Below, piece after piece: positions 1-46,548 of a stretch of 46,548 nucleotides of DNA (its first letter is position 1; each line of letters begins with the position of its first letter). The position numbers and the translations under genes are program-made. Location of the stretch: positions 1 to 46,548 of the IMG/VR virus record IMGVR_UViG_3300031951_000297. One strand, given 5' to 3'. Origin of the DNA: a virus. The notes below the pieces were generated by a model that had not been told where the DNA came from, made no database searches, and worked only from the letters and a program-made list of their open reading frames with translations.

Positions 1-1
1 G

Positions 2-3000
2 GATTTTAAGTGGGAATATTTCGCCGTCCACATCACAGACTACAACAAAGAAGAAAATACAATCTTCTATGATAATAAAATTCACCATCTAAATGAACAC
101 TTAGAAGTTGTAGGTGAAGTTAATAATGGTAGTGAATGTGTTCTAAGACGCTATCTATCTGATATAAAAGATAGACGTAAACTTTGCTTTAACAAAATGA
201 AGCAATACAACGTCGAAATATCAGAGCAAATAACCCATATAGATGAATCCAATAAAGTCGAAAGGCTCGAGGAGGGCTTCAAATATTTGGTTCATATAAA
301 TCCCCCACAAGAAGAAACCAAATACGATAACCCCTTAATATGTTACAATAAGAAAGGCGAAATCAAAAAAATCAATGGTAGTTTCAATAACCTAATTGAT
401 TTCTTCTTTGAGGGTGGTTTAGATATATGGAAAAGATCAGGTATTTTCCTTGACCCATCTAAATTAAAGAGCTTTTGGTCCGATTCAACTGATTACCAAA
501 AGCTGCTATTCTTTTTTGGCTTCCCAGCTAAAAACTTATTATTTTCATTCCTAGATAAAAACGATGAAAATAATGAATACTTAGATCAGGATATACTAAA
601 AAATAGTAGCGAAATTGATTATGAAGAAATCATCCATTTAACATTTGTAATATTCAATGAGAATGTTAGACAATCAAAATTATTTGAATTCTACGAAAAG
701 AAAATCAAGAATAATGATATAGAGTTTCTTCAAAACCATAGTGATAAATTTGTTAAACATCTTAAACTAAAAATAGATGAAAATAAATTAGACTTCTTAG
801 TGCAAGAAGAATTCTCTTTTGATTCTAAAAAAGGTTTTGCTAATCTTAATACTCTATTCATAGATAACGGAATTGATTTATTTGTAGGTGAAGATAAGGT
901 TTTCTATAAACTATCCGCTATTGAACAATATATGATTCAAAGTGGCAAAAGATTATTTAAGGGCTTTGAAGAATATCCTGAACTGAAAAGTTTAACAATG
1001 GATATTGAAACTAAAGGTCTACCTGAATTCTCATACAGGAAAGATGCAGCCTTGCATCCTACAATGGGTATGATCTTTAAAATAGGTATGTATTGCAACA
1101 ATGGATATGAGAAAGTACTAAACGCAACGAATCAGGAAGAAGAATTAGAAATAATAGAGGAATTCTTTAGGATAACAATGGAGTTAAATCCAGACTTATT
1201 CTTGACATATAACGGCGAAGGCTTTGACTTTCCATTTATAGTTAAAAGATACGAAATATTAAAGAAATTATCAGATGAATATGAAACTTTTAATGCTATT
1301 AGGGATTTAATAAAAGATTATTATAAAAACCCTGAAGAAATTTATATTTCAAAAAATAATCTCTTTAACAGAAGAGAAGGTAATCTTAAAGTAGGTGGTA
1401 ATAGTGAAACTTACACACAGACAAGCATATTAGGTATTAATATGTGTGATACAATGTTTGCTGTAAAAAGAGCTTCCGCTATCAATAAATCTATCCCGAA
1501 CTTTAAATTGAAAGATAACATTAAGTTTGCTAAATTAGCTAAACCTAATCGTGTTTATGTTGAAGGAAATAAAATTGGCGATATTGAAAATTCTACTGCT
1601 CCATTCTATCTGAATGTTGAAAACGGTGATTGGTTTAAATACCAAAAGGAAATTGCTTTTGAAAAAGGTATATATTCTTTTGATAAAGTAAAAAGGAAAT
1701 CATTACAAACACAAGTATACGACAATGAGAACACATTATATCTTTGGGATGAAGAATATGATAAGATGTTTATGGATTCTTGTGTGAACACCTTAAAATT
1801 CACACCTGATGATGTAGAAGGCTTCTTTAAAACTGTATATGAGAAGTTTAAGAATTACGATAGACTGTGCTTTAGAATTGATGAATTTGTAGGTAAATGG
1901 TTAGAAAAGGAAGATAAAGTTAAATATGATTTTTTATATAATGAATTAAAAAAATTAAGAACTAATTTAACTAATATCTCACTGTTCTATCCTGATAAAG
2001 ATCTATCAAAATATATTAAAACTACTGGTGAAGATATTATCAGAAGATATTTGATAGATGATTTATGGGAAACGAATAAGTTAGATGAATTTTACAGTCA
2101 AGCTACTTTTTTGATTTCTAAGTGGTTGCCTACTTCATATCAAAGGGCTGCAACTATGGGTGGTGCTTCTGTATGGAAATTGCTTTTATCCGCATATTCT
2201 TACCAATATGGTTTAGGTATACCTAATTACGATGAACCAAAAGAATTTACTGGAGGACTTGTAGCAATGATTTCAGCGGGATATCACGGTAAGTCTTTTA
2301 AAGCCGACTTTTCTTCCCTTTATCCAGCTGAATTTTACGTGCATGTTAATTCGCCTAAAATTGACTTGTACGGGGTTTATAAGCTCTTTATGTATTACGG
2401 CTGGTCTACTAGGATAAAGTACAAGCAGCTGATGAATGAGCATAAAGAGAAGGGAGAATTGAGCCTAAGTAAGAAGTTTGAAGTACGTCAGTTACCTATC
2501 AAAATTCTTATCAACAGTTTTTATGGTATGATGGGTGCAGCTGGTGTAACACCATTTGCTGATTTGGTTGTAGCGCAAGGTATTACTTGTAATGGAAGAC
2601 AACATTTGAGGCATCTTATTAAATGGTTTGCTGAAAAGGGATATGTTGCTACTATTGCTCACACTGACGGTGTTTTCTTTTCAATTAACGATGTTGATTT
2701 GGAATACAAGTACACTGGTAGAGGTATAAATTGGTTGGTAACTAAAGGAAAAGAATATGTAGGCATTGCGGCACACGTTGCTGAATATAATGATTCTTTC
2801 ATGAAGGGTATTATGGGTTTAGATATTGATGAAATTGTTGAATCAGTTATTAACTTTTCAAAAGGTAATTACATTTACTTAAAAGAAGTTAAAGACAAGA
2901 AGACTGGTGAGGTGACAAATAAAATTGAAGTTATTGGAGGAGCTATCATTAAGAAGACTCAATCTGAATATATCACTGAATTTGTAGATAAAGAGGTTAT

Positions 3001-3880
3001 TAAGTTAATGCAAAACAAACCCTTGGAATTTATAAATGCTTATTGGGATTATATTAAGAAGATTGAAGAACAAAAAATTAATGTGAAGCTTATTGCATCT
3101 AAGGCTAAAATTAAAAAGACAAAAGCAGAATACTTGCAACATATTAAGGGGACTAATAAAAATGGTGCTCCACTGAATAGGCAAGTGCATATGGAATTAT
3201 TGATTAATAACGATTTGGATATAGAACTTGGTGATGTAGTATATTATGTTAATAGCGGTAAATCCAAGGACGATAAAGACAGTTTGAGTCCTGCTACTAC
3301 ATTTGCTACTTGTGAATTAGGTGAATTGGATTTGAAGCAAATTAACAATGTGATTAAAACAAGGAATCCTGAATACATTAAAACATTTCTATTAGGTATT
3401 CATAATAGAGGTTTATTAACTGTTAATCAGAAGGTGTTGGACGGCGATATTTATGCAATTTTGGATGATATTGATAAGTGGAAAAATATCAAAACCAAAA
3501 TTAGGAACTTGAAAAAAGGTGTGTTCGTGGATTTTATTAAGGTTGAATATGTGATTAACTGTTCTATTATTGATAGTTTCTCTGATTCACAAACAGTCAA
3601 CTATAACACTGATCTTTATATCAATAAGTTCAATTCGGCTGTACACCCACTTTTCGTATGTTTTAAACCAGAGATTAGAGAAAAGCTTATGATTAACTCA
3701 TACGAAGATAGGCCCTTTATTTTAGAGCAAGATTTGACTTTGATTAATAGCATACCATTCGAGAACCAAGCTAAAAATCAAGCTACTTATGAAGAAGTAA
3801 TGGTTGTTACACCTGAAGAAATGGAGTATTGGAATTTAGTAGAAACTAATCCCGAAGACTTTGTTATAGAGCGTAAATAA
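2..3880 (+). CDS. 43: Family B DNA polymerase, T4 gp43-like, 5' end outside window
   Basis: Replicative DNA polymerase with 3'-5' proofreading. The frame is open from base 2 with no stop before the first internal ATG (197), so the true start lies left of the window; at least 1292 residues are visible against about 900 in T4. Numbering from ATG 197: exonuclease motif I MDIETKG near 268, exonuclease motif II YNGEGFDFPF near 338, polymerase motif A DFSSLYP near 703, motif B KILINSFYG near 768, motif C AHTDG near 820. Motif C has His where most members have the first Asp of DTDS; the second, metal-binding Asp is kept. Motifs A and B are only about 65 residues apart, closer than in T4. About 265 residues before the exonuclease domain are not recognised. 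The gene ends in a bidirectional terminator. Confidence 0.93.
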   Translation, partial: DFKWEYFAVHITDYNKEENTIFYDNKIHHLNEHLEVVGEVNNGSECVLRRYLSDIKDRRKLCFNKMKQYNVEISEQITHIDESNKVERLEEGFKYLVHINPPQEETKYDNPLICYNKKGEIKKINGSFNNLIDFFFEGGLDIWKRSGIFLDPSKLKSFWSDSTDYQKLLFFFGFPAKNLLFSFLDKNDENNEYLDQDILKNSSEIDYEEIIHLTFVIFNENVRQSKLFEFYEKKIKNNDIEFLQNHSDKFVKHLKLKIDENKLDFLVQEEFSFDSKKGFANLNTLFIDNGIDLFVGEDKVFYKLSAIEQYMIQSGKRLFKGFEEYPELKSLTMDIETKGLPEFSYRKDAALHPTMGMIFKIGMYCNNGYEKVLNATNQEEELEIIEEFFRITMELNPDLFLTYNGEGFDFPFIVKRYEILKKLSDEYETFNAIRDLIKDYYKNPEEIYISKNNLFNRREGNLKVGGNSETYTQTSILGINMCDTMFAVKRASAINKSIPNFKLKDNIKFAKLAKPNRVYVEGNKIGDIENSTAPFYLNVENGDWFKYQKEIAFEKGIYSFDKVKRKSLQTQVYDNENTLYLWDEEYDKMFMDSCVNTLKFTPDDVEGFFKTVYEKFKNYDRLCFRIDEFVGKWLEKEDKVKYDFLYNELKKLRTNLTNISLFYPDKDLSKYIKTTGEDIIRRYLIDDLWETNKLDEFYSQATFLISKWLPTSYQRAATMGGASVWKLLLSAYSYQYGLGIPNYDEPKEFTGGLVAMISAGYHGKSFKADFSSLYPAEFYVHVNSPKIDLYGVYKLFMYYGWSTRIKYKQLMNEHKEKGELSLSKKFEVRQLPIKILINSFYGMMGAAGVTPFADLVVAQGITCNGRQHLRHLIKWFAEKGYVATIAHTDGVFFSINDVDLEYKYTGRGINWLVTKGKEYVGIAAHVAEYNDSFMKGIMGLDIDEIVESVINFSKGNYIYLKEVKDKKTGEVTNKIEVIGGAIIKKTQSEYITEFVDKEVIKLMQNKPLEFINAYWDYIKKIEEQKINVKLIASKAKIKKTKAEYLQHIKGTNKNGAPLNRQVHMELLINNDLDIELGDVVYYVNSGKSKDDKDSLSPATTFATCELGELDLKQINNVIKTRNPEYIKTFLLGIHNRGLLTVNQKVLDGDIYAILDDIDKWKNIKTKIRNLKKGVFVDFIKVEYVINCSIIDSFSDSQTVNYNTDLYINKFNSAVHPLFVCFKPEIREKLMINSYEDRPFILEQDLTLINSIPFENQAKNQATYEEVMVVTPEEMEYWNLVETNPEDFVIERK
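22..31 (-). repeat. Dispersed motif KTGGACGGCG, site 1
   Basis: Antisense inside the polymerase gene; encodes A-V-H. Confidence 0.85.
3437..3446 (+). repeat. Dispersed motif KTGGACGGCG, site 2
   Basis: Sense in the polymerase gene; encodes L-D-G-D. Confidence 0.85.
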
Positions 3881-3882
3881 TG

Positions 3883-3917
3883 AAAAAGCGGTTGATTCAT
3901 TTCAACCGCTTTTTTTT
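3883..3917. terminator. Bidirectional rho-independent terminator
   Basis: Stem AGCGGTTGA (3887-3895) pairs with TCAACCGCT (3902-3910) around a 6-nt loop. A-run before and T-run after, so it can work on both strands. It separates the convergent polymerase gene and the metalloprotease gene, whose stop codon lies in the T-run. Confidence 0.9.
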
Positions 3918-4293
3918 ATTCCTCGTATATTTTTCTATTTATATATCCGTATTTCTTTACAAGTTCGCCTGCCTTAGCATTTGCTTCATTTTCTATATCT
4001 CCACCTACATCTTTAATTTCGCCGTCCAACTCCCTATCCTCATACTGCTTATAGTGAACTAACTCATGTGCTAAACTTCTCATTATATCAGCTAATAATC
4101 TATTCTTACCATAAACCATTATAATAGGCTTAAATCCAGAATTCTTATCAAAGCTAAAATTAGCAAATGTTTTTAACCCATCCTTGTTATTCTTAATAAC
4201 AATACTAGGATATTTTTTTAAGGATAATTCCTTATAGCAAAATTCGCAAAAATTAATTAACGTCTGCTTTCTATGTTTTCCTAAAAAACTCAT
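3916..4293 (-). CDS. Small zinc metalloprotease-like protein (HExxH)
   Basis: A 125-residue protein with HELVH at residues 76-80, the zinc-binding and catalytic motif of gluzincin-type peptidases. A downstream helix with Glu near 102-105 (DIENEANAKA) is a candidate third ligand. Small proteins of this kind (SprT-like or minigluzincin) are common in large phages, where the substrate is generally unknown. No signal peptide or membrane segment is visible, so it is probably cytoplasmic. The gene converges on the polymerase gene and is divergent from the phosphatase gene. It carries one copy of the dispersed KTGGACGGCG motif, encoding L-D-G-E. Family assignment is from the motif only. Confidence 0.75.
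   Translation of the reverse strand: MSFLGKHRKQTLINFCEFCYKELSLKKYPSIVIKNNKDGLKTFANFSFDKNSGFKPIIMVYGKNRLLADIMRSLAHELVHYKQYEDRELDGEIKDVGGDIENEANAKAGELVKKYGYINRKIYEE
4020..4029 (-). repeat. Dispersed motif KTGGACGGCG, site 3
   Basis: Sense in the metalloprotease gene; encodes L-D-G-E. Confidence 0.85.
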
Positions 4294-4304
4294 AACTATA
4301 AATA

Positions 4305-4312
4305 TATTTATA
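4305..4312 (+). promoter_or_regulatory. Late-promoter-like TATTTATA element
   Basis: TATTTATA ends 18 nt before the TTG start of the phosphatase gene. Together with 4297-4304 it forms a perfect 16-bp palindrome, TATAAATATATTTATA, in the divergent gap. Confidence 0.45.
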
Positions 4313-4330
4313 TTATAAATTTTTAATCAA

Positions 4331-5026
4331 TTGTTGCAAAAGACTTATGTATTGGGAGATTTGCATAATAACTATAAAGGTCTTATGCAACTGTTTGAGA
4401 AAGTGAATTTTAATCCTAAGAACGATGCTCTATATTTTATAGGGGATATATTTGAAGGTACAGCTAAAGATAGCTACGAATGCTTAAAGGAATTATCAAA
4501 AATAAATCATCTCTATCCATGTATGGGAAACCATGATTTATGGGTAAAACAATGGATTATAACTGGTAAAATTAATAAGTCTTGGCTTAAATCTGGTGGA
4601 TCTATAACAATAGAGAACTTAACTAAACACGAAGATTATTTAATACTCCTAAGTGATTACTTTAAAAAAGTAAAGTACTGGTATAACTACAATCAATACT
4701 TCTTATGCCACGCAGGCTTTGATACCCGTAAATCAGTAACCTCCCAAAAAGAAATTAATTTTACTATTAATAGATCCCTTTGGCAAAAAGCTTTGGTTGC
4801 AGATAGTCAAAATAAAAAATTGAAATATAATTTTAACAATATGAATTTCACATTTGAAAAAGTAATTATAGGGCATACGCCTACAACATCCCATAAACCA
4901 GAGATATTATCAAATGTTATTAACATTGATACAGGTTCGGGAAATGTAGGAAGATTGACCTTGATGGATTTAAACAACCAAGAATATTATCAAAGTGATT
5001 TATTAAAAAAACTTTATAAGCTTTAG
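4331..5026 (+). CDS. Metallophosphoesterase (PP-type serine/threonine phosphatase-like), TTG start
   Basis: A 231-residue calcineurin-like phosphoesterase similar in plan to lambda-type protein phosphatases. Metal-binding motifs appear in order: GDLHNN (residues 9-14, usually GDxHG), GDIFEG near 38, GNHD near 66, CHAGF near 125 and GHTP near 177. The GDLH motif lies so close to the N terminus that the start must be TTG at 4331 or 4334: the next upstream in-frame codon of note is a TAA at 4316, and the first ATG (4385) would delete the motif. It probably dephosphorylates host or phage proteins or nucleotides; the substrate cannot be read from sequence. The stop overlaps the end of a small gene on the opposite strand. 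Confidence 0.85.
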   Translation: MLQKTYVLGDLHNNYKGLMQLFEKVNFNPKNDALYFIGDIFEGTAKDSYECLKELSKINHLYPCMGNHDLWVKQWIITGKINKSWLKSGGSITIENLTKHEDYLILLSDYFKKVKYWYNYNQYFLCHAGFDTRKSVTSQKEINFTINRSLWQKALVADSQNKKLKYNFNNMNFTFEKVIIGHTPTTSHKPEILSNVINIDTGSGNVGRLTLMDLNNQEYYQSDLLKKLYKL

Positions 5027-5199
5027 TCTTTTAATTCAAATGTTTCTGGATCACGCCCTTGCTTATTTGCAGTAGCATAGTAAACTGCTTTAGCTCTTTT
5101 CTTACCGTATTTCTCAATCATTTTATTCATTACTGATTTATCGTATTCAGACATAATATCTTCAAACTCCTTCAAATTCATTTTTAAAATTTTTGCCAT
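5023..5199 (-). CDS. Small basic protein, unknown function
   Basis: A 58-residue reading frame running from ATG at 5199 to TAA at 5023-5025. It fills the gap between the phosphatase and M15 peptidase genes and overlaps the phosphatase stop codon by 4 nt. The protein is helical and rich in Lys and Glu, with a core GKKRAKAVYYATANKQG. Short proteins with a similar Lys-rich, YATANK-like core occur in other large phages as unnamed products (recalled resemblance, not checked). No membrane segment or catalytic motif is visible. Coding is supported by the tight fit between neighbours and normal amino acid composition. Confidence 0.65.
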   Translation of the reverse strand: MAKILKMNLKEFEDIMSEYDKSVMNKMIEKYGKKRAKAVYYATANKQGRDPETFELKD

Positions 5200-5209
5200 A
5201 ATTTTCTTA

Positions 5210-5217
5210 TATTTCTA
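5210..5217 (+). promoter_or_regulatory. Late-promoter-like element TATTTCTA
   Basis: One mismatch to TATTTATA, ending 16 nt before the ATG of the M15 peptidase gene, the same spacing as at the structural genes. Confidence 0.35.
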
Positions 5218-5233
5218 AATAAATATCATTTAT

Positions 5234-5749
5234 ATGAGAAAACCTACACCAGAATACTTAGAAAGAAGTATTAAATTTGTGGATAATGAAGTGCAATTAT
5301 CGAAATATCTGAAAGTAAAAGACTTTATTAAATCCGAAACAGCAACAGCACGTAAAATAGATAATAGGCTTCCTGAAAGCCTACTTGAAAACGCTAAGAA
5401 AATAGCGGCAATGTATGATGCAATCTATGACAGGTTTAACGGTAATATCAGTTTAAATTCTGGCTATAGATCCCCAAGACTAAACACTGCTGTTCGTGGA
5501 TCATCAACTTCCCAACATGTATTCGCATTAGCTATTGATGTTAGAGGTAAAAATGGCGTTAAAAATGCAGATATATTGAATTGGGTTAGGAGCAATATGA
5601 AATATCAACAGCTAATATGGGAATACGGTACAAGTAAAGAACCTAAATGGGTTCATATAGGACATGGTACCAAAATGCAATTTTTGAGAATTGGAGTAGC
5701 TACAACAAGAGGCTTGGGGTTGCATTTATCCGATGCTGGAGATATTTAA
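5234..5749 (+). CDS. Peptidase M15-family endolysin-like protein
   Basis: A 171-residue zinc peptidase of the M15 (VanY/D-Ala-D-Ala peptidase, M15_3) type, which cuts peptide cross-links in peptidoglycan. The zinc site is visible as SQHVFALAID (His95, Asp102) and WVHIGH (His141), with Glu130 of LIWEYG as the likely catalytic base. The substrate-binding SGYRSPRLN stretch lies at 76-84. The length is typical of a stand-alone catalytic domain. No signal peptide is visible, so export would need a holin or similar. It is a candidate lysis enzyme, although it could also be virion-associated because its convergent neighbour is a baseplate wedge gene. The stop overlaps that gene by 4 nt. Confidence 0.88.
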   Translation: MRKPTPEYLERSIKFVDNEVQLSKYLKVKDFIKSETATARKIDNRLPESLLENAKKIAAMYDAIYDRFNGNISLNSGYRSPRLNTAVRGSSTSQHVFALAIDVRGKNGVKNADILNWVRSNMKYQQLIWEYGTSKEPKWVHIGHGTKMQFLRIGVATTRGLGLHLSDAGDI

Positions 5750-6123
5750 AGCTTAAGATTCAAAATATCTTTAACTAAAAAAGCGCCATTGTTATAACTA
5801 TATAAAACATCTAATGATACAGTGTGATCCTGATATTCAACATTAACCGAGTCTATGTTAATACCTTGCATATTGGATTGCACTGTACCTATTATTTCTG
5901 ATTTTATCATATCAATTGTTTGAGTATCGGCTGGTTCAAACAAATATTCTACGAGGTTACATCCGAAATCAGGTTTGTATAATCTGTTACCTTTTTTTGT
6001 TAATAAAAGATGTATTAAGTTTGATTTAACTTGTTCCTTTGTTGACTTTGTCAAGTCAAAATAGAAGCCATTATTGCTATTTTTAAAAGGGAATCTGATT
6101 CCCAAGAATTTAGTTATACTCAT
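5746..6123 (-). CDS. 25: Baseplate wedge protein, T4 gp25-like (GPW family)
   Basis: Matches the gp25/W family by its central pattern (NLIHLLLTKKGNRLYKPDFG near 46-65) and by LFEP and the final SLDVLYSY strand. The family forms the wedge component that nucleates sheath assembly around the baseplate. The frame is open to an ATG at 6165, but the internal ATG at 6123 (MSITKFLG) is preferred: it gives the usual family length of about 125 residues. It also leaves TATAAAAATCAAAA directly upstream, the same string found before the sheath gene. The gene is isolated from the main tail cluster, as is common in T4-like phages. Confidence 0.85.
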   Translation of the reverse strand: MSITKFLGIRFPFKNSNNGFYFDLTKSTKEQVKSNLIHLLLTKKGNRLYKPDFGCNLVEYLFEPADTQTIDMIKSEIIGTVQSNMQGINIDSVNVEYQDHTVSLDVLYSYNNGAFLVKDILNLKL

Positions 6124-6133
6124 TTTTATTTTT

Positions 6134-6152
6134 TTTTGATTTTTATAATATA
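6134..6152 (-). promoter_or_regulatory. Candidate late promoter before gp25-like gene
   Basis: On the minus strand TATATTATAAAAATC, sharing TATAAAAATCAAAA with the region just before the sheath gene start. It supports the start at 6123 rather than 6165. Confidence 0.4.
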
Positions 6153-6179
6153 TATATAAGTCCAACGTCTGATTTATAT

Positions 6180-6797
6180 ATGGCTAATTATGTTATTGAT
6201 AATCTTATGATTATATTCTCCGCGCTTTTTTCTGGCGGCGCAGGTGTTAAAATAGTGGAATATTACTTAAAAACATTAAATAAAGCAAAAGCAGAAGACT
6301 TTTTTAATGATACAAAAGAAGTAATAGATATTATAACACAACTATCAGAAAACCCCATTATAGATAATGTTTTAATATTTAGAGGCGGCAATGGTGGTTC
6401 TGTACCCAGAGTTGGAAAAGATTATTATCTTAAATGTATATTTGAAGCACATAAAGAAGAGCCTGAAATATCTTCTTTAAAGCTCTATGAAAATATAATC
6501 CCAGATTCTAATTATATCACTATTCTTTTAACTTTGATGCAAAATAAAATGATGAATTTCAATATATCAACTATGGAAGATGGTTTATTGAAAAAAATAT
6601 ATTTAGCCGAAGGATTAAAATATTCCAAAATATTCACTTTACATCAAACAAAAGAATTTATTTTCTATATACAAATATCAACCACACAAAAAAACAATCT
6701 TGAAGATGATGTTATATTAAGATTAGAAATGGAATCTAAAATCTTTAAATTAAGACAAATCTTCAAGAAACACTATGAAGACGGTTTTTTTAATTAA
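6180..6797 (+). CDS. Unknown protein with N-terminal hydrophobic segment
   Basis: A 205-residue protein that I do not recognise. The first 30 residues contain a hydrophobic stretch (LMIIFSALFSGGAGVKIV) that could be a membrane anchor. A central charged, mixed alpha/beta region follows, then a C-terminal amphipathic helix rich in Lys and Glu (residues 165-200). With a membrane anchor and a cytoplasmic or periplasmic domain it could act at the cell envelope, but nothing in the sequence fixes a role. It starts 15 bases from the divergent open frame of the gp25-like gene and converges on the Nudix gene with an 8-bp overlap. Confidence 0.75.
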   Translation: MANYVIDNLMIIFSALFSGGAGVKIVEYYLKTLNKAKAEDFFNDTKEVIDIITQLSENPIIDNVLIFRGGNGGSVPRVGKDYYLKCIFEAHKEEPEISSLKLYENIIPDSNYITILLTLMQNKMMNFNISTMEDGLLKKIYLAEGLKYSKIFTLHQTKEFIFYIQISTTQKNNLEDDVILRLEMESKIFKLRQIFKKHYEDGFFN

Positions 6798-7251
6798 AAA
6801 GACCTTTAATCTGTTCTTTTGCTTTCTTTCTTAATAGATCCAAACCCCAATGTAATTTTGATGAAGGGAATTTAAAAAACTCTTCAACGGTCATCCATTT
6901 ATAATCTGAAACTTCTATCTCATAATCTACCGTTTGAACATTAACAAGTGGGATAAATTCTTCATAGACAATTCCTATAAAATTGTAGTAATCCATTTCA
7001 CCTGTTGTATTAACAAATGAAGGGATTATTTTTATTGGTACAATCTTACCTGTTTCTTCGTAGAATTCTCTTATAGCAGTTTCATAAGGTGTTTCATAGT
7101 TATTAGCCTTACCTCCAAAGTCGCACCATTTATTAGGCTCCTTCTCTAATTTAGGTCCTCTTTTACCCAAAAGAATTCTACCTGTGCTCAAACACACAGG
7201 TAGAACTCCAGCAGCATATTTTTTATTTTCGATTTTTATTTTTTCAATCAT
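6790..7251 (-). CDS. Nudix hydrolase
   Basis: A 153-residue pyrophosphohydrolase. The Nudix box G-x5-E-x7-REUxEExGU is complete at residues 47-70 (Gly47, Glu53, Arg61-Glu62, Glu65-Glu66, Gly68), so metal binding and activity are expected. The family cleaves nucleoside diphosphates linked to another group; phage members act on modified dNTPs, NAD-type compounds or RNA caps. The substrate cannot be assigned here. Its start codon lies inside the end of the next upstream gene (7244-7618), which suggests co-translation. It is placed downstream of the ribonucleotide reductase genes, which fits a role in nucleotide housekeeping. Confidence 0.9.
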   Translation of the reverse strand: MIEKIKIENKKYAAGVLPVCLSTGRILLGKRGPKLEKEPNKWCDFGGKANNYETPYETAIREFYEETGKIVPIKIIPSFVNTTGEMDYYNFIGIVYEEFIPLVNVQTVDYEIEVSDYKWMTVEEFFKFPSSKLHWGLDLLRKKAKEQIKGLFN

Positions 7252-7618
7252 ATAACATTGGTTCTAAAATTCTAGTGTTTTTCATTTTTAACAAAAAAGA
7301 ACATTTTTCATATTCTTCTCTTGTTTCAAAATATTTTATCAGTCTTTCAATTAATATAGGTTCTACATTTTCATCTATATTTAATCTGTGATAAGTAACA
7401 TAATAAAATAGTTCGATGTTATCAGGAATAGGTAAGCTACCATTTAGATTGAAGTAATCTATGGCTTCAATGTCTTGAATGCTATTAAAGCCTTCCTGTT
7501 GTAAATTGGTGTAAATAGAAAAAGCAGCCTCGTCCGCATCATCGACGCTAGCTGCTTTTATTGATCCACCGTAAAAACTGCCCTCCTTTGTCTTAATTGA
7601 CAATACATAGTTGCTCAT
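7244..7618 (-). CDS. Unknown 124-residue protein
   Basis: Not recognised. The protein starts with a short beta-rich domain (residues 1-60, VLSIKTKEGSFYGGS) and ends with a charged helical region. No cysteines in pairs, no membrane segment and no catalytic motif are seen. The reading frame overlaps the Nudix gene by 8 bases, so the two are probably translated from one message. It has its own late-promoter-like element 17 nt upstream and is separated by 62 bases from the downstream half of nrdA. Confidence 0.75.
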   Translation of the reverse strand: MSNYVLSIKTKEGSFYGGSIKAASVDDADEAAFSIYTNLQQEGFNSIQDIEAIDYFNLNGSLPIPDNIELFYYVTYHRLNIDENVEPILIERLIKYFETREEYEKCSFLLKMKNTRILEPMLYD

Positions 7619-7635
7619 ATGTACTTCCCATTTTA

Positions 7636-7649
7636 TATAAATATAAATA
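7636..7649 (-). promoter_or_regulatory. Late-promoter-like element, two overlapping TATTTATA copies
   Basis: On the minus strand TATTTATA occurs at 7642-7649 and 7636-7643. The nearer copy ends 17 nt before the ATG at 7618, the same spacing as at the sheath gene. Confidence 0.45.
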
Positions 7650-7680
7650 TTAAGTTAGGAAAACAGCATTACTATTTTTT

Positions 7681-8856
7681 TTATCCGTCACAAGACAAGC
7701 AAGATAGATCAGTTGCTTTGGCTGCTATATCTCCTCTTAATACTGATTCTGTTCTCATGTAATAAAGAGTTTTTACACCTTGCCTCCAAGCTTCTAGGTG
7801 GACGGCGTTAATGAATTTTGGATCCGCTTGTGCAGGAAATGCTAAATTCAATGACACCGCTTGATCTATATATTGTTGTCTTACTCCAGCTTGTTTAACT
7901 AAGTCCAATTGATTAATTTCCTTGAAAGTTTTAAACACATCTTTAACTGTATATGCTTTTGTTTCAAAATCCTCCTTAGAAATTTCAGAAACCTTTGTTA
8001 ATTTGCCATCGAGATAACACCATTCATCTAAGAAATCTAATCCCTGAACTGAACCAGCATCTTGTAATATTTGGTCCCAAACTTGCTTAGTGTTATAACC
8101 AATATGATCCAAAACCTTTTCTAATTCATTGTTCTTTCTAATAAACGTTCCTTTTAAGGATTGTTCGGTAAACAAATTAGAAGCCCACGGTTCAATTCCA
8201 GCACTAACGTTTCCGCTTAGCTTAGAATTAGAAACTGTTGGTGCAATAGCTCTAAGATGGGTATTTCTATAACCACTCTCTTTACACCATAATGGTTCTC
8301 CATATTCTGTTGCTAAATCTCTACTTGCCTTTTCTGATTCAATTTTTAATTGGGAGAATATTTTACGGGTTTCAAATTGTGCCCTCAATCCCTCAAAAGG
8401 TAATCCTCTTTGTTGGAGGTAGGTATGCCAACCTAAAGTATTATGTATAACGTATTTAACACCATTATTTGAACTAGTAAAATAATTATGATGTTCATCT
8501 ACTGTTAAATCCGAATATTCAATATCAATATTTTCAGGTTGCCAAATTTCAACAATGGTGTTTAAATTATTATCTTGACTAACCATTACATTACCAACAC
8601 TTAATTCATCTGCTCTAACATAATCAAGTGAACCATCTTTCATTATAGTTAAGGTTGGATGCCATAATGAAGTATAAATAATACTACCACAATCTAATTT
8701 AATTGCTATCTGATCTTTAACTTCAACAATGGGTTTATGTGTTTCTAATATTTCCCTATAACATTTTTTTCTTTTATTTATGTCATAAGATAACACAAAA
8801 TCACCGCATTTAGCATTTTCAATTGCTATTTCTTTTTTATTTATTTTTATATTCAT
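7681..8856 (-). CDS. nrdA: Split intein C-half fused to C-terminal half of ribonucleotide reductase large subunit
   Basis: Residues 1-139 are the C-terminal part of an intein: GDFVLSYD (18-25), block B TSLWHP (62-67), block F-like VDEHHNYFTSSN (119-130) and the terminal splice site VIHN followed by Thr140. Residues 140-391 are the second half of the class I reductase alpha chain. They begin TLGWHTYLQ and include AIAPT-SNS, GIEP, the radical-transfer YYMRTESVLRG and the C-terminal redox pair CLSC. After protein trans-splicing with the product of 9905-11068 this gives a complete enzyme that makes dNDPs. All visible functional residues are kept, so the gene looks alive rather than broken. One KTGGACGGCG copy lies at 7798. 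Confidence 0.9.
   Translation of the reverse strand: MNIKINKKEIAIENAKCGDFVLSYDINKRKKCYREILETHKPIVEVKDQIAIKLDCGSIIYTSLWHPTLTIMKDGSLDYVRADELSVGNVMVSQDNNLNTIVEIWQPENIDIEYSDLTVDEHHNYFTSSNNGVKYVIHNTLGWHTYLQQRGLPFEGLRAQFETRKIFSQLKIESEKASRDLATEYGEPLWCKESGYRNTHLRAIAPTVSNSKLSGNVSAGIEPWASNLFTEQSLKGTFIRKNNELEKVLDHIGYNTKQVWDQILQDAGSVQGLDFLDEWCYLDGKLTKVSEISKEDFETKAYTVKDVFKTFKEINQLDLVKQAGVRQQYIDQAVSLNLAFPAQADPKFINAVHLEAWRQGVKTLYYMRTESVLRGDIAAKATDLSCLSCDG
7798..7807 (+). repeat. Dispersed motif KTGGACGGCG, site 4
   Basis: Antisense in the nrdA C-terminal half; encodes N-A-V-H. Confidence 0.85.
8440..8856 (-). other. Intein C-terminal fragment (139 residues)
   Basis: Encodes the part from just before GDxVLS to the terminal His-Asn. 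It includes block B (TSLWHP), which in ordinary split inteins sits on the N-half. The +1 extein residue is Thr. Confidence 0.85.
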
Positions 8857-8858
8857 AA

Positions 8859-9893
8859 TTAATTTTTATTTTTTTTTGAGAAATTACCTTTTAACCATCC
8901 TTTTTCTAAAAAGGAATTTAATTCTTCTTTTTCTATAAATTTTATTTCAACGCCATTATTAATACAAATTCTTCCTTTATTACTCGTTTTTTTAGATAAA
9001 CACCCTAATACCCACCCTTTTTCTAAATACTCTTTTGTATTTTCTTTAGGTATGTATTTGTTTACTAATCCATTATTTATACCAATAGATCCTTTTTCAA
9101 TGGTCCCTTTTATTGTATCTGTTGACCAACCGTTGTTTAAATGATCTTTTATTTCTGCTTCATCTATCAACTTTGTTTTACCATCTTTTATTACTTTCTT
9201 TTTATTTTTTATAGATTTTTCTTTCAATTTTTTCTTTAATTGATTATTAAAACCTATAAACCATCCATCCATTAAATAATACTCTAAGTCTTTTTTATCA
9301 ATATATTTATGTTTTCCATCTTTATTAATACAGATATGACCGACTTCTATTGAACCTTTATTTGTTTTTTTACGGATAGTTATACCTTTAAACCATCCTT
9401 CAGGTAACTCCGCGTCTAATTTAATAAATTTGTTATTAATACCATTTGTAATACAAACAGTATTGTTAGTAGTGCCTTTAGTTTTTACCCATCCTTTTTT
9501 TTCTAAAAGTTGTTTTAAGTGTTTTGGAAAAAATCTTGTTTTACCAGTTTTAGGGTTAACTAATTTAATCATGTCTTTTGCATTAAAATGTTTATTACCA
9601 AATTGATTATAACAAACATTTACACATCTTTTCCTACCATATCTTTCGAAAGCTTTTTTTATTAAATTTGATTCATAATCATTAATAATCTTTCTATCAA
9701 AAGATAAATCGAATGAATTTATTATAATCCTATTCCATTTACAATTATCGAATTCCATTTCATAAGAGAGGTATTTAGAAGAACTTACATATTTATCATC
9801 TAAATACCCCTTATGTGAACCAATATATATAAACGGTAAATCAGTATTATAATATCTATCAGATGAATACCATATATAAATAAATTGCTTCAT
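8859..9893 (-). CDS. GIY-YIG homing endonuclease with six C-terminal DNA-binding-like repeats
   Basis: 344 residues. The N-terminal domain carries the GIY-YIG signature as FIYIWYSS (4-11) and FIYIGSHKG (21-29), and Glu in NDYESNLI (near 73) fits the catalytic acid. Residues from about 109 to the end hold six imperfect repeats of 30-45 residues, each roughly I-N-(N/D)-G-x3-K-(F/Y)-I-x10-GW-x-x-G. These probably read an extended DNA target. The gene lies 2 nt before the intein C-half start and 11 nt after the N-half stop, on the same strand, so it is a free-standing frame rather than a domain in the intein. Its target is presumably an intein-less nrdA allele. Confidence 0.85.
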   Translation of the reverse strand: MKQFIYIWYSSDRYYNTDLPFIYIGSHKGYLDDKYVSSSKYLSYEMEFDNCKWNRIIINSFDLSFDRKIINDYESNLIKKAFERYGRKRCVNVCYNQFGNKHFNAKDMIKLVNPKTGKTRFFPKHLKQLLEKKGWVKTKGTTNNTVCITNGINNKFIKLDAELPEGWFKGITIRKKTNKGSIEVGHICINKDGKHKYIDKKDLEYYLMDGWFIGFNNQLKKKLKEKSIKNKKKVIKDGKTKLIDEAEIKDHLNNGWSTDTIKGTIEKGSIGINNGLVNKYIPKENTKEYLEKGWVLGCLSKKTSNKGRICINNGVEIKFIEKEELNSFLEKGWLKGNFSKKNKN

Positions 9894-9904
9894 TTCAACT
9901 TGAA

Positions 9905-11068
9905 TTAATCTATTTCTATTGTTTTTATCAGTGTAGATACTTTTATTTTTTCTCCGTTTAATTCAATGAAATCTTCAAGATTATAATTAATTCCATCAAT
10001 TTCAACTGAATCTATCACTTCAATTTTAGATCCTTTTGATACACAACCTAGACCCAAAGCGCGGCCCTTCTCGGCTGATCTAACAGCGTTCTCAAAGCCT
10101 TTCATATTCTTTGCTTTCTGAATAAACTCTTCCAGTACGCCGTCCAAGAACCAAGTAGCTGTATAAATTAAATCAGTGTCTTTCCATTCATCATATTTTG
10201 CCAAATTAAGAGAACTTAGGCAACACACAAAAGAATGTTGTTCATCGGTATGTAAAGCAATCTCTGAACAAATATTTGTCATGTGTACCTTCAACCCATT
10301 CTTTTTATACATTTCAGGATTACTTTTATTAACATTACCCTTAAACATAATATAAGGCTCACCTGTTGCTTTTCTCTTTTGTAACAATTTACCCCACTTC
10401 CTTCTTGCCTCTACGTCACCTTCTTCTAATTTACGCATAAAGCTGTCGCTAATGACGGCGCATTGATGTAAATTCAAAGACTGTCTATTAACATCTCCTT
10501 TTGGTTCTCTAATTTCCAACCATTCCTCAAAATCTGGGTGATCAATTTTGATGTTAACAGAAGCAGCACCTCTTCTAACAGCACCTTGATTCGTAGCTAA
10601 AATAGTAGAATCATAAATCTTACAAAATGGTACAACGCCATCTGAAGTGCCATTGTTGGTAATTTTAGCACCAGCAGGTCTAATCATATTGATACCAATA
10701 CCTACACCCCCACCATGTTTAGCTAGCATCATTAATTCAAGGTTCTTTGAACCTATCTCGTAGATACTATCGCCTACATCAATACCAAAACAACTGATAG
10801 GTAAACCTCTATCTGTACCAGTGTTAGCTAATACAGGTGTCGCTAAGTTTAACCAACCTCTCCAAATATAATCGAAGAATTTAGTTGCTAAATGTGGTTT
10901 GTTCAAACGTTTGGCAACAGTTGTAGATACGCGCCAATAAGCGTCTTTTGGTTTTTCACCTTGTAGAAGGTATTCTTTAGAAATGGTTTTTACATAGACT
11001 TCGGTATTACCCCATTCAGGGAAGTCAACTCCAACTTCCCAACCGAACTCTGCTCCATGATTTATCAT
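9905..11068 (-). CDS. nrdA: N-terminal half of ribonucleotide reductase large subunit fused to intein N-fragment
   Basis: Residues 1-341 are the first half of a class I (NrdA-type) reductase alpha chain: GLPISCFG (disulfide cysteine), KHGGGVGI, the active-site MTNICSEI and CCLSSLNLA, and RSAEKGRALGLG at the junction. Cys342 begins the intein block A (CVSKGSKIEV); only 46 intein residues follow before the stop. No N-terminal ATP-cone is present, so dATP control through that domain is not expected. The remainder of the enzyme is encoded at 7681-8856 and must be joined by trans-splicing. The upstream neighbour is nrdB, 63 bases away. Confidence 0.92.
   Translation of the reverse strand: MINHGAEFGWEVGVDFPEWGNTEVYVKTISKEYLLQGEKPKDAYWRVSTTVAKRLNKPHLATKFFDYIWRGWLNLATPVLANTGTDRGLPISCFGIDVGDSIYEIGSKNLELMMLAKHGGGVGIGINMIRPAGAKITNNGTSDGVVPFCKIYDSTILATNQGAVRRGAASVNIKIDHPDFEEWLEIREPKGDVNRQSLNLHQCAVISDSFMRKLEEGDVEARRKWGKLLQKRKATGEPYIMFKGNVNKSNPEMYKKNGLKVHMTNICSEIALHTDEQHSFVCCLSSLNLAKYDEWKDTDLIYTATWFLDGVLEEFIQKAKNMKGFENAVRSAEKGRALGLGCVSKGSKIEVIDSVEIDGINYNLEDFIELNGEKIKVSTLIKTIEID
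9908..10045 (-). other. Intein N-terminal fragment (46 residues)
   Basis: Starts at Cys (TGT, 10043-10045) right after ALGLG and stops before any block B. It is much shorter than canonical split intein N-halves (about 90-120 residues), as in atypically split inteins. Confidence 0.8.
10138..10147 (-). repeat. Dispersed motif KTGGACGGCG, site 5
   Basis: Sense in the nrdA N-terminal half, 93 bases from the intein junction; encodes L-D-G-V. Confidence 0.85.
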
Positions 11069-11131
11069 ATTAAAATATATTTTTAGTAAAAATAATTAGT
11101 ACAGTTAAAAATTAACGATGAAAAAAATTTA

Positions 11132-12130
11132 TTACCATAATCCACTATCCCAATCTTCACCTTCATTTGCCTTACTATAATCAGTAGGTCTTACAGCAAA
11201 GAAATCAGTGTGGGTCAATCCACCAGTGAGATGATAAAACCAATCTAATTCTGATGCCTTTTCTTCGTTATATTGGAATTGTGCTTTATATCCTAATTCA
11301 ATCAATTTTTCATTTGTTCTTTTAATAATAAAATGTTTTAAATCTTCCTTTTTCAAATTATCTAAATCCCCTTGCTCAAACATTTTATCAATAAAACTAT
11401 GTTCCAATTTAATAATTAAATCAGCGGCTTCAAAAATAGATTGTTGAGCTGCATCTTTCAATTCGGGAAATTCTTCACACATATGTTTAAACAATTGGCA
11501 CCCCATTTTTGAATGCAAAGATTCATCACGAACACTCCATTTCATTTGCTGCCCGATACCTTTTAACATATTTCTCATTTGGAATGAATATAGAACTGCA
11601 AATGAAGAATATAAAGCAACACCTTCAGCAAAAGCAGAGAAAATGGCTAAGCTACGCCCAACTTCAACTCTTGCTTGTGGATTATTAATTATATCATTAG
11701 GTGAATAATCAGCACTAACTTCTGTTAACATTTCAAATCTGGCTTTTGTAGCAGGCTCGTGTAAAAAAGCTTCAAAATCTTCAAGACCTAAAGTTTCATT
11801 TAGATATGAATAAGCAACGGCGTGAATAGTTTCCTGTGAACCAAAAGCCATAGCCATCTGCCTAATTTCATGTTTTGGAAACCATTTTGTTACCATTCCA
11901 GTCCAATAATCAGATACGGCACATTCAGTTTGAGCGAAACCTAAAAGAATATTTCCTACCAAATGCTTCTCATGGCTTTTTAATTTCTCGTTCCAATCTT
12001 TTATATCACTTTGCATTGGAATTTCAGTATGTAACCAAAAGGCTTGCATTTGTTTTAGCCAACCTTCATTATAATATTCTGGATATTCGAATGGCTTATA
12101 AGGAACTCTTTCTGTGAATAGTTTACTCAT
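11132..12130 (-). CDS. nrdB: Ribonucleotide reductase small subunit
   Basis: 332-residue beta chain of class I ribonucleotide reductase, which supplies the tyrosyl radical to NrdA. The metal ligands are visible in GSQETIHAVAYSY (Glu, His and the radical Tyr four residues after His), EGVALYSS and RDESLH. The first ligand lies in the helix near GFAQTECAV. The C-terminal tail ends EDWDSGLW, acidic and aromatic, as needed to dock on the alpha chain. It is in the same operon as helicase (10-base gap) and nrdA. Start MSKLFTERVPYKPF matches the usual N terminus of short phage and bacterial NrdB proteins. Confidence 0.95.
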   Translation of the reverse strand: MSKLFTERVPYKPFEYPEYYNEGWLKQMQAFWLHTEIPMQSDIKDWNEKLKSHEKHLVGNILLGFAQTECAVSDYWTGMVTKWFPKHEIRQMAMAFGSQETIHAVAYSYLNETLGLEDFEAFLHEPATKARFEMLTEVSADYSPNDIINNPQARVEVGRSLAIFSAFAEGVALYSSFAVLYSFQMRNMLKGIGQQMKWSVRDESLHSKMGCQLFKHMCEEFPELKDAAQQSIFEAADLIIKLEHSFIDKMFEQGDLDNLKKEDLKHFIIKRTNEKLIELGYKAQFQYNEEKASELDWFYHLTGGLTHTDFFAVRPTDYSKANEGEDWDSGLW

Positions 12131-12139
12131 AGTATGTAT

Positions 12140-13525
12140 TTAATTTTTATTTTTTTTGTTAGCTTCTAATGAACTTGTTATATTAAAGTCTTCTATTTTA
12201 ATTTTGACCTTAGCATTATTAAATATGCAATTTTCAAATTTCAATCGACCCTGACCTAAGCGATTTTTCCAAAAGTTTACATTGGCTAATGCTGATATTT
12301 CTTGCTCTTCATCTTTACCAACGGTGATCAATACGTGAGCTATCTTTAAAAGGTCAACGGAGCCACCTAACATCGTCGGTAAGACATCTTTCATACCATG
12401 TGAATCCTTTTTACCTTGAATCAAAACCCACGCAGCACAATTGAATTTTTCCTCGCTTATTGAATGTTCTATTTGTCTTAAAACCTCTGGACCAGCCATA
12501 AAATCTCTTTCACCATAATCCTTTTCACTTTTAATACAATCTAAATAGTCAATAATAATCAAATCCAATTTATGCCCTAATACTTTCTCGATGTAAAACA
12601 TTGTTTGTTCAATATCACTCCATTTTGTATTAATAGCATCAAACTTTTTAACAATTAATCTACCACCTGCTTTCTCCCCTTTCTTCAGATATTTTTTGCA
12701 TTCTAATTCTACAAGTTCTTTGTTTTTATTTTTTCTAGTTTCATTGATTTCCAATCCAGTCCAATGTGCTTGGAATTTAGAAATCAATTGATCTTGAGCA
12801 CCTTCAAAATAAACGTACAATACTGTCTTACCTTGATTGAATGCTGCACTAGAAGTAACAACAGAGAAAGTAGTCTTACCAACGCCGTAACCAGCCCCTA
12901 GAACGCATAAATCGCCTCTTGAAGGCCCACCACTTAAAGCACTATCGAAAGACACTCCTAGGCCAGTTGAGATAGGAATTCGGTTCATATCATCAACTGT
13001 TTTAAATGTTTCGCTATCGAAGATTAACGGTCTTTTTTCTAAGTCATTAATCTCAATAGATTTTCTCACTTTATCAACAGCATCTTCAAAGGATTTGATT
13101 TTATTCTCCTTCAATCCTTTTCTAATAGAATCTACTGATGTGAAGAAGTTTTGTTGTTGAACAAAGTTTTTAGCGTTGTTCCTGATATGATCTACGTTTT
13201 CAATAACTACGTTTTCAATATCATCTAAGAACTGAAAAAAGATTTCTTTATCTTCTTTACTCTGTGAGGAGTATATTTCCCTAATCGTATCGTAGAAAGG
13301 AATACTACGGTATTTTTCGTAATATTCCTTCACGATAGATAAAAGAAACTTTGAAGATGGAAGAAAGAAGTGATTGCTTTTTAGAATAGGTAAAATTGTA
13401 AGACCAAAATCAACATCTCTGTAAATTTCCTTTCCTTTAAGGATTCGCCGTCCAATCACCTGATTCCAAAATTTAATCTCAAACCGTTCACCAAAAAATG
13501 AAAGGTTTTCGTTCATTGTATCCAT
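12140..13525 (-). CDS. 41: Replicative DNA helicase, T4 gp41/DnaB-like
   Basis: 461 residues. A helical N-terminal domain (1-180) is followed by a RecA-like ATPase domain with Walker A GYGVGKTT (near 213-220), an aromatic-acidic YFEGAQDQ and Walker B LIIIDYLD (near 325). Then come the sensor stretch VLIQGKKDSHG and VNFWKNRLGQG with the candidate arginine finger. It should form a hexamer that unwinds DNA 5'-3' ahead of the polymerase. No primase gene of the gp61 type is seen beside it; a separate primase-like protein is encoded at 38015-42118. The start overlaps nothing and is preceded by a 47-base A-rich spacer. A KTGGACGGCG copy lies at 13446, read in a frame giving I-G-R-R. Confidence 0.92.
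   Translation of the reverse strand: MDTMNENLSFFGERFEIKFWNQVIGRRILKGKEIYRDVDFGLTILPILKSNHFFLPSSKFLLSIVKEYYEKYRSIPFYDTIREIYSSQSKEDKEIFFQFLDDIENVVIENVDHIRNNAKNFVQQQNFFTSVDSIRKGLKENKIKSFEDAVDKVRKSIEINDLEKRPLIFDSETFKTVDDMNRIPISTGLGVSFDSALSGGPSRGDLCVLGAGYGVGKTTFSVVTSSAAFNQGKTVLYVYFEGAQDQLISKFQAHWTGLEINETRKNKNKELVELECKKYLKKGEKAGGRLIVKKFDAINTKWSDIEQTMFYIEKVLGHKLDLIIIDYLDCIKSEKDYGERDFMAGPEVLRQIEHSISEEKFNCAAWVLIQGKKDSHGMKDVLPTMLGGSVDLLKIAHVLITVGKDEEQEISALANVNFWKNRLGQGRLKFENCIFNNAKVKIKIEDFNITSSLEANKKNKN
13446..13455 (-). repeat. Dispersed motif KTGGACGGCG, site 6
   Basis: Sense in the helicase gene but in another frame; encodes I-G-R-R. Confidence 0.85.
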
Positions 13526-13572
13526 AATAAATTTCTTTTGTAAAATAAAAAAATAACAATTGAATAATAAAA

Positions 13573-14133
13573 TTAGAGTTGATAACTATTTACACAGAAA
13601 GTGTTTTTAACGCCAGTGAAAGGAGTGAAAAATCTGTTTGTGTAATAATTCAAAGATAACAAGTCTTTCAACAAACTTCTGATACCTTTAAAATTAGGAC
13701 CATCTTTCCAAATAGGGAGAATAGATAGTTGAGGAACAGCGTAGAAATCATTAGCATTAATTTCTTGCTGATAGATTACCCTTACTTCTTTTTCATCTGT
13801 TAGTTTACCTTGATTTCTCACTGATGCTGAATGGTCAACTAATTTAAAGATGTAACGTGAATTTGGGTTTTGGTGGGTGGACGGCGAAATTCCGTTCTCA
13901 TAATTTTTGTAAAGATAATCCTCCGTAATACCCCTCATATAATCATGGAACAAGCCAGTAATCTGTTGAAAGGTGTGAACAATCTCTACTGAATTTTCAA
14001 CCGCTAAATCAGGGTTTCCAAATTCTTTTGGTGTGGCAAAGAAATTCAACATAGACATCTCTTGTGCTGTTGAACCATCGTAGTAAATCAAGTGAAAAGT
14101 AAATTTTGTAGTAAACTCTTGATTTTCTTTCAT
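13573..14133 (-). CDS. Unknown protein in replication operon
   Basis: 186 residues, not recognised. It is neither membrane-bound nor of low complexity. Conserved-looking stretches are FTFHLIYYDGSTAQEMSM near the N terminus and YYTNRFFTPFTGV near the C terminus. It lies between the flap nuclease (3-base gap) and helicase genes, so a role at the replication fork, such as a helicase loader or accessory factor (the position filled by gp59-type proteins in T4 biology), is possible. That is inference from position only. Confidence 0.7.
   Translation of the reverse strand: MKENQEFTTKFTFHLIYYDGSTAQEMSMLNFFATPKEFGNPDLAVENSVEIVHTFQQITGLFHDYMRGITEDYLYKNYENGISPSTHQNPNSRYIFKLVDHSASVRNQGKLTDEKEVRVIYQQEINANDFYAVPQLSILPIWKDGPNFKGIRSLLKDLLSLNYYTNRFFTPFTGVKNTFCVNSYQL
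13877..13886 (+). repeat. Dispersed motif KTGGACGGCG, site 7
   Basis: Antisense in the unknown gene 13573-14133; encodes S-P-S-T. Confidence 0.85.
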
Positions 14134-14136
14134 AAA

Positions 14137-15144
14137 TCAAATTTTGTTTGTTAAAAAATATGGTTGAATAAAAAAGTTTAAATCTCCATCGAAATCTAAA
14201 TCTGTTACTATTTGTTTGTGTATCTCTGTGCCTTTAATCTTATTTATAAAAGCCTTCTTATCAAAATTCAAGAACTTAATGTTTGCTATTTCGTCCTTGC
14301 AATCTTGTGTCACAAAGGTACTACTTTTTAGATTAATTAGTGACTCTGTGAGCAAAAATTTTTCATCTTTTTCTAAAAATTCTATTAAGGTTCCTAAACG
14401 CTTCCCTTTCTTATTTTTCTCCCTTTGTTTATAACAGTATTCAAGTAAACTTGTTCTGTCATATTCTCGTCTAACAAACATAGGGATTTCTTTAACAATC
14501 GACTTTTCAGAGAATCCATTGGCACCTATAATATTATCAGATTCATCCCCCATAATGACCTTTCTTAGTAATATATTCTTGGGATTGTAATCAAAATAAT
14601 ATTCAAAATTTTCAGAATTAATCAATAAGTTTTTTGGATACAAGAAGTCGCCAGTCTTTATCCTATTCATATAATAAACATATACTGTCTTATCAACTAA
14701 TTGAAAATAATCATGATCGTTTGATAATATCAATATATTTTCCTTATCCTTATTTTGCCTGACATATTCTGCAATGCAATCATCTGTTTCAACGAATTCA
14801 TGTTGATATGAAACTATACCCAATAGCTCCATTAATTCTTTTAAAACATTTATTTGATTGTAATAAGGATCAATACCGTTAAAAAACCTCTTACGTTTTT
14901 CTTTGTATTGTGGATACAATTCCCTTCTTAACTTTCCACTTTCAGGGCCATCCCAAAATAAAACCGTTTTATTAATTTGATATGTATGATTATTTACATT
15001 CTCATTTAATATTCCTCTCAACTTTTTTAAAAATCCCCAAACAGCGTGAATATTTTGTTTTTGGAGGGCGTAAGATTTTACGCCCTCGAAAACAATCTTG
15101 TATAAGTTAGTTGCGTCTACAACCAGAGTAGCTCTATTCTTCAT
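14137..15144 (-). CDS. rnh: 5'-3' exonuclease / flap nuclease, T4 RNase H-like
   Basis: 335 residues of the FEN/5' nuclease family, which removes RNA primers and 5' flaps on the lagging strand. Metal-site motifs are LVVDATNLY (Asp near 10), LFWDGPESGKLRRELYPQYK (Asp near 85), VETDDCIAEY (near 140), LSNDHDYFQL (near 159) and the helix-hairpin region MGDESDNIIG (near 213). The order and length (T4 RNase H has about 305 residues) fit the family well. The start overlaps the end of uvsX by 11 bases, so translation is probably coupled. Confidence 0.88.
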   Translation of the reverse strand: MKNRATLVVDATNLYKIVFEGVKSYALQKQNIHAVWGFLKKLRGILNENVNNHTYQINKTVLFWDGPESGKLRRELYPQYKEKRKRFFNGIDPYYNQINVLKELMELLGIVSYQHEFVETDDCIAEYVRQNKDKENILILSNDHDYFQLVDKTVYVYYMNRIKTGDFLYPKNLLINSENFEYYFDYNPKNILLRKVIMGDESDNIIGANGFSEKSIVKEIPMFVRREYDRTSLLEYCYKQREKNKKGKRLGTLIEFLEKDEKFLLTESLINLKSSTFVTQDCKDEIANIKFLNFDKKAFINKIKGTEIHKQIVTDLDFDGDLNFFIQPYFLTNKI

Positions 15145-16183
15145 TCTCGATTATTTCTAAGTTTTCAGAATTATGAACAGCCAACACATTTTTGAAATAC
15201 TCCACAATGGATTCTTTATTCTCCTTCTTATACTTATCAAAATCATCACTGTTAATAAAACCATGTGGAGTTATCAATAAACTACCTTCACTGTTAATCC
15301 CAGTAAAATGATTTTTTAACATTCGTAGTCTTGTTTCTTTAGCTAATACTACTGTCTGACCATTGATAGTGTAGGACTTAGTTTTTAATGCCGCTTCTAA
15401 TTTACCACCGCAATAAATCTTAACACCCATATCATAAGCAAAAGCTAAGCCACCTGTTTCCGTTGGATTAATAGAACCACTTCCTTGACTTAACCTCAAG
15501 ATAGATACAAAAGTAATAGAACGCTTGTATTTTTTATATCTTGAATTAGTAACCATTGGCTCAATGAAACCAGAGAAATAATTCTTATGCACCTTAGCGT
15601 TGTGCATAGGTAAATCCATATTATCCTCTTCGATTTTATTCATAGCAGCCTCACACTTCAATTTATTAATACTATCAACAAAGAAACATACATCGTAAGG
15701 GAAATTCTTTTTTTCATCTAATACATCATTACAGATACTAATAATGTATTTATACATTTCCTCTAGGTTTTCAAAGCCGTCCTTAAAAAGGAAAAAGCCT
15801 TGGTCCCAAATCTTTATTAGCTCACCTGTTTCCTCATCTACTTCTTCTCTGTAATCACAATCCATACCCATAAACTTAGCATGATGAAAAGAAAACTTTC
15901 CTTCAGTAGAAATAATAACAGGTAGAATTTTTTTACGCTGACATTCAATAACACCTTCTAATAACAATGTTGTTTTACCTGTATCAGAATAACCAGAAAT
16001 AGATATACAATTTGACATAGGAAATCCCTCGAAACCTAGTGCCTTTTTTACTGGATCTGAAAAATAAATGTAACTAAATGGTTTTTGTGGTTTAGGTTGG
16101 TTTTTCTCTGATCTTTTATACGTAGATAAAAAATCAAGAACCTCACCTTCTTTGGGTTCGATATTTGAATTTTTTTTAGCCAT
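15134..16183 (-). CDS. uvsX: UvsX/RecA-like recombinase
   Basis: 349 residues. ATPase core with Walker A GYSDTGKTT (near 63-71), the catalytic-type stretch ISTEGKFS (near 93) and Walker B VCFFVDSINKL (near 165-175). These are followed by the DNA-binding loop region ILRLSQGSGSINPTETGG (near 230-247), where loop L2 is expected. It catalyses strand exchange for recombination-dependent replication and repair. The C terminus is acidic (ENLEIIENEE), as in many RecA proteins. It is the first gene after the ssb terminator, so it must be expressed by readthrough or by a promoter within the 80-base gap that I could not identify. Confidence 0.88.
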   Translation of the reverse strand: MAKKNSNIEPKEGEVLDFLSTYKRSEKNQPKPQKPFSYIYFSDPVKKALGFEGFPMSNCISISGYSDTGKTTLLLEGVIECQRKKILPVIISTEGKFSFHHAKFMGMDCDYREEVDEETGELIKIWDQGFFLFKDGFENLEEMYKYIISICNDVLDEKKNFPYDVCFFVDSINKLKCEAAMNKIEEDNMDLPMHNAKVHKNYFSGFIEPMVTNSRYKKYKRSITFVSILRLSQGSGSINPTETGGLAFAYDMGVKIYCGGKLEAALKTKSYTINGQTVVLAKETRLRMLKNHFTGINSEGSLLITPHGFINSDDFDKYKKENKESIVEYFKNVLAVHNSENLEIIENEE

Positions 16184-16200
16184 AACTTAAAATTTAAGAA

Positions 16201-16236
16201 AAAAATGGGGGCAAAACAATTAAGTTGTTTGCCCCC
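16201..16236 (-). terminator. Rho-independent terminator after ssb
   Basis: Minus-strand hairpin with arms GGGGGCAAACAA and TTGTTTTGCCCCC (one bulged base, 5-nt loop), followed by ATTTTTTTC. It separates ssb from uvsX. Confidence 0.85.
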
Positions 16237-16263
16237 GAAAATAAGTAAAAGTAGTGATTTTAA

Positions 16264-17274
16264 TTAAAATGGAAGTTCGGAATCATCTGATTCGTATCCA
16301 TCATCTTCATATAAAGAATCCTCAATCGCACTTGAAGTAGCAGCGGCGGTTACAATTGGAGAAGTAACCTGTTGACCGAGGTTCAAATCATCTAATTCAG
16401 ACCCAATTTTGGAATAACGATACTTTACTGTACCATCTTGATTGGTTCCGTTTGGAACAAGCTCATACCCCAATTCTTTGATTTTTTCTAAAAACAAATC
16501 GTTAATAGCCGAAATCAAATACTGTGTGATGAACTTTTCATAAAAGTTATCCATGCTAACACGAAGAATGTCATTGGAACCTTTATGCTCTTCCAAAATT
16601 GAAAGATACTTTTCATTCCAACTGTCGTGCTTAACATAAGAATTGTCGGTAGGATTACCGAAACGGTCGCGAATCACATTATCTCCTTGCTTAAGGAAGA
16701 CGTTGTAGATTTTTTTACCTTTAATTACGATAGGAGTTTTGTAGTTAGATTCTTTACTTCTAGCTGGAATAACACTAATTGAAACCATCTCATTAGATGA
16801 TTTATCAATGTTACTCAACTTTGAAATCATCTCTTTACCTTTCAAAGAAAAAGCTGTTTTTACAATGTAAGTTGCTCCAACTACTTTTCCATTTTTAGGA
16901 TTGTTTGGATCCTCTGATTCAAATGGATTGTGGTAAGTAGCATTTGGATCAAAAAGAACGATTTGAATCTTCTTAGAAGGCTTATTGTTAATAGTTTCCT
17001 GAATAACAGAAACCGATTTCAAATAGCCGCTAACAGATGTGTCATTTGGAATATTGTAATATTCCTTTCCGCCAGTCATGTTCATAATTCGGCTGTTACG
17101 CTTCATCTCATCATCAAGAAGAAGAACACACCGAAAATGAACAGTGTCATTAACACCTTTTACATAATCTTTATCTTCTGAAGATAAAGTATTGCTGAAA
17201 AGGTTTAGTACAAAAGTTTGGTACCCTACAAATGGATTTTGTGAACTGTTTTGTTTTTGCTGATTTCCTAACAT
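16264..17274 (-). CDS. Single-stranded DNA-binding protein
   Basis: 336 residues. Position, length and composition match a phage replication SSB. An N-terminal beta-rich core with aromatic and basic residues is followed by a flexible Ser/Thr/Ala linker and a strongly acidic C terminus ending DDGYESDDSELPF. That ending resembles the D-D-x-x-PF tip of bacterial SSB, which binds partner proteins, more than the T4 gp32 tail. It coats ssDNA and recruits replication proteins. The gene has its own host-type promoter (17322-17353) and its own terminator, which suggests strong independent expression. The OB fold is not provable by eye; assignment rests on tail and context. Confidence 0.75.
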   Translation of the reverse strand: MLGNQQKQNSSQNPFVGYQTFVLNLFSNTLSSEDKDYVKGVNDTVHFRCVLLLDDEMKRNSRIMNMTGGKEYYNIPNDTSVSGYLKSVSVIQETINNKPSKKIQIVLFDPNATYHNPFESEDPNNPKNGKVVGATYIVKTAFSLKGKEMISKLSNIDKSSNEMVSISVIPARSKESNYKTPIVIKGKKIYNVFLKQGDNVIRDRFGNPTDNSYVKHDSWNEKYLSILEEHKGSNDILRVSMDNFYEKFITQYLISAINDLFLEKIKELGYELVPNGTNQDGTVKYRYSKIGSELDDLNLGQQVTSPIVTAAATSSAIEDSLYEDDGYESDDSELPF

Positions 17275-17321
17275 AGTAACTTAAAATTTTTGTTTGTGTA
17301 TAATGTGTTGTAATTATGATG

Positions 17322-17353
17322 CAAAGATAAGGTATTTCTTTCGAATAATCAAA
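17322..17353 (-). promoter_or_regulatory. Bacteroidetes-type promoter of ssb
   Basis: On the minus strand TTTG (17350-17353), a 20-nt spacer, then TATCTTTG (17322-17329). This matches the -33/-7 pattern TTTG...TAnnTTTG used by the main sigma factor of Bacteroidota. The leader to the ATG is about 45 nt and A-rich. An extended match to the promoter at 37958-37985 is described in the findings. Confidence 0.85.
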
Positions 17354-17372
17354 ATATTTTTTCGACTTTTTT

Positions 17373-18032
17373 TTAAAAACTTTTTCTAACGGTATTTTCG
17401 TTATAGTCTTTCATAACATCAGACTGCTTTAAAACGTATTCTTGATCCTTTTGTTCAGCGTTTTCAGAAGAATTTTCATTATTATTTAATCCAGCGTTAG
17501 CAATGGCATACTTGTTTTTATCTTCTTGAGAAGGAACCCAATAATCAGTTAATTTAACATTATAAGGGAAGCTACTCAAAGAACGCATTTGCAATTGTTC
17601 AATTGGTGTAGGGACTCTTTTCTCCAATTCAGAATTAACCTTAGAAATAGTTTCTTTAGTTTTAGTTTCAAGATTCTCAATTCTATCACCCAAGTCTTTT
17701 TTTAGGGAATCGTTGTTGGTGATTAATGTATCAATTTTAGACAATAAGTCCTGAACTGTTTTATTGATTTCATCTTGCTTTAATACTAAACCTGTTACAT
17801 CAACTTGAACAGTATTATCGTCTGGTTTAACTTCAACAGGAGGCATACCATCGGCGTTAGCATCAGATGCAAGAGAATCTTGTTTTTCTTCTCCTTCTTT
17901 TTCTTCACCTCCTTCACCTTCTGCTCCAGCAGGATTTAACCCTAAGATGTCATCTATTTCATCTTCTTTTAGGAGTTCTTTTGGTCCTCTGCCATAATAA
18001 TTGTAATTGCTGATATAATCAAATCTATTCAT
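17373..18032 (-). CDS. Acidic coiled-coil protein, probably structural
   Basis: 219 residues, not recognised. Residues 35-52 are a low-complexity Glu/Gly run. Residues 75-145 form a predicted coiled coil (VLKQDEINKTVQDLLSKI and heptad-like continuation). The C-terminal third holds SSFPYNVKLTDYWVPS. It lacks membrane segments. Coiled-coil acidic proteins next to tail genes can be scaffolds, tail fibre connectors or chaperones; none can be preferred here. It is the last gene of the tail block, just upstream of the ssb promoter region on the same strand. Confidence 0.7.
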   Translation of the reverse strand: MNRFDYISNYNYYGRGPKELLKEDEIDDILGLNPAGAEGEGGEEKEGEEKQDSLASDANADGMPPVEVKPDDNTVQVDVTGLVLKQDEINKTVQDLLSKIDTLITNNDSLKKDLGDRIENLETKTKETISKVNSELEKRVPTPIEQLQMRSLSSFPYNVKLTDYWVPSQEDKNKYAIANAGLNNNENSSENAEQKDQEYVLKQSDVMKDYNENTVRKSF

Positions 18033-18040
18033 GGTTATAA

Positions 18041-18211
18041 TTAGTCGTTTAATAATTGTCTGCCGTCTTCAACTAAAATTGTCTTTTCTACAACTTCAAC
18101 TAAGCCGTCATTTTTTTTATATACTTTTTTCTTTTTTGCATTAACATTCTTTTGTTCATCTTCTTTGAAGATGTCAGGATTATTCAAATACTTACTTAAA
18201 AAATTTTTCAT
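18041..18211 (-). CDS. Small basic protein, unknown
   Basis: 56-residue frame from ATG (18211) to TAA (18041-18043), filling the gap between the hub and the coiled-coil gene. It is Lys-rich (AKKKKVYKKNDG in the middle) and ends VEKTILVEDGRQLLND. A late-promoter-like TATTTATA ends 15 nt before the start, and it has 8 bases to the next gene. No function can be proposed. Confidence 0.65.
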   Translation of the reverse strand: MKNFLSKYLNNPDIFKEDEQKNVNAKKKKVYKKNDGLVEVVEKTILVEDGRQLLND

Positions 18212-18226
18212 AATATGATATTTTAT

Positions 18227-18234
18227 TATAAATA
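18227..18234 (-). promoter_or_regulatory. Late-promoter-like TATTTATA element
   Basis: Minus-strand TATTTATA followed by ATAAAATATC, ending 15 nt before the ATG at 18211. Confidence 0.45.
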
Positions 18235-18244
18235 TGTTAAAAAT

Positions 18245-21200
18245 TTAATTATTTGCAACAATGTTTCTTAATTTATCTAAGAAAGGATAAAATGCAATAG
18301 GTACAAATCCGCTATCAGGTTCCTGTTTTACTCTACTTGAAACTAGATTATAAAATTGATTATTATAAAATATTCCAACGTGTGTAACAACAGAAAAATC
18401 AAAATTACTGTTCATAGGTGATCTATTATTTGTTCTCATTATATTTTTCCTAGAAGTTCTATTAGGGAAATTAACAGGATCATTCATTTGATTATAAGCC
18501 TTTGTTTTAAAGCTTGATCCTTGTGAGTAACCAAATAAAAGACTTCCATTTGGAATCCCTTTTGCTACAAGGTCGCTATTAGACCAATTATTTAATTTAT
18601 CATTAGCTGTAAAATAACCCATTCTACCGTCTTCTGGTAATCCCATGAACCAATTCCAAGCATCTCCTATCTTATCAACAGCACCTATCCTAACTACTCC
18701 TAATTGTTCTAATGCGGTTCTTGCCCAAGTAGCACAAACATTATTTCCTAAACCAAAAGTAGAGACGTTATTACTGGTAAATAAATTGCTTAATTCTGTG
18801 TTAAGGACCGCAGTGTTAACACTTGTAGAAACGCTAAATTTAGCCACAGCACCTCTATATTCTATTGTAAATAATGTATTCTGACTATTTAAAGCAGTAT
18901 TCGCACTACCAGCACCAGTTTGTTGAATTTCTCTAAGTATTGTAGAATCGATATTTTTACTGTTAGTATTAACTGTGCCTCTATCTTCACCGTTAGAAAA
19001 GTCGCTTTCATTTGATAAAGGTACTGTTAATTCACTTGAGCTTATGGAATTAGATAATTCTAAATTTAAGAAGGTAGTCATCTTATCTATAATTGGATAA
19101 GTGAACTTAGAAATTCTCATTCCACTAAAAGTAGTTGTCATATTATTAGGCGTAATTTCGTGTTTAACGCTAGTAATCATATGCGCTCCATGGAACAATG
19201 GTACATTATCTAATTGAAAATATTGTGTAGGTAAAATTTGAGTATTACCTAAACATTCAACAGTAGTGGAATAACTTCTAACAGCATAAACATTATATAA
19301 ATCCATACCTGTATAAAGACGTTTTGTTGCGCCTTTACCACCAGCAAGTTCATTCAATATTAAAATAGATTCAGCTGTTTCACGATGTTCTTGTTGGCTT
19401 ACTTCTATCCTCTTAAATATATTTTGATTTTGGTCGGCATAAGCAACCCTAAAAACACTTAAATTATATTTAGCTAAGTAATCCTTTAAATCTGCTCCAG
19501 TTAATTGAGTTTGACTTATATTTCTATTTAGAATTGATTTAGGTAAATTAGTATCTATTATTGCATTGGCATTAAAATCAAAACTGTCATTGAAATAACC
19601 TACCCTATTGTTTAAATCCAAAACTTTACTATTACCTGCAACATATTGAAAAACGAAACACGAACCACCAGTCGGTTTATCATCCGAAAAATTAACATTT
19701 TCATTTAAGGTGGTAAAAGGTTTAAACATCTCCATAACATCTTGCTTATCGTAATAATTCACGAAGCTAGGAATATTATAGATATTAAAATTGTTGTCCT
19801 TTAAAACCCTTGACATTAAGAAATAGATGTTACCATCTGTTTGATTAGCATAAATCAACAGGGGTTTTGGATTAAGAACAGCTTTATCTCCAATATAAGA
19901 CCAAGTTCTATCAATAAAGTAACAATGATCGATAAGTTTCTTTTTAGTGTCGGTGTTTCCATTTACGAAATAATTGGCAAAATTATAAATTTTGCCGTCC
20001 ACCGTACTATAAGACAACCATTTATCATAGATATTTTTTAAGTGCTCATAAATCTGAATTTTAATATTTTTATCGGTAATTATATTATTAATTTCATCTT
20101 GTCTTATTCTTTGTTTTTCAGTTAGTTTTGTATTAATAAATTTTTTAGCAGCATTGATAAAACCAGAAAGATATTTACTTATAACATTAGAATTAGGTTC
20201 TATGATAGGCTGTTTGAATAATTCCCTAGGAGAAATTATAGCAACTTCTTTATAGGCTTTAATTCTATTTAATATAGTATCAAAAGCTGTTTCATATTCA
20301 CCTATTGTGTTATCAGACTTTGGATCGAATGTCACATAATTATAAACATAATTACTGAATCCACCTGCATTATACTCTTCTACAAATTTATCAAAGGCAT
20401 CTACAAAAAATTTGAAACCCTCGTCTGATAACAAATTTTCAAATTCACTTTTAGGTACCCAAGTTCTATTATATCGAGCATTATAATCTCCAACATTTGT
20501 ATATTCTGGGTCAGATTTAATATCATCAACTAAAAAATTATAACCTTGATAATGGATTTGATGTGAATGTTTTAATATCCCGCCTATATATGCAACATAC
20601 AATTCAGTCATATTTAAAACGCAACTAAATTTATTAGCATATTCCCTGAAATGATAATAATCTTTATAACCTATTGTTTCTAAAAATAGAAACGCCTTTG
20701 CATTAATGTTGTTTTTATCATAGTAAAATAAGTCAAAGATTTTAACAAATTGTTTATATTGAGTTATACTTCTACCGATTTTATACCTTGAGTTATTAGC
20801 TCTATCACCAGATACATTTCCAGATGTGGTATCAGCCCCAACTATTCCAGCAGCGGTGCCATCTATAACATTCAGATTGTACATAGAACTAATAGAAGCA
20901 GCACTACCACTTGAAATATTTTTTAAATATTTGTTAAGATCATCATTATTAAAAACATTTGTTAAATCAGCTGTTACGTTAAAGTAATTCTGATCAAAAA
21001 TAAAATAGTCTGGATTTATTAAATTCCTAAAAATAAACGCTTGAATGGTTTTAGTATCAGCAAAATAAGTATTTAAAGCAGGTGACAAGGCCTTTGAAGT
21101 ATAACTAGCTCTATCTCCTGCTAAGTACTGTAAGTTACTATTATCAATAAACGATATAGGTGAAAAGACTAATCCAGTGTTATTATCATTAAATTGATAA

Positions 21201-23311
21201 GGGGCAATAGTTACATCGTCATTTGTAAAATTGTAAGCTAAACCATTGTTAACAAATGTAGCAGGATCTAAAGTATTGATAAATTTTAATATCTTATCAT
21301 TCTCTATTTGGTCTATAAAATAAGATGCTTCTATTTCAGAATAACTTATAACATAATTTTCACCATTAAAAGGATCAAAAATACTGTAAGAATATAATAT
21401 TCTCAAACGTTTCAATATTTCTTTATATAGTTCGCTTAGGGTTGCATCACCGTAATCAAAGTTTTGGCTTAAAGATAAACCATTTTCCCTATAATCAAGA
21501 ATGTTTATAGGTATCCATTTATATATGGCCGTAGGACTAAAAGAATATGGGTTATCAGGTATATCAAATAACTCGTTTGAAGTTAAGCCTTTAATAATAT
21601 CATTTACTATTTCCAATTCTGGAAAGTTAGGATTATTGTTTCCAACTACGTCACCTAACCATATTCTTTCTCCATTTGTATCAAATACAGCTGGGAATGG
21701 GTAAATTTTATTTTCTGATATAGGAATATCAGTTGAACCTCCTGATAAATTACTTTGAATAGAATAATAGTCTTTTAACCCTTGAATCCTAATATCGCCT
21801 ATGCTTTCAGCCTTTCTACAAGTTTCATATAATATATTTAAAAATACATCAACGTTGCCGAAGATTATTTCAAATACATTATATACAGTTGGATTAAAGC
21901 CAATATCAGTTGTGAATGCCCCGTTAAGCTGATCTACTATTTTTTCTTCTAATTCTGTTTTTTTATTTTTTAGTAATTTCCTTTTTTCGTGCACATTATC
22001 TCTAACACTATAAAAAGAATAAAAGGAAACAGGTGTGAATGAATCAAACTTGCTCTGTATGAATGTTATACTACTCTGATAATTAGATAGATAACTTGTG
22101 TTTTCATTTGAAATTATTTCTGTATCAATAATTTGAAGTAAAGCGTCGTTTACATCATTATAAGAAATAGATTTAGATAATGTAAAATTATTTAAAAAAT
22201 AATTGTTTAAGTCAGGATATTTACCTTTGTTTAAATTAATTAAGCTATTATACTCGTTAATTAAGCTATTAACGTTATTTTGCATTTCATCTAAATTAGG
22301 AATTAGTTTATCCGAAAATAAACCTATATCTCTAAAAAAGTAATATCCTTCTCCTGTTTTAAATTGTTCATAGTTTAAGTTTAACCCTGTTGGGTTTGTT
22401 ATTAGTTTGGACGGCGAATTAATAATTTCTGTTATTTCATCTGCTTTTATCTGTAACGTATTAATAATAGTTAATTGAGAATAATCAGTATCCTTCTGTT
22501 TAAACTTTTCAGTATAATTAGCAATTTCAGTATATTTTATTAATAATTCGGTTATTGATGATAACCCAATAGATCCATCTTTTTTTATGTAATTCTTTAA
22601 ATAATCTTTACCTGCATTAGTGGCATTCAAAGCCATAACGTATTTAGTAATAACATCAGATAAAAAGGAAAACTGATAACCTAAAAATTTACAATTAATA
22701 ATGAAATCACTACTACCCTCATCAAACGAAGCTTTAAAATCAATCATGTTTAAATAGTAAGTAGTAGGCCGCCCATAGTAACCCTTAACTGTTAATTCAT
22801 AAATTGGATAAGGTAATCTAAAAAAAGAATTATATTTAGATATATTTTCAACGCCTTCGCCATCGAAATACTCATAATTATTAAAAACAGCTGAACCCTT
22901 AACATCAACAAAATCAATTTCCACCTTTGGAGGTGTCATCATAGCAGTTTCGATTGAAATTCGGGTAATACCTAATCCTTCATGAGTAGTTTCATTTAAA
23001 CCTATGTTGGTATAATTGGTAGTTAAATAACCTGTTTTACCATCAGCCTCATTCTCACTGGAAGTAGCAATAAAAGAAATAGAATCAGCTTCCCTACTCT
23101 TAGAAGAGTAAACATTATCAGAGGTAATAACACTCCTATTTTGAGGGAAAGATCTTAGTCTAACAAAGATAAACAAGTCTTCAGGGTTAACCAAAACATT
23201 GTCTGTTGGATTAGGATCAACAACGTAAGTGAAGAATGGAGTTTTGCCGTCAGGACCAGTTCCACTGTTTATAGTTCCTACATTGTAATTATAATTACTT
23301 AAATTAGCCAT
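18245..23311 (-). CDS. Very large baseplate hub protein with C-terminal cysteine peptidase/amidase-like domain
   Basis: 1688 residues. The N-terminal part (1-240) is a beta-rich baseplate-type domain (VEIDFVDVKGSAVFNNYEYF, LTVKGYYGRP). The region near residues 1340-1450 resembles gpD/gp27-like hub domains: LPTQYFQLDN, FHGAHMITSVKHEITPNNM, TTFSGMRISKF. The last 163 residues look like an NlpC/P60 or CHAP-type fold: Cys1526 in VCATWARTAL and His1644 in VTHVGIFYN, with a following Asn as possible third residue. The protein probably forms the central tail spike or hub and locally opens peptidoglycan during entry, the job done by gp5 lysozyme in T4. The peptidase call is motif-based. It is the largest gene in the window. 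Confidence 0.75.
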   Translation of the reverse strand: MANLSNYNYNVGTINSGTGPDGKTPFFTYVVDPNPTDNVLVNPEDLFIFVRLRSFPQNRSVITSDNVYSSKSREADSISFIATSSENEADGKTGYLTTNYTNIGLNETTHEGLGITRISIETAMMTPPKVEIDFVDVKGSAVFNNYEYFDGEGVENISKYNSFFRLPYPIYELTVKGYYGRPTTYYLNMIDFKASFDEGSSDFIINCKFLGYQFSFLSDVITKYVMALNATNAGKDYLKNYIKKDGSIGLSSITELLIKYTEIANYTEKFKQKDTDYSQLTIINTLQIKADEITEIINSPSKLITNPTGLNLNYEQFKTGEGYYFFRDIGLFSDKLIPNLDEMQNNVNSLINEYNSLINLNKGKYPDLNNYFLNNFTLSKSISYNDVNDALLQIIDTEIISNENTSYLSNYQSSITFIQSKFDSFTPVSFYSFYSVRDNVHEKRKLLKNKKTELEEKIVDQLNGAFTTDIGFNPTVYNVFEIIFGNVDVFLNILYETCRKAESIGDIRIQGLKDYYSIQSNLSGGSTDIPISENKIYPFPAVFDTNGERIWLGDVVGNNNPNFPELEIVNDIIKGLTSNELFDIPDNPYSFSPTAIYKWIPINILDYRENGLSLSQNFDYGDATLSELYKEILKRLRILYSYSIFDPFNGENYVISYSEIEASYFIDQIENDKILKFINTLDPATFVNNGLAYNFTNDDVTIAPYQFNDNNTGLVFSPISFIDNSNLQYLAGDRASYTSKALSPALNTYFADTKTIQAFIFRNLINPDYFIFDQNYFNVTADLTNVFNNDDLNKYLKNISSGSAASISSMYNLNVIDGTAAGIVGADTTSGNVSGDRANNSRYKIGRSITQYKQFVKIFDLFYYDKNNINAKAFLFLETIGYKDYYHFREYANKFSCVLNMTELYVAYIGGILKHSHQIHYQGYNFLVDDIKSDPEYTNVGDYNARYNRTWVPKSEFENLLSDEGFKFFVDAFDKFVEEYNAGGFSNYVYNYVTFDPKSDNTIGEYETAFDTILNRIKAYKEVAIISPRELFKQPIIEPNSNVISKYLSGFINAAKKFINTKLTEKQRIRQDEINNIITDKNIKIQIYEHLKNIYDKWLSYSTVDGKIYNFANYFVNGNTDTKKKLIDHCYFIDRTWSYIGDKAVLNPKPLLIYANQTDGNIYFLMSRVLKDNNFNIYNIPSFVNYYDKQDVMEMFKPFTTLNENVNFSDDKPTGGSCFVFQYVAGNSKVLDLNNRVGYFNDSFDFNANAIIDTNLPKSILNRNISQTQLTGADLKDYLAKYNLSVFRVAYADQNQNIFKRIEVSQQEHRETAESILILNELAGGKGATKRLYTGMDLYNVYAVRSYSTTVECLGNTQILPTQYFQLDNVPLFHGAHMITSVKHEITPNNMTTTFSGMRISKFTYPIIDKMTTFLNLELSNSISSSELTVPLSNESDFSNGEDRGTVNTNSKNIDSTILREIQQTGAGSANTALNSQNTLFTIEYRGAVAKFSVSTSVNTAVLNTELSNLFTSNNVSTFGLGNNVCATWARTALEQLGVVRIGAVDKIGDAWNWFMGLPEDGRMGYFTANDKLNNWSNSDLVAKGIPNGSLLFGYSQGSSFKTKAYNQMNDPVNFPNRTSRKNIMRTNNRSPMNSNFDFSVVTHVGIFYNNQFYNLVSSRVKQEPDSGFVPIAFYPFLDKLRNIVANN
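22407..22416 (+). repeat. Dispersed motif KTGGACGGCG, site 8
   Basis: Antisense in the hub gene; encodes S-P-S-K. It follows the longest gap without an exact copy (8.5 kb). Confidence 0.85.
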
Positions 23312-23355
23312 TAATTTTATTTTCTTTAATTTGTAAATTACTGATAAACAGTGAA

Positions 23356-23422
23356 TTACAAGCGAAAAAATATGCTTTTAGCTTTTCGACACTGTTATAT
23401 AATAATTTACTAAAAGCATATT
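23356..23422. repeat. 67-bp direct repeat, copy 1, with internal inverted repeat
   Basis: Identical to 23546-23612 over 67 bases. Inside, AATATGCTTTTAG (23369-23381) and CTAAAAGCATATT (23410-23422) are perfect 13-bp inverted arms around a 28-nt loop. On the minus strand the second arm runs into TTTTTTCGC, so it could terminate or attenuate transcription towards the hub gene. Confidence 0.9.
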
Positions 23423-23545
23423 TGTCTTAGTTGTATATATATTATATCTACCGCAAATAACAATAAAAACAAAATGGAAATTTTAACGCTTTATTTTCAA
23501 TAAATATTATTTCTTGTTATTTGTATCTCATTGATTATTAGTTAT

Positions 23546-23612
23546 TTACAAGCGAAAAAATATGCTTTTAGCTTTTCGACACTGTTATATAATAATTTAC
23601 TAAAAGCATATT
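23546..23612. repeat. 67-bp direct repeat, copy 2, with internal inverted repeat
   Basis: Perfect copy of 23356-23422, offset by 190 bases; it ends 16 bases before the stop codon of the gp53-like gene. The flanking bases of the two copies differ. Confidence 0.9.
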
Positions 23613-23628
23613 AGTTTTCTATATATTA

Positions 23629-23937
23629 TTAATAATACAGCTTCAATTTTTCCACCTCGTTTATCCACCTTTGAAGCGCATCTTGATACGGAAAAGGAAT
23701 AATTAAAAGAGTGCCATCGGGGATTTCATCTTCATTTTTGCAAATAGTAGCGTTAGCCATTAAAATAAGCCTTCCACCAAAGGGATTAGAATAGAACCGT
23801 TCAGAAACAGTATCCATCCTATCGCTTAGTTTATTCCACACATAAGTTAAATCACTGTTTTTTTTTGGTAATTTAACAAAGGGTATATCAGATGTCTTCT
23901 CACCTACTTTGAAAGGTGTATAAAAATTATAATACAT
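23629..23937 (-). CDS. 53: Baseplate wedge protein, gp53-like (LysM-like)
   Basis: 102 residues with a LysM-like pattern as in T4 gp53: DRMDTVSERFYSNPFGGRLI (residues 41-60, first helix and strand), ANATICKNEDEIPDGTLLIIPF (61-82, second helix and GTxLxIP strand). In gp53 this fold ties wedge units together. Short length, position beside the hub and baseplate genes, and the closing IPDGTLLIIPF support it. The ATG is 3 bases from the stop of the upstream baseplate gene, so the two are likely co-translated. Confidence 0.7.
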   Translation of the reverse strand: MYYNFYTPFKVGEKTSDIPFVKLPKKNSDLTYVWNKLSDRMDTVSERFYSNPFGGRLILMANATICKNEDEIPDGTLLIIPFPYQDALQRWINEVEKLKLYY

Positions 23938-23940
23938 ATT

Positions 23941-26900
23941 TTAATCTATTTGACCATTGTTTGAAGTTAAGGCTGAAACTACCTTTTTTTGCACTATATT
24001 ATTAAATGTTTTTAATTGTTCAGTGTCAGTTATTTTTTCTCTATCTATTTCTGCATCATTTTTTACAGGCATTCTATCAATCACTTTATACCTTGACGTA
24101 TCTTCACCTTTTTCTGATTTAGACTCCACATATTCTATAGTTGAAGATCTGGGATCAAACATATTCATTGAAGAGTAGAAGTTAAAGGATAGAGCATTTT
24201 GTAACCTATTAATTGGACCTTGTAAAGATTGCCCGCCTATGAAAACGATATTTAAAGTTATTTTTGCTATCATAGGTGCAACAAAACCTTCTGGGTTTAA
24301 ATCCCATTTGATACCATCATTTCCTTCAAATTGTATATCCATACTGTTGATTAATATTTTACTATAGTAAAAATCGCCAATTTTTAATATGCAGACAGGT
24401 GGACGGCCAAATGCTAAATTTGTAATATTATCTACCCCGTCAACACCTATGTTCCTTGATTGCCTAGTACATTGATGTAAGAAATTCAATCTACTATTAA
24501 AGCCTTCAGGTGTCATTGAATGGAAAGCTGGATGGAAATATTTAATTTTCTCTGAAATAGTTTTCAGATGTTGTGGTTCATATGTTTCCAGATATTCAAA
24601 AACATCACATTCCCTAATATCAGCTAACATATCCATTAAATCAGAGTTTTCATCTTCGATGACAATTGGCTCTGAATCTACTAAATCATTATCTTGATCT
24701 AAATTATCATCATCAATAATATCATCGACAGTTTTATCTTCTTCCACTTCTACGGGCTTTTCTTCATTACCATAACTAATTACTATTTCAGCTCTCCTAG
24801 CTTCAACTGCTGCTTTATTCCCCCTTGGTACATTATCACCAGTATTAGGAGAATCTTTGTCAGATACGGCTAATGGTTCATTAATAATAATAAAAGAAGC
24901 TAAATCCCCTAAATCATTATTTTCTTTATATTCATTTAATTTTTTTAGAAACCATAACCTAGCGTTTGCAGCTCTATCGTAAGACAATTTGTAATTAGTG
25001 GTGTCTAATGGTAGAGCTTGACTAGCTGAACCAAAAAAATCAACATAAATATATGTATTCTCTAATATTCTTGCAGTATCAAAAACATCTTTGAATTTAT
25101 CATTTATATATTGATCATTAAAAAAATCATCATTTAAAAAATAATTTGTTCTATTGTCATATGCTAAACCTGTTGTTTTATCTCTTTTAACATCTTTATA
25201 ATAAGTATAATCTAAACCAGCAAGTTGATATTTAGATTGATACCCTGCATTTTCTCTTAAATCTCCATTTCTAGGAGGAATGTTAGAAACATTATTTGGA
25301 AAATAAATGTTAATAAATGTTAATACAACACTACTCCCCTTTTTTATAATAGCTTCTTCAACTTTTGCTTCCTCTTTTTGTTTCTCTTCTTTTACTTCTT
25401 CAGTTGTTATTTTTACTTTTGGTTTAGTAGTTTTCTTTCTATTTTCATCTAATATATCAATATTGCTTTTTTTTCTTTTTAATCTTGAAATTTCATCAAT
25501 AACTGATTTATCACCTTTGAAATATCTTTCCCATATTTCATTTCTTTCGCCTCTTAGTTTGTTAACTACTGCTGGATAGTCTACAATCATAGTAAAACTT
25601 AAAGAACCACTTCTATCTGTATTATTATAAGAATAAACATTTTCACCCCTCCCAATAAAGCTATGTGTTTCCCAATTAACTGAAACTGATTCACTGAAAG
25701 TTAAATCGTAAGGTGGAAACCACATCACTCTTCCTTTATGCCCTGATAATAAATCACCCGTACCTTTCTCACAGTCTTCCAACCCATTTGTAAAACCTTC
25801 CCAAGCAAGATTCTCAATAGAGAACATATAATTTTTTAAGTTTGCACCAGTGGAAGAACGATAAGTAGGAGCAAAGTTTAATAAACCGTTATCACCTAAA
25901 ACACTTAATTTAGAGTTTTCTCTAAATAATCCCCTGCTAGATATAGCTCTATTTAATTTAGTATGTTTTCTTTCCTTAGTAAAAACCCTAAAAAAATCAC
26001 CTTTTGAAACAATATAAGCCTCGTTTGCAGGACCTTCATCTACAAACCAACCTGCTTTTGCTGTGACAGCATCACCTCTTGAAATTTTAACTTGCTTCCC
26101 GTTTTGAATAATATCAAAATCTTTTTCAACAGATGAAATAAACGGCCCAACTTTATTGTTCCTTGTTGAATTAACTATTTCCTTTGTTTTGAATAATAGA
26201 GATTTACTGTTGAATTTATTTTCAGTTGTTGCATCCCAAACAGCTGCAATATTATTTTTATTAAATGGCGCATTTTTAGTTTCATCTTCATTGTAGAAAA
26301 AATCTTCAGATGAACTAATTAGATTAGGTACAGTTTCATTTTTTATAATAGAATTAACGCCGTATATAGGATCATAAACTGTTTCCTTATACTTAAATCT
26401 TTTTATTTGTGTACCTAATTTATCGGTGACAAATTCAAAATCTTCAAGGACAACTGTTTCAGCGTTGAAATCACTTAAATTAGTAAAAGGCTCTGGCGCA
26501 TCAGAACCAATATAAACGTATTGGTTATCTTTTACAATAAATTCACCTTTTTCGTTCTGTAAAGTAGGAGTATACCCGTTCTCATTTTCAAGTGTTCTTA
26601 AATGAGTGTACAAGGCTTCTTTTTGCCCTGCACCTGTGTATTCCAATAATATTTTAGTTTGCTCTGATTGCGAGAATTGAGATTTTCTATTAATATTAAA
26701 AGCATCGTCAGGTAAAAAACTAAATGGAACATAAGATCCAGTTAATTTTTCTAAGAATAAACCTACTTTTCCAATAGCACTTTTAGGAACTGTAATATCA
26801 TACGGTAATCTTAATGGATTACCATCCTGTAACAACCTAAATGGGCTAGTCTGTAAATATTCGCTAGCTATTTGACCAGCGTTATTACTTAAATTTCTTC

Positions 26901-27447
26901 TAAAATGGTCACTCAATGCCTCTGAACCTATAAGACCTAACTTGGTATCAGTAGTCTTCAATCCGTTGAATATAGACAAAGTATCAAATATTGTAGAAGT
27001 AGATTGAACCCTTCTGATATACTCTAAATAATCAGTTTCTTGTTCTTCAAATGGTGGGCAAGGTTCTAATCCTATAAATTGATATTCAGGATTAGCGTAT
27101 AAATTACAAGGGATAATATCTCTATAAAAACCTTCAGAAACATCAGATATTGAAGGCATATCTATAACGGATATATCTCCAAAATCAACGCTCCTAACTT
27201 CAAATATATCAGGTCTAGTTAAGTTTAAATCATATAAATCATCTAAATAATTAGCACCTATTTCCAAAGGATCAGGAGAATAGTTTAAGGGGTTTCCATT
27301 AAAAGGAATACGTGCTTCTTCAAAGAAACCATCAAGATCATATTGTGTATCAATATTCTTTTTTGCTTCTGAAGTAGGATATAATATTTTGCTTTTATCT
27401 TCTTCCCTCTTATTTGTAGCTATTAAATCTAACAGAGTTTTGCACAT
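23941..27447 (-). CDS. Large baseplate protein with OmpA-like domain
   Basis: 1168 residues. A mid-region (FSESVSVNWETHSFIGRGEN, near 590) resembles a tail-lysin or hub adaptor domain. A Lys/Glu-rich linker (near 670-715) follows. An OmpA-like domain lies near 785-925: YIYVDFFGSAS, then YDRAANARLWFLKKL and VEARRAEIVI. A C-terminal domain (near 1010-1105) reads VCILKIGDFYYSKILINSMD and GFVAPMIAKITLNIVFIGGQ, seen in phage and contractile injection system baseplates. The OmpA-type fold usually binds peptidoglycan, so this protein may contact the wall during injection. It is transcribed right after the tape measure gene with its own late-promoter-like element. Confidence 0.7.
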   Translation of the reverse strand: MCKTLLDLIATNKREEDKSKILYPTSEAKKNIDTQYDLDGFFEEARIPFNGNPLNYSPDPLEIGANYLDDLYDLNLTRPDIFEVRSVDFGDISVIDMPSISDVSEGFYRDIIPCNLYANPEYQFIGLEPCPPFEEQETDYLEYIRRVQSTSTIFDTLSIFNGLKTTDTKLGLIGSEALSDHFRRNLSNNAGQIASEYLQTSPFRLLQDGNPLRLPYDITVPKSAIGKVGLFLEKLTGSYVPFSFLPDDAFNINRKSQFSQSEQTKILLEYTGAGQKEALYTHLRTLENENGYTPTLQNEKGEFIVKDNQYVYIGSDAPEPFTNLSDFNAETVVLEDFEFVTDKLGTQIKRFKYKETVYDPIYGVNSIIKNETVPNLISSSEDFFYNEDETKNAPFNKNNIAAVWDATTENKFNSKSLLFKTKEIVNSTRNNKVGPFISSVEKDFDIIQNGKQVKISRGDAVTAKAGWFVDEGPANEAYIVSKGDFFRVFTKERKHTKLNRAISSRGLFRENSKLSVLGDNGLLNFAPTYRSSTGANLKNYMFSIENLAWEGFTNGLEDCEKGTGDLLSGHKGRVMWFPPYDLTFSESVSVNWETHSFIGRGENVYSYNNTDRSGSLSFTMIVDYPAVVNKLRGERNEIWERYFKGDKSVIDEISRLKRKKSNIDILDENRKKTTKPKVKITTEEVKEEKQKEEAKVEEAIIKKGSSVVLTFINIYFPNNVSNIPPRNGDLRENAGYQSKYQLAGLDYTYYKDVKRDKTTGLAYDNRTNYFLNDDFFNDQYINDKFKDVFDTARILENTYIYVDFFGSASQALPLDTTNYKLSYDRAANARLWFLKKLNEYKENNDLGDLASFIIINEPLAVSDKDSPNTGDNVPRGNKAAVEARRAEIVISYGNEEKPVEVEEDKTVDDIIDDDNLDQDNDLVDSEPIVIEDENSDLMDMLADIRECDVFEYLETYEPQHLKTISEKIKYFHPAFHSMTPEGFNSRLNFLHQCTRQSRNIGVDGVDNITNLAFGRPPVCILKIGDFYYSKILINSMDIQFEGNDGIKWDLNPEGFVAPMIAKITLNIVFIGGQSLQGPINRLQNALSFNFYSSMNMFDPRSSTIEYVESKSEKGEDTSRYKVIDRMPVKNDAEIDREKITDTEQLKTFNNIVQKKVVSALTSNNGQID

Positions 27448-27468
27448 ATTCTCTTTATTTCTTATTGT

Positions 27469-27476
27469 AATAAATA
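27469..27476 (-). promoter_or_regulatory. Late-promoter-like TATTTATT element
   Basis: Minus-strand TATTTATT ending 21 nt before the ATG of the OmpA-domain baseplate gene. Confidence 0.4.
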
Positions 27477-27503
27477 GAATAAGATAAAATTTACCTACTC
27501 TAT

Positions 27504-29402
27504 TTAAAATGGACCTGTGTTTCTACCGCCATTTGAATTAGTACCTTTAAATAAATTTTCTATGTCTTGTTTAAATTTATTATCTTTTGATAAATCTACT
27601 TTTGTTGAAGGCTTACCATTAACATTAACATCAATTACAAATGGTGCACCTGTTGAGGATACCTGAATCTGACCATTAGTTGTATTTGTTGTTGTATAAT
27701 TTCCACCTGTTTGTTGTTGGACGGCGTTTGCTGATTTAAGAGTATTATCTTGGGGTTTAAATGATGTGTCTTTATTTTTATCTTTATCTGTAGGTGGTGA
27801 CATTATACCTAAACCTGTTAATGTAGCATAAGTTAAAGGATTAGTAAACAACAACCCTTTTTTAACAGTGTTAATAAAACCAGTACCCCAATCTTCATCT
27901 CTAACAAATTTACCCGCACTTTCAGCTGCCCCTTGCTTTGCTTTATTTACAGTGTCAATTCCTTTATATAACTTACTATCAGGATCCCTTAACATTTGAT
28001 TAAAATAAAATACGCCGTCTTTTGCATTTTTAGTTTCAATCGCTAAGGTTTCTAAATTATTAGAAGATTCTATTACTTTTTCTGCAAAATGTTGTAATTT
28101 TTCCACCATAGTTTGATTAGCTGTCGCTAAACTATCAAAACTACTTTTTCCTTCTTCTGATGTTACTGTACTTAATCTTAAAATTTCTTGTTCAGTTAAA
28201 TCTCTAACTGCTTTCGTTTGACCATCTACTTTAACAGTAGCAACTCCTTGCTCAAAACTAGCCATTCCAGCTATTTTAGTTGCATATTCTCTTAAATTGG
28301 GTGATAACGTTCTTTCAATAATATCTTCTTTTTTCCCTAATTTAGCTTGTTGAGCTAATTCTTCCACCGATTGACCCGTTATTTTTGATAAATCTCTTAA
28401 TGTACGATTTTCCATAGATGAAAGGTCAATCATACCTGTTTGCTTATTTAAAGCACCCATCCCTTTTGTAACTTCTGATAACTTTTCAGTGAAAGCCTCT
28501 AAATCGTTATTAGCGTCATATAATAAACTAAATGGATCACCCAACTTAGCAAATTCCCCACCTAACATTTGTAAACTTGCCGCAGCCTCTATCGCTCCTT
28601 CAGGGTCATAAACTTGGTCAGCAAAATTAGATATAGATTCCATTTTCATACCTAATGCGTTAGCCTTTTTAACCATTTCACCTAATCCAGCTACACCATT
28701 CTTAAAATTAAATTTATCTATTAATCTAATATTGCTTTCAATATCATCAAATACTTTTTTAGTATTTAAACCTAACTTATTAACCTTTTTGTTTGTCTCA
28801 TCTAAAAAATCAAAAGTATTTTCAATTGATGCACCGTATAATTTAGTTAACCCGAATAATTCATTATAATTTTTACCTAATGTGTTAGAAATTTTAGTCA
28901 TATCTGTCAATTCATCACCAGATAACATTATATTTCTACCGTAATTTTCAGTAAAAGTTTTATATGTTTCAGTTAATTCTTTTTGACCAAAACCTAAATC
29001 TTTTGTTTTACCACCCGCTATTAAGATATTTTCTTTGATTTGTTCTGAAAAACTACCTGCTATACCTAATTGTTTATTAGCACTATTAACTGCTCTTAAC
29101 GTTTCATCCCAATATTTAGTAGCACCAAAAGGAACATTAAATTCACTACCTAATTTAATGTTAAAAGTTTGTAGCAAATCGCTACTTTCAAGGTAGTTAG
29201 TAACAGCTTGTGCTCCTTTTAATTTTAAATAATCAAAACCATAAATGTAAGTTTTAACAGCACCTTCAATAATAGGTAAAACTTGATCAAAAACGTTTGA
29301 CGCAAGATTCATAGTTTTAGCTGCTTTTGCAGCACCACCAGAAAGTTTGCCTATATTACCGCCTAACGAAGCCATGCTTCTAAATATCGCTGCCCATGCC
29401 AT
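27504..29402 (-). CDS. Tail tape measure protein
   Basis: 632 residues, mostly alpha-helical. It starts with a Gly/Ala-rich segment (MASLGGNIGKLSGGAAKAAK) and has long amphipathic helices to about residue 480. A flexible region near the C terminus (TGGNYTTTNTTNGQ) leads into a short beta stretch. The position between the tail chaperone and baseplate genes is that of a tape measure, which sets tail length and is ejected during infection. At about 0.15 nm per helical residue it predicts a tail near 95 nm (inference). One KTGGACGGCG copy lies at 27717. Weak hydrophobic segments could be membrane-active during DNA entry. Confidence 0.8.
   Translation of the reverse strand: MAWAAIFRSMASLGGNIGKLSGGAAKAAKTMNLASNVFDQVLPIIEGAVKTYIYGFDYLKLKGAQAVTNYLESSDLLQTFNIKLGSEFNVPFGATKYWDETLRAVNSANKQLGIAGSFSEQIKENILIAGGKTKDLGFGQKELTETYKTFTENYGRNIMLSGDELTDMTKISNTLGKNYNELFGLTKLYGASIENTFDFLDETNKKVNKLGLNTKKVFDDIESNIRLIDKFNFKNGVAGLGEMVKKANALGMKMESISNFADQVYDPEGAIEAAASLQMLGGEFAKLGDPFSLLYDANNDLEAFTEKLSEVTKGMGALNKQTGMIDLSSMENRTLRDLSKITGQSVEELAQQAKLGKKEDIIERTLSPNLREYATKIAGMASFEQGVATVKVDGQTKAVRDLTEQEILRLSTVTSEEGKSSFDSLATANQTMVEKLQHFAEKVIESSNNLETLAIETKNAKDGVFYFNQMLRDPDSKLYKGIDTVNKAKQGAAESAGKFVRDEDWGTGFINTVKKGLLFTNPLTYATLTGLGIMSPPTDKDKNKDTSFKPQDNTLKSANAVQQQTGGNYTTTNTTNGQIQVSSTGAPFVIDVNVNGKPSTKVDLSKDNKFKQDIENLFKGTNSNGGRNTGPF
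27717..27726 (+). repeat. Dispersed motif KTGGACGGCG, site 9
   Basis: Antisense in the tape measure gene; encodes N-A-V-Q. Confidence 0.85.
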
Positions 29403-29420
29403 ATGTTATTATTTTTTTAT

Positions 29421-29428
29421 AATAAATA
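29421..29428 (-). promoter_or_regulatory. Late-promoter-like TATTTATT element
   Basis: Minus-strand TATTTATTATAAAAAAAT, ending 18 nt before the tape measure ATG. Confidence 0.45.
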
Positions 29429-29461
29429 ACGGCCAAAAAAATTATTCATTTTTCTGACCGT
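29429..29461 (-). terminator. Possible hairpin between chaperone extension and tape measure
   Basis: In RNA, ACGGUCAGAAAAA pairs over 13 positions (two G-U) with UUUUUUUGGCCGU; the 7-nt loop holds the stop codon of the frameshift extension. The U-run is in the stem, so this may be a processing or attenuation hairpin instead of a classic terminator. Confidence 0.35.
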
Positions 29462-29651
29462 TTTCAATTTTAATATATTCTACCAATTTTTCCAAATGAA
29501 ATTTTCTTTCTAAAATTGGCATAGTTCTAACGTCTTCCCTTGTAAAATTACCATATTTTACAAGTAAAAGTAATTCTTCTAAGAAAACTTTAACATAATC
29601 TATCGAAACATCAAATATTCTACTACATATCTTTATATACTCGGAAAAAAA
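29442..29651 (-). CDS. -1 frameshift extension of the tail assembly chaperone
   Basis: Open frame in the -1 phase relative to the chaperone gene. Upstream it is closed by a TGA that directly precedes the T9 run (29645-29653), and it has no start codon before an internal ATG far downstream, so it can only be entered by slipping on the T9 run. From the slip it codes about 68 residues (SEYIKICSRIFDVSIDYVKV at the beginning, ending EYIKIENGQKNE), a well-formed helical segment. The fused product would be about 304 residues. Alternative: a sequencing error in the homopolymer and a single continuous gene. Confidence 0.7.
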   Translation of the reverse strand, partial: FFSEYIKICSRIFDVSIDYVKVFLEELLLLVKYGNFTREDVRTMPILERKFHLEKLVEYIKIENGQKNE

Positions 29652-30355
29652 AACTCACTTGTCAGTTCTAAACTTTGCTTTTTTAATTTCCCTGTTACAG
29701 GGCTTATAACTTCAATGTCTAAATCAAATGATGGCGTTACATCACTCATATATTTAATTAGGTTATTAGCATCAACAATATTCATTTGTTTCACAAATGC
29801 AGAAATAACCATTTTATCTTTTTCGCCGTCCACTGAAGTAATCAAACGTTCTAATCTAATAATTTTACTTAAAGGTGCATTTGAAGACATTTTCATAGCA
29901 GCCATTCTAATTTCTATTTCATCTTCTCCAGTCATTAATCTAAAAGTTACTCTTTTCTTAGATTTAGGTAATAAAAAATCAAATTCATTATTTTCATTTG
30001 GTTTAATATTAATTTCTTTTAATTTTAAAGTTGTTAAATCAAAATCAGCATATTGGCCGTCTACCTCAATCCTATAAATATTATCCATAGTCACCCTTAG
30101 AAAAATAAGAAGTGCTAATCTATCGCCTAACAACATTTTTCTAGGTGCAATAAAAGGAGTCTGTTCGTCTACCATTGTAACTTTCCTTTCCAATAACTTG
30201 TCAATCATTTCACCTGAATTAATTAAATTAGGTGAAGTCATAATTTCTTCATCTGCTAATGTTAAATGATAAACTTTAACTTTTTCACATTTATTAGCAT
30301 AAAATTTACCTTCAGAAGGTAAAGAAACTATATCGTATTTTGGTTCTGAAAACAT
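29633..30355 (-). CDS. Tail/baseplate hub assembly chaperone, T4 gp26-like, with slippery 3' end
   Basis: 240 residues. The start IVSLPSEGKFYANK (10-23), VKVYHLTLADEEIMTSPNLI (26-45) and ISPVTG near the end fit the gp26/gp51 (T4 baseplate chaperone) family; phages with this family place it directly upstream of the tape measure gene. It is likely a soluble chaperone that keeps the tape measure protein competent while the tail tube is built. The gene ends in TTT TTT TTT CCG AGT ATA TAA, where a -1 slip gives a longer form (29442-29651). This mirrors the G/GT pair of lambda and the E/E' pair of P2-like phages. A KTGGACGGCG copy at 29824 encodes V-D-G-E. Confidence 0.75.
   Translation of the reverse strand: MFSEPKYDIVSLPSEGKFYANKCEKVKVYHLTLADEEIMTSPNLINSGEMIDKLLERKVTMVDEQTPFIAPRKMLLGDRLALLIFLRVTMDNIYRIEVDGQYADFDLTTLKLKEINIKPNENNEFDFLLPKSKKRVTFRLMTGEDEIEIRMAAMKMSSNAPLSKIIRLERLITSVDGEKDKMVISAFVKQMNIVDANNLIKYMSDVTPSFDLDIEVISPVTGKLKKQSLELTSEFFFPSI
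29824..29833 (-). repeat. Dispersed motif KTGGACGGCG, site 10
   Basis: Sense in the tail chaperone gene; encodes V-D-G-E. Confidence 0.85.
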
Positions 30356-30376
30356 ATATTTTTATTTGTTATTTTT

Positions 30377-30384
30377 TAAATATA
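30377..30384 (-). promoter_or_regulatory. Weak late-promoter-like element TATATTTA
   Basis: Minus-strand TATATTTAAAAAAT about 21 nt before the chaperone ATG; less exact than at the neighbouring genes. Confidence 0.3.
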
Positions 30385-30403
30385 AGGAAATTAAAATAAT
30401 TCT

Positions 30404-30444
30404 AAAAAAATGCCATAAACCGAATAGTTCAGTTCATGGCATTT
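30404..30444 (-). terminator. Rho-independent terminator after tail tube gene
   Basis: Perfect 9-bp arms AAATGCCAT and ATGGCATTT, 19-nt loop, followed on the minus strand by a T-run (ATTTTTTTAGA). It lies between the tube and chaperone genes. Confidence 0.75.
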
Positions 30445-30467
30445 CAATATAATATATGAAAAAAATA

Positions 30468-30962
30468 TTAATATAACAATACACAATATTGTGGTTGTAT
30501 GGTAAAAGATAACTCCAAAACATCATCATTATCATAAGATAAACTGCCGCCAAAATCAATTGATTCCGTTAAAATACAGTTTACACATAACCATTCAGAA
30601 ATTCTAACCCCAGTTGGATCAAGTAATTCTAAATTGATTGTTTTAGATGAACCTACATTATAACCCATACGTCCAGTTACAGATTCAGCATGTAAACGAA
30701 GCCATTCGATTAAACCTTGAGATGTGGACGGAGCAATGAAATCTCTAACAGTAATAGCCATACTAGACCAAGTATATGAACCATTCACATATGTAGAAGT
30801 ATTAATGAACTTCATTTCATTTGTAGTAATATTCATTTTAGGGGCATTAACAGATTTACAAGCCCAAGTTTGAATGCCTATATCGGTAGGGAATCTTAAA
30901 AGCCATCTATTTTGCTTTTTTGGTTCTGCTTTAAGTGGTGATGACAATAGTAAATCAGCCAT
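30468..30962 (-). CDS. 19: Tail tube protein, T4 gp19-like
   Basis: 164 residues, beta-rich, with the family's conserved order. The start is NRWLLRFPTDIGIQTWACKS (residues 18-37), then NTSTYVNGSYTWSSM, and near the end the long strand LCVNCILTESIDFGGSLSYD that ends in SFTIQPQYCVLLY. It polymerises into the inner tube of the contractile tail. The length equals T4 gp19 (163). It has its own late-promoter-like element and its own terminator, which fits the high copy number of tube subunits. It follows the sheath gene after one unknown gene. Confidence 0.88.
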   Translation of the reverse strand: MADLLLSSPLKAEPKKQNRWLLRFPTDIGIQTWACKSVNAPKMNITTNEMKFINTSTYVNGSYTWSSMAITVRDFIAPSTSQGLIEWLRLHAESVTGRMGYNVGSSKTINLELLDPTGVRISEWLCVNCILTESIDFGGSLSYDNDDVLELSFTIQPQYCVLLY

Positions 30963-30993
30963 AATTATTTCTTTATTTAGTTGTTTTTTATTT

Positions 30994-31001
30994 TATAAAT
31001 A
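30994..31001 (-). promoter_or_regulatory. Late-promoter-like TATTTATA element
   Basis: Minus-strand ATATATTTATAAAATA; it ends 31 nt before the tail tube ATG, longer than the usual 15-21 nt. Confidence 0.4.
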
Positions 31002-31015
31002 TATGTTTAAAAAAA

Positions 31016-32164
31016 TTATCTAGCGTATCCACCAAAAGAAGCTAATAAATTAGTTAAACGATTATTGGGACTTTTTAAATATTGTAACCTATCATCTAAT
31101 AATTTTTTTATAACATTTTCAATTCTATCGTTTAATTCAGAGTTTTCTCTTGCTATATAGGCTGCGATCAAAGCTAACATTTTATCTATGTTTTTATCTC
31201 CGCTAATATTTATTGCCACTAATTCGTCAGCTGTTCTTTTCATTACTGCTTTTGTAACTAATGCTGCTGCACTACTTCCGCCTCCTTTACTAATTTTTTT
31301 ATATTCTTCTGCACTAATGTTTTCCATAACATCTCTAATAAGAGCATTTGTTTTTTTATTAAAGCCTAATAAAAAATTTATAGAAAATATTAATCTACTC
31401 ATATTAGCATTTGTAAAAAAACCTTCGTTTATCTGTTCAGGTAATTGTTGAGGCGCTGGTTGCTGATTTGGTAGCAAATTTGGTAAATTACTTTTAATAT
31501 CAGCAAAAGCAGTATTGTTTTTAATTAAAGATGTAATTTTACTATCCAAGCCTTTAAACTCATTTGGAAAACTGTATTTACCACCTAAAAGAACATAAAA
31601 ATATGTATACATTGCTTTTTTGATAGCATTATCTACTTTTTTATTTCCAGTAAAAGAGCTTTTAGTTCCAAAGAAAGTAGAAGTAGGTTTAAAATAAAAA
31701 TAAGTTATAAAATCTATATAAAACTTATAAACTTCTCTTTTAAGTTTAGGTAAATCACTATTTTTACCTAATGAATATAAAGCAATTGTTATAAATAAAG
31801 CTTGGTTATCTCCATATTTTTCTTTTATATATTCAACAAAATCATCATAATTAGATAAATTGTTAATAAAAGTTTCATTTGTTTGTCTAATAAGTTCTTG
31901 TTTTTGATTTTTTGGTAACAAAAGAAATTTTTTAATTATCTCTTCTGGTTCTGCAACATCAGGAGAATCTTTATCATTATTCGATTGATTCAATTGATTT
32001 GCTTTATTATTTTTTGGGTTATATACTAAATTAGTAGGATTAATTCGAGCTTCACACAAAGAAAGAAGGTTTCCGACAACGTATTGTCGGAAAACTTCTT
32101 CTTTAACTATATCCTTAATTGATTTATTATCAGTTATTAAATTAAACATTGTCAAAGCTTGCAC
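31016..32164 (-). CDS. Unknown protein between sheath and tube genes
   Basis: 382 residues (377 if the internal ATG at 32149 is used), mostly helical, not recognised. A Gln/Asn/Pro-rich linker (LPNQQPAPQQLPEQ) lies near residue 240. Conserved-looking helices run near 285-340 (SGDKNIDKMLALIAAYIARE). The start lies inside the end of the sheath gene, so translation is likely coupled. No membrane segment or enzyme motif is visible. A tail-assembly or tail-completion role is possible from position alone. Confidence 0.65.
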   Translation of the reverse strand: MQALTMFNLITDNKSIKDIVKEEVFRQYVVGNLLSLCEARINPTNLVYNPKNNKANQLNQSNNDKDSPDVAEPEEIIKKFLLLPKNQKQELIRQTNETFINNLSNYDDFVEYIKEKYGDNQALFITIALYSLGKNSDLPKLKREVYKFYIDFITYFYFKPTSTFFGTKSSFTGNKKVDNAIKKAMYTYFYVLLGGKYSFPNEFKGLDSKITSLIKNNTAFADIKSNLPNLLPNQQPAPQQLPEQINEGFFTNANMSRLIFSINFLLGFNKKTNALIRDVMENISAEEYKKISKGGGSSAAALVTKAVMKRTADELVAINISGDKNIDKMLALIAAYIARENSELNDRIENVIKKLLDDRLQYLKSPNNRLTNLLASFGGYAR

Positions 32165-35100
32165 TATTATTTGTTAATGTGAAACCAATATTGATTTGTT
32201 CTAAGGCCAATGTTGGTTGAATTAAAATCTTACCATTAAGCTCATTTGTTTCAAATGCTCTTGGGTTGTTATCTAATTCAATTCTGAAGTTAATGATACC
32301 TCTTTCGTTTCTGATATTAGATAATATCGGATTTACAAGGCTTTCAAACTGTCTACGAACTGTTTCATCATTTTGCTCGAATAACAAATTAACTGAAACG
32401 TCAGCCAACAACTGTCTGATATAGATCATCAATCTTCTAACATTGATTCTATCTAAAACTGTTTCTTCTATCTGAAGTGTTTTATTACCCCAAGTAGTAA
32501 CAATTCCAGCATCTCTCCACATACTATTGATACGTCCTGTGTACAAGTCATCTCTTTCGTCCTGTGTTGGATTTTTAACAACATCTACGAAGATACTACC
32601 ACCACGTCTTTTACCGCTAGGTGCGAACCAAACTCTTGAAATTCTATCATTCACGGCGTAGATGCGAGGCATATCAACACTTGCAGGAACATAAACGTAA
32701 GTATTGTTTTCCAAATCGTTATAGATACAATCATAAGCATATGTAGCGGCAAATGAAGTAGAATATAAACCATCTAATCTATCAGCCAAGAATTTAGCAC
32801 TGTAAGGAACGCCGTCCACATCCCTAGAAGGAGTATCAGCAATATAGAAAGCATCACAACGAACTTCCTCCAACATTTCAATCATTTCTTCAACCAAATT
32901 AGAGTTATCAAAAGTATTGATATTAGGAGTAACAACTAAGTTATATTTAACTGCTTCTGGGTTAGCTATCGCTCTAATACCTTTTAGGTAAGCATAGTAA
33001 TCAGAATTAATAACAGTTGAAACTTCGCCGTCGAAATCTTCTAAAACATAAGTATCAAAAGCGCTAGAAGCCAATCCTAAAATACCGTTAGTTCCATTTA
33101 CCACATATTGATCTCCATTACTTCTGTTACCAGTAGTCAATCTGTGAATATCCCATCCATCAAAGCCACCGTAGAAAGCCAAAGTAAACTTCCTAGCATT
33201 TAACTTAGCATATTGAGTACCTTCCAAATCAGCATCATTTCTGAATTCAGCGTTACCAACTTGGAAAGACAATGAACCTACACCGTCAACAGAAGCAGTT
33301 GTAGCATCAACGTCAAGGTGGAAACCATCCGTTGTACCTGTAAATGAAAGTACACCTGAACTTGGTTGACCGTGCCAATCAAATAAATCTTGATCGTAAC
33401 CATCATTACTATTTAAACCCAAGAATTCATAACGTACTTTATCGGTAGTTTCATAATTGGTTTTGTATTGAATAGTAGGTGCAACCGCGCAATCACCGTA
33501 ATCTACAACAGGGTATCCTTCGTAACCAGCAGGGAAAGCATCATAAACACAAGTTGCAGCTACATCTACACTTATATACATTGATTGTTGTGGATAAATA
33601 TCGTTAAGAGCTTTACCACCAATCAATCTTGCAATATAATTATTGCTCTGAACATCCAAAGAACAGTTAGCAAATTGCTCCAATATTACAGGGTTCTTAT
33701 CTGTATCGTTATAACTTCTTACCAATACATCAAACAATCTTCTATCAGGACGAATGTTTGTGATACTAATTTTAATATATCTATTAGAAGAATCACCATC
33801 GCCTAATGTTAAGAACTTAAACAATCTAACAACTTTATTACCACGTAATTCAGATACAATATATGGGGTTTCTGCACCACGATATTCTTGCTTGTAATTC
33901 CATAAAGTAGTGTTATGGCAAATTGTAGGCTTGATGCAGTGGATTTTATTCAAAGCCACCATGTTATCAAACATTTTCTGATACAATTCAGAAATGAACA
34001 ATGGAGAATCACTCTCACAGCAATTTGCTCTTACACCAAAAACTTTATTGATATAATTTTTCTTTCTTGTATCCAATGATACAATATAAGAAAATTCAGC
34101 ACCGCTAGTATCAGTTCCAGTTAATCTGAAATCATCATATGGCTTAATCATTTGGCCAGCAACTAATGGCTCAATTAAAATATTAGTGTTCTTAACTCTA
34201 AACTCTAACTCTTCATTTCCATTATATGAACCAACACTTCTTAAACCACAAACAATCTGATTTTCGAATTCAGCAAGAGCAATTGCAGTTAATTCAGTTG
34301 CGCTACCACTTAATTGAATGGTAACAATACCAGAAGGAATCTGAATTTCAGTGGTGCTGCTTCCTGATTGGAATACAGGAGTATTAATTACAGTTGTACC
34401 AGTAACAATGGTATAACCAGTACCGTTAATTCCATTGCAATCGTATTCTACTAAATTAGAACCTAATTCGCAAATTTTGTATAGAGTACCGTTTAAAATG
34501 TCGCCGTTAGGTAAAGTAATTGTACCATTTTGAATGGTGATGCTTTCATCGGCATTATGTGTTATTGTACCACCTTTAATCACTATCAAACCAGCGCTAA
34601 CAGGTTGTACTTCACTTGAATTTTGATCGACAATTACAATTGGAGTAGTAACTGTGATATTCAAAGTAGAGCCAATTGTTTGTGTTCCAACACCAAACTG
34701 AACAGAGCAAGTTTCAGTGATTGAACTTTGATAAACATATCCACCTTGGGTTGTTACACCAGTAAGACAAATATATTGATCATCTCTACCAGTAACAACA
34801 GCATCAAATCTGCTGCTATAAAAATTACCGTCACAGTTAGATACAAAACCATCTAAACTAGTGTAAGATAAAGTAGTACCAGTAGATACGTTATAACCAC
34901 CTAATGTATCAGCAGTTAAAAACCCTGCATCGAACATATCTTGTAAGGTGGAATTGCTAAAACTACCTGATGTTAATACACCATTAGCATATTGGATTTC
35001 GCCTGTGAAATTGCTAACAGCTCCTTCAGTAATAGTATTGGTATCAACACTACCACCAACGGTAATGCCCCAAAGATCACCTGCATCGTATCCAGATAAC

Positions 35101-35393
35101 CCCAATACCCTACAAACATACATTTCATTTGATTCTTGTAGGAATTGTTTTGCCGTATATGCCCCTTGGAATTTTAATTGATTCGTATTTTTGTATTTAC
35201 AAGGATTCAATGAACCGAATTTAGCAGAAAATTCGTTATAGTTAGAAACCCTTGTTATATCAAAAGCCGAACCGTATTCAAATTCACCCATAATCATCAA
35301 TTTGGTTAAAGCAAATTGACGTTGTGTTGTAAAACTTAAATCACGCTCGGTAAAATTAACAGAAGGTGAAACTCTTATTCTATTATTTGCCAT
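32142..35393 (-). CDS. 18: Tail sheath protein, T4 gp18-like, with large insertion
   Basis: 1083 residues against 659 in T4 gp18. Family core is clear at both ends. The N-terminal strand is INSPSV-like (RVSPSVNFTERDLSFTT). The C-terminal third contains WGNKTLQIEETVLDRINVRR, LMIYIRQLLADVSVNLLFEQ and FRIELDNN, the region that forms the contractile mesh. Residues roughly 110-390 are an extra beta-rich, Thr/Ser/Gly-rich domain (for example TITHNADESITIQNGTIT) expected to face outward. The sheath contracts to drive the tube through the envelope. One KTGGACGGCG copy lies at 32810. Confidence 0.9.
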   Translation of the reverse strand: MANNRIRVSPSVNFTERDLSFTTQRQFALTKLMIMGEFEYGSAFDITRVSNYNEFSAKFGSLNPCKYKNTNQLKFQGAYTAKQFLQESNEMYVCRVLGLSGYDAGDLWGITVGGSVDTNTITEGAVSNFTGEIQYANGVLTSGSFSNSTLQDMFDAGFLTADTLGGYNVSTGTTLSYTSLDGFVSNCDGNFYSSRFDAVVTGRDDQYICLTGVTTQGGYVYQSSITETCSVQFGVGTQTIGSTLNITVTTPIVIVDQNSSEVQPVSAGLIVIKGGTITHNADESITIQNGTITLPNGDILNGTLYKICELGSNLVEYDCNGINGTGYTIVTGTTVINTPVFQSGSSTTEIQIPSGIVTIQLSGSATELTAIALAEFENQIVCGLRSVGSYNGNEELEFRVKNTNILIEPLVAGQMIKPYDDFRLTGTDTSGAEFSYIVSLDTRKKNYINKVFGVRANCCESDSPLFISELYQKMFDNMVALNKIHCIKPTICHNTTLWNYKQEYRGAETPYIVSELRGNKVVRLFKFLTLGDGDSSNRYIKISITNIRPDRRLFDVLVRSYNDTDKNPVILEQFANCSLDVQSNNYIARLIGGKALNDIYPQQSMYISVDVAATCVYDAFPAGYEGYPVVDYGDCAVAPTIQYKTNYETTDKVRYEFLGLNSNDGYDQDLFDWHGQPSSGVLSFTGTTDGFHLDVDATTASVDGVGSLSFQVGNAEFRNDADLEGTQYAKLNARKFTLAFYGGFDGWDIHRLTTGNRSNGDQYVVNGTNGILGLASSAFDTYVLEDFDGEVSTVINSDYYAYLKGIRAIANPEAVKYNLVVTPNINTFDNSNLVEEMIEMLEEVRCDAFYIADTPSRDVDGVPYSAKFLADRLDGLYSTSFAATYAYDCIYNDLENNTYVYVPASVDMPRIYAVNDRISRVWFAPSGKRRGGSIFVDVVKNPTQDERDDLYTGRINSMWRDAGIVTTWGNKTLQIEETVLDRINVRRLMIYIRQLLADVSVNLLFEQNDETVRRQFESLVNPILSNIRNERGIINFRIELDNNPRAFETNELNGKILIQPTLALEQINIGFTLTNNSASFDNV
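32810..32819 (-). repeat. Dispersed motif KTGGACGGCG, site 11
   Basis: Sense in the sheath gene; encodes V-D-G-V. Confidence 0.85.
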
Positions 35394-35410
35394 TATTATT
35401 TTGATTTTTA

Positions 35411-35418
35411 TATAAATA
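35411..35418 (-). promoter_or_regulatory. Late-promoter-like TATTTATA element before sheath gene
   Basis: Minus-strand TATTTATATAAAAATC, ending 17 nt before the sheath ATG. The downstream string TATAAAAATCAAAA is shared with the gp25-like gene. Confidence 0.5.
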
Positions 35419-35439
35419 TGTCTTATATTTGTGAATTAA

Positions 35440-36525
35440 TCATAAACTTTCGCCACATAGTCTTATTTGAACTGTTTTCGTAATTGATTTATTATAAACT
35501 AATTTTAAAATGTCACCTATATTAATATTAAAAGGTATAGTTACAGGAACATTATTCACAAAATAACTTACATTATTTCCAGTATTCGATTGATTATCAT
35601 ATGTTACATTGAAGTCAAAAGTCATTTTATATTCGATAGTTTTATTTGATTTTTTATTCAAATTAAAAACCAAACATTTACTACAAGAATCAAATCCCCC
35701 AACCGTTTCTATCCTACAAGGAGAATCATTTTTAGGCTCATCTCCTTTTATATCCATCTTAATTGAATTGAACGATCGTTTTATAACATAATCGTTTTCA
35801 CCTATTATGAATGCCTGCATATCTATCACATACATACTTCTATAATATCTTCTTTCTTCTATCTCTCTTTTATGGCTTTCCGATATATCATTTAGTTTAA
35901 TTTCCATATTATGTCCAAAGACATTAATAGTGGGTGTGGTATTTCTCTTAAATAAATTTAAAATCAATTCGTTAAACTTATTTATTTCCCGTAGACTATT
36001 GGAGAATAAATTAATTTTATATTGTAAATCGACATAAGTGGGTTCAGAAACCTCAACGTATTCATATATTGTTTGCCCATTAATTACTTTGGGGATACGA
36101 TATAATGGGAATGTAATATTTACTGGTAATACACCATTTATAGTATTAAGGTAAGTACCCTTTTTTGCAGGGCTTTCCTTTGTTATAGTTATAATTGGTA
36201 ATGGATGTTGACTTTCGCCGTCCAAATTACCCCAAGTCTGGATTAATTCAGATAATCTTTGATTAGTGAATAAATAAACAGGTACTTTTTTACCATCTAA
36301 TTCGAAATTAAAATTATCTACCCAAGTTTTAAATGAATTATCCAAATCAGTTATGTCTATTTTTTTAGGGACAAACAATTGATCTTTTACAACCTCTTGG
36401 GTTATAATTTCTGTAACAAGTTCATTATTTTCAACTAATTGTTGCTTAGGCACATTAGGCAAGTCAACCGCCTTATCTGCATAATTACTAGGCTTCTTTA
36501 TTATTATTGACTTAGGTGGTTGCAT
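35440..36525 (-). CDS. Probable connector or tail-completion protein
   Basis: 361 residues, not firmly recognised. Beginning after a disordered N terminus (1-60), it shows an alpha/beta domain with PLPIITITKE, GVLPVNITFPLYRIP, YVDLQYKINLFSNSLREINK and a closing RYYRSMYVIDMQAFII. This plan resembles tail terminator or neck-type proteins upstream of sheath genes. The C-terminal part (from about 270) has three Cys, KSNKTIEYKMTFDFNVTYDN and a short beta domain. Placement between the DNRLRE-like protein and sheath genes, 1 base from the former, supports a virion role. The specific role is inference. Confidence 0.6.
   Translation of the reverse strand: MQPPKSIIIKKPSNYADKAVDLPNVPKQQLVENNELVTEIITQEVVKDQLFVPKKIDITDLDNSFKTWVDNFNFELDGKKVPVYLFTNQRLSELIQTWGNLDGESQHPLPIITITKESPAKKGTYLNTINGVLPVNITFPLYRIPKVINGQTIYEYVEVSEPTYVDLQYKINLFSNSLREINKFNELILNLFKRNTTPTINVFGHNMEIKLNDISESHKREIEERRYYRSMYVIDMQAFIIGENDYVIKRSFNSIKMDIKGDEPKNDSPCRIETVGGFDSCSKCLVFNLNKKSNKTIEYKMTFDFNVTYDNQSNTGNNVSYFVNNVPVTIPFNINIGDILKLVYNKSITKTVQIRLCGESL
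36216..36225 (-). repeat. Dispersed motif KTGGACGGCG, site 12
   Basis: Sense in the connector-like gene; encodes L-D-G-E. Confidence 0.85.
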
Positions 36526-37914
36526 TTAAAAGAATATTTGGTTTGTTATTACATTGAATTTAATTTTGTTTTCGTAAGTCTTAACTGTTTGTTTGTTTAC
36601 GACTTTAAAATCAATGATGTATGTTTGTGGTATCATCCAACTAGTATCCAGCAGAAACCAATTTTCACAGACACCTCTATTCACAGGCATCCAATCTATA
36701 ATAGTTACTTCATCATAATTACCTTCTTTTAAATACACTTTATAGAATACATTATCTACTGAAATTGATTTTGTGGGGTTGGACGGCGATTTTATATCTA
36801 CGAAAATTTTACGGACATCCCCTTGCTTAATAATCTCATCTCTCTGTATCCCCCTAAAAGAAAAATGGAAATTAGTTACAGGTACAGGTGTATTATAACC
36901 GAATCCATAATAATCACTAGCAGGTAATATATTGAATTTAAAGGATTGATTTGGTAGACTTTTTCCATTTATAGAAATTGCCGTCCAAACATCCTTCCAA
37001 GCATAACATTTATCTATATTTGCAGAATCAATTTCGAACTCAACGTAGTAAATACCTAAATCCTGACAAGTACCTGTTAAAGTGAATTGCAAAGCATTAG
37101 TTTCATCGTATATATTAACTATTGGGTTTTCATCTAATTTTACAGGTTCGCCGTCCACCGTCGCATACAAATATAACCTATTCAACTTATCTAAATAAAA
37201 CTTAGCCCTATCATCATAGATAGCATTAACATATTCAGTTTCTAAATAAGGCTCATAAAAAGTATTCGTTTCTTTACCAAAGAAAACAACATGATTCTCT
37301 GTATCATTTAATTCCCTCTCCAAATCATAATGGAAAGCTAAACCAAAACCATAGTTAGGAACATCATTCAAAATTAAATCATTCACTATATCTGTAACAT
37401 CCATCCTCAAATCTAAACTGTTACAATTAACCTCCTGACATAACAAATAAGTAGGTGTACTGTATAATGAATCAAACACGCCTTCTTCTGACCAAGTAGT
37501 ACCTGATTGAGCGTAAAACCAGTTGGACGGCGATTTATCTACCGTGCAATTTAATTCAGCAAAAGAAGTACACCCCTGCGCACAAGAATTACTAACCCCA
37601 CAACCTTCATCCCAAGGTTGATCCAATCTAAACAAACAGATGTTATAGCTATTAGGCATACAAGCATTAGCCTTCTGGGTAAAACCACTGTGCTTAAAAT
37701 TCAAATAATGTTTAACAGTAGTTAAATCACCTAATTCACAATTCAAAAATTGATTTTTCAATTCAATCACATCGAACTGAAACAAATACCTTGAAAAATT
37801 AGGATTACTTACTCCACCACCGTAAAATAAATCAACGATAGGTAAATTGCCATAATTAAATTCTGATTTATATGTTATAGTGTTATCCTTGGAAAAGTAG
37901 GTCCTTTTATACAT
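36526..37914 (-). CDS. Virion protein with DNRLRE/carbohydrate-binding-like domain
   Basis: 462 residues. The first 230 match the pattern of DNRLRE (disaggregatase-related) beta-sandwich domains. These are FQFDVIELKN, ICLFRLDQPWDEGCGVSNSC, NWFYAQSGTTWSEEGVFDS, LRMDVTDIVNDLI and NYGFGLAFHYDLE, then FFGKETNTFYEPYLETEY. Such domains bind carbohydrate or mediate adhesion at cell surfaces. The remaining 230 residues look like two further beta domains. It carries 13 Cys, unusual for this phage. It could be a neck whisker, fibre or host-binding protein. It is the first gene of the sheath-proximal cluster and has its own late-promoter-like element. It carries three exact and one near copy of the dispersed motif. 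Confidence 0.65.
   Translation of the reverse strand: MYKRTYFSKDNTITYKSEFNYGNLPIVDLFYGGGVSNPNFSRYLFQFDVIELKNQFLNCELGDLTTVKHYLNFKHSGFTQKANACMPNSYNICLFRLDQPWDEGCGVSNSCAQGCTSFAELNCTVDKSPSNWFYAQSGTTWSEEGVFDSLYSTPTYLLCQEVNCNSLDLRMDVTDIVNDLILNDVPNYGFGLAFHYDLERELNDTENHVVFFGKETNTFYEPYLETEYVNAIYDDRAKFYLDKLNRLYLYATVDGEPVKLDENPIVNIYDETNALQFTLTGTCQDLGIYYVEFEIDSANIDKCYAWKDVWTAISINGKSLPNQSFKFNILPASDYYGFGYNTPVPVTNFHFSFRGIQRDEIIKQGDVRKIFVDIKSPSNPTKSISVDNVFYKVYLKEGNYDEVTIIDWMPVNRGVCENWFLLDTSWMIPQTYIIDFKVVNKQTVKTYENKIKFNVITNQIFF
36779..36788 (+). repeat. Dispersed motif KTGGACGGCG, site 13
   Basis: Antisense in the DNRLRE-like gene; encodes S-P-S-N. Confidence 0.85.
37149..37158 (-). repeat. Dispersed motif KTGGACGGCG, site 14
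   Basis: Sense in the DNRLRE-like gene; encodes V-D-G-E. Confidence 0.85.
37523..37532 (+). repeat. Dispersed motif KTGGACGGCG, site 15
   Basis: Antisense in the DNRLRE-like gene; encodes S-P-S-N. Confidence 0.85.
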
Positions 37915-37931
37915 TGGAAAATATTTTTTTA

Positions 37932-37939
37932 AATAAATA
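37932..37939 (-). promoter_or_regulatory. Late-promoter-like TATTTATT element
   Basis: Minus-strand TATTTATTTAAAAAAATA, ending 17 nt before the DNRLRE-like gene ATG. Confidence 0.45.
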
Positions 37940-37957
37940 TAAAAAATCTAAACTCTT

Positions 37958-37985
37958 TGGAAAAAATACCGTACATTTGCAGCAC
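37958..37985 (+). promoter_or_regulatory. Promoter of primase-helicase gene, related to ssb promoter
   Basis: TACATTTG (37972-37979) fits the Bacteroidetes -7 element TAnnTTTG. The context AAATACC-N-TAnn-TTTGCA is shared with the ssb promoter. A -33 TTTG lies at only 12 nt upstream, so the -33 part is weak. The leader to ATG 38015 is about 35 nt. Confidence 0.6.
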
Positions 37986-38014
37986 TGTTTAACTTCTAAC
38001 AAGAATAACAAAAT

Positions 38015-41000
38015 ATGATTTCATTCTTTAAAAAAGTAGATCGCACTGCGATACCTGACAATTCTGTAAATTTAGACGATGTTTTTAACGAAATTAAAAA
38101 CCCTGAATTCAAAAAACTAATCGAATTAGCTAGAAAAAGCGGCAAAAGTACGCCAACCAATTTCAACAGTGGAACTTATTATTTAGACTATGATGAATAT
38201 CATAAAATACTCAAATACGATTATATCGTAAAAGAGTTAAATGATATTATCGACAACACCTTATTAGATGTAGTATATTACTCTGAAAGATTATCTGCTC
38301 AAGACATTAAAAAATCCCTAACCAACTTAGGGGTTAAGTATTCCGATTGCGTAAAAATCGAGGACTTCTATTCATTCTTTGAATACAAGAATTATAATGT
38401 AGCTTTCATTTGCTTAGTCTGGGGCGGATTTGATACTATTAAACAAGAGAAGACAGGCCAAAAAGGTGAATTTAAAGTCACCATCAGAAACATGTATAAC
38501 TTTATTAAATCAGCAAAAACTCCAGTAGTTACTTGGAACGCTGACTTTGATAATAAAAGGTCACTTAAAAATATCAAAAGCCTTTCTGGATACATCTATA
38601 TGGATGTAGATGATTTCAGTGTTATCAGCCAAGCAGAGGTTCGTAGAATCTTAACAGATAATGCCTTAGACTTCGTAAAAGCTGTTTGGGATTCATTTGG
38701 CGGCAACGGTATCGGTTTCTTGGTTAAAGTAGATAACCTGACCGTAGACAATTTCAAATGGACATGGACATCTGTTGTTAAAAAGTTCGATGGAATCAAT
38801 ATCAAAATTGATAAGGCCACAAAAGATATTACCAGAATCAATGTTTTATCGTACGATGAAAATATATTCATCAGGGAAAACTGTAATAGTATTTTAGCAA
38901 TAGAAGAAAAGCCACAAGATCAACTTTCAATAAAAGTATCCCCGCTAACAGACGAGTTTAAAAATGATGTTTTAGAGCAAAGTGTATCTAACCTATACTT
39001 TGATGAATCTTTTTTTAATACTTATGAAGATAGATTAGCTTATAGATTTTACCAAGTGTTATTCTCAAAAACAAATCATATTGGGATAACATTAGATGAA
39101 ACCTTTGCTTTCCTATTAAAGTATGAGAAAGACTATCCGAACATTCTTAACAATAAGAAATATAGCCGAAACGAAATTTACAGTATTGGTAAGAACCAAT
39201 ATGATAGTTACGCCGATCAATTTGGTACAGTTACAGTAGAAACAAATCATCACCTTTCAAAGGATTATATTTTAGTAAACATTTACAAAGAATATTCTGG
39301 TGATGTTAAATTGAAGCTACACGACATATTAGAAAAAGCTATCTTAAAAGAAAGCAATGATATGCAAGCCGCTTTGGTTTATCTTATCTTAAACGCTAAG
39401 AGAACAGGTATCCTTATGAAGGATCTTAGTTCTTTTATTGAGAAAAAGTATGGTTACAATCCAGAGAATACTATTAAGATTAAGAAAATCTACACTAATT
39501 CAAAATATCCTTTTGGTATCGTAGCTAAATTGAAGCCAACTGTTATCCAAGAAAGAAGACAGAAGTTCATAGAGAAAGCAGAAGCAGAGAATAAAAAAGT
39601 AATCATATCTGAAAGCCTGAATTTTGCTGAACAAACAAAAATCGTAACAGAACTATTCAATAAGATTTTTGGTCAAACCAGACTTACAGATAAGAACATC
39701 ATATTCTTGGTAAAAACATATTTCAAGGAATGTAATTCCTTTGGGATTTCCCTTATAACTGCAAGAGAGTACTTAAATAGTAATGCTAACTTTCATTCTA
39801 TTGAACGGTACTCTAACCACTATGGAAATGATATATACGAAATGTATAAGGTGTTCTTTGGGTTGAGAATTATTACTTTAGTTGAAGATAAAAAAAAAAT
39901 TAATAATTTAAGTCAACTTAAAAACGATCAAAAACTAAGCGATATAAACCTATCGTTGGATGACAATACAATTTTGTGGGCTGATACAGGTATGGGTAAG
40001 ACTACTTGGGCCTGCACCGAAGTAGAAGGTAAAAAAATCATATTGGTTCCAACGATAGGTGCTCTTAAAAATATAGAACACAAATATAAAGCAGCTTCAT
40101 TCTATGAAACGAACAAAAATGTTTCAGAGAAAGATCAATTAATTGTATGCACATACTCTTCAGCTCCAACCCTATTCAAAACAATTAAGAGCTGGAAAGG
40201 TGGCTTGAAAGAGTATATTTTGATTGTCGACGAACAACATAATTTTGCAGTTTCATCTTCTAAAAATTATAGGAATAAAGAATTAAATTATGTTTTAGAT
40301 AACATTGATTCTTTTAAGAAGCGCATTTTTATGACAGGAACTTATTTTCCAGTTGAACACCCATCATTAAAAGAATTTAAAATTCATAGGGTTAAATGGG
40401 AAGATAAGAAAGTTAAGAATGCTACTGTGGTATTTTATGAAAATAAAATCAAAGCAATCGAAAGCCGTTTAGTCAGAGGTAAGAAAAATATCATTTATCT
40501 CCAAGACAAACGTATGGATAAAGAGTTAGGTAAGTTAATAACCCACCTTAAAAGTAATAATTGGGATAAAATCCATTTATTGAATTCCAACCAAAAGAAG
40601 GAGAACCATTTTAAGGATTTATTGACAACTGAATACCTACAAGAAGATGCTGAAATAATTATCACAACTTCAATCACAATTGAAGCTATCAACATTTTAA
40701 ATAAAGACGTTGAAACAATTCACTTCATGACATTTGAAAACCCTAGGCTGATGGAGCAGATGGTTAATAGAATGCGTGAAAAATTACCCAGCAACATTTT
40801 TATTTATAAGAAAATTAAAACAGATAAATTACAAATAGAAGAATCATTTAATGCTATTGCCAAACAAAAAGCAATAATATCTAATGCCGAATCTTTATTG
40901 AATTATTTGTCTAACCCAAAACAAAAGAAGATTAATAGCTACGATGAAGTTGCCGCTCAAAAGTTGTTTGCTAATCAAATTTTCGAGAACTCTTCTATTT

Positions 41001-42118
41001 TTAAGGTTAATGAAAATCTTAATGTTTGGGAAATAGATTATTTGTCTATTGCAAATAAAGTTTTCAATGAGGAAACAAAGCACTCTAAAAATAATTTTGA
41101 TTACTTCAAAAGTATTTTAAATGAATACGGTTGGGAATTCAATCCTGAACAGGTAGATCTTTTAAAGATGACCGCAAAAGATAAGAAGGTTATTAAAGAA
41201 GAAAAAGAAAAAAGATCAGCAGAAATGTTGGAATATTCCTTGGATGTGCTTAACTTTGTGTCTCAATCGGATATTGATTCATTGAAGAAAGAAGTAGATA
41301 ATAAAAACACATTTGATAATAAGAAGTATCCTGATATTGAATGGAATATTAGAATTAAGGTTCTTAAATTATCTAAATATATGTCTTTTAATGAATCTTG
41401 TAAGCTGGTTAATATCTTAATTTCTGAATACGATAATTCTGATATTAAGTTTAACAAAGCGATGAGGGAAGTAGCTGTTAAAATAGCTCGAGAAAGTGGA
41501 GTGTTCAATAATAATTTAGATTTTAATACTCCTTTTAGTAAAGCTATATTGAGGGATTATTTTAATATCAAGAAAAAGAATATTGTTCTTTCTAATCAAG
41601 ATGTTATTTCCTTATTCAATAAGCGTAAGAATCTTTTGGATGTGGTGGACGGCGAAATGGATGCCTTCAAAATTCTAAGAAAGTATTTTGAAATCAAATC
41701 TATTCTGCATAAAGGTGAAATAAAATTCAAGCTGGGTGGATTGAATGTTTCAAATGATGTATCTAAATTCACAGCCGAATTTTATGAATGGATTAAAGAA
41801 ATACATTCCGAGCAGAAGATTTTAACTTCAATTGAAATAGCAAATCAAATCAATCTTATTCGATCTAAATTGCCATTTCTTTCTAAGTTTAAATTGTCGA
41901 ACAAGCAAGCATTAGCTCTATTGGAGGATTACGTTACAATTAAAAAGACAACAAAAAAATCCGAAGGTAAAATAGTGACATCGTATAAGGTTATTGATTT
42001 GGAACCAAAGATGACAAAAGGCATTGAGGTTAAAATAAATCAAAAAATTATAATCAATAATTTAAACGAAATTCAAGAAATAGAAGAGTTCACTCAAAAA
42101 ATAACAGCTAATCAATAG
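38015..42118 (+). CDS. Primase-like (BT4734/VirE-N type) and superfamily 2 helicase fusion
   Basis: 1367 residues. Residues near 85-300 match the N-terminal domain found in Bacteroidetes VirE/BT4734-like primase proteins. They include SGYIYMDVDDF with a DxD pair near 196-198, VWDSFGGNGIGFLVKVD, and ITRINVLSYDENIFI. These are archaeo-eukaryotic primase-like signatures. Residues 650-930 are an SF2 helicase core: Walker A DTGMGKTT, the VPTIGAL motif Ia, DEQH Walker B, MTGT motif III, TTSITIEAINIL motif V and VNRMRE motif VI. The long C terminus is not recognised. It probably primes or restarts DNA synthesis. It has its own host-type promoter and is followed 52 bases later by a UvrD-like helicase. 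Domain calls are by eye. Confidence 0.75.
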   Translation: MISFFKKVDRTAIPDNSVNLDDVFNEIKNPEFKKLIELARKSGKSTPTNFNSGTYYLDYDEYHKILKYDYIVKELNDIIDNTLLDVVYYSERLSAQDIKKSLTNLGVKYSDCVKIEDFYSFFEYKNYNVAFICLVWGGFDTIKQEKTGQKGEFKVTIRNMYNFIKSAKTPVVTWNADFDNKRSLKNIKSLSGYIYMDVDDFSVISQAEVRRILTDNALDFVKAVWDSFGGNGIGFLVKVDNLTVDNFKWTWTSVVKKFDGINIKIDKATKDITRINVLSYDENIFIRENCNSILAIEEKPQDQLSIKVSPLTDEFKNDVLEQSVSNLYFDESFFNTYEDRLAYRFYQVLFSKTNHIGITLDETFAFLLKYEKDYPNILNNKKYSRNEIYSIGKNQYDSYADQFGTVTVETNHHLSKDYILVNIYKEYSGDVKLKLHDILEKAILKESNDMQAALVYLILNAKRTGILMKDLSSFIEKKYGYNPENTIKIKKIYTNSKYPFGIVAKLKPTVIQERRQKFIEKAEAENKKVIISESLNFAEQTKIVTELFNKIFGQTRLTDKNIIFLVKTYFKECNSFGISLITAREYLNSNANFHSIERYSNHYGNDIYEMYKVFFGLRIITLVEDKKKINNLSQLKNDQKLSDINLSLDDNTILWADTGMGKTTWACTEVEGKKIILVPTIGALKNIEHKYKAASFYETNKNVSEKDQLIVCTYSSAPTLFKTIKSWKGGLKEYILIVDEQHNFAVSSSKNYRNKELNYVLDNIDSFKKRIFMTGTYFPVEHPSLKEFKIHRVKWEDKKVKNATVVFYENKIKAIESRLVRGKKNIIYLQDKRMDKELGKLITHLKSNNWDKIHLLNSNQKKENHFKDLLTTEYLQEDAEIIITTSITIEAINILNKDVETIHFMTFENPRLMEQMVNRMREKLPSNIFIYKKIKTDKLQIEESFNAIAKQKAIISNAESLLNYLSNPKQKKINSYDEVAAQKLFANQIFENSSIFKVNENLNVWEIDYLSIANKVFNEETKHSKNNFDYFKSILNEYGWEFNPEQVDLLKMTAKDKKVIKEEKEKRSAEMLEYSLDVLNFVSQSDIDSLKKEVDNKNTFDNKKYPDIEWNIRIKVLKLSKYMSFNESCKLVNILISEYDNSDIKFNKAMREVAVKIARESGVFNNNLDFNTPFSKAILRDYFNIKKKNIVLSNQDVISLFNKRKNLLDVVDGEMDAFKILRKYFEIKSILHKGEIKFKLGGLNVSNDVSKFTAEFYEWIKEIHSEQKILTSIEIANQINLIRSKLPFLSKFKLSNKQALALLEDYVTIKKTTKKSEGKIVTSYKVIDLEPKMTKGIEVKINQKIIINNLNEIQEIEEFTQKITANQ
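41645..41654 (+). repeat. Dispersed motif KTGGACGGCG, site 16
   Basis: Sense in the primase-helicase gene; encodes V-D-G-E. Confidence 0.85.
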
Positions 42119-42170
42119 AATTAAAAAGTAATAGTTACAAATAAATTTTAACATTTTTTAAAAAAGTATT

Positions 42171-43649
42171 ATGGATTTCAAACCTAGTATATACCAAGAA
42201 CAAATTTTTGAAACTTGGCAAAACACAGACAAGAATATTTTGGTTGAAGCTGTTGCGGGTAGTGGTAAAACAACTACCATCATTGAATTGATGAAGCGAA
42301 CAGATGCAAGCAAAATTGGAATGTATGTGGCGTTCAACAAACACATTGTTGAGGAAATTAAAGCCAAGAATCCGCCGTCCAACTTCACAATAGGAACCTT
42401 ACATAGCAGAGGTTATCAATCTATTGCAATGAATCATAGAGGTTCATTGAAATTAGATGATTGGAAAACATTCAAATTGCTTAAACCATTAACAGCTAAT
42501 TGGAAGAACGTACCGAAGAAAAAGATTAATGCTAAAATATACAACTTAACAGAGTTCTACAACTATTATAGGTTAACACATCAAAAAGACTTGTCTAATT
42601 TTGATCAGATGATTAAAAAATATGACCTGTCTTTGGATGCAACAGATATTCCTAAAATACAGGAGATGCTTAGTCACATCGACCTGTATAATTCAAGGCA
42701 TAATTTCCATAAAGAATTTATGATTGATTTTGTGGATATGATGTATCTACCAGTTCATTTGAATTTGTTTATCAAAACGGTAGATGTTCTGATGGTAGAT
42801 GAAGCACAGGATCTTTCCGCCGTCCAACACGAATTCATCAATAAAATGATGAAAAAAGACAGTAGAATAATCGTTGTAGGTGATCCACATCAGGCTATAT
42901 ATGGTTTTTCTGGTAGCGATGTAGATAGCTGGGATAAATTTAAAAGCTTGGAAAATAGCGTCCAATTACCTCTATCTTATTGTTACAGGTGCGGCAAGAA
43001 AATCGTGGAACTATCTAATAAAATATACGACATCATGGAATCCCCAGATTGGATGCACGATGGAGAAGTAGTTGAAGAAGGTAATTTGTTGTATGTTAAA
43101 ACAGGTGATTTCATCCTGTGTAGAAATACTAAACCCCTAGTAGAATTATATTTCAATTTGTTAACCTTAGAAAAACCTTGTTACATTAAAGGGAGTGATA
43201 TAGGTAAGGGATTAGTTAAAGTGCTGGATGAATATAAGAATCTTTCAAGTAAAGATACTGTAACAGCAATGCACAAAGAACTAAATTCAATCTATAAATT
43301 GCTAATATCTAATGGCATACAACAACCACAAAAACATCAAAAGTATCTCAACTACGCTGAAAAGATTGAAATTATAACATTGTTTTCAGAGAAGTATGAA
43401 AAAACTATTGAAGTGATTAAAGCCATTGAAAATATCTTTAAAGAAGATGGTGAAGGTATTATTCTATCGACTATACATAAAGCAAAAGGATTAGAAAGCG
43501 ATATTGTATATCTTTACTTACCTCACCTGCTTCCTTCTAAATATGCCAAGATGCCTTGGGAATTGCAACAAGAAGATAACCTTTATTATGTAGCAGTGAC
43601 CAGAGCAAAAAAGAAGCTGATAATAGTTAAAGAAGTATTTACATTATAA
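42171..43649 (+). CDS. Superfamily 1 DNA helicase, UvrD/Dda-like
   Basis: 492 residues. Motifs in order: Q-motif-like YQEQIF near 8, Walker A AVAGSGKTT (27-35), GTLHSRGYQ (Ia, near 75), DVLMVDEAQDLS (II, near 206), VVGDPHQAIYGFSGSD (III, near 235), LSYCYR (IV, near 265), STIHKAKGLE (V, near 432) and YYVAVTRAK (VI, near 475). The compact size fits Dda-type or short UvrD-type helicases that load on ssDNA, displace proteins and help start replication or recombination. It is read from the same direction as the primase-helicase gene and ends at a bidirectional terminator. Two KTGGACGGCG copies occur in it. Confidence 0.92.
   Translation: MDFKPSIYQEQIFETWQNTDKNILVEAVAGSGKTTTIIELMKRTDASKIGMYVAFNKHIVEEIKAKNPPSNFTIGTLHSRGYQSIAMNHRGSLKLDDWKTFKLLKPLTANWKNVPKKKINAKIYNLTEFYNYYRLTHQKDLSNFDQMIKKYDLSLDATDIPKIQEMLSHIDLYNSRHNFHKEFMIDFVDMMYLPVHLNLFIKTVDVLMVDEAQDLSAVQHEFINKMMKKDSRIIVVGDPHQAIYGFSGSDVDSWDKFKSLENSVQLPLSYCYRCGKKIVELSNKIYDIMESPDWMHDGEVVEEGNLLYVKTGDFILCRNTKPLVELYFNLLTLEKPCYIKGSDIGKGLVKVLDEYKNLSSKDTVTAMHKELNSIYKLLISNGIQQPQKHQKYLNYAEKIEIITLFSEKYEKTIEVIKAIENIFKEDGEGIILSTIHKAKGLESDIVYLYLPHLLPSKYAKMPWELQQEDNLYYVAVTRAKKKLIIVKEVFTL
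42373..42382 (-). repeat. Dispersed motif KTGGACGGCG, site 17
   Basis: Antisense in the UvrD-like gene; encodes P-P-S-N. Confidence 0.85.
42828..42837 (-). repeat. Dispersed motif KTGGACGGCG, site 18
   Basis: Antisense in the UvrD-like gene directly after DEAQD; encodes S-A-V-Q. Confidence 0.85.
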
Positions 43650-43650
43650 C

Positions 43651-43687
43651 AAAAAAACGCAAGCAAAATCTGCTTGCGTTTTTTTTA
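43651..43687. terminator. Bidirectional rho-independent terminator
   Basis: Stem ACGCAAGCA (43657-43665) pairs with TGCTTGCGT (43671-43679) around a 5-nt loop. A-run before and T-run after. It lies between the convergent UvrD-like and leucine-rich repeat genes. Confidence 0.9.
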
Positions 43688-43692
43688 TGATT

Positions 43693-45081
43693 TTATTTAG
43701 TTATTATAAAACCACTAACATCACATACAGTTTTAACATCTTCTTCTGTAAATTCATGTTTGTTAATCTGATTTGAACAATAAAAAGAATTAGCAGATTT
43801 CGGAGCACCTTCAAGAGAAGTTAAATTACAACCACTGCAATCTATAATTCCAACTTTTTCAGGTGATTTTTTTAAAGAGGTTATGTTCGAGTTATTTTTT
43901 AAAATAAATAATCTAACATATTCAGTTGGAGCTCCATCAAGTGAGTTTAAATCACAACGATTACAAAAATAATCTTTAGCTCTCTTTGGCCCCCATTTTA
44001 GAGAAGATAATTGCCGATTATATGAACATTTAAACTCACCGCCCACTTCACTTGGGCAATTTTTTAATGAAAGTAATTTATTGTGACTGACATCAAAATT
44101 ACCTTTAACCTCACCAAATTTTATTGGTATTTCTATTAATCCTTTGTCAGATAAATCAACGTCGCCATTAACATCCACAGTACCATCTTCATTAATAGTA
44201 TAATTTTTAATTTTAAAATATTCTAATATTCTTTCAGGTGGCACGTCTTTCGAATTAGAAGACTTAAATTGCTTGCCAGCATCAGCATATAATTTTTCAT
44301 CTAATCTAAATACCCCTGTTTTTTCTTCTTGGGCTTTGTCAAGGACATTAACTAATGTTTTAACATATTCGGGATTATCTTTACCGTATTTAACCTTATT
44401 GTGTTCGATACCATACAATACTTCATCCTTATTATCTAGTTCCAAGTAAGGCTTAATTAAAATCCTTCCTATGGGATTTTTAATATTCTTATCTGTTGGA
44501 TTGACAAGAAATGAAACCAATGTCCCTAATTTAATATCAATAGGTACAAAATGTTTATTAACTCCACCTCTTAAGTTCATACAAGAAAAATCCCATTTTC
44601 TATCAGTTGTCATCCCACCCAAATCATAAGGGGACTTGCTAATAACCATGATGTAATCTTCAGCGACGGCGCTTTCAGATTTTGCACTGTCATAATCATT
44701 CAGCTTATCAACAGATTTCAAAAGCTCGTAGTTTCTCTGGAGCTTTGAAGCCGTTGGATCATTCTTTCCCAATATACTTAACACCTTTACAATCTTAACA
44801 TTGTTTTTATCCCCCATCTTTCTTACCAAGCCACCCTTATAATCCACAATCTCATAGTTATTTGCTTTAAGATACCTGTGGAGTTTATCCTCCAATGGAG
44901 ATGCGGATATTTCAAAGAACAATCTGTCACCATTTCTATTGGTGCTATCCGCTTGGGATTTTAGTTTATCCCAGATGCCCCCAATACGCTTCATTGCTAA
45001 ATCTCGACCTACTTGCATAAGCTCTCTAAACTCCGATGGTTTAAGTGCCTCGAAAAGATAATTATCAACGATTATTTTCAT
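43693..45081 (-). CDS. Unknown protein with C-terminal leucine-rich repeats
   Basis: 462 residues. The N-terminal 300 residues form an unrecognised domain (RDLAMKRIGGIWDKL, MNLRGGVNKHFVPIDIKLGT). Residues near 305-450 carry about six short leucine-rich repeats of roughly 20-22 residues, with the type N-x-L-x-S-L-x-x-x-P and interspersed Cys (CNRCDLNSLDGAP, CSGCNLTSLEGAP). This P-type repeat is seen in phage and Bacteroidetes surface proteins and usually binds proteins. No signal peptide is visible. Candidate roles include host-factor binding or an accessory virion protein; I cannot choose. The gene converges on the UvrD-like gene. Its 5' end is 10 bases from the neck protein gene. Confidence 0.75.
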   Translation of the reverse strand: MKIIVDNYLFEALKPSEFRELMQVGRDLAMKRIGGIWDKLKSQADSTNRNGDRLFFEISASPLEDKLHRYLKANNYEIVDYKGGLVRKMGDKNNVKIVKVLSILGKNDPTASKLQRNYELLKSVDKLNDYDSAKSESAVAEDYIMVISKSPYDLGGMTTDRKWDFSCMNLRGGVNKHFVPIDIKLGTLVSFLVNPTDKNIKNPIGRILIKPYLELDNKDEVLYGIEHNKVKYGKDNPEYVKTLVNVLDKAQEEKTGVFRLDEKLYADAGKQFKSSNSKDVPPERILEYFKIKNYTINEDGTVDVNGDVDLSDKGLIEIPIKFGEVKGNFDVSHNKLLSLKNCPSEVGGEFKCSYNRQLSSLKWGPKRAKDYFCNRCDLNSLDGAPTEYVRLFILKNNSNITSLKKSPEKVGIIDCSGCNLTSLEGAPKSANSFYCSNQINKHEFTEEDVKTVCDVSGFIITK

Positions 45082-45091
45082 ATATTAAATT

Positions 45092-46231
45092 TTAAATCGC
45101 CCAAATACCATTTGGAACGAATTTTAGTGTTGTATTAAGATTTGTTGCTTCATTTGCTCTTCTTTCAAGCATTTTATCTGAACGTAATTCCAATAACCAC
45201 TCTTGTAGTTCTAAAATTAACGCGCCTTTTTCTTCCTTGGCTTCTGCTAATAAGGTTTCATTATCCATGCTCACCTCTGCATTTGGAACCTTCAATGCGC
45301 CGCTGAATTTACCTCTTACTCTACCTAATGTTTCCTTCGATAAAGCTGTTAGGTATTTTCTCACCCATATTTTAGACATGTCGTTTAAATCACAGAAATC
45401 CAGTTTATTTAAAGGGACTTCGCTTGGGTATTTTATTATGTCATCACATTCTTGAATACATTTGTTTTTAGCTTCAGCGTCCATATCTGTTGTATCGTAA
45501 TAAAAATACCAAACCTTACATTTATAATTCTGTCTTCTAGCTCCGATTGTATTACCATTATTAGGTATTGAATATAAATGTAATAATTTGGTACCGTTTG
45601 GACCTGCTGTGATTGAATATGTCAAATCTGATTGTCTAAGCCTATTTTTTAACCCAGTATCCATAGCTCTTAACATAACATCAAAAGCAGGTGCAATGTA
45701 ATAAGCGCTATTAAAAAATGCGCCATTACCCCATCCAGTGTAATAAAAGCTGTCACCAAAGCCACCAATAGCTCCGAATGAGTTTTGATATGCTAATGAT
45801 TGTGCCAAGGCTTGATCTATATCTGATGGTGTTTCCCACAAAACTCTATTAACTAATCTACCTGCTGGTATTTCGTAAGTTTGGATACCTTCGATAACAT
45901 CAATGTAATCTTTCTTCAATTCGTAATTGCCTCTACTTTGTAAACCAACTTGTTTGGAATATGCTATACTGAAGTCATATTCATAGTCTAGGCTTCTTGT
46001 AGTTAGCCCTAAACAGATGTCTGTTAAATTAGCAGGCTTACCTACTAGATTAGACCAACGTTCGCTTATGAGGTGTTTTTGAAGGTGTAGGACCAATTCT
46101 TCAACAGATAATTTAAGAAGAGTGCAAAATGCTTCTTCTGTTATCTCTATTTTTCTTATCCCACCTCCTAATAAATGTTTAACATCTTCTATCAAACAAA
46201 GTTTTTCGGTATTTTCTATGCAATCTGCCAT
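45092..46231 (-). CDS. Neck/head-completion-like virion protein
   Basis: 379 residues. The C-terminal third (IWVRKYLTALSKETLGRVRG, KFSGAL, NAEVSMDNETLLAEAKEEKG) matches a conserved pattern of neck or head-to-tail connector proteins in T4-like marine and Bacteroidetes phages. The N-terminal part contains a helical start (ITEEAFCTLLKLSVEELVLH) and a central beta region with an aromatic and Gly-rich loop (GFGDSFYYTGWGNGAFFNSA). It probably sits at the head-tail junction. A late-promoter-like element precedes it. The exact neck position (gp13 or gp14 equivalent) is not resolved. Confidence 0.65.
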   Translation of the reverse strand: MADCIENTEKLCLIEDVKHLLGGGIRKIEITEEAFCTLLKLSVEELVLHLQKHLISERWSNLVGKPANLTDICLGLTTRSLDYEYDFSIAYSKQVGLQSRGNYELKKDYIDVIEGIQTYEIPAGRLVNRVLWETPSDIDQALAQSLAYQNSFGAIGGFGDSFYYTGWGNGAFFNSAYYIAPAFDVMLRAMDTGLKNRLRQSDLTYSITAGPNGTKLLHLYSIPNNGNTIGARRQNYKCKVWYFYYDTTDMDAEAKNKCIQECDDIIKYPSEVPLNKLDFCDLNDMSKIWVRKYLTALSKETLGRVRGKFSGALKVPNAEVSMDNETLLAEAKEEKGALILELQEWLLELRSDKMLERRANEATNLNTTLKFVPNGIWAI

Positions 46232-46240
46232 TTTTTTATC

Positions 46241-46260
46241 TATTTATATAAAGATAAATA
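46241..46260. promoter_or_regulatory. Divergent late-promoter-like elements
   Basis: Plus strand TATTTATA (46241-46248) ends 21 nt before the ATG at 46270; minus strand TATTTATC (46253-46260) ends 21 nt before the ATG at 46231. The spacing is symmetrical. Confidence 0.5.
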
Positions 46261-46269
46261 TAACTTAAT

Positions 46270-46548
46270 ATGCAAACATACTATAAATTAAATGATTTTT
46301 TAGAAGGGATGCGGAAGGATGTGGACGGCGAATTCTATTATGAAATAAAAAACGACGGAATTTATAAAATTGAATTCTCCCATGCAGGTAAAAAAGGAGG
46401 TAGCGTCTTTGAATATAAATTCTATCCAGAATTAAATAACAAATTTAAAGAAGTAGAAGCCTTAGAAATTTACGATATTGATAAAGGGACAGAATTATTT
46501 ATGGATTGGTTTTCAGAAAATAACCAAAATATAGAAATTATGACCAAA
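46270..46548 (+). CDS. Unknown protein, 3' end outside window
   Basis: The frame opens at ATG 46270 and runs to the window edge without a stop; 93 residues are visible. It starts MQTYYKLNDFLEGMRKDVDG, is mixed alpha/beta and acidic, and is not recognised. A TATTTATA element precedes it with the standard spacing, which supports the start. It contains one exact KTGGACGGCG copy reading V-D-G-E. It is divergent from the neck protein gene. Confidence 0.75.
   Translation, partial: MQTYYKLNDFLEGMRKDVDGEFYYEIKNDGIYKIEFSHAGKKGGSVFEYKFYPELNNKFKEVEALEIYDIDKGTELFMDWFSENNQNIEIMTK
46321..46330 (+). repeat. Dispersed motif KTGGACGGCG, site 19
   Basis: Sense in the partial gene at the right edge; encodes V-D-G-E. 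Confidence 0.85.

What the first reader, a model, noticed from the sequence alone, without database searches (positions are those of the whole stretch)
1..46548. A dispersed 10-bp DNA word, KTGGACGGCG, recurs 19 times across the window
Seen: 19 exact copies (listed as features), 9 reading on + and 10 on -. The first base is G or T in all 19, and the next base is A in 13, T in 4, G in 2, never C. Near copies with one mismatch occur at 19993, 24400, 30725, 33026 and 36979. All exact copies are inside genes, 10 sense and 9 antisense, and they encode unrelated peptides (V/L-D-G-E/D/V, A-V-H/Q, S/P-P-S, I-G-R-R). Protein-level selection therefore cannot explain them. In a genome of about one third G+C, a word with 7-8 G/C should occur far less than once here (my rough estimate is hundredths). 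Inference: a recognition site for a phage or host DNA-binding protein. Candidates are a Chi-like recombination or end-protection site, a replication or packaging signal, a nucleoid-organising site, a methylation target or an anti-restriction mark. I know of no described phage motif of this sequence.
Basis: partly seen in the sequence, partly recalled or inferred. Interest (0 to 1): 0.92.

Follow-up and report, generated by a model that had tools for sequence, protein, structure and literature searches.

The report
Conserved dispersed 10-base phage DNA word
A family of large bacterial viruses carries the same 10-letter DNA word about once every 1-2 thousand bases on both strands, hundreds of times more often than chance and held in place by selection on the DNA itself; it is probably a landing site for the virus's own DNA-copying machinery, most likely its primase.

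Summary
KTGGACGGCG occurs 19 times in the window (9+/10-); about 0.01 is expected. The window is a fragment of a T4-like phage, probably of Bacteroidota. A 136-kb contig whose DNA polymerase is 100% identical has 66 copies (60 coding, against 0.18 in codon-preserving shuffles); other clade members have 33, 47 and 42. Relatives with about 40% polymerase identity, and two isolated Flavobacterium phages, have none.

Sites are under DNA-level selection. Where the peptide is unchanged, 19/19 sites persist in an 83%-identical relative (control 25%) and 8/8 in a 66% one (control 9%). New sites arise in old genes.

The element is longer than the word: about 20 nt of G/T-rich sequence on the 5' side only, then KTGGACGGCG, then AAAT. 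E. coli Chi shows no such flank.

Best mechanism (0.4): template recognition site of a primase. Every word-rich clade contig covering the locus encodes a 1367-aa protein with a PrimPol-type (AEP) primase domain and an SF2 helicase. Word-free relatives lack that primase family. Phage primases T7 gp4 and NrSPol read a template motif and copy bases at or 5' of it. Main rival (0.25): a Chi-like site. The host genome could not be tested; no biochemistry was possible.

The parts
22..31 (-). word GTGGACGGCG, antisense in DNA polymerase gene
3437..3446 (+). word TTGGACGGCG, sense in DNA polymerase gene
4020..4029 (-). word TTGGACGGCG, sense in ORF 3916-4293
7798..7807 (+). word GTGGACGGCG, antisense in nrdA 3' part
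10138..10147 (-). word TTGGACGGCG, sense in nrdA 5' part
13446..13455 (-). word TTGGACGGCG, sense in DnaB-like helicase
13877..13886 (+). word GTGGACGGCG, antisense in ORF 13573-14133
22407..22416 (+). word TTGGACGGCG, antisense in ORF 18245-23311
27717..27726 (+). word TTGGACGGCG, antisense in ORF 27504-29402
29824..29833 (-). word GTGGACGGCG, sense in ORF 29633-30355
32810..32819 (-). word GTGGACGGCG, sense in tail sheath gene
36216..36225 (-). word TTGGACGGCG, sense in ORF 35440-36525
36779..36788 (+). word TTGGACGGCG, antisense in ORF 36526-37914
37149..37158 (-). word GTGGACGGCG, sense in ORF 36526-37914
37523..37532 (+). word TTGGACGGCG, antisense in ORF 36526-37914
41645..41654 (+). word GTGGACGGCG, sense in primase-helicase gene
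42373..42382 (-). word TTGGACGGCG, antisense in UvrD-like helicase gene
42818..42827 (-). word TTGGACGGCG, antisense in UvrD-like helicase gene
46321..46330 (+). word GTGGACGGCG, sense in an ORF cut by the window end (G006 113228-113935)
38015..42118 (+). candidate reader of the word: 1367-aa AEP/PrimPol-type primase (residues 167-285) + SF2 helicase
   Evidence: PF08800 6e-11, PADLOC PrimPol 2e-12; present only in word-bearing relatives
42171..43649 (+). adjacent UvrD-like SF1 helicase, no homologue found in word-free relatives
15134..16183 (-). UvsX/RecA-like recombinase, relevant to the Chi-like rival

Best explanation
Shown: KTGGACGGCG is the core of a strand-asymmetric DNA recognition element (about 20 nt G/T-rich on the 5' side + KTGGACGGCG + AAAT), maintained by selection on the DNA, independent of coding, at about 0.4-0.9 per kb in one clade of T4-like phages. 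Inferred: it is the template recognition site of the phage's primase. The AEP (PrimPol-type) domain of the 1367-aa primase-helicase (window 38015-42118) would bind the word on the exposed lagging-strand template and start a primer at or just 5' of it, copying the G/T-rich flank into an A/C-rich primer. Sites every 2-5 kb on each strand would set the Okazaki start points.
For: Enrichment of several hundred fold over codon-preserving shuffles. DNA-level purifying selection: 19/19 and 8/8 sites kept where the peptide is unchanged, controls 25% and 9%. Strict core and strict K. One-sided G/T-rich 5' flank in three genomes. Both strands used equally, no polarity; same-strand gaps more even than random in G006 and G003. 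A clade-specific primase-helicase in every word-rich clade contig that covers the locus and in no word-free relative; immuto has a DnaG-type primase, none detected in G006. Precedents: NrSPol, a phage AEP enzyme, recognises template motifs and starts at the first base upstream (PMC8718748); T7 primase makes pppACCA on 5'-TGGTC-3' (PMC9198812).
Against: Known primases mostly read 3-8 nt, so a strict 9-10 nt core would be unusual. The link between word and primase rests on one clade, that is one evolutionary contrast, and other clade-only genes exist. AEP motif II (sxH) is not evident in the domain, and the structure model failed (pLDDT 39). The flank preference is graded, not a strict A/C-only primer template. 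Even spacing is not seen in G005 and G020. L070 carries words but its own primase is unknown.
Confidence: 0.4

Rival explanations
1. Chi-like site: a helicase-nuclease (host AddAB/RecBCD-type, or a phage-encoded one) degrading from a DNA end switches mode at the word, which protects phage DNA and leaves a 3' tail on which the UvsX-like recombinase loads. The G/T-rich 5' flank would be the preferred loading stretch.
For: Non-palindromic strict word in both orientations every 1-2 kb suits protection from either end. The flank lies on the side where a recombinase would load, and RecA prefers TGG-repeat-like DNA (PMC3763553). Selecting for Chi in the phage genome is named as one possible way to evade RecBCD (PMC9836394). 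The phage has UvsX-like, SbcC/SbcD-like and exonuclease genes.
Against: 67 E. coli Chi sites show no such flank under the same test. A host Chi should enrich other phages of that host, yet three pair scans found word-rich contigs only in this clade plus L070, though their sensitivity is limited. Word-free relatives with similar recombination genes do without it.
Confidence: 0.25
2. Binding site of another phage-encoded DNA-binding factor, for example a nucleoid-organising, segregation, copy-control or self-recognition protein that spares phage DNA from a phage nuclease.
For: The word is restricted to one phage clade, which has many clade-only genes of unknown function; strict core with a long asymmetric footprint.
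Against: No such factor identified; it does not by itself predict a G/T-rich flank on one strand only.
Confidence: 0.2
3. DNA uptake-type sequence of a naturally competent host, accumulated in its phage.
For: Dispersed, intragenic and in both orientations; inverted pairs follow stop codons in L070 and G006. Pasteurellaceae temperate phages accumulate uptake sequences (PMC6776037).
Against: In that study large, probably lytic phages were uptake-sequence-poor. An equivalent pair scan for the Haemophilus word found many different contigs, this word only one clade plus L070. One-mismatch forms are rare. Position-specific purifying selection is stronger than drive by uptake needs.
Confidence: 0.05
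4. Target of a sequence-specific DNA modification or anti-restriction mark.
For: Strict, non-palindromic word used on both strands; it cannot be excluded from sequence.
Against: The core is longer than usual modification motifs and the flank is unexplained. No methylase appeared among the proteins scanned, but no exhaustive search was made.
Confidence: 0.05

Closest known systems
Phage primase template sites (T7 gp4 5'-GTC-3' with G/T before it; NrS-1 PrimPol 5'-TTTGGTTA-3' and 5'-GTG-3')
   Same: Read on one template strand; bases at or 5' of the core are copied; sites dispersed on both strands; an AEP-type primase is encoded next to other replication genes
   Different: The core here is 9-10 nt and strict, far longer than GTC or GTG; the G/T preference extends about 20 nt; no biochemistry yet
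Chi sites (E. coli GCTGGTGG with RecBCD; AddAB-type equivalents)
   Same: Short non-palindromic dispersed word, strongly over-represented, mostly inside genes
   Different: Found in a phage clade, with the host untested; has a one-sided G/T flank that E. coli Chi lacks; no orientation bias
DNA uptake sequences (USS/DUS of Pasteurellaceae and Neisseriaceae)
   Same: 9-12 nt dispersed intragenic word, both orientations, some inverted pairs after genes
   Different: In a large T4-like phage rather than known from a competent host; strict with few one-mismatch forms; not found in other phages
HIP1 (GCGATCGC) of cyanobacteria
   Same: Highly iterated word spread through genes
   Different: HIP1 is a palindrome; this word is not

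Membership tests
Primase template recognition site | Genome encodes a primase that could read it | tested here: met
   1367-aa protein: PF08800 6e-11, PADLOC PrimPol 2e-12; BT4734-like is an AEP family (PMC5862659)
Primase template recognition site | AEP catalytic motifs I (hhhDhD/E), II (sxH), III (hD/E) | tested here: inconclusive
   Read from the two-sequence alignment: YIYMDVDDF fits motif I and K-I/V-DKATKD-x-TRIN fits III; no clear sxH at SFGGxGxGFLV; model unusable
Primase template recognition site | Sites present on both strands | tested here: met
   38/28, 16/17, 27/20 and 21/21
Primase template recognition site | Template composition preference 5' of the core, as in T7 and NrSPol | tested here: met
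   G/T-rich on the 5' side only
Primase template recognition site | De novo primer synthesis dependent on the word | not testable with these tools
   needs purified protein
Chi site | Over-represented in the host chromosome | not testable with these tools
Chi site | Recognised by RecBCD/AddAB-type enzyme | not testable with these tools
   needs biochemistry
Chi site | Flank composition like E. coli Chi | tested here: not met
   E. coli Chi shows no G/T flank, the phage word does; not a defining Chi property, so only weak evidence
DNA uptake sequence | Host is competent and its genome is enriched | not testable with these tools
   host unknown
DNA uptake sequence | Word shared by unrelated phages of the same host | tested here: inconclusive
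   pair scans find only this clade plus unplaced L070; Haemophilus control scan finds many contigs
Polar chromosome motif (KOPS/AIMS type) | Strand bias along the replication axis | tested here: not met
   near-equal orientation counts
HIP1 | Palindromic octamer | tested here: not met
   TGGACGGCG is not palindromic

The most novel reading that the evidence does not exclude
A T4-like phage clade appears to lack a DnaG-type primase and to use an AEP primase-helicase with a strict 9-10 nt template word; the genome has been rewritten, mostly at positions free of protein-level constraint, to carry this start site every few kilobases on each strand, so Okazaki start points are hard-coded in the genome and readable from sequence.
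Probability: 0.35. Interest if true: 0.93.

Novelty: new variant of a known kind. Interest (0 to 1): 0.82.

Why it matters
Dispersed, selected genome words are rare, and the known ones (Chi, USS/DUS, KOPS, HIP1) drew attention to basic DNA processes. This one is phage-borne, strict, polarised and under measurable purifying selection at individual sites, with an associated candidate enzyme that can be tested in a tube. If the primase reading holds, lagging-strand start sites can be read from a genome. If the Chi reading holds, it would be a strong natural case of a phage evading end-degradation by carrying the signal. Either way the word is a marker that assigns contigs to this clade.

Tried and rejected
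Chance or codon usage: codon-preserving shuffles never exceeded 2 copies. Protein motif: words are sense and antisense, in several frames, and preserved where synonymous change was free. Mobile repeat: no similarity beyond the flank preference, and the TnpB genes and the ORF between the nrdA halves are word-free. Packaging or polar signal: no polarity. Terminators: the four inverted pairs in L070 are not followed by T tracts and were not flagged; one single word there (1006) lies in a terminator-like stem. Literature: nothing on this word turned up. Structure of the primase N-terminus: two-sequence alignment, pLDDT 39, unusable; no solved relative. L070 could not be tied to the clade. Dialect search in word-free relatives: no comparable word.
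Full report
OBSERVATION. The 19 copies, their strands, the K at the first position and the A/T/G follow-up are exactly as reported. An order-2 Markov model expects 0.01 of the 9-mer core in the window, and its sub-words top the lists from 7- to 10-mers. The reversed word occurs 0 times.

WHAT THE WINDOW IS. It is a 46.5-kb fragment of a T4-like myovirus: family B DNA polymerase, UvsX-like recombinase, 5'-3' exonuclease, DnaB-like helicase, NrdA/NrdB, tail sheath. The host is unknown, but Bacteroidota is likely: NrdB is closest to Flavobacterium and Cellulophaga phages, and the terminase to Flavobacterium phage immuto at 25%. Among 14 control genomes PF08800 rings only in a Bacteroides. Contig L070, unplaced but word-rich, carries TAnnTTTG promoter-like sequences.

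THE WORD IN RELATIVES. G006 (136 kb, polymerase 100% identical) has 66 copies; G003 (83%) 33 in 72 kb; G004 (66%) 47 in 66 kb; G005 26 in 40 kb; G001 13 in 34 kb. G020, 96-98% identical to G004, has 42 in 45 kb. Five contigs with 39-40% polymerase identity (up to 231 kb) and the phages immuto and MaF61 have none. None of those examined for words of their own (G009, G010, G011, immuto, a 45-kb stretch of MaF61) has a comparable one. Three two-site scans of viral contigs found word-rich low-GC contigs only in this clade plus L070.

SELECTION ON DNA. Codon-preserving shuffles give 0.18 (maximum 2), 0.095 and 0.37 copies against 60, 30 and 44 observed coding copies in G006, G003 and G004. Between G006 and G003 (76% coding nucleotide identity) 23 of 27 alignable sites are intact against 10-12% of control 10-mers; between G006 and G004 (61%) 13 of 21 against 2%. 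Restricting to sites whose peptide is unchanged, 19/19 and 8/8 remain words against 25% and 9% of control windows. 28 of 41 alignable G004 sites are not words in G006, so sites are also gained or lost by lineage. Density is equal in genes with homologues in word-free relatives (0.45/kb) and in clade-only genes (0.475/kb), so words arose by substitution inside old genes; the TnpB genes and the ORF between the nrdA halves are word-free.

SHAPE OF THE ELEMENT. Recognition is strict: 107 exact cores against 33 one-mismatch neighbours where 15 are expected, with most tolerance at the last G; the base before the core is G or T in 146 of 150. The word strand is G/T-rich on its 5' side only: corrected for gene strand and codon position, G is raised 2.7-fold in the five bases before the word and about 1.5-fold out to -20, T mildly further. 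On the 3' side there is a short A/T-rich AAAT and then no clear signal. This holds separately in G006, G003 and G004, while 67 E. coli Chi sites treated the same way show none. Both strands are used about equally. Within a strand, sites are somewhat more evenly spaced than random in G006 and G003, weakly so in G004, not in G020 or G005.

CANDIDATE READER. Window 38015-42118 encodes a 1367-aa protein with a BT4734-like N domain (PF08800, 6e-11), also hit by PADLOC's PrimPol profile (2e-12), and an SF2 helicase. BT4734-like proteins are an archaeo-eukaryotic primase family (PMC5862659). The domain is present in every word-rich clade contig that covers the locus and absent from every word-free relative searched. 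The protein and the adjacent UvrD-like helicase have no detectable homologue in the four word-free relatives compared. immuto carries a DnaG-type primase (Zn ribbon + Toprim); none was detected in G006. This is one clade, hence one evolutionary contrast.

MECHANISM (inferred). [quoted passage not shown] T7 primase reads 5'-GTC-3' and on 5'-TGGTC-3' makes pppACCA (PMC9198812). A strict G/T at position 0 and a G/T-rich stretch 5' of the core fit a template strand to be copied into an A/C-rich primer. Need on both strands, absence of polarity, site-level selection and restriction to phages with this enzyme follow. The unusual length of the word and the failed structure model keep confidence at 0.4. 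The Chi-like rival explains the flank by recombinase loading but predicts a word-rich host and other word-rich phages, for which I found no sign; the host itself could not be examined.

SHOWN versus INFERRED. Shown: enrichment, clade restriction, DNA-level selection, flank asymmetry, strictness, co-occurrence with the primase-type gene. Inferred: that the word is read by that protein, that it primes replication, and that the host is a member of Bacteroidota.

Noticed in passing
window 7681-11068: nrdA is split: the 3' part carries an intein-like (Hint) domain, the 5' part ends in an intein-like stretch, and an ORF of unknown family (8859-9893) lies between, probably a homing element.
   Followed up: partly
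L070 61-110, 536-575, 4714-4750, 5950-5997; G006 7889-7945: Inverted pairs of the word just after stop codons form hairpins without T tracts; L070 is an unplaced 8.3-kb contig with 10 words.
   Followed up: partly
G006 115985-117211; G003 59853-61665: TnpB genes (with an IS607-like partner in G003) sit in these phages; both are word-free.
   Followed up: partly
G004 29331-32752 versus window 7681-12130: The nrdA/nrdB pair has been replaced by a distantly related pair (25-28% identity) between members of the clade.
   Followed up: no
G014 versus G006: 20 kb including the terminase is 99.98% identical while the adjoining tail-fibre-like region is divergent and mosaic.
   Followed up: no
G006 25092-26318: Sigma-factor-like protein (phrog_351, 1e-12) with no homologue found in the word-free relatives.
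   Followed up: no
G010 (91 kb): A word-free relative iterates TACTTACCTTTG about ten times, probably a Bacteroidota-type promoter.
   Followed up: no
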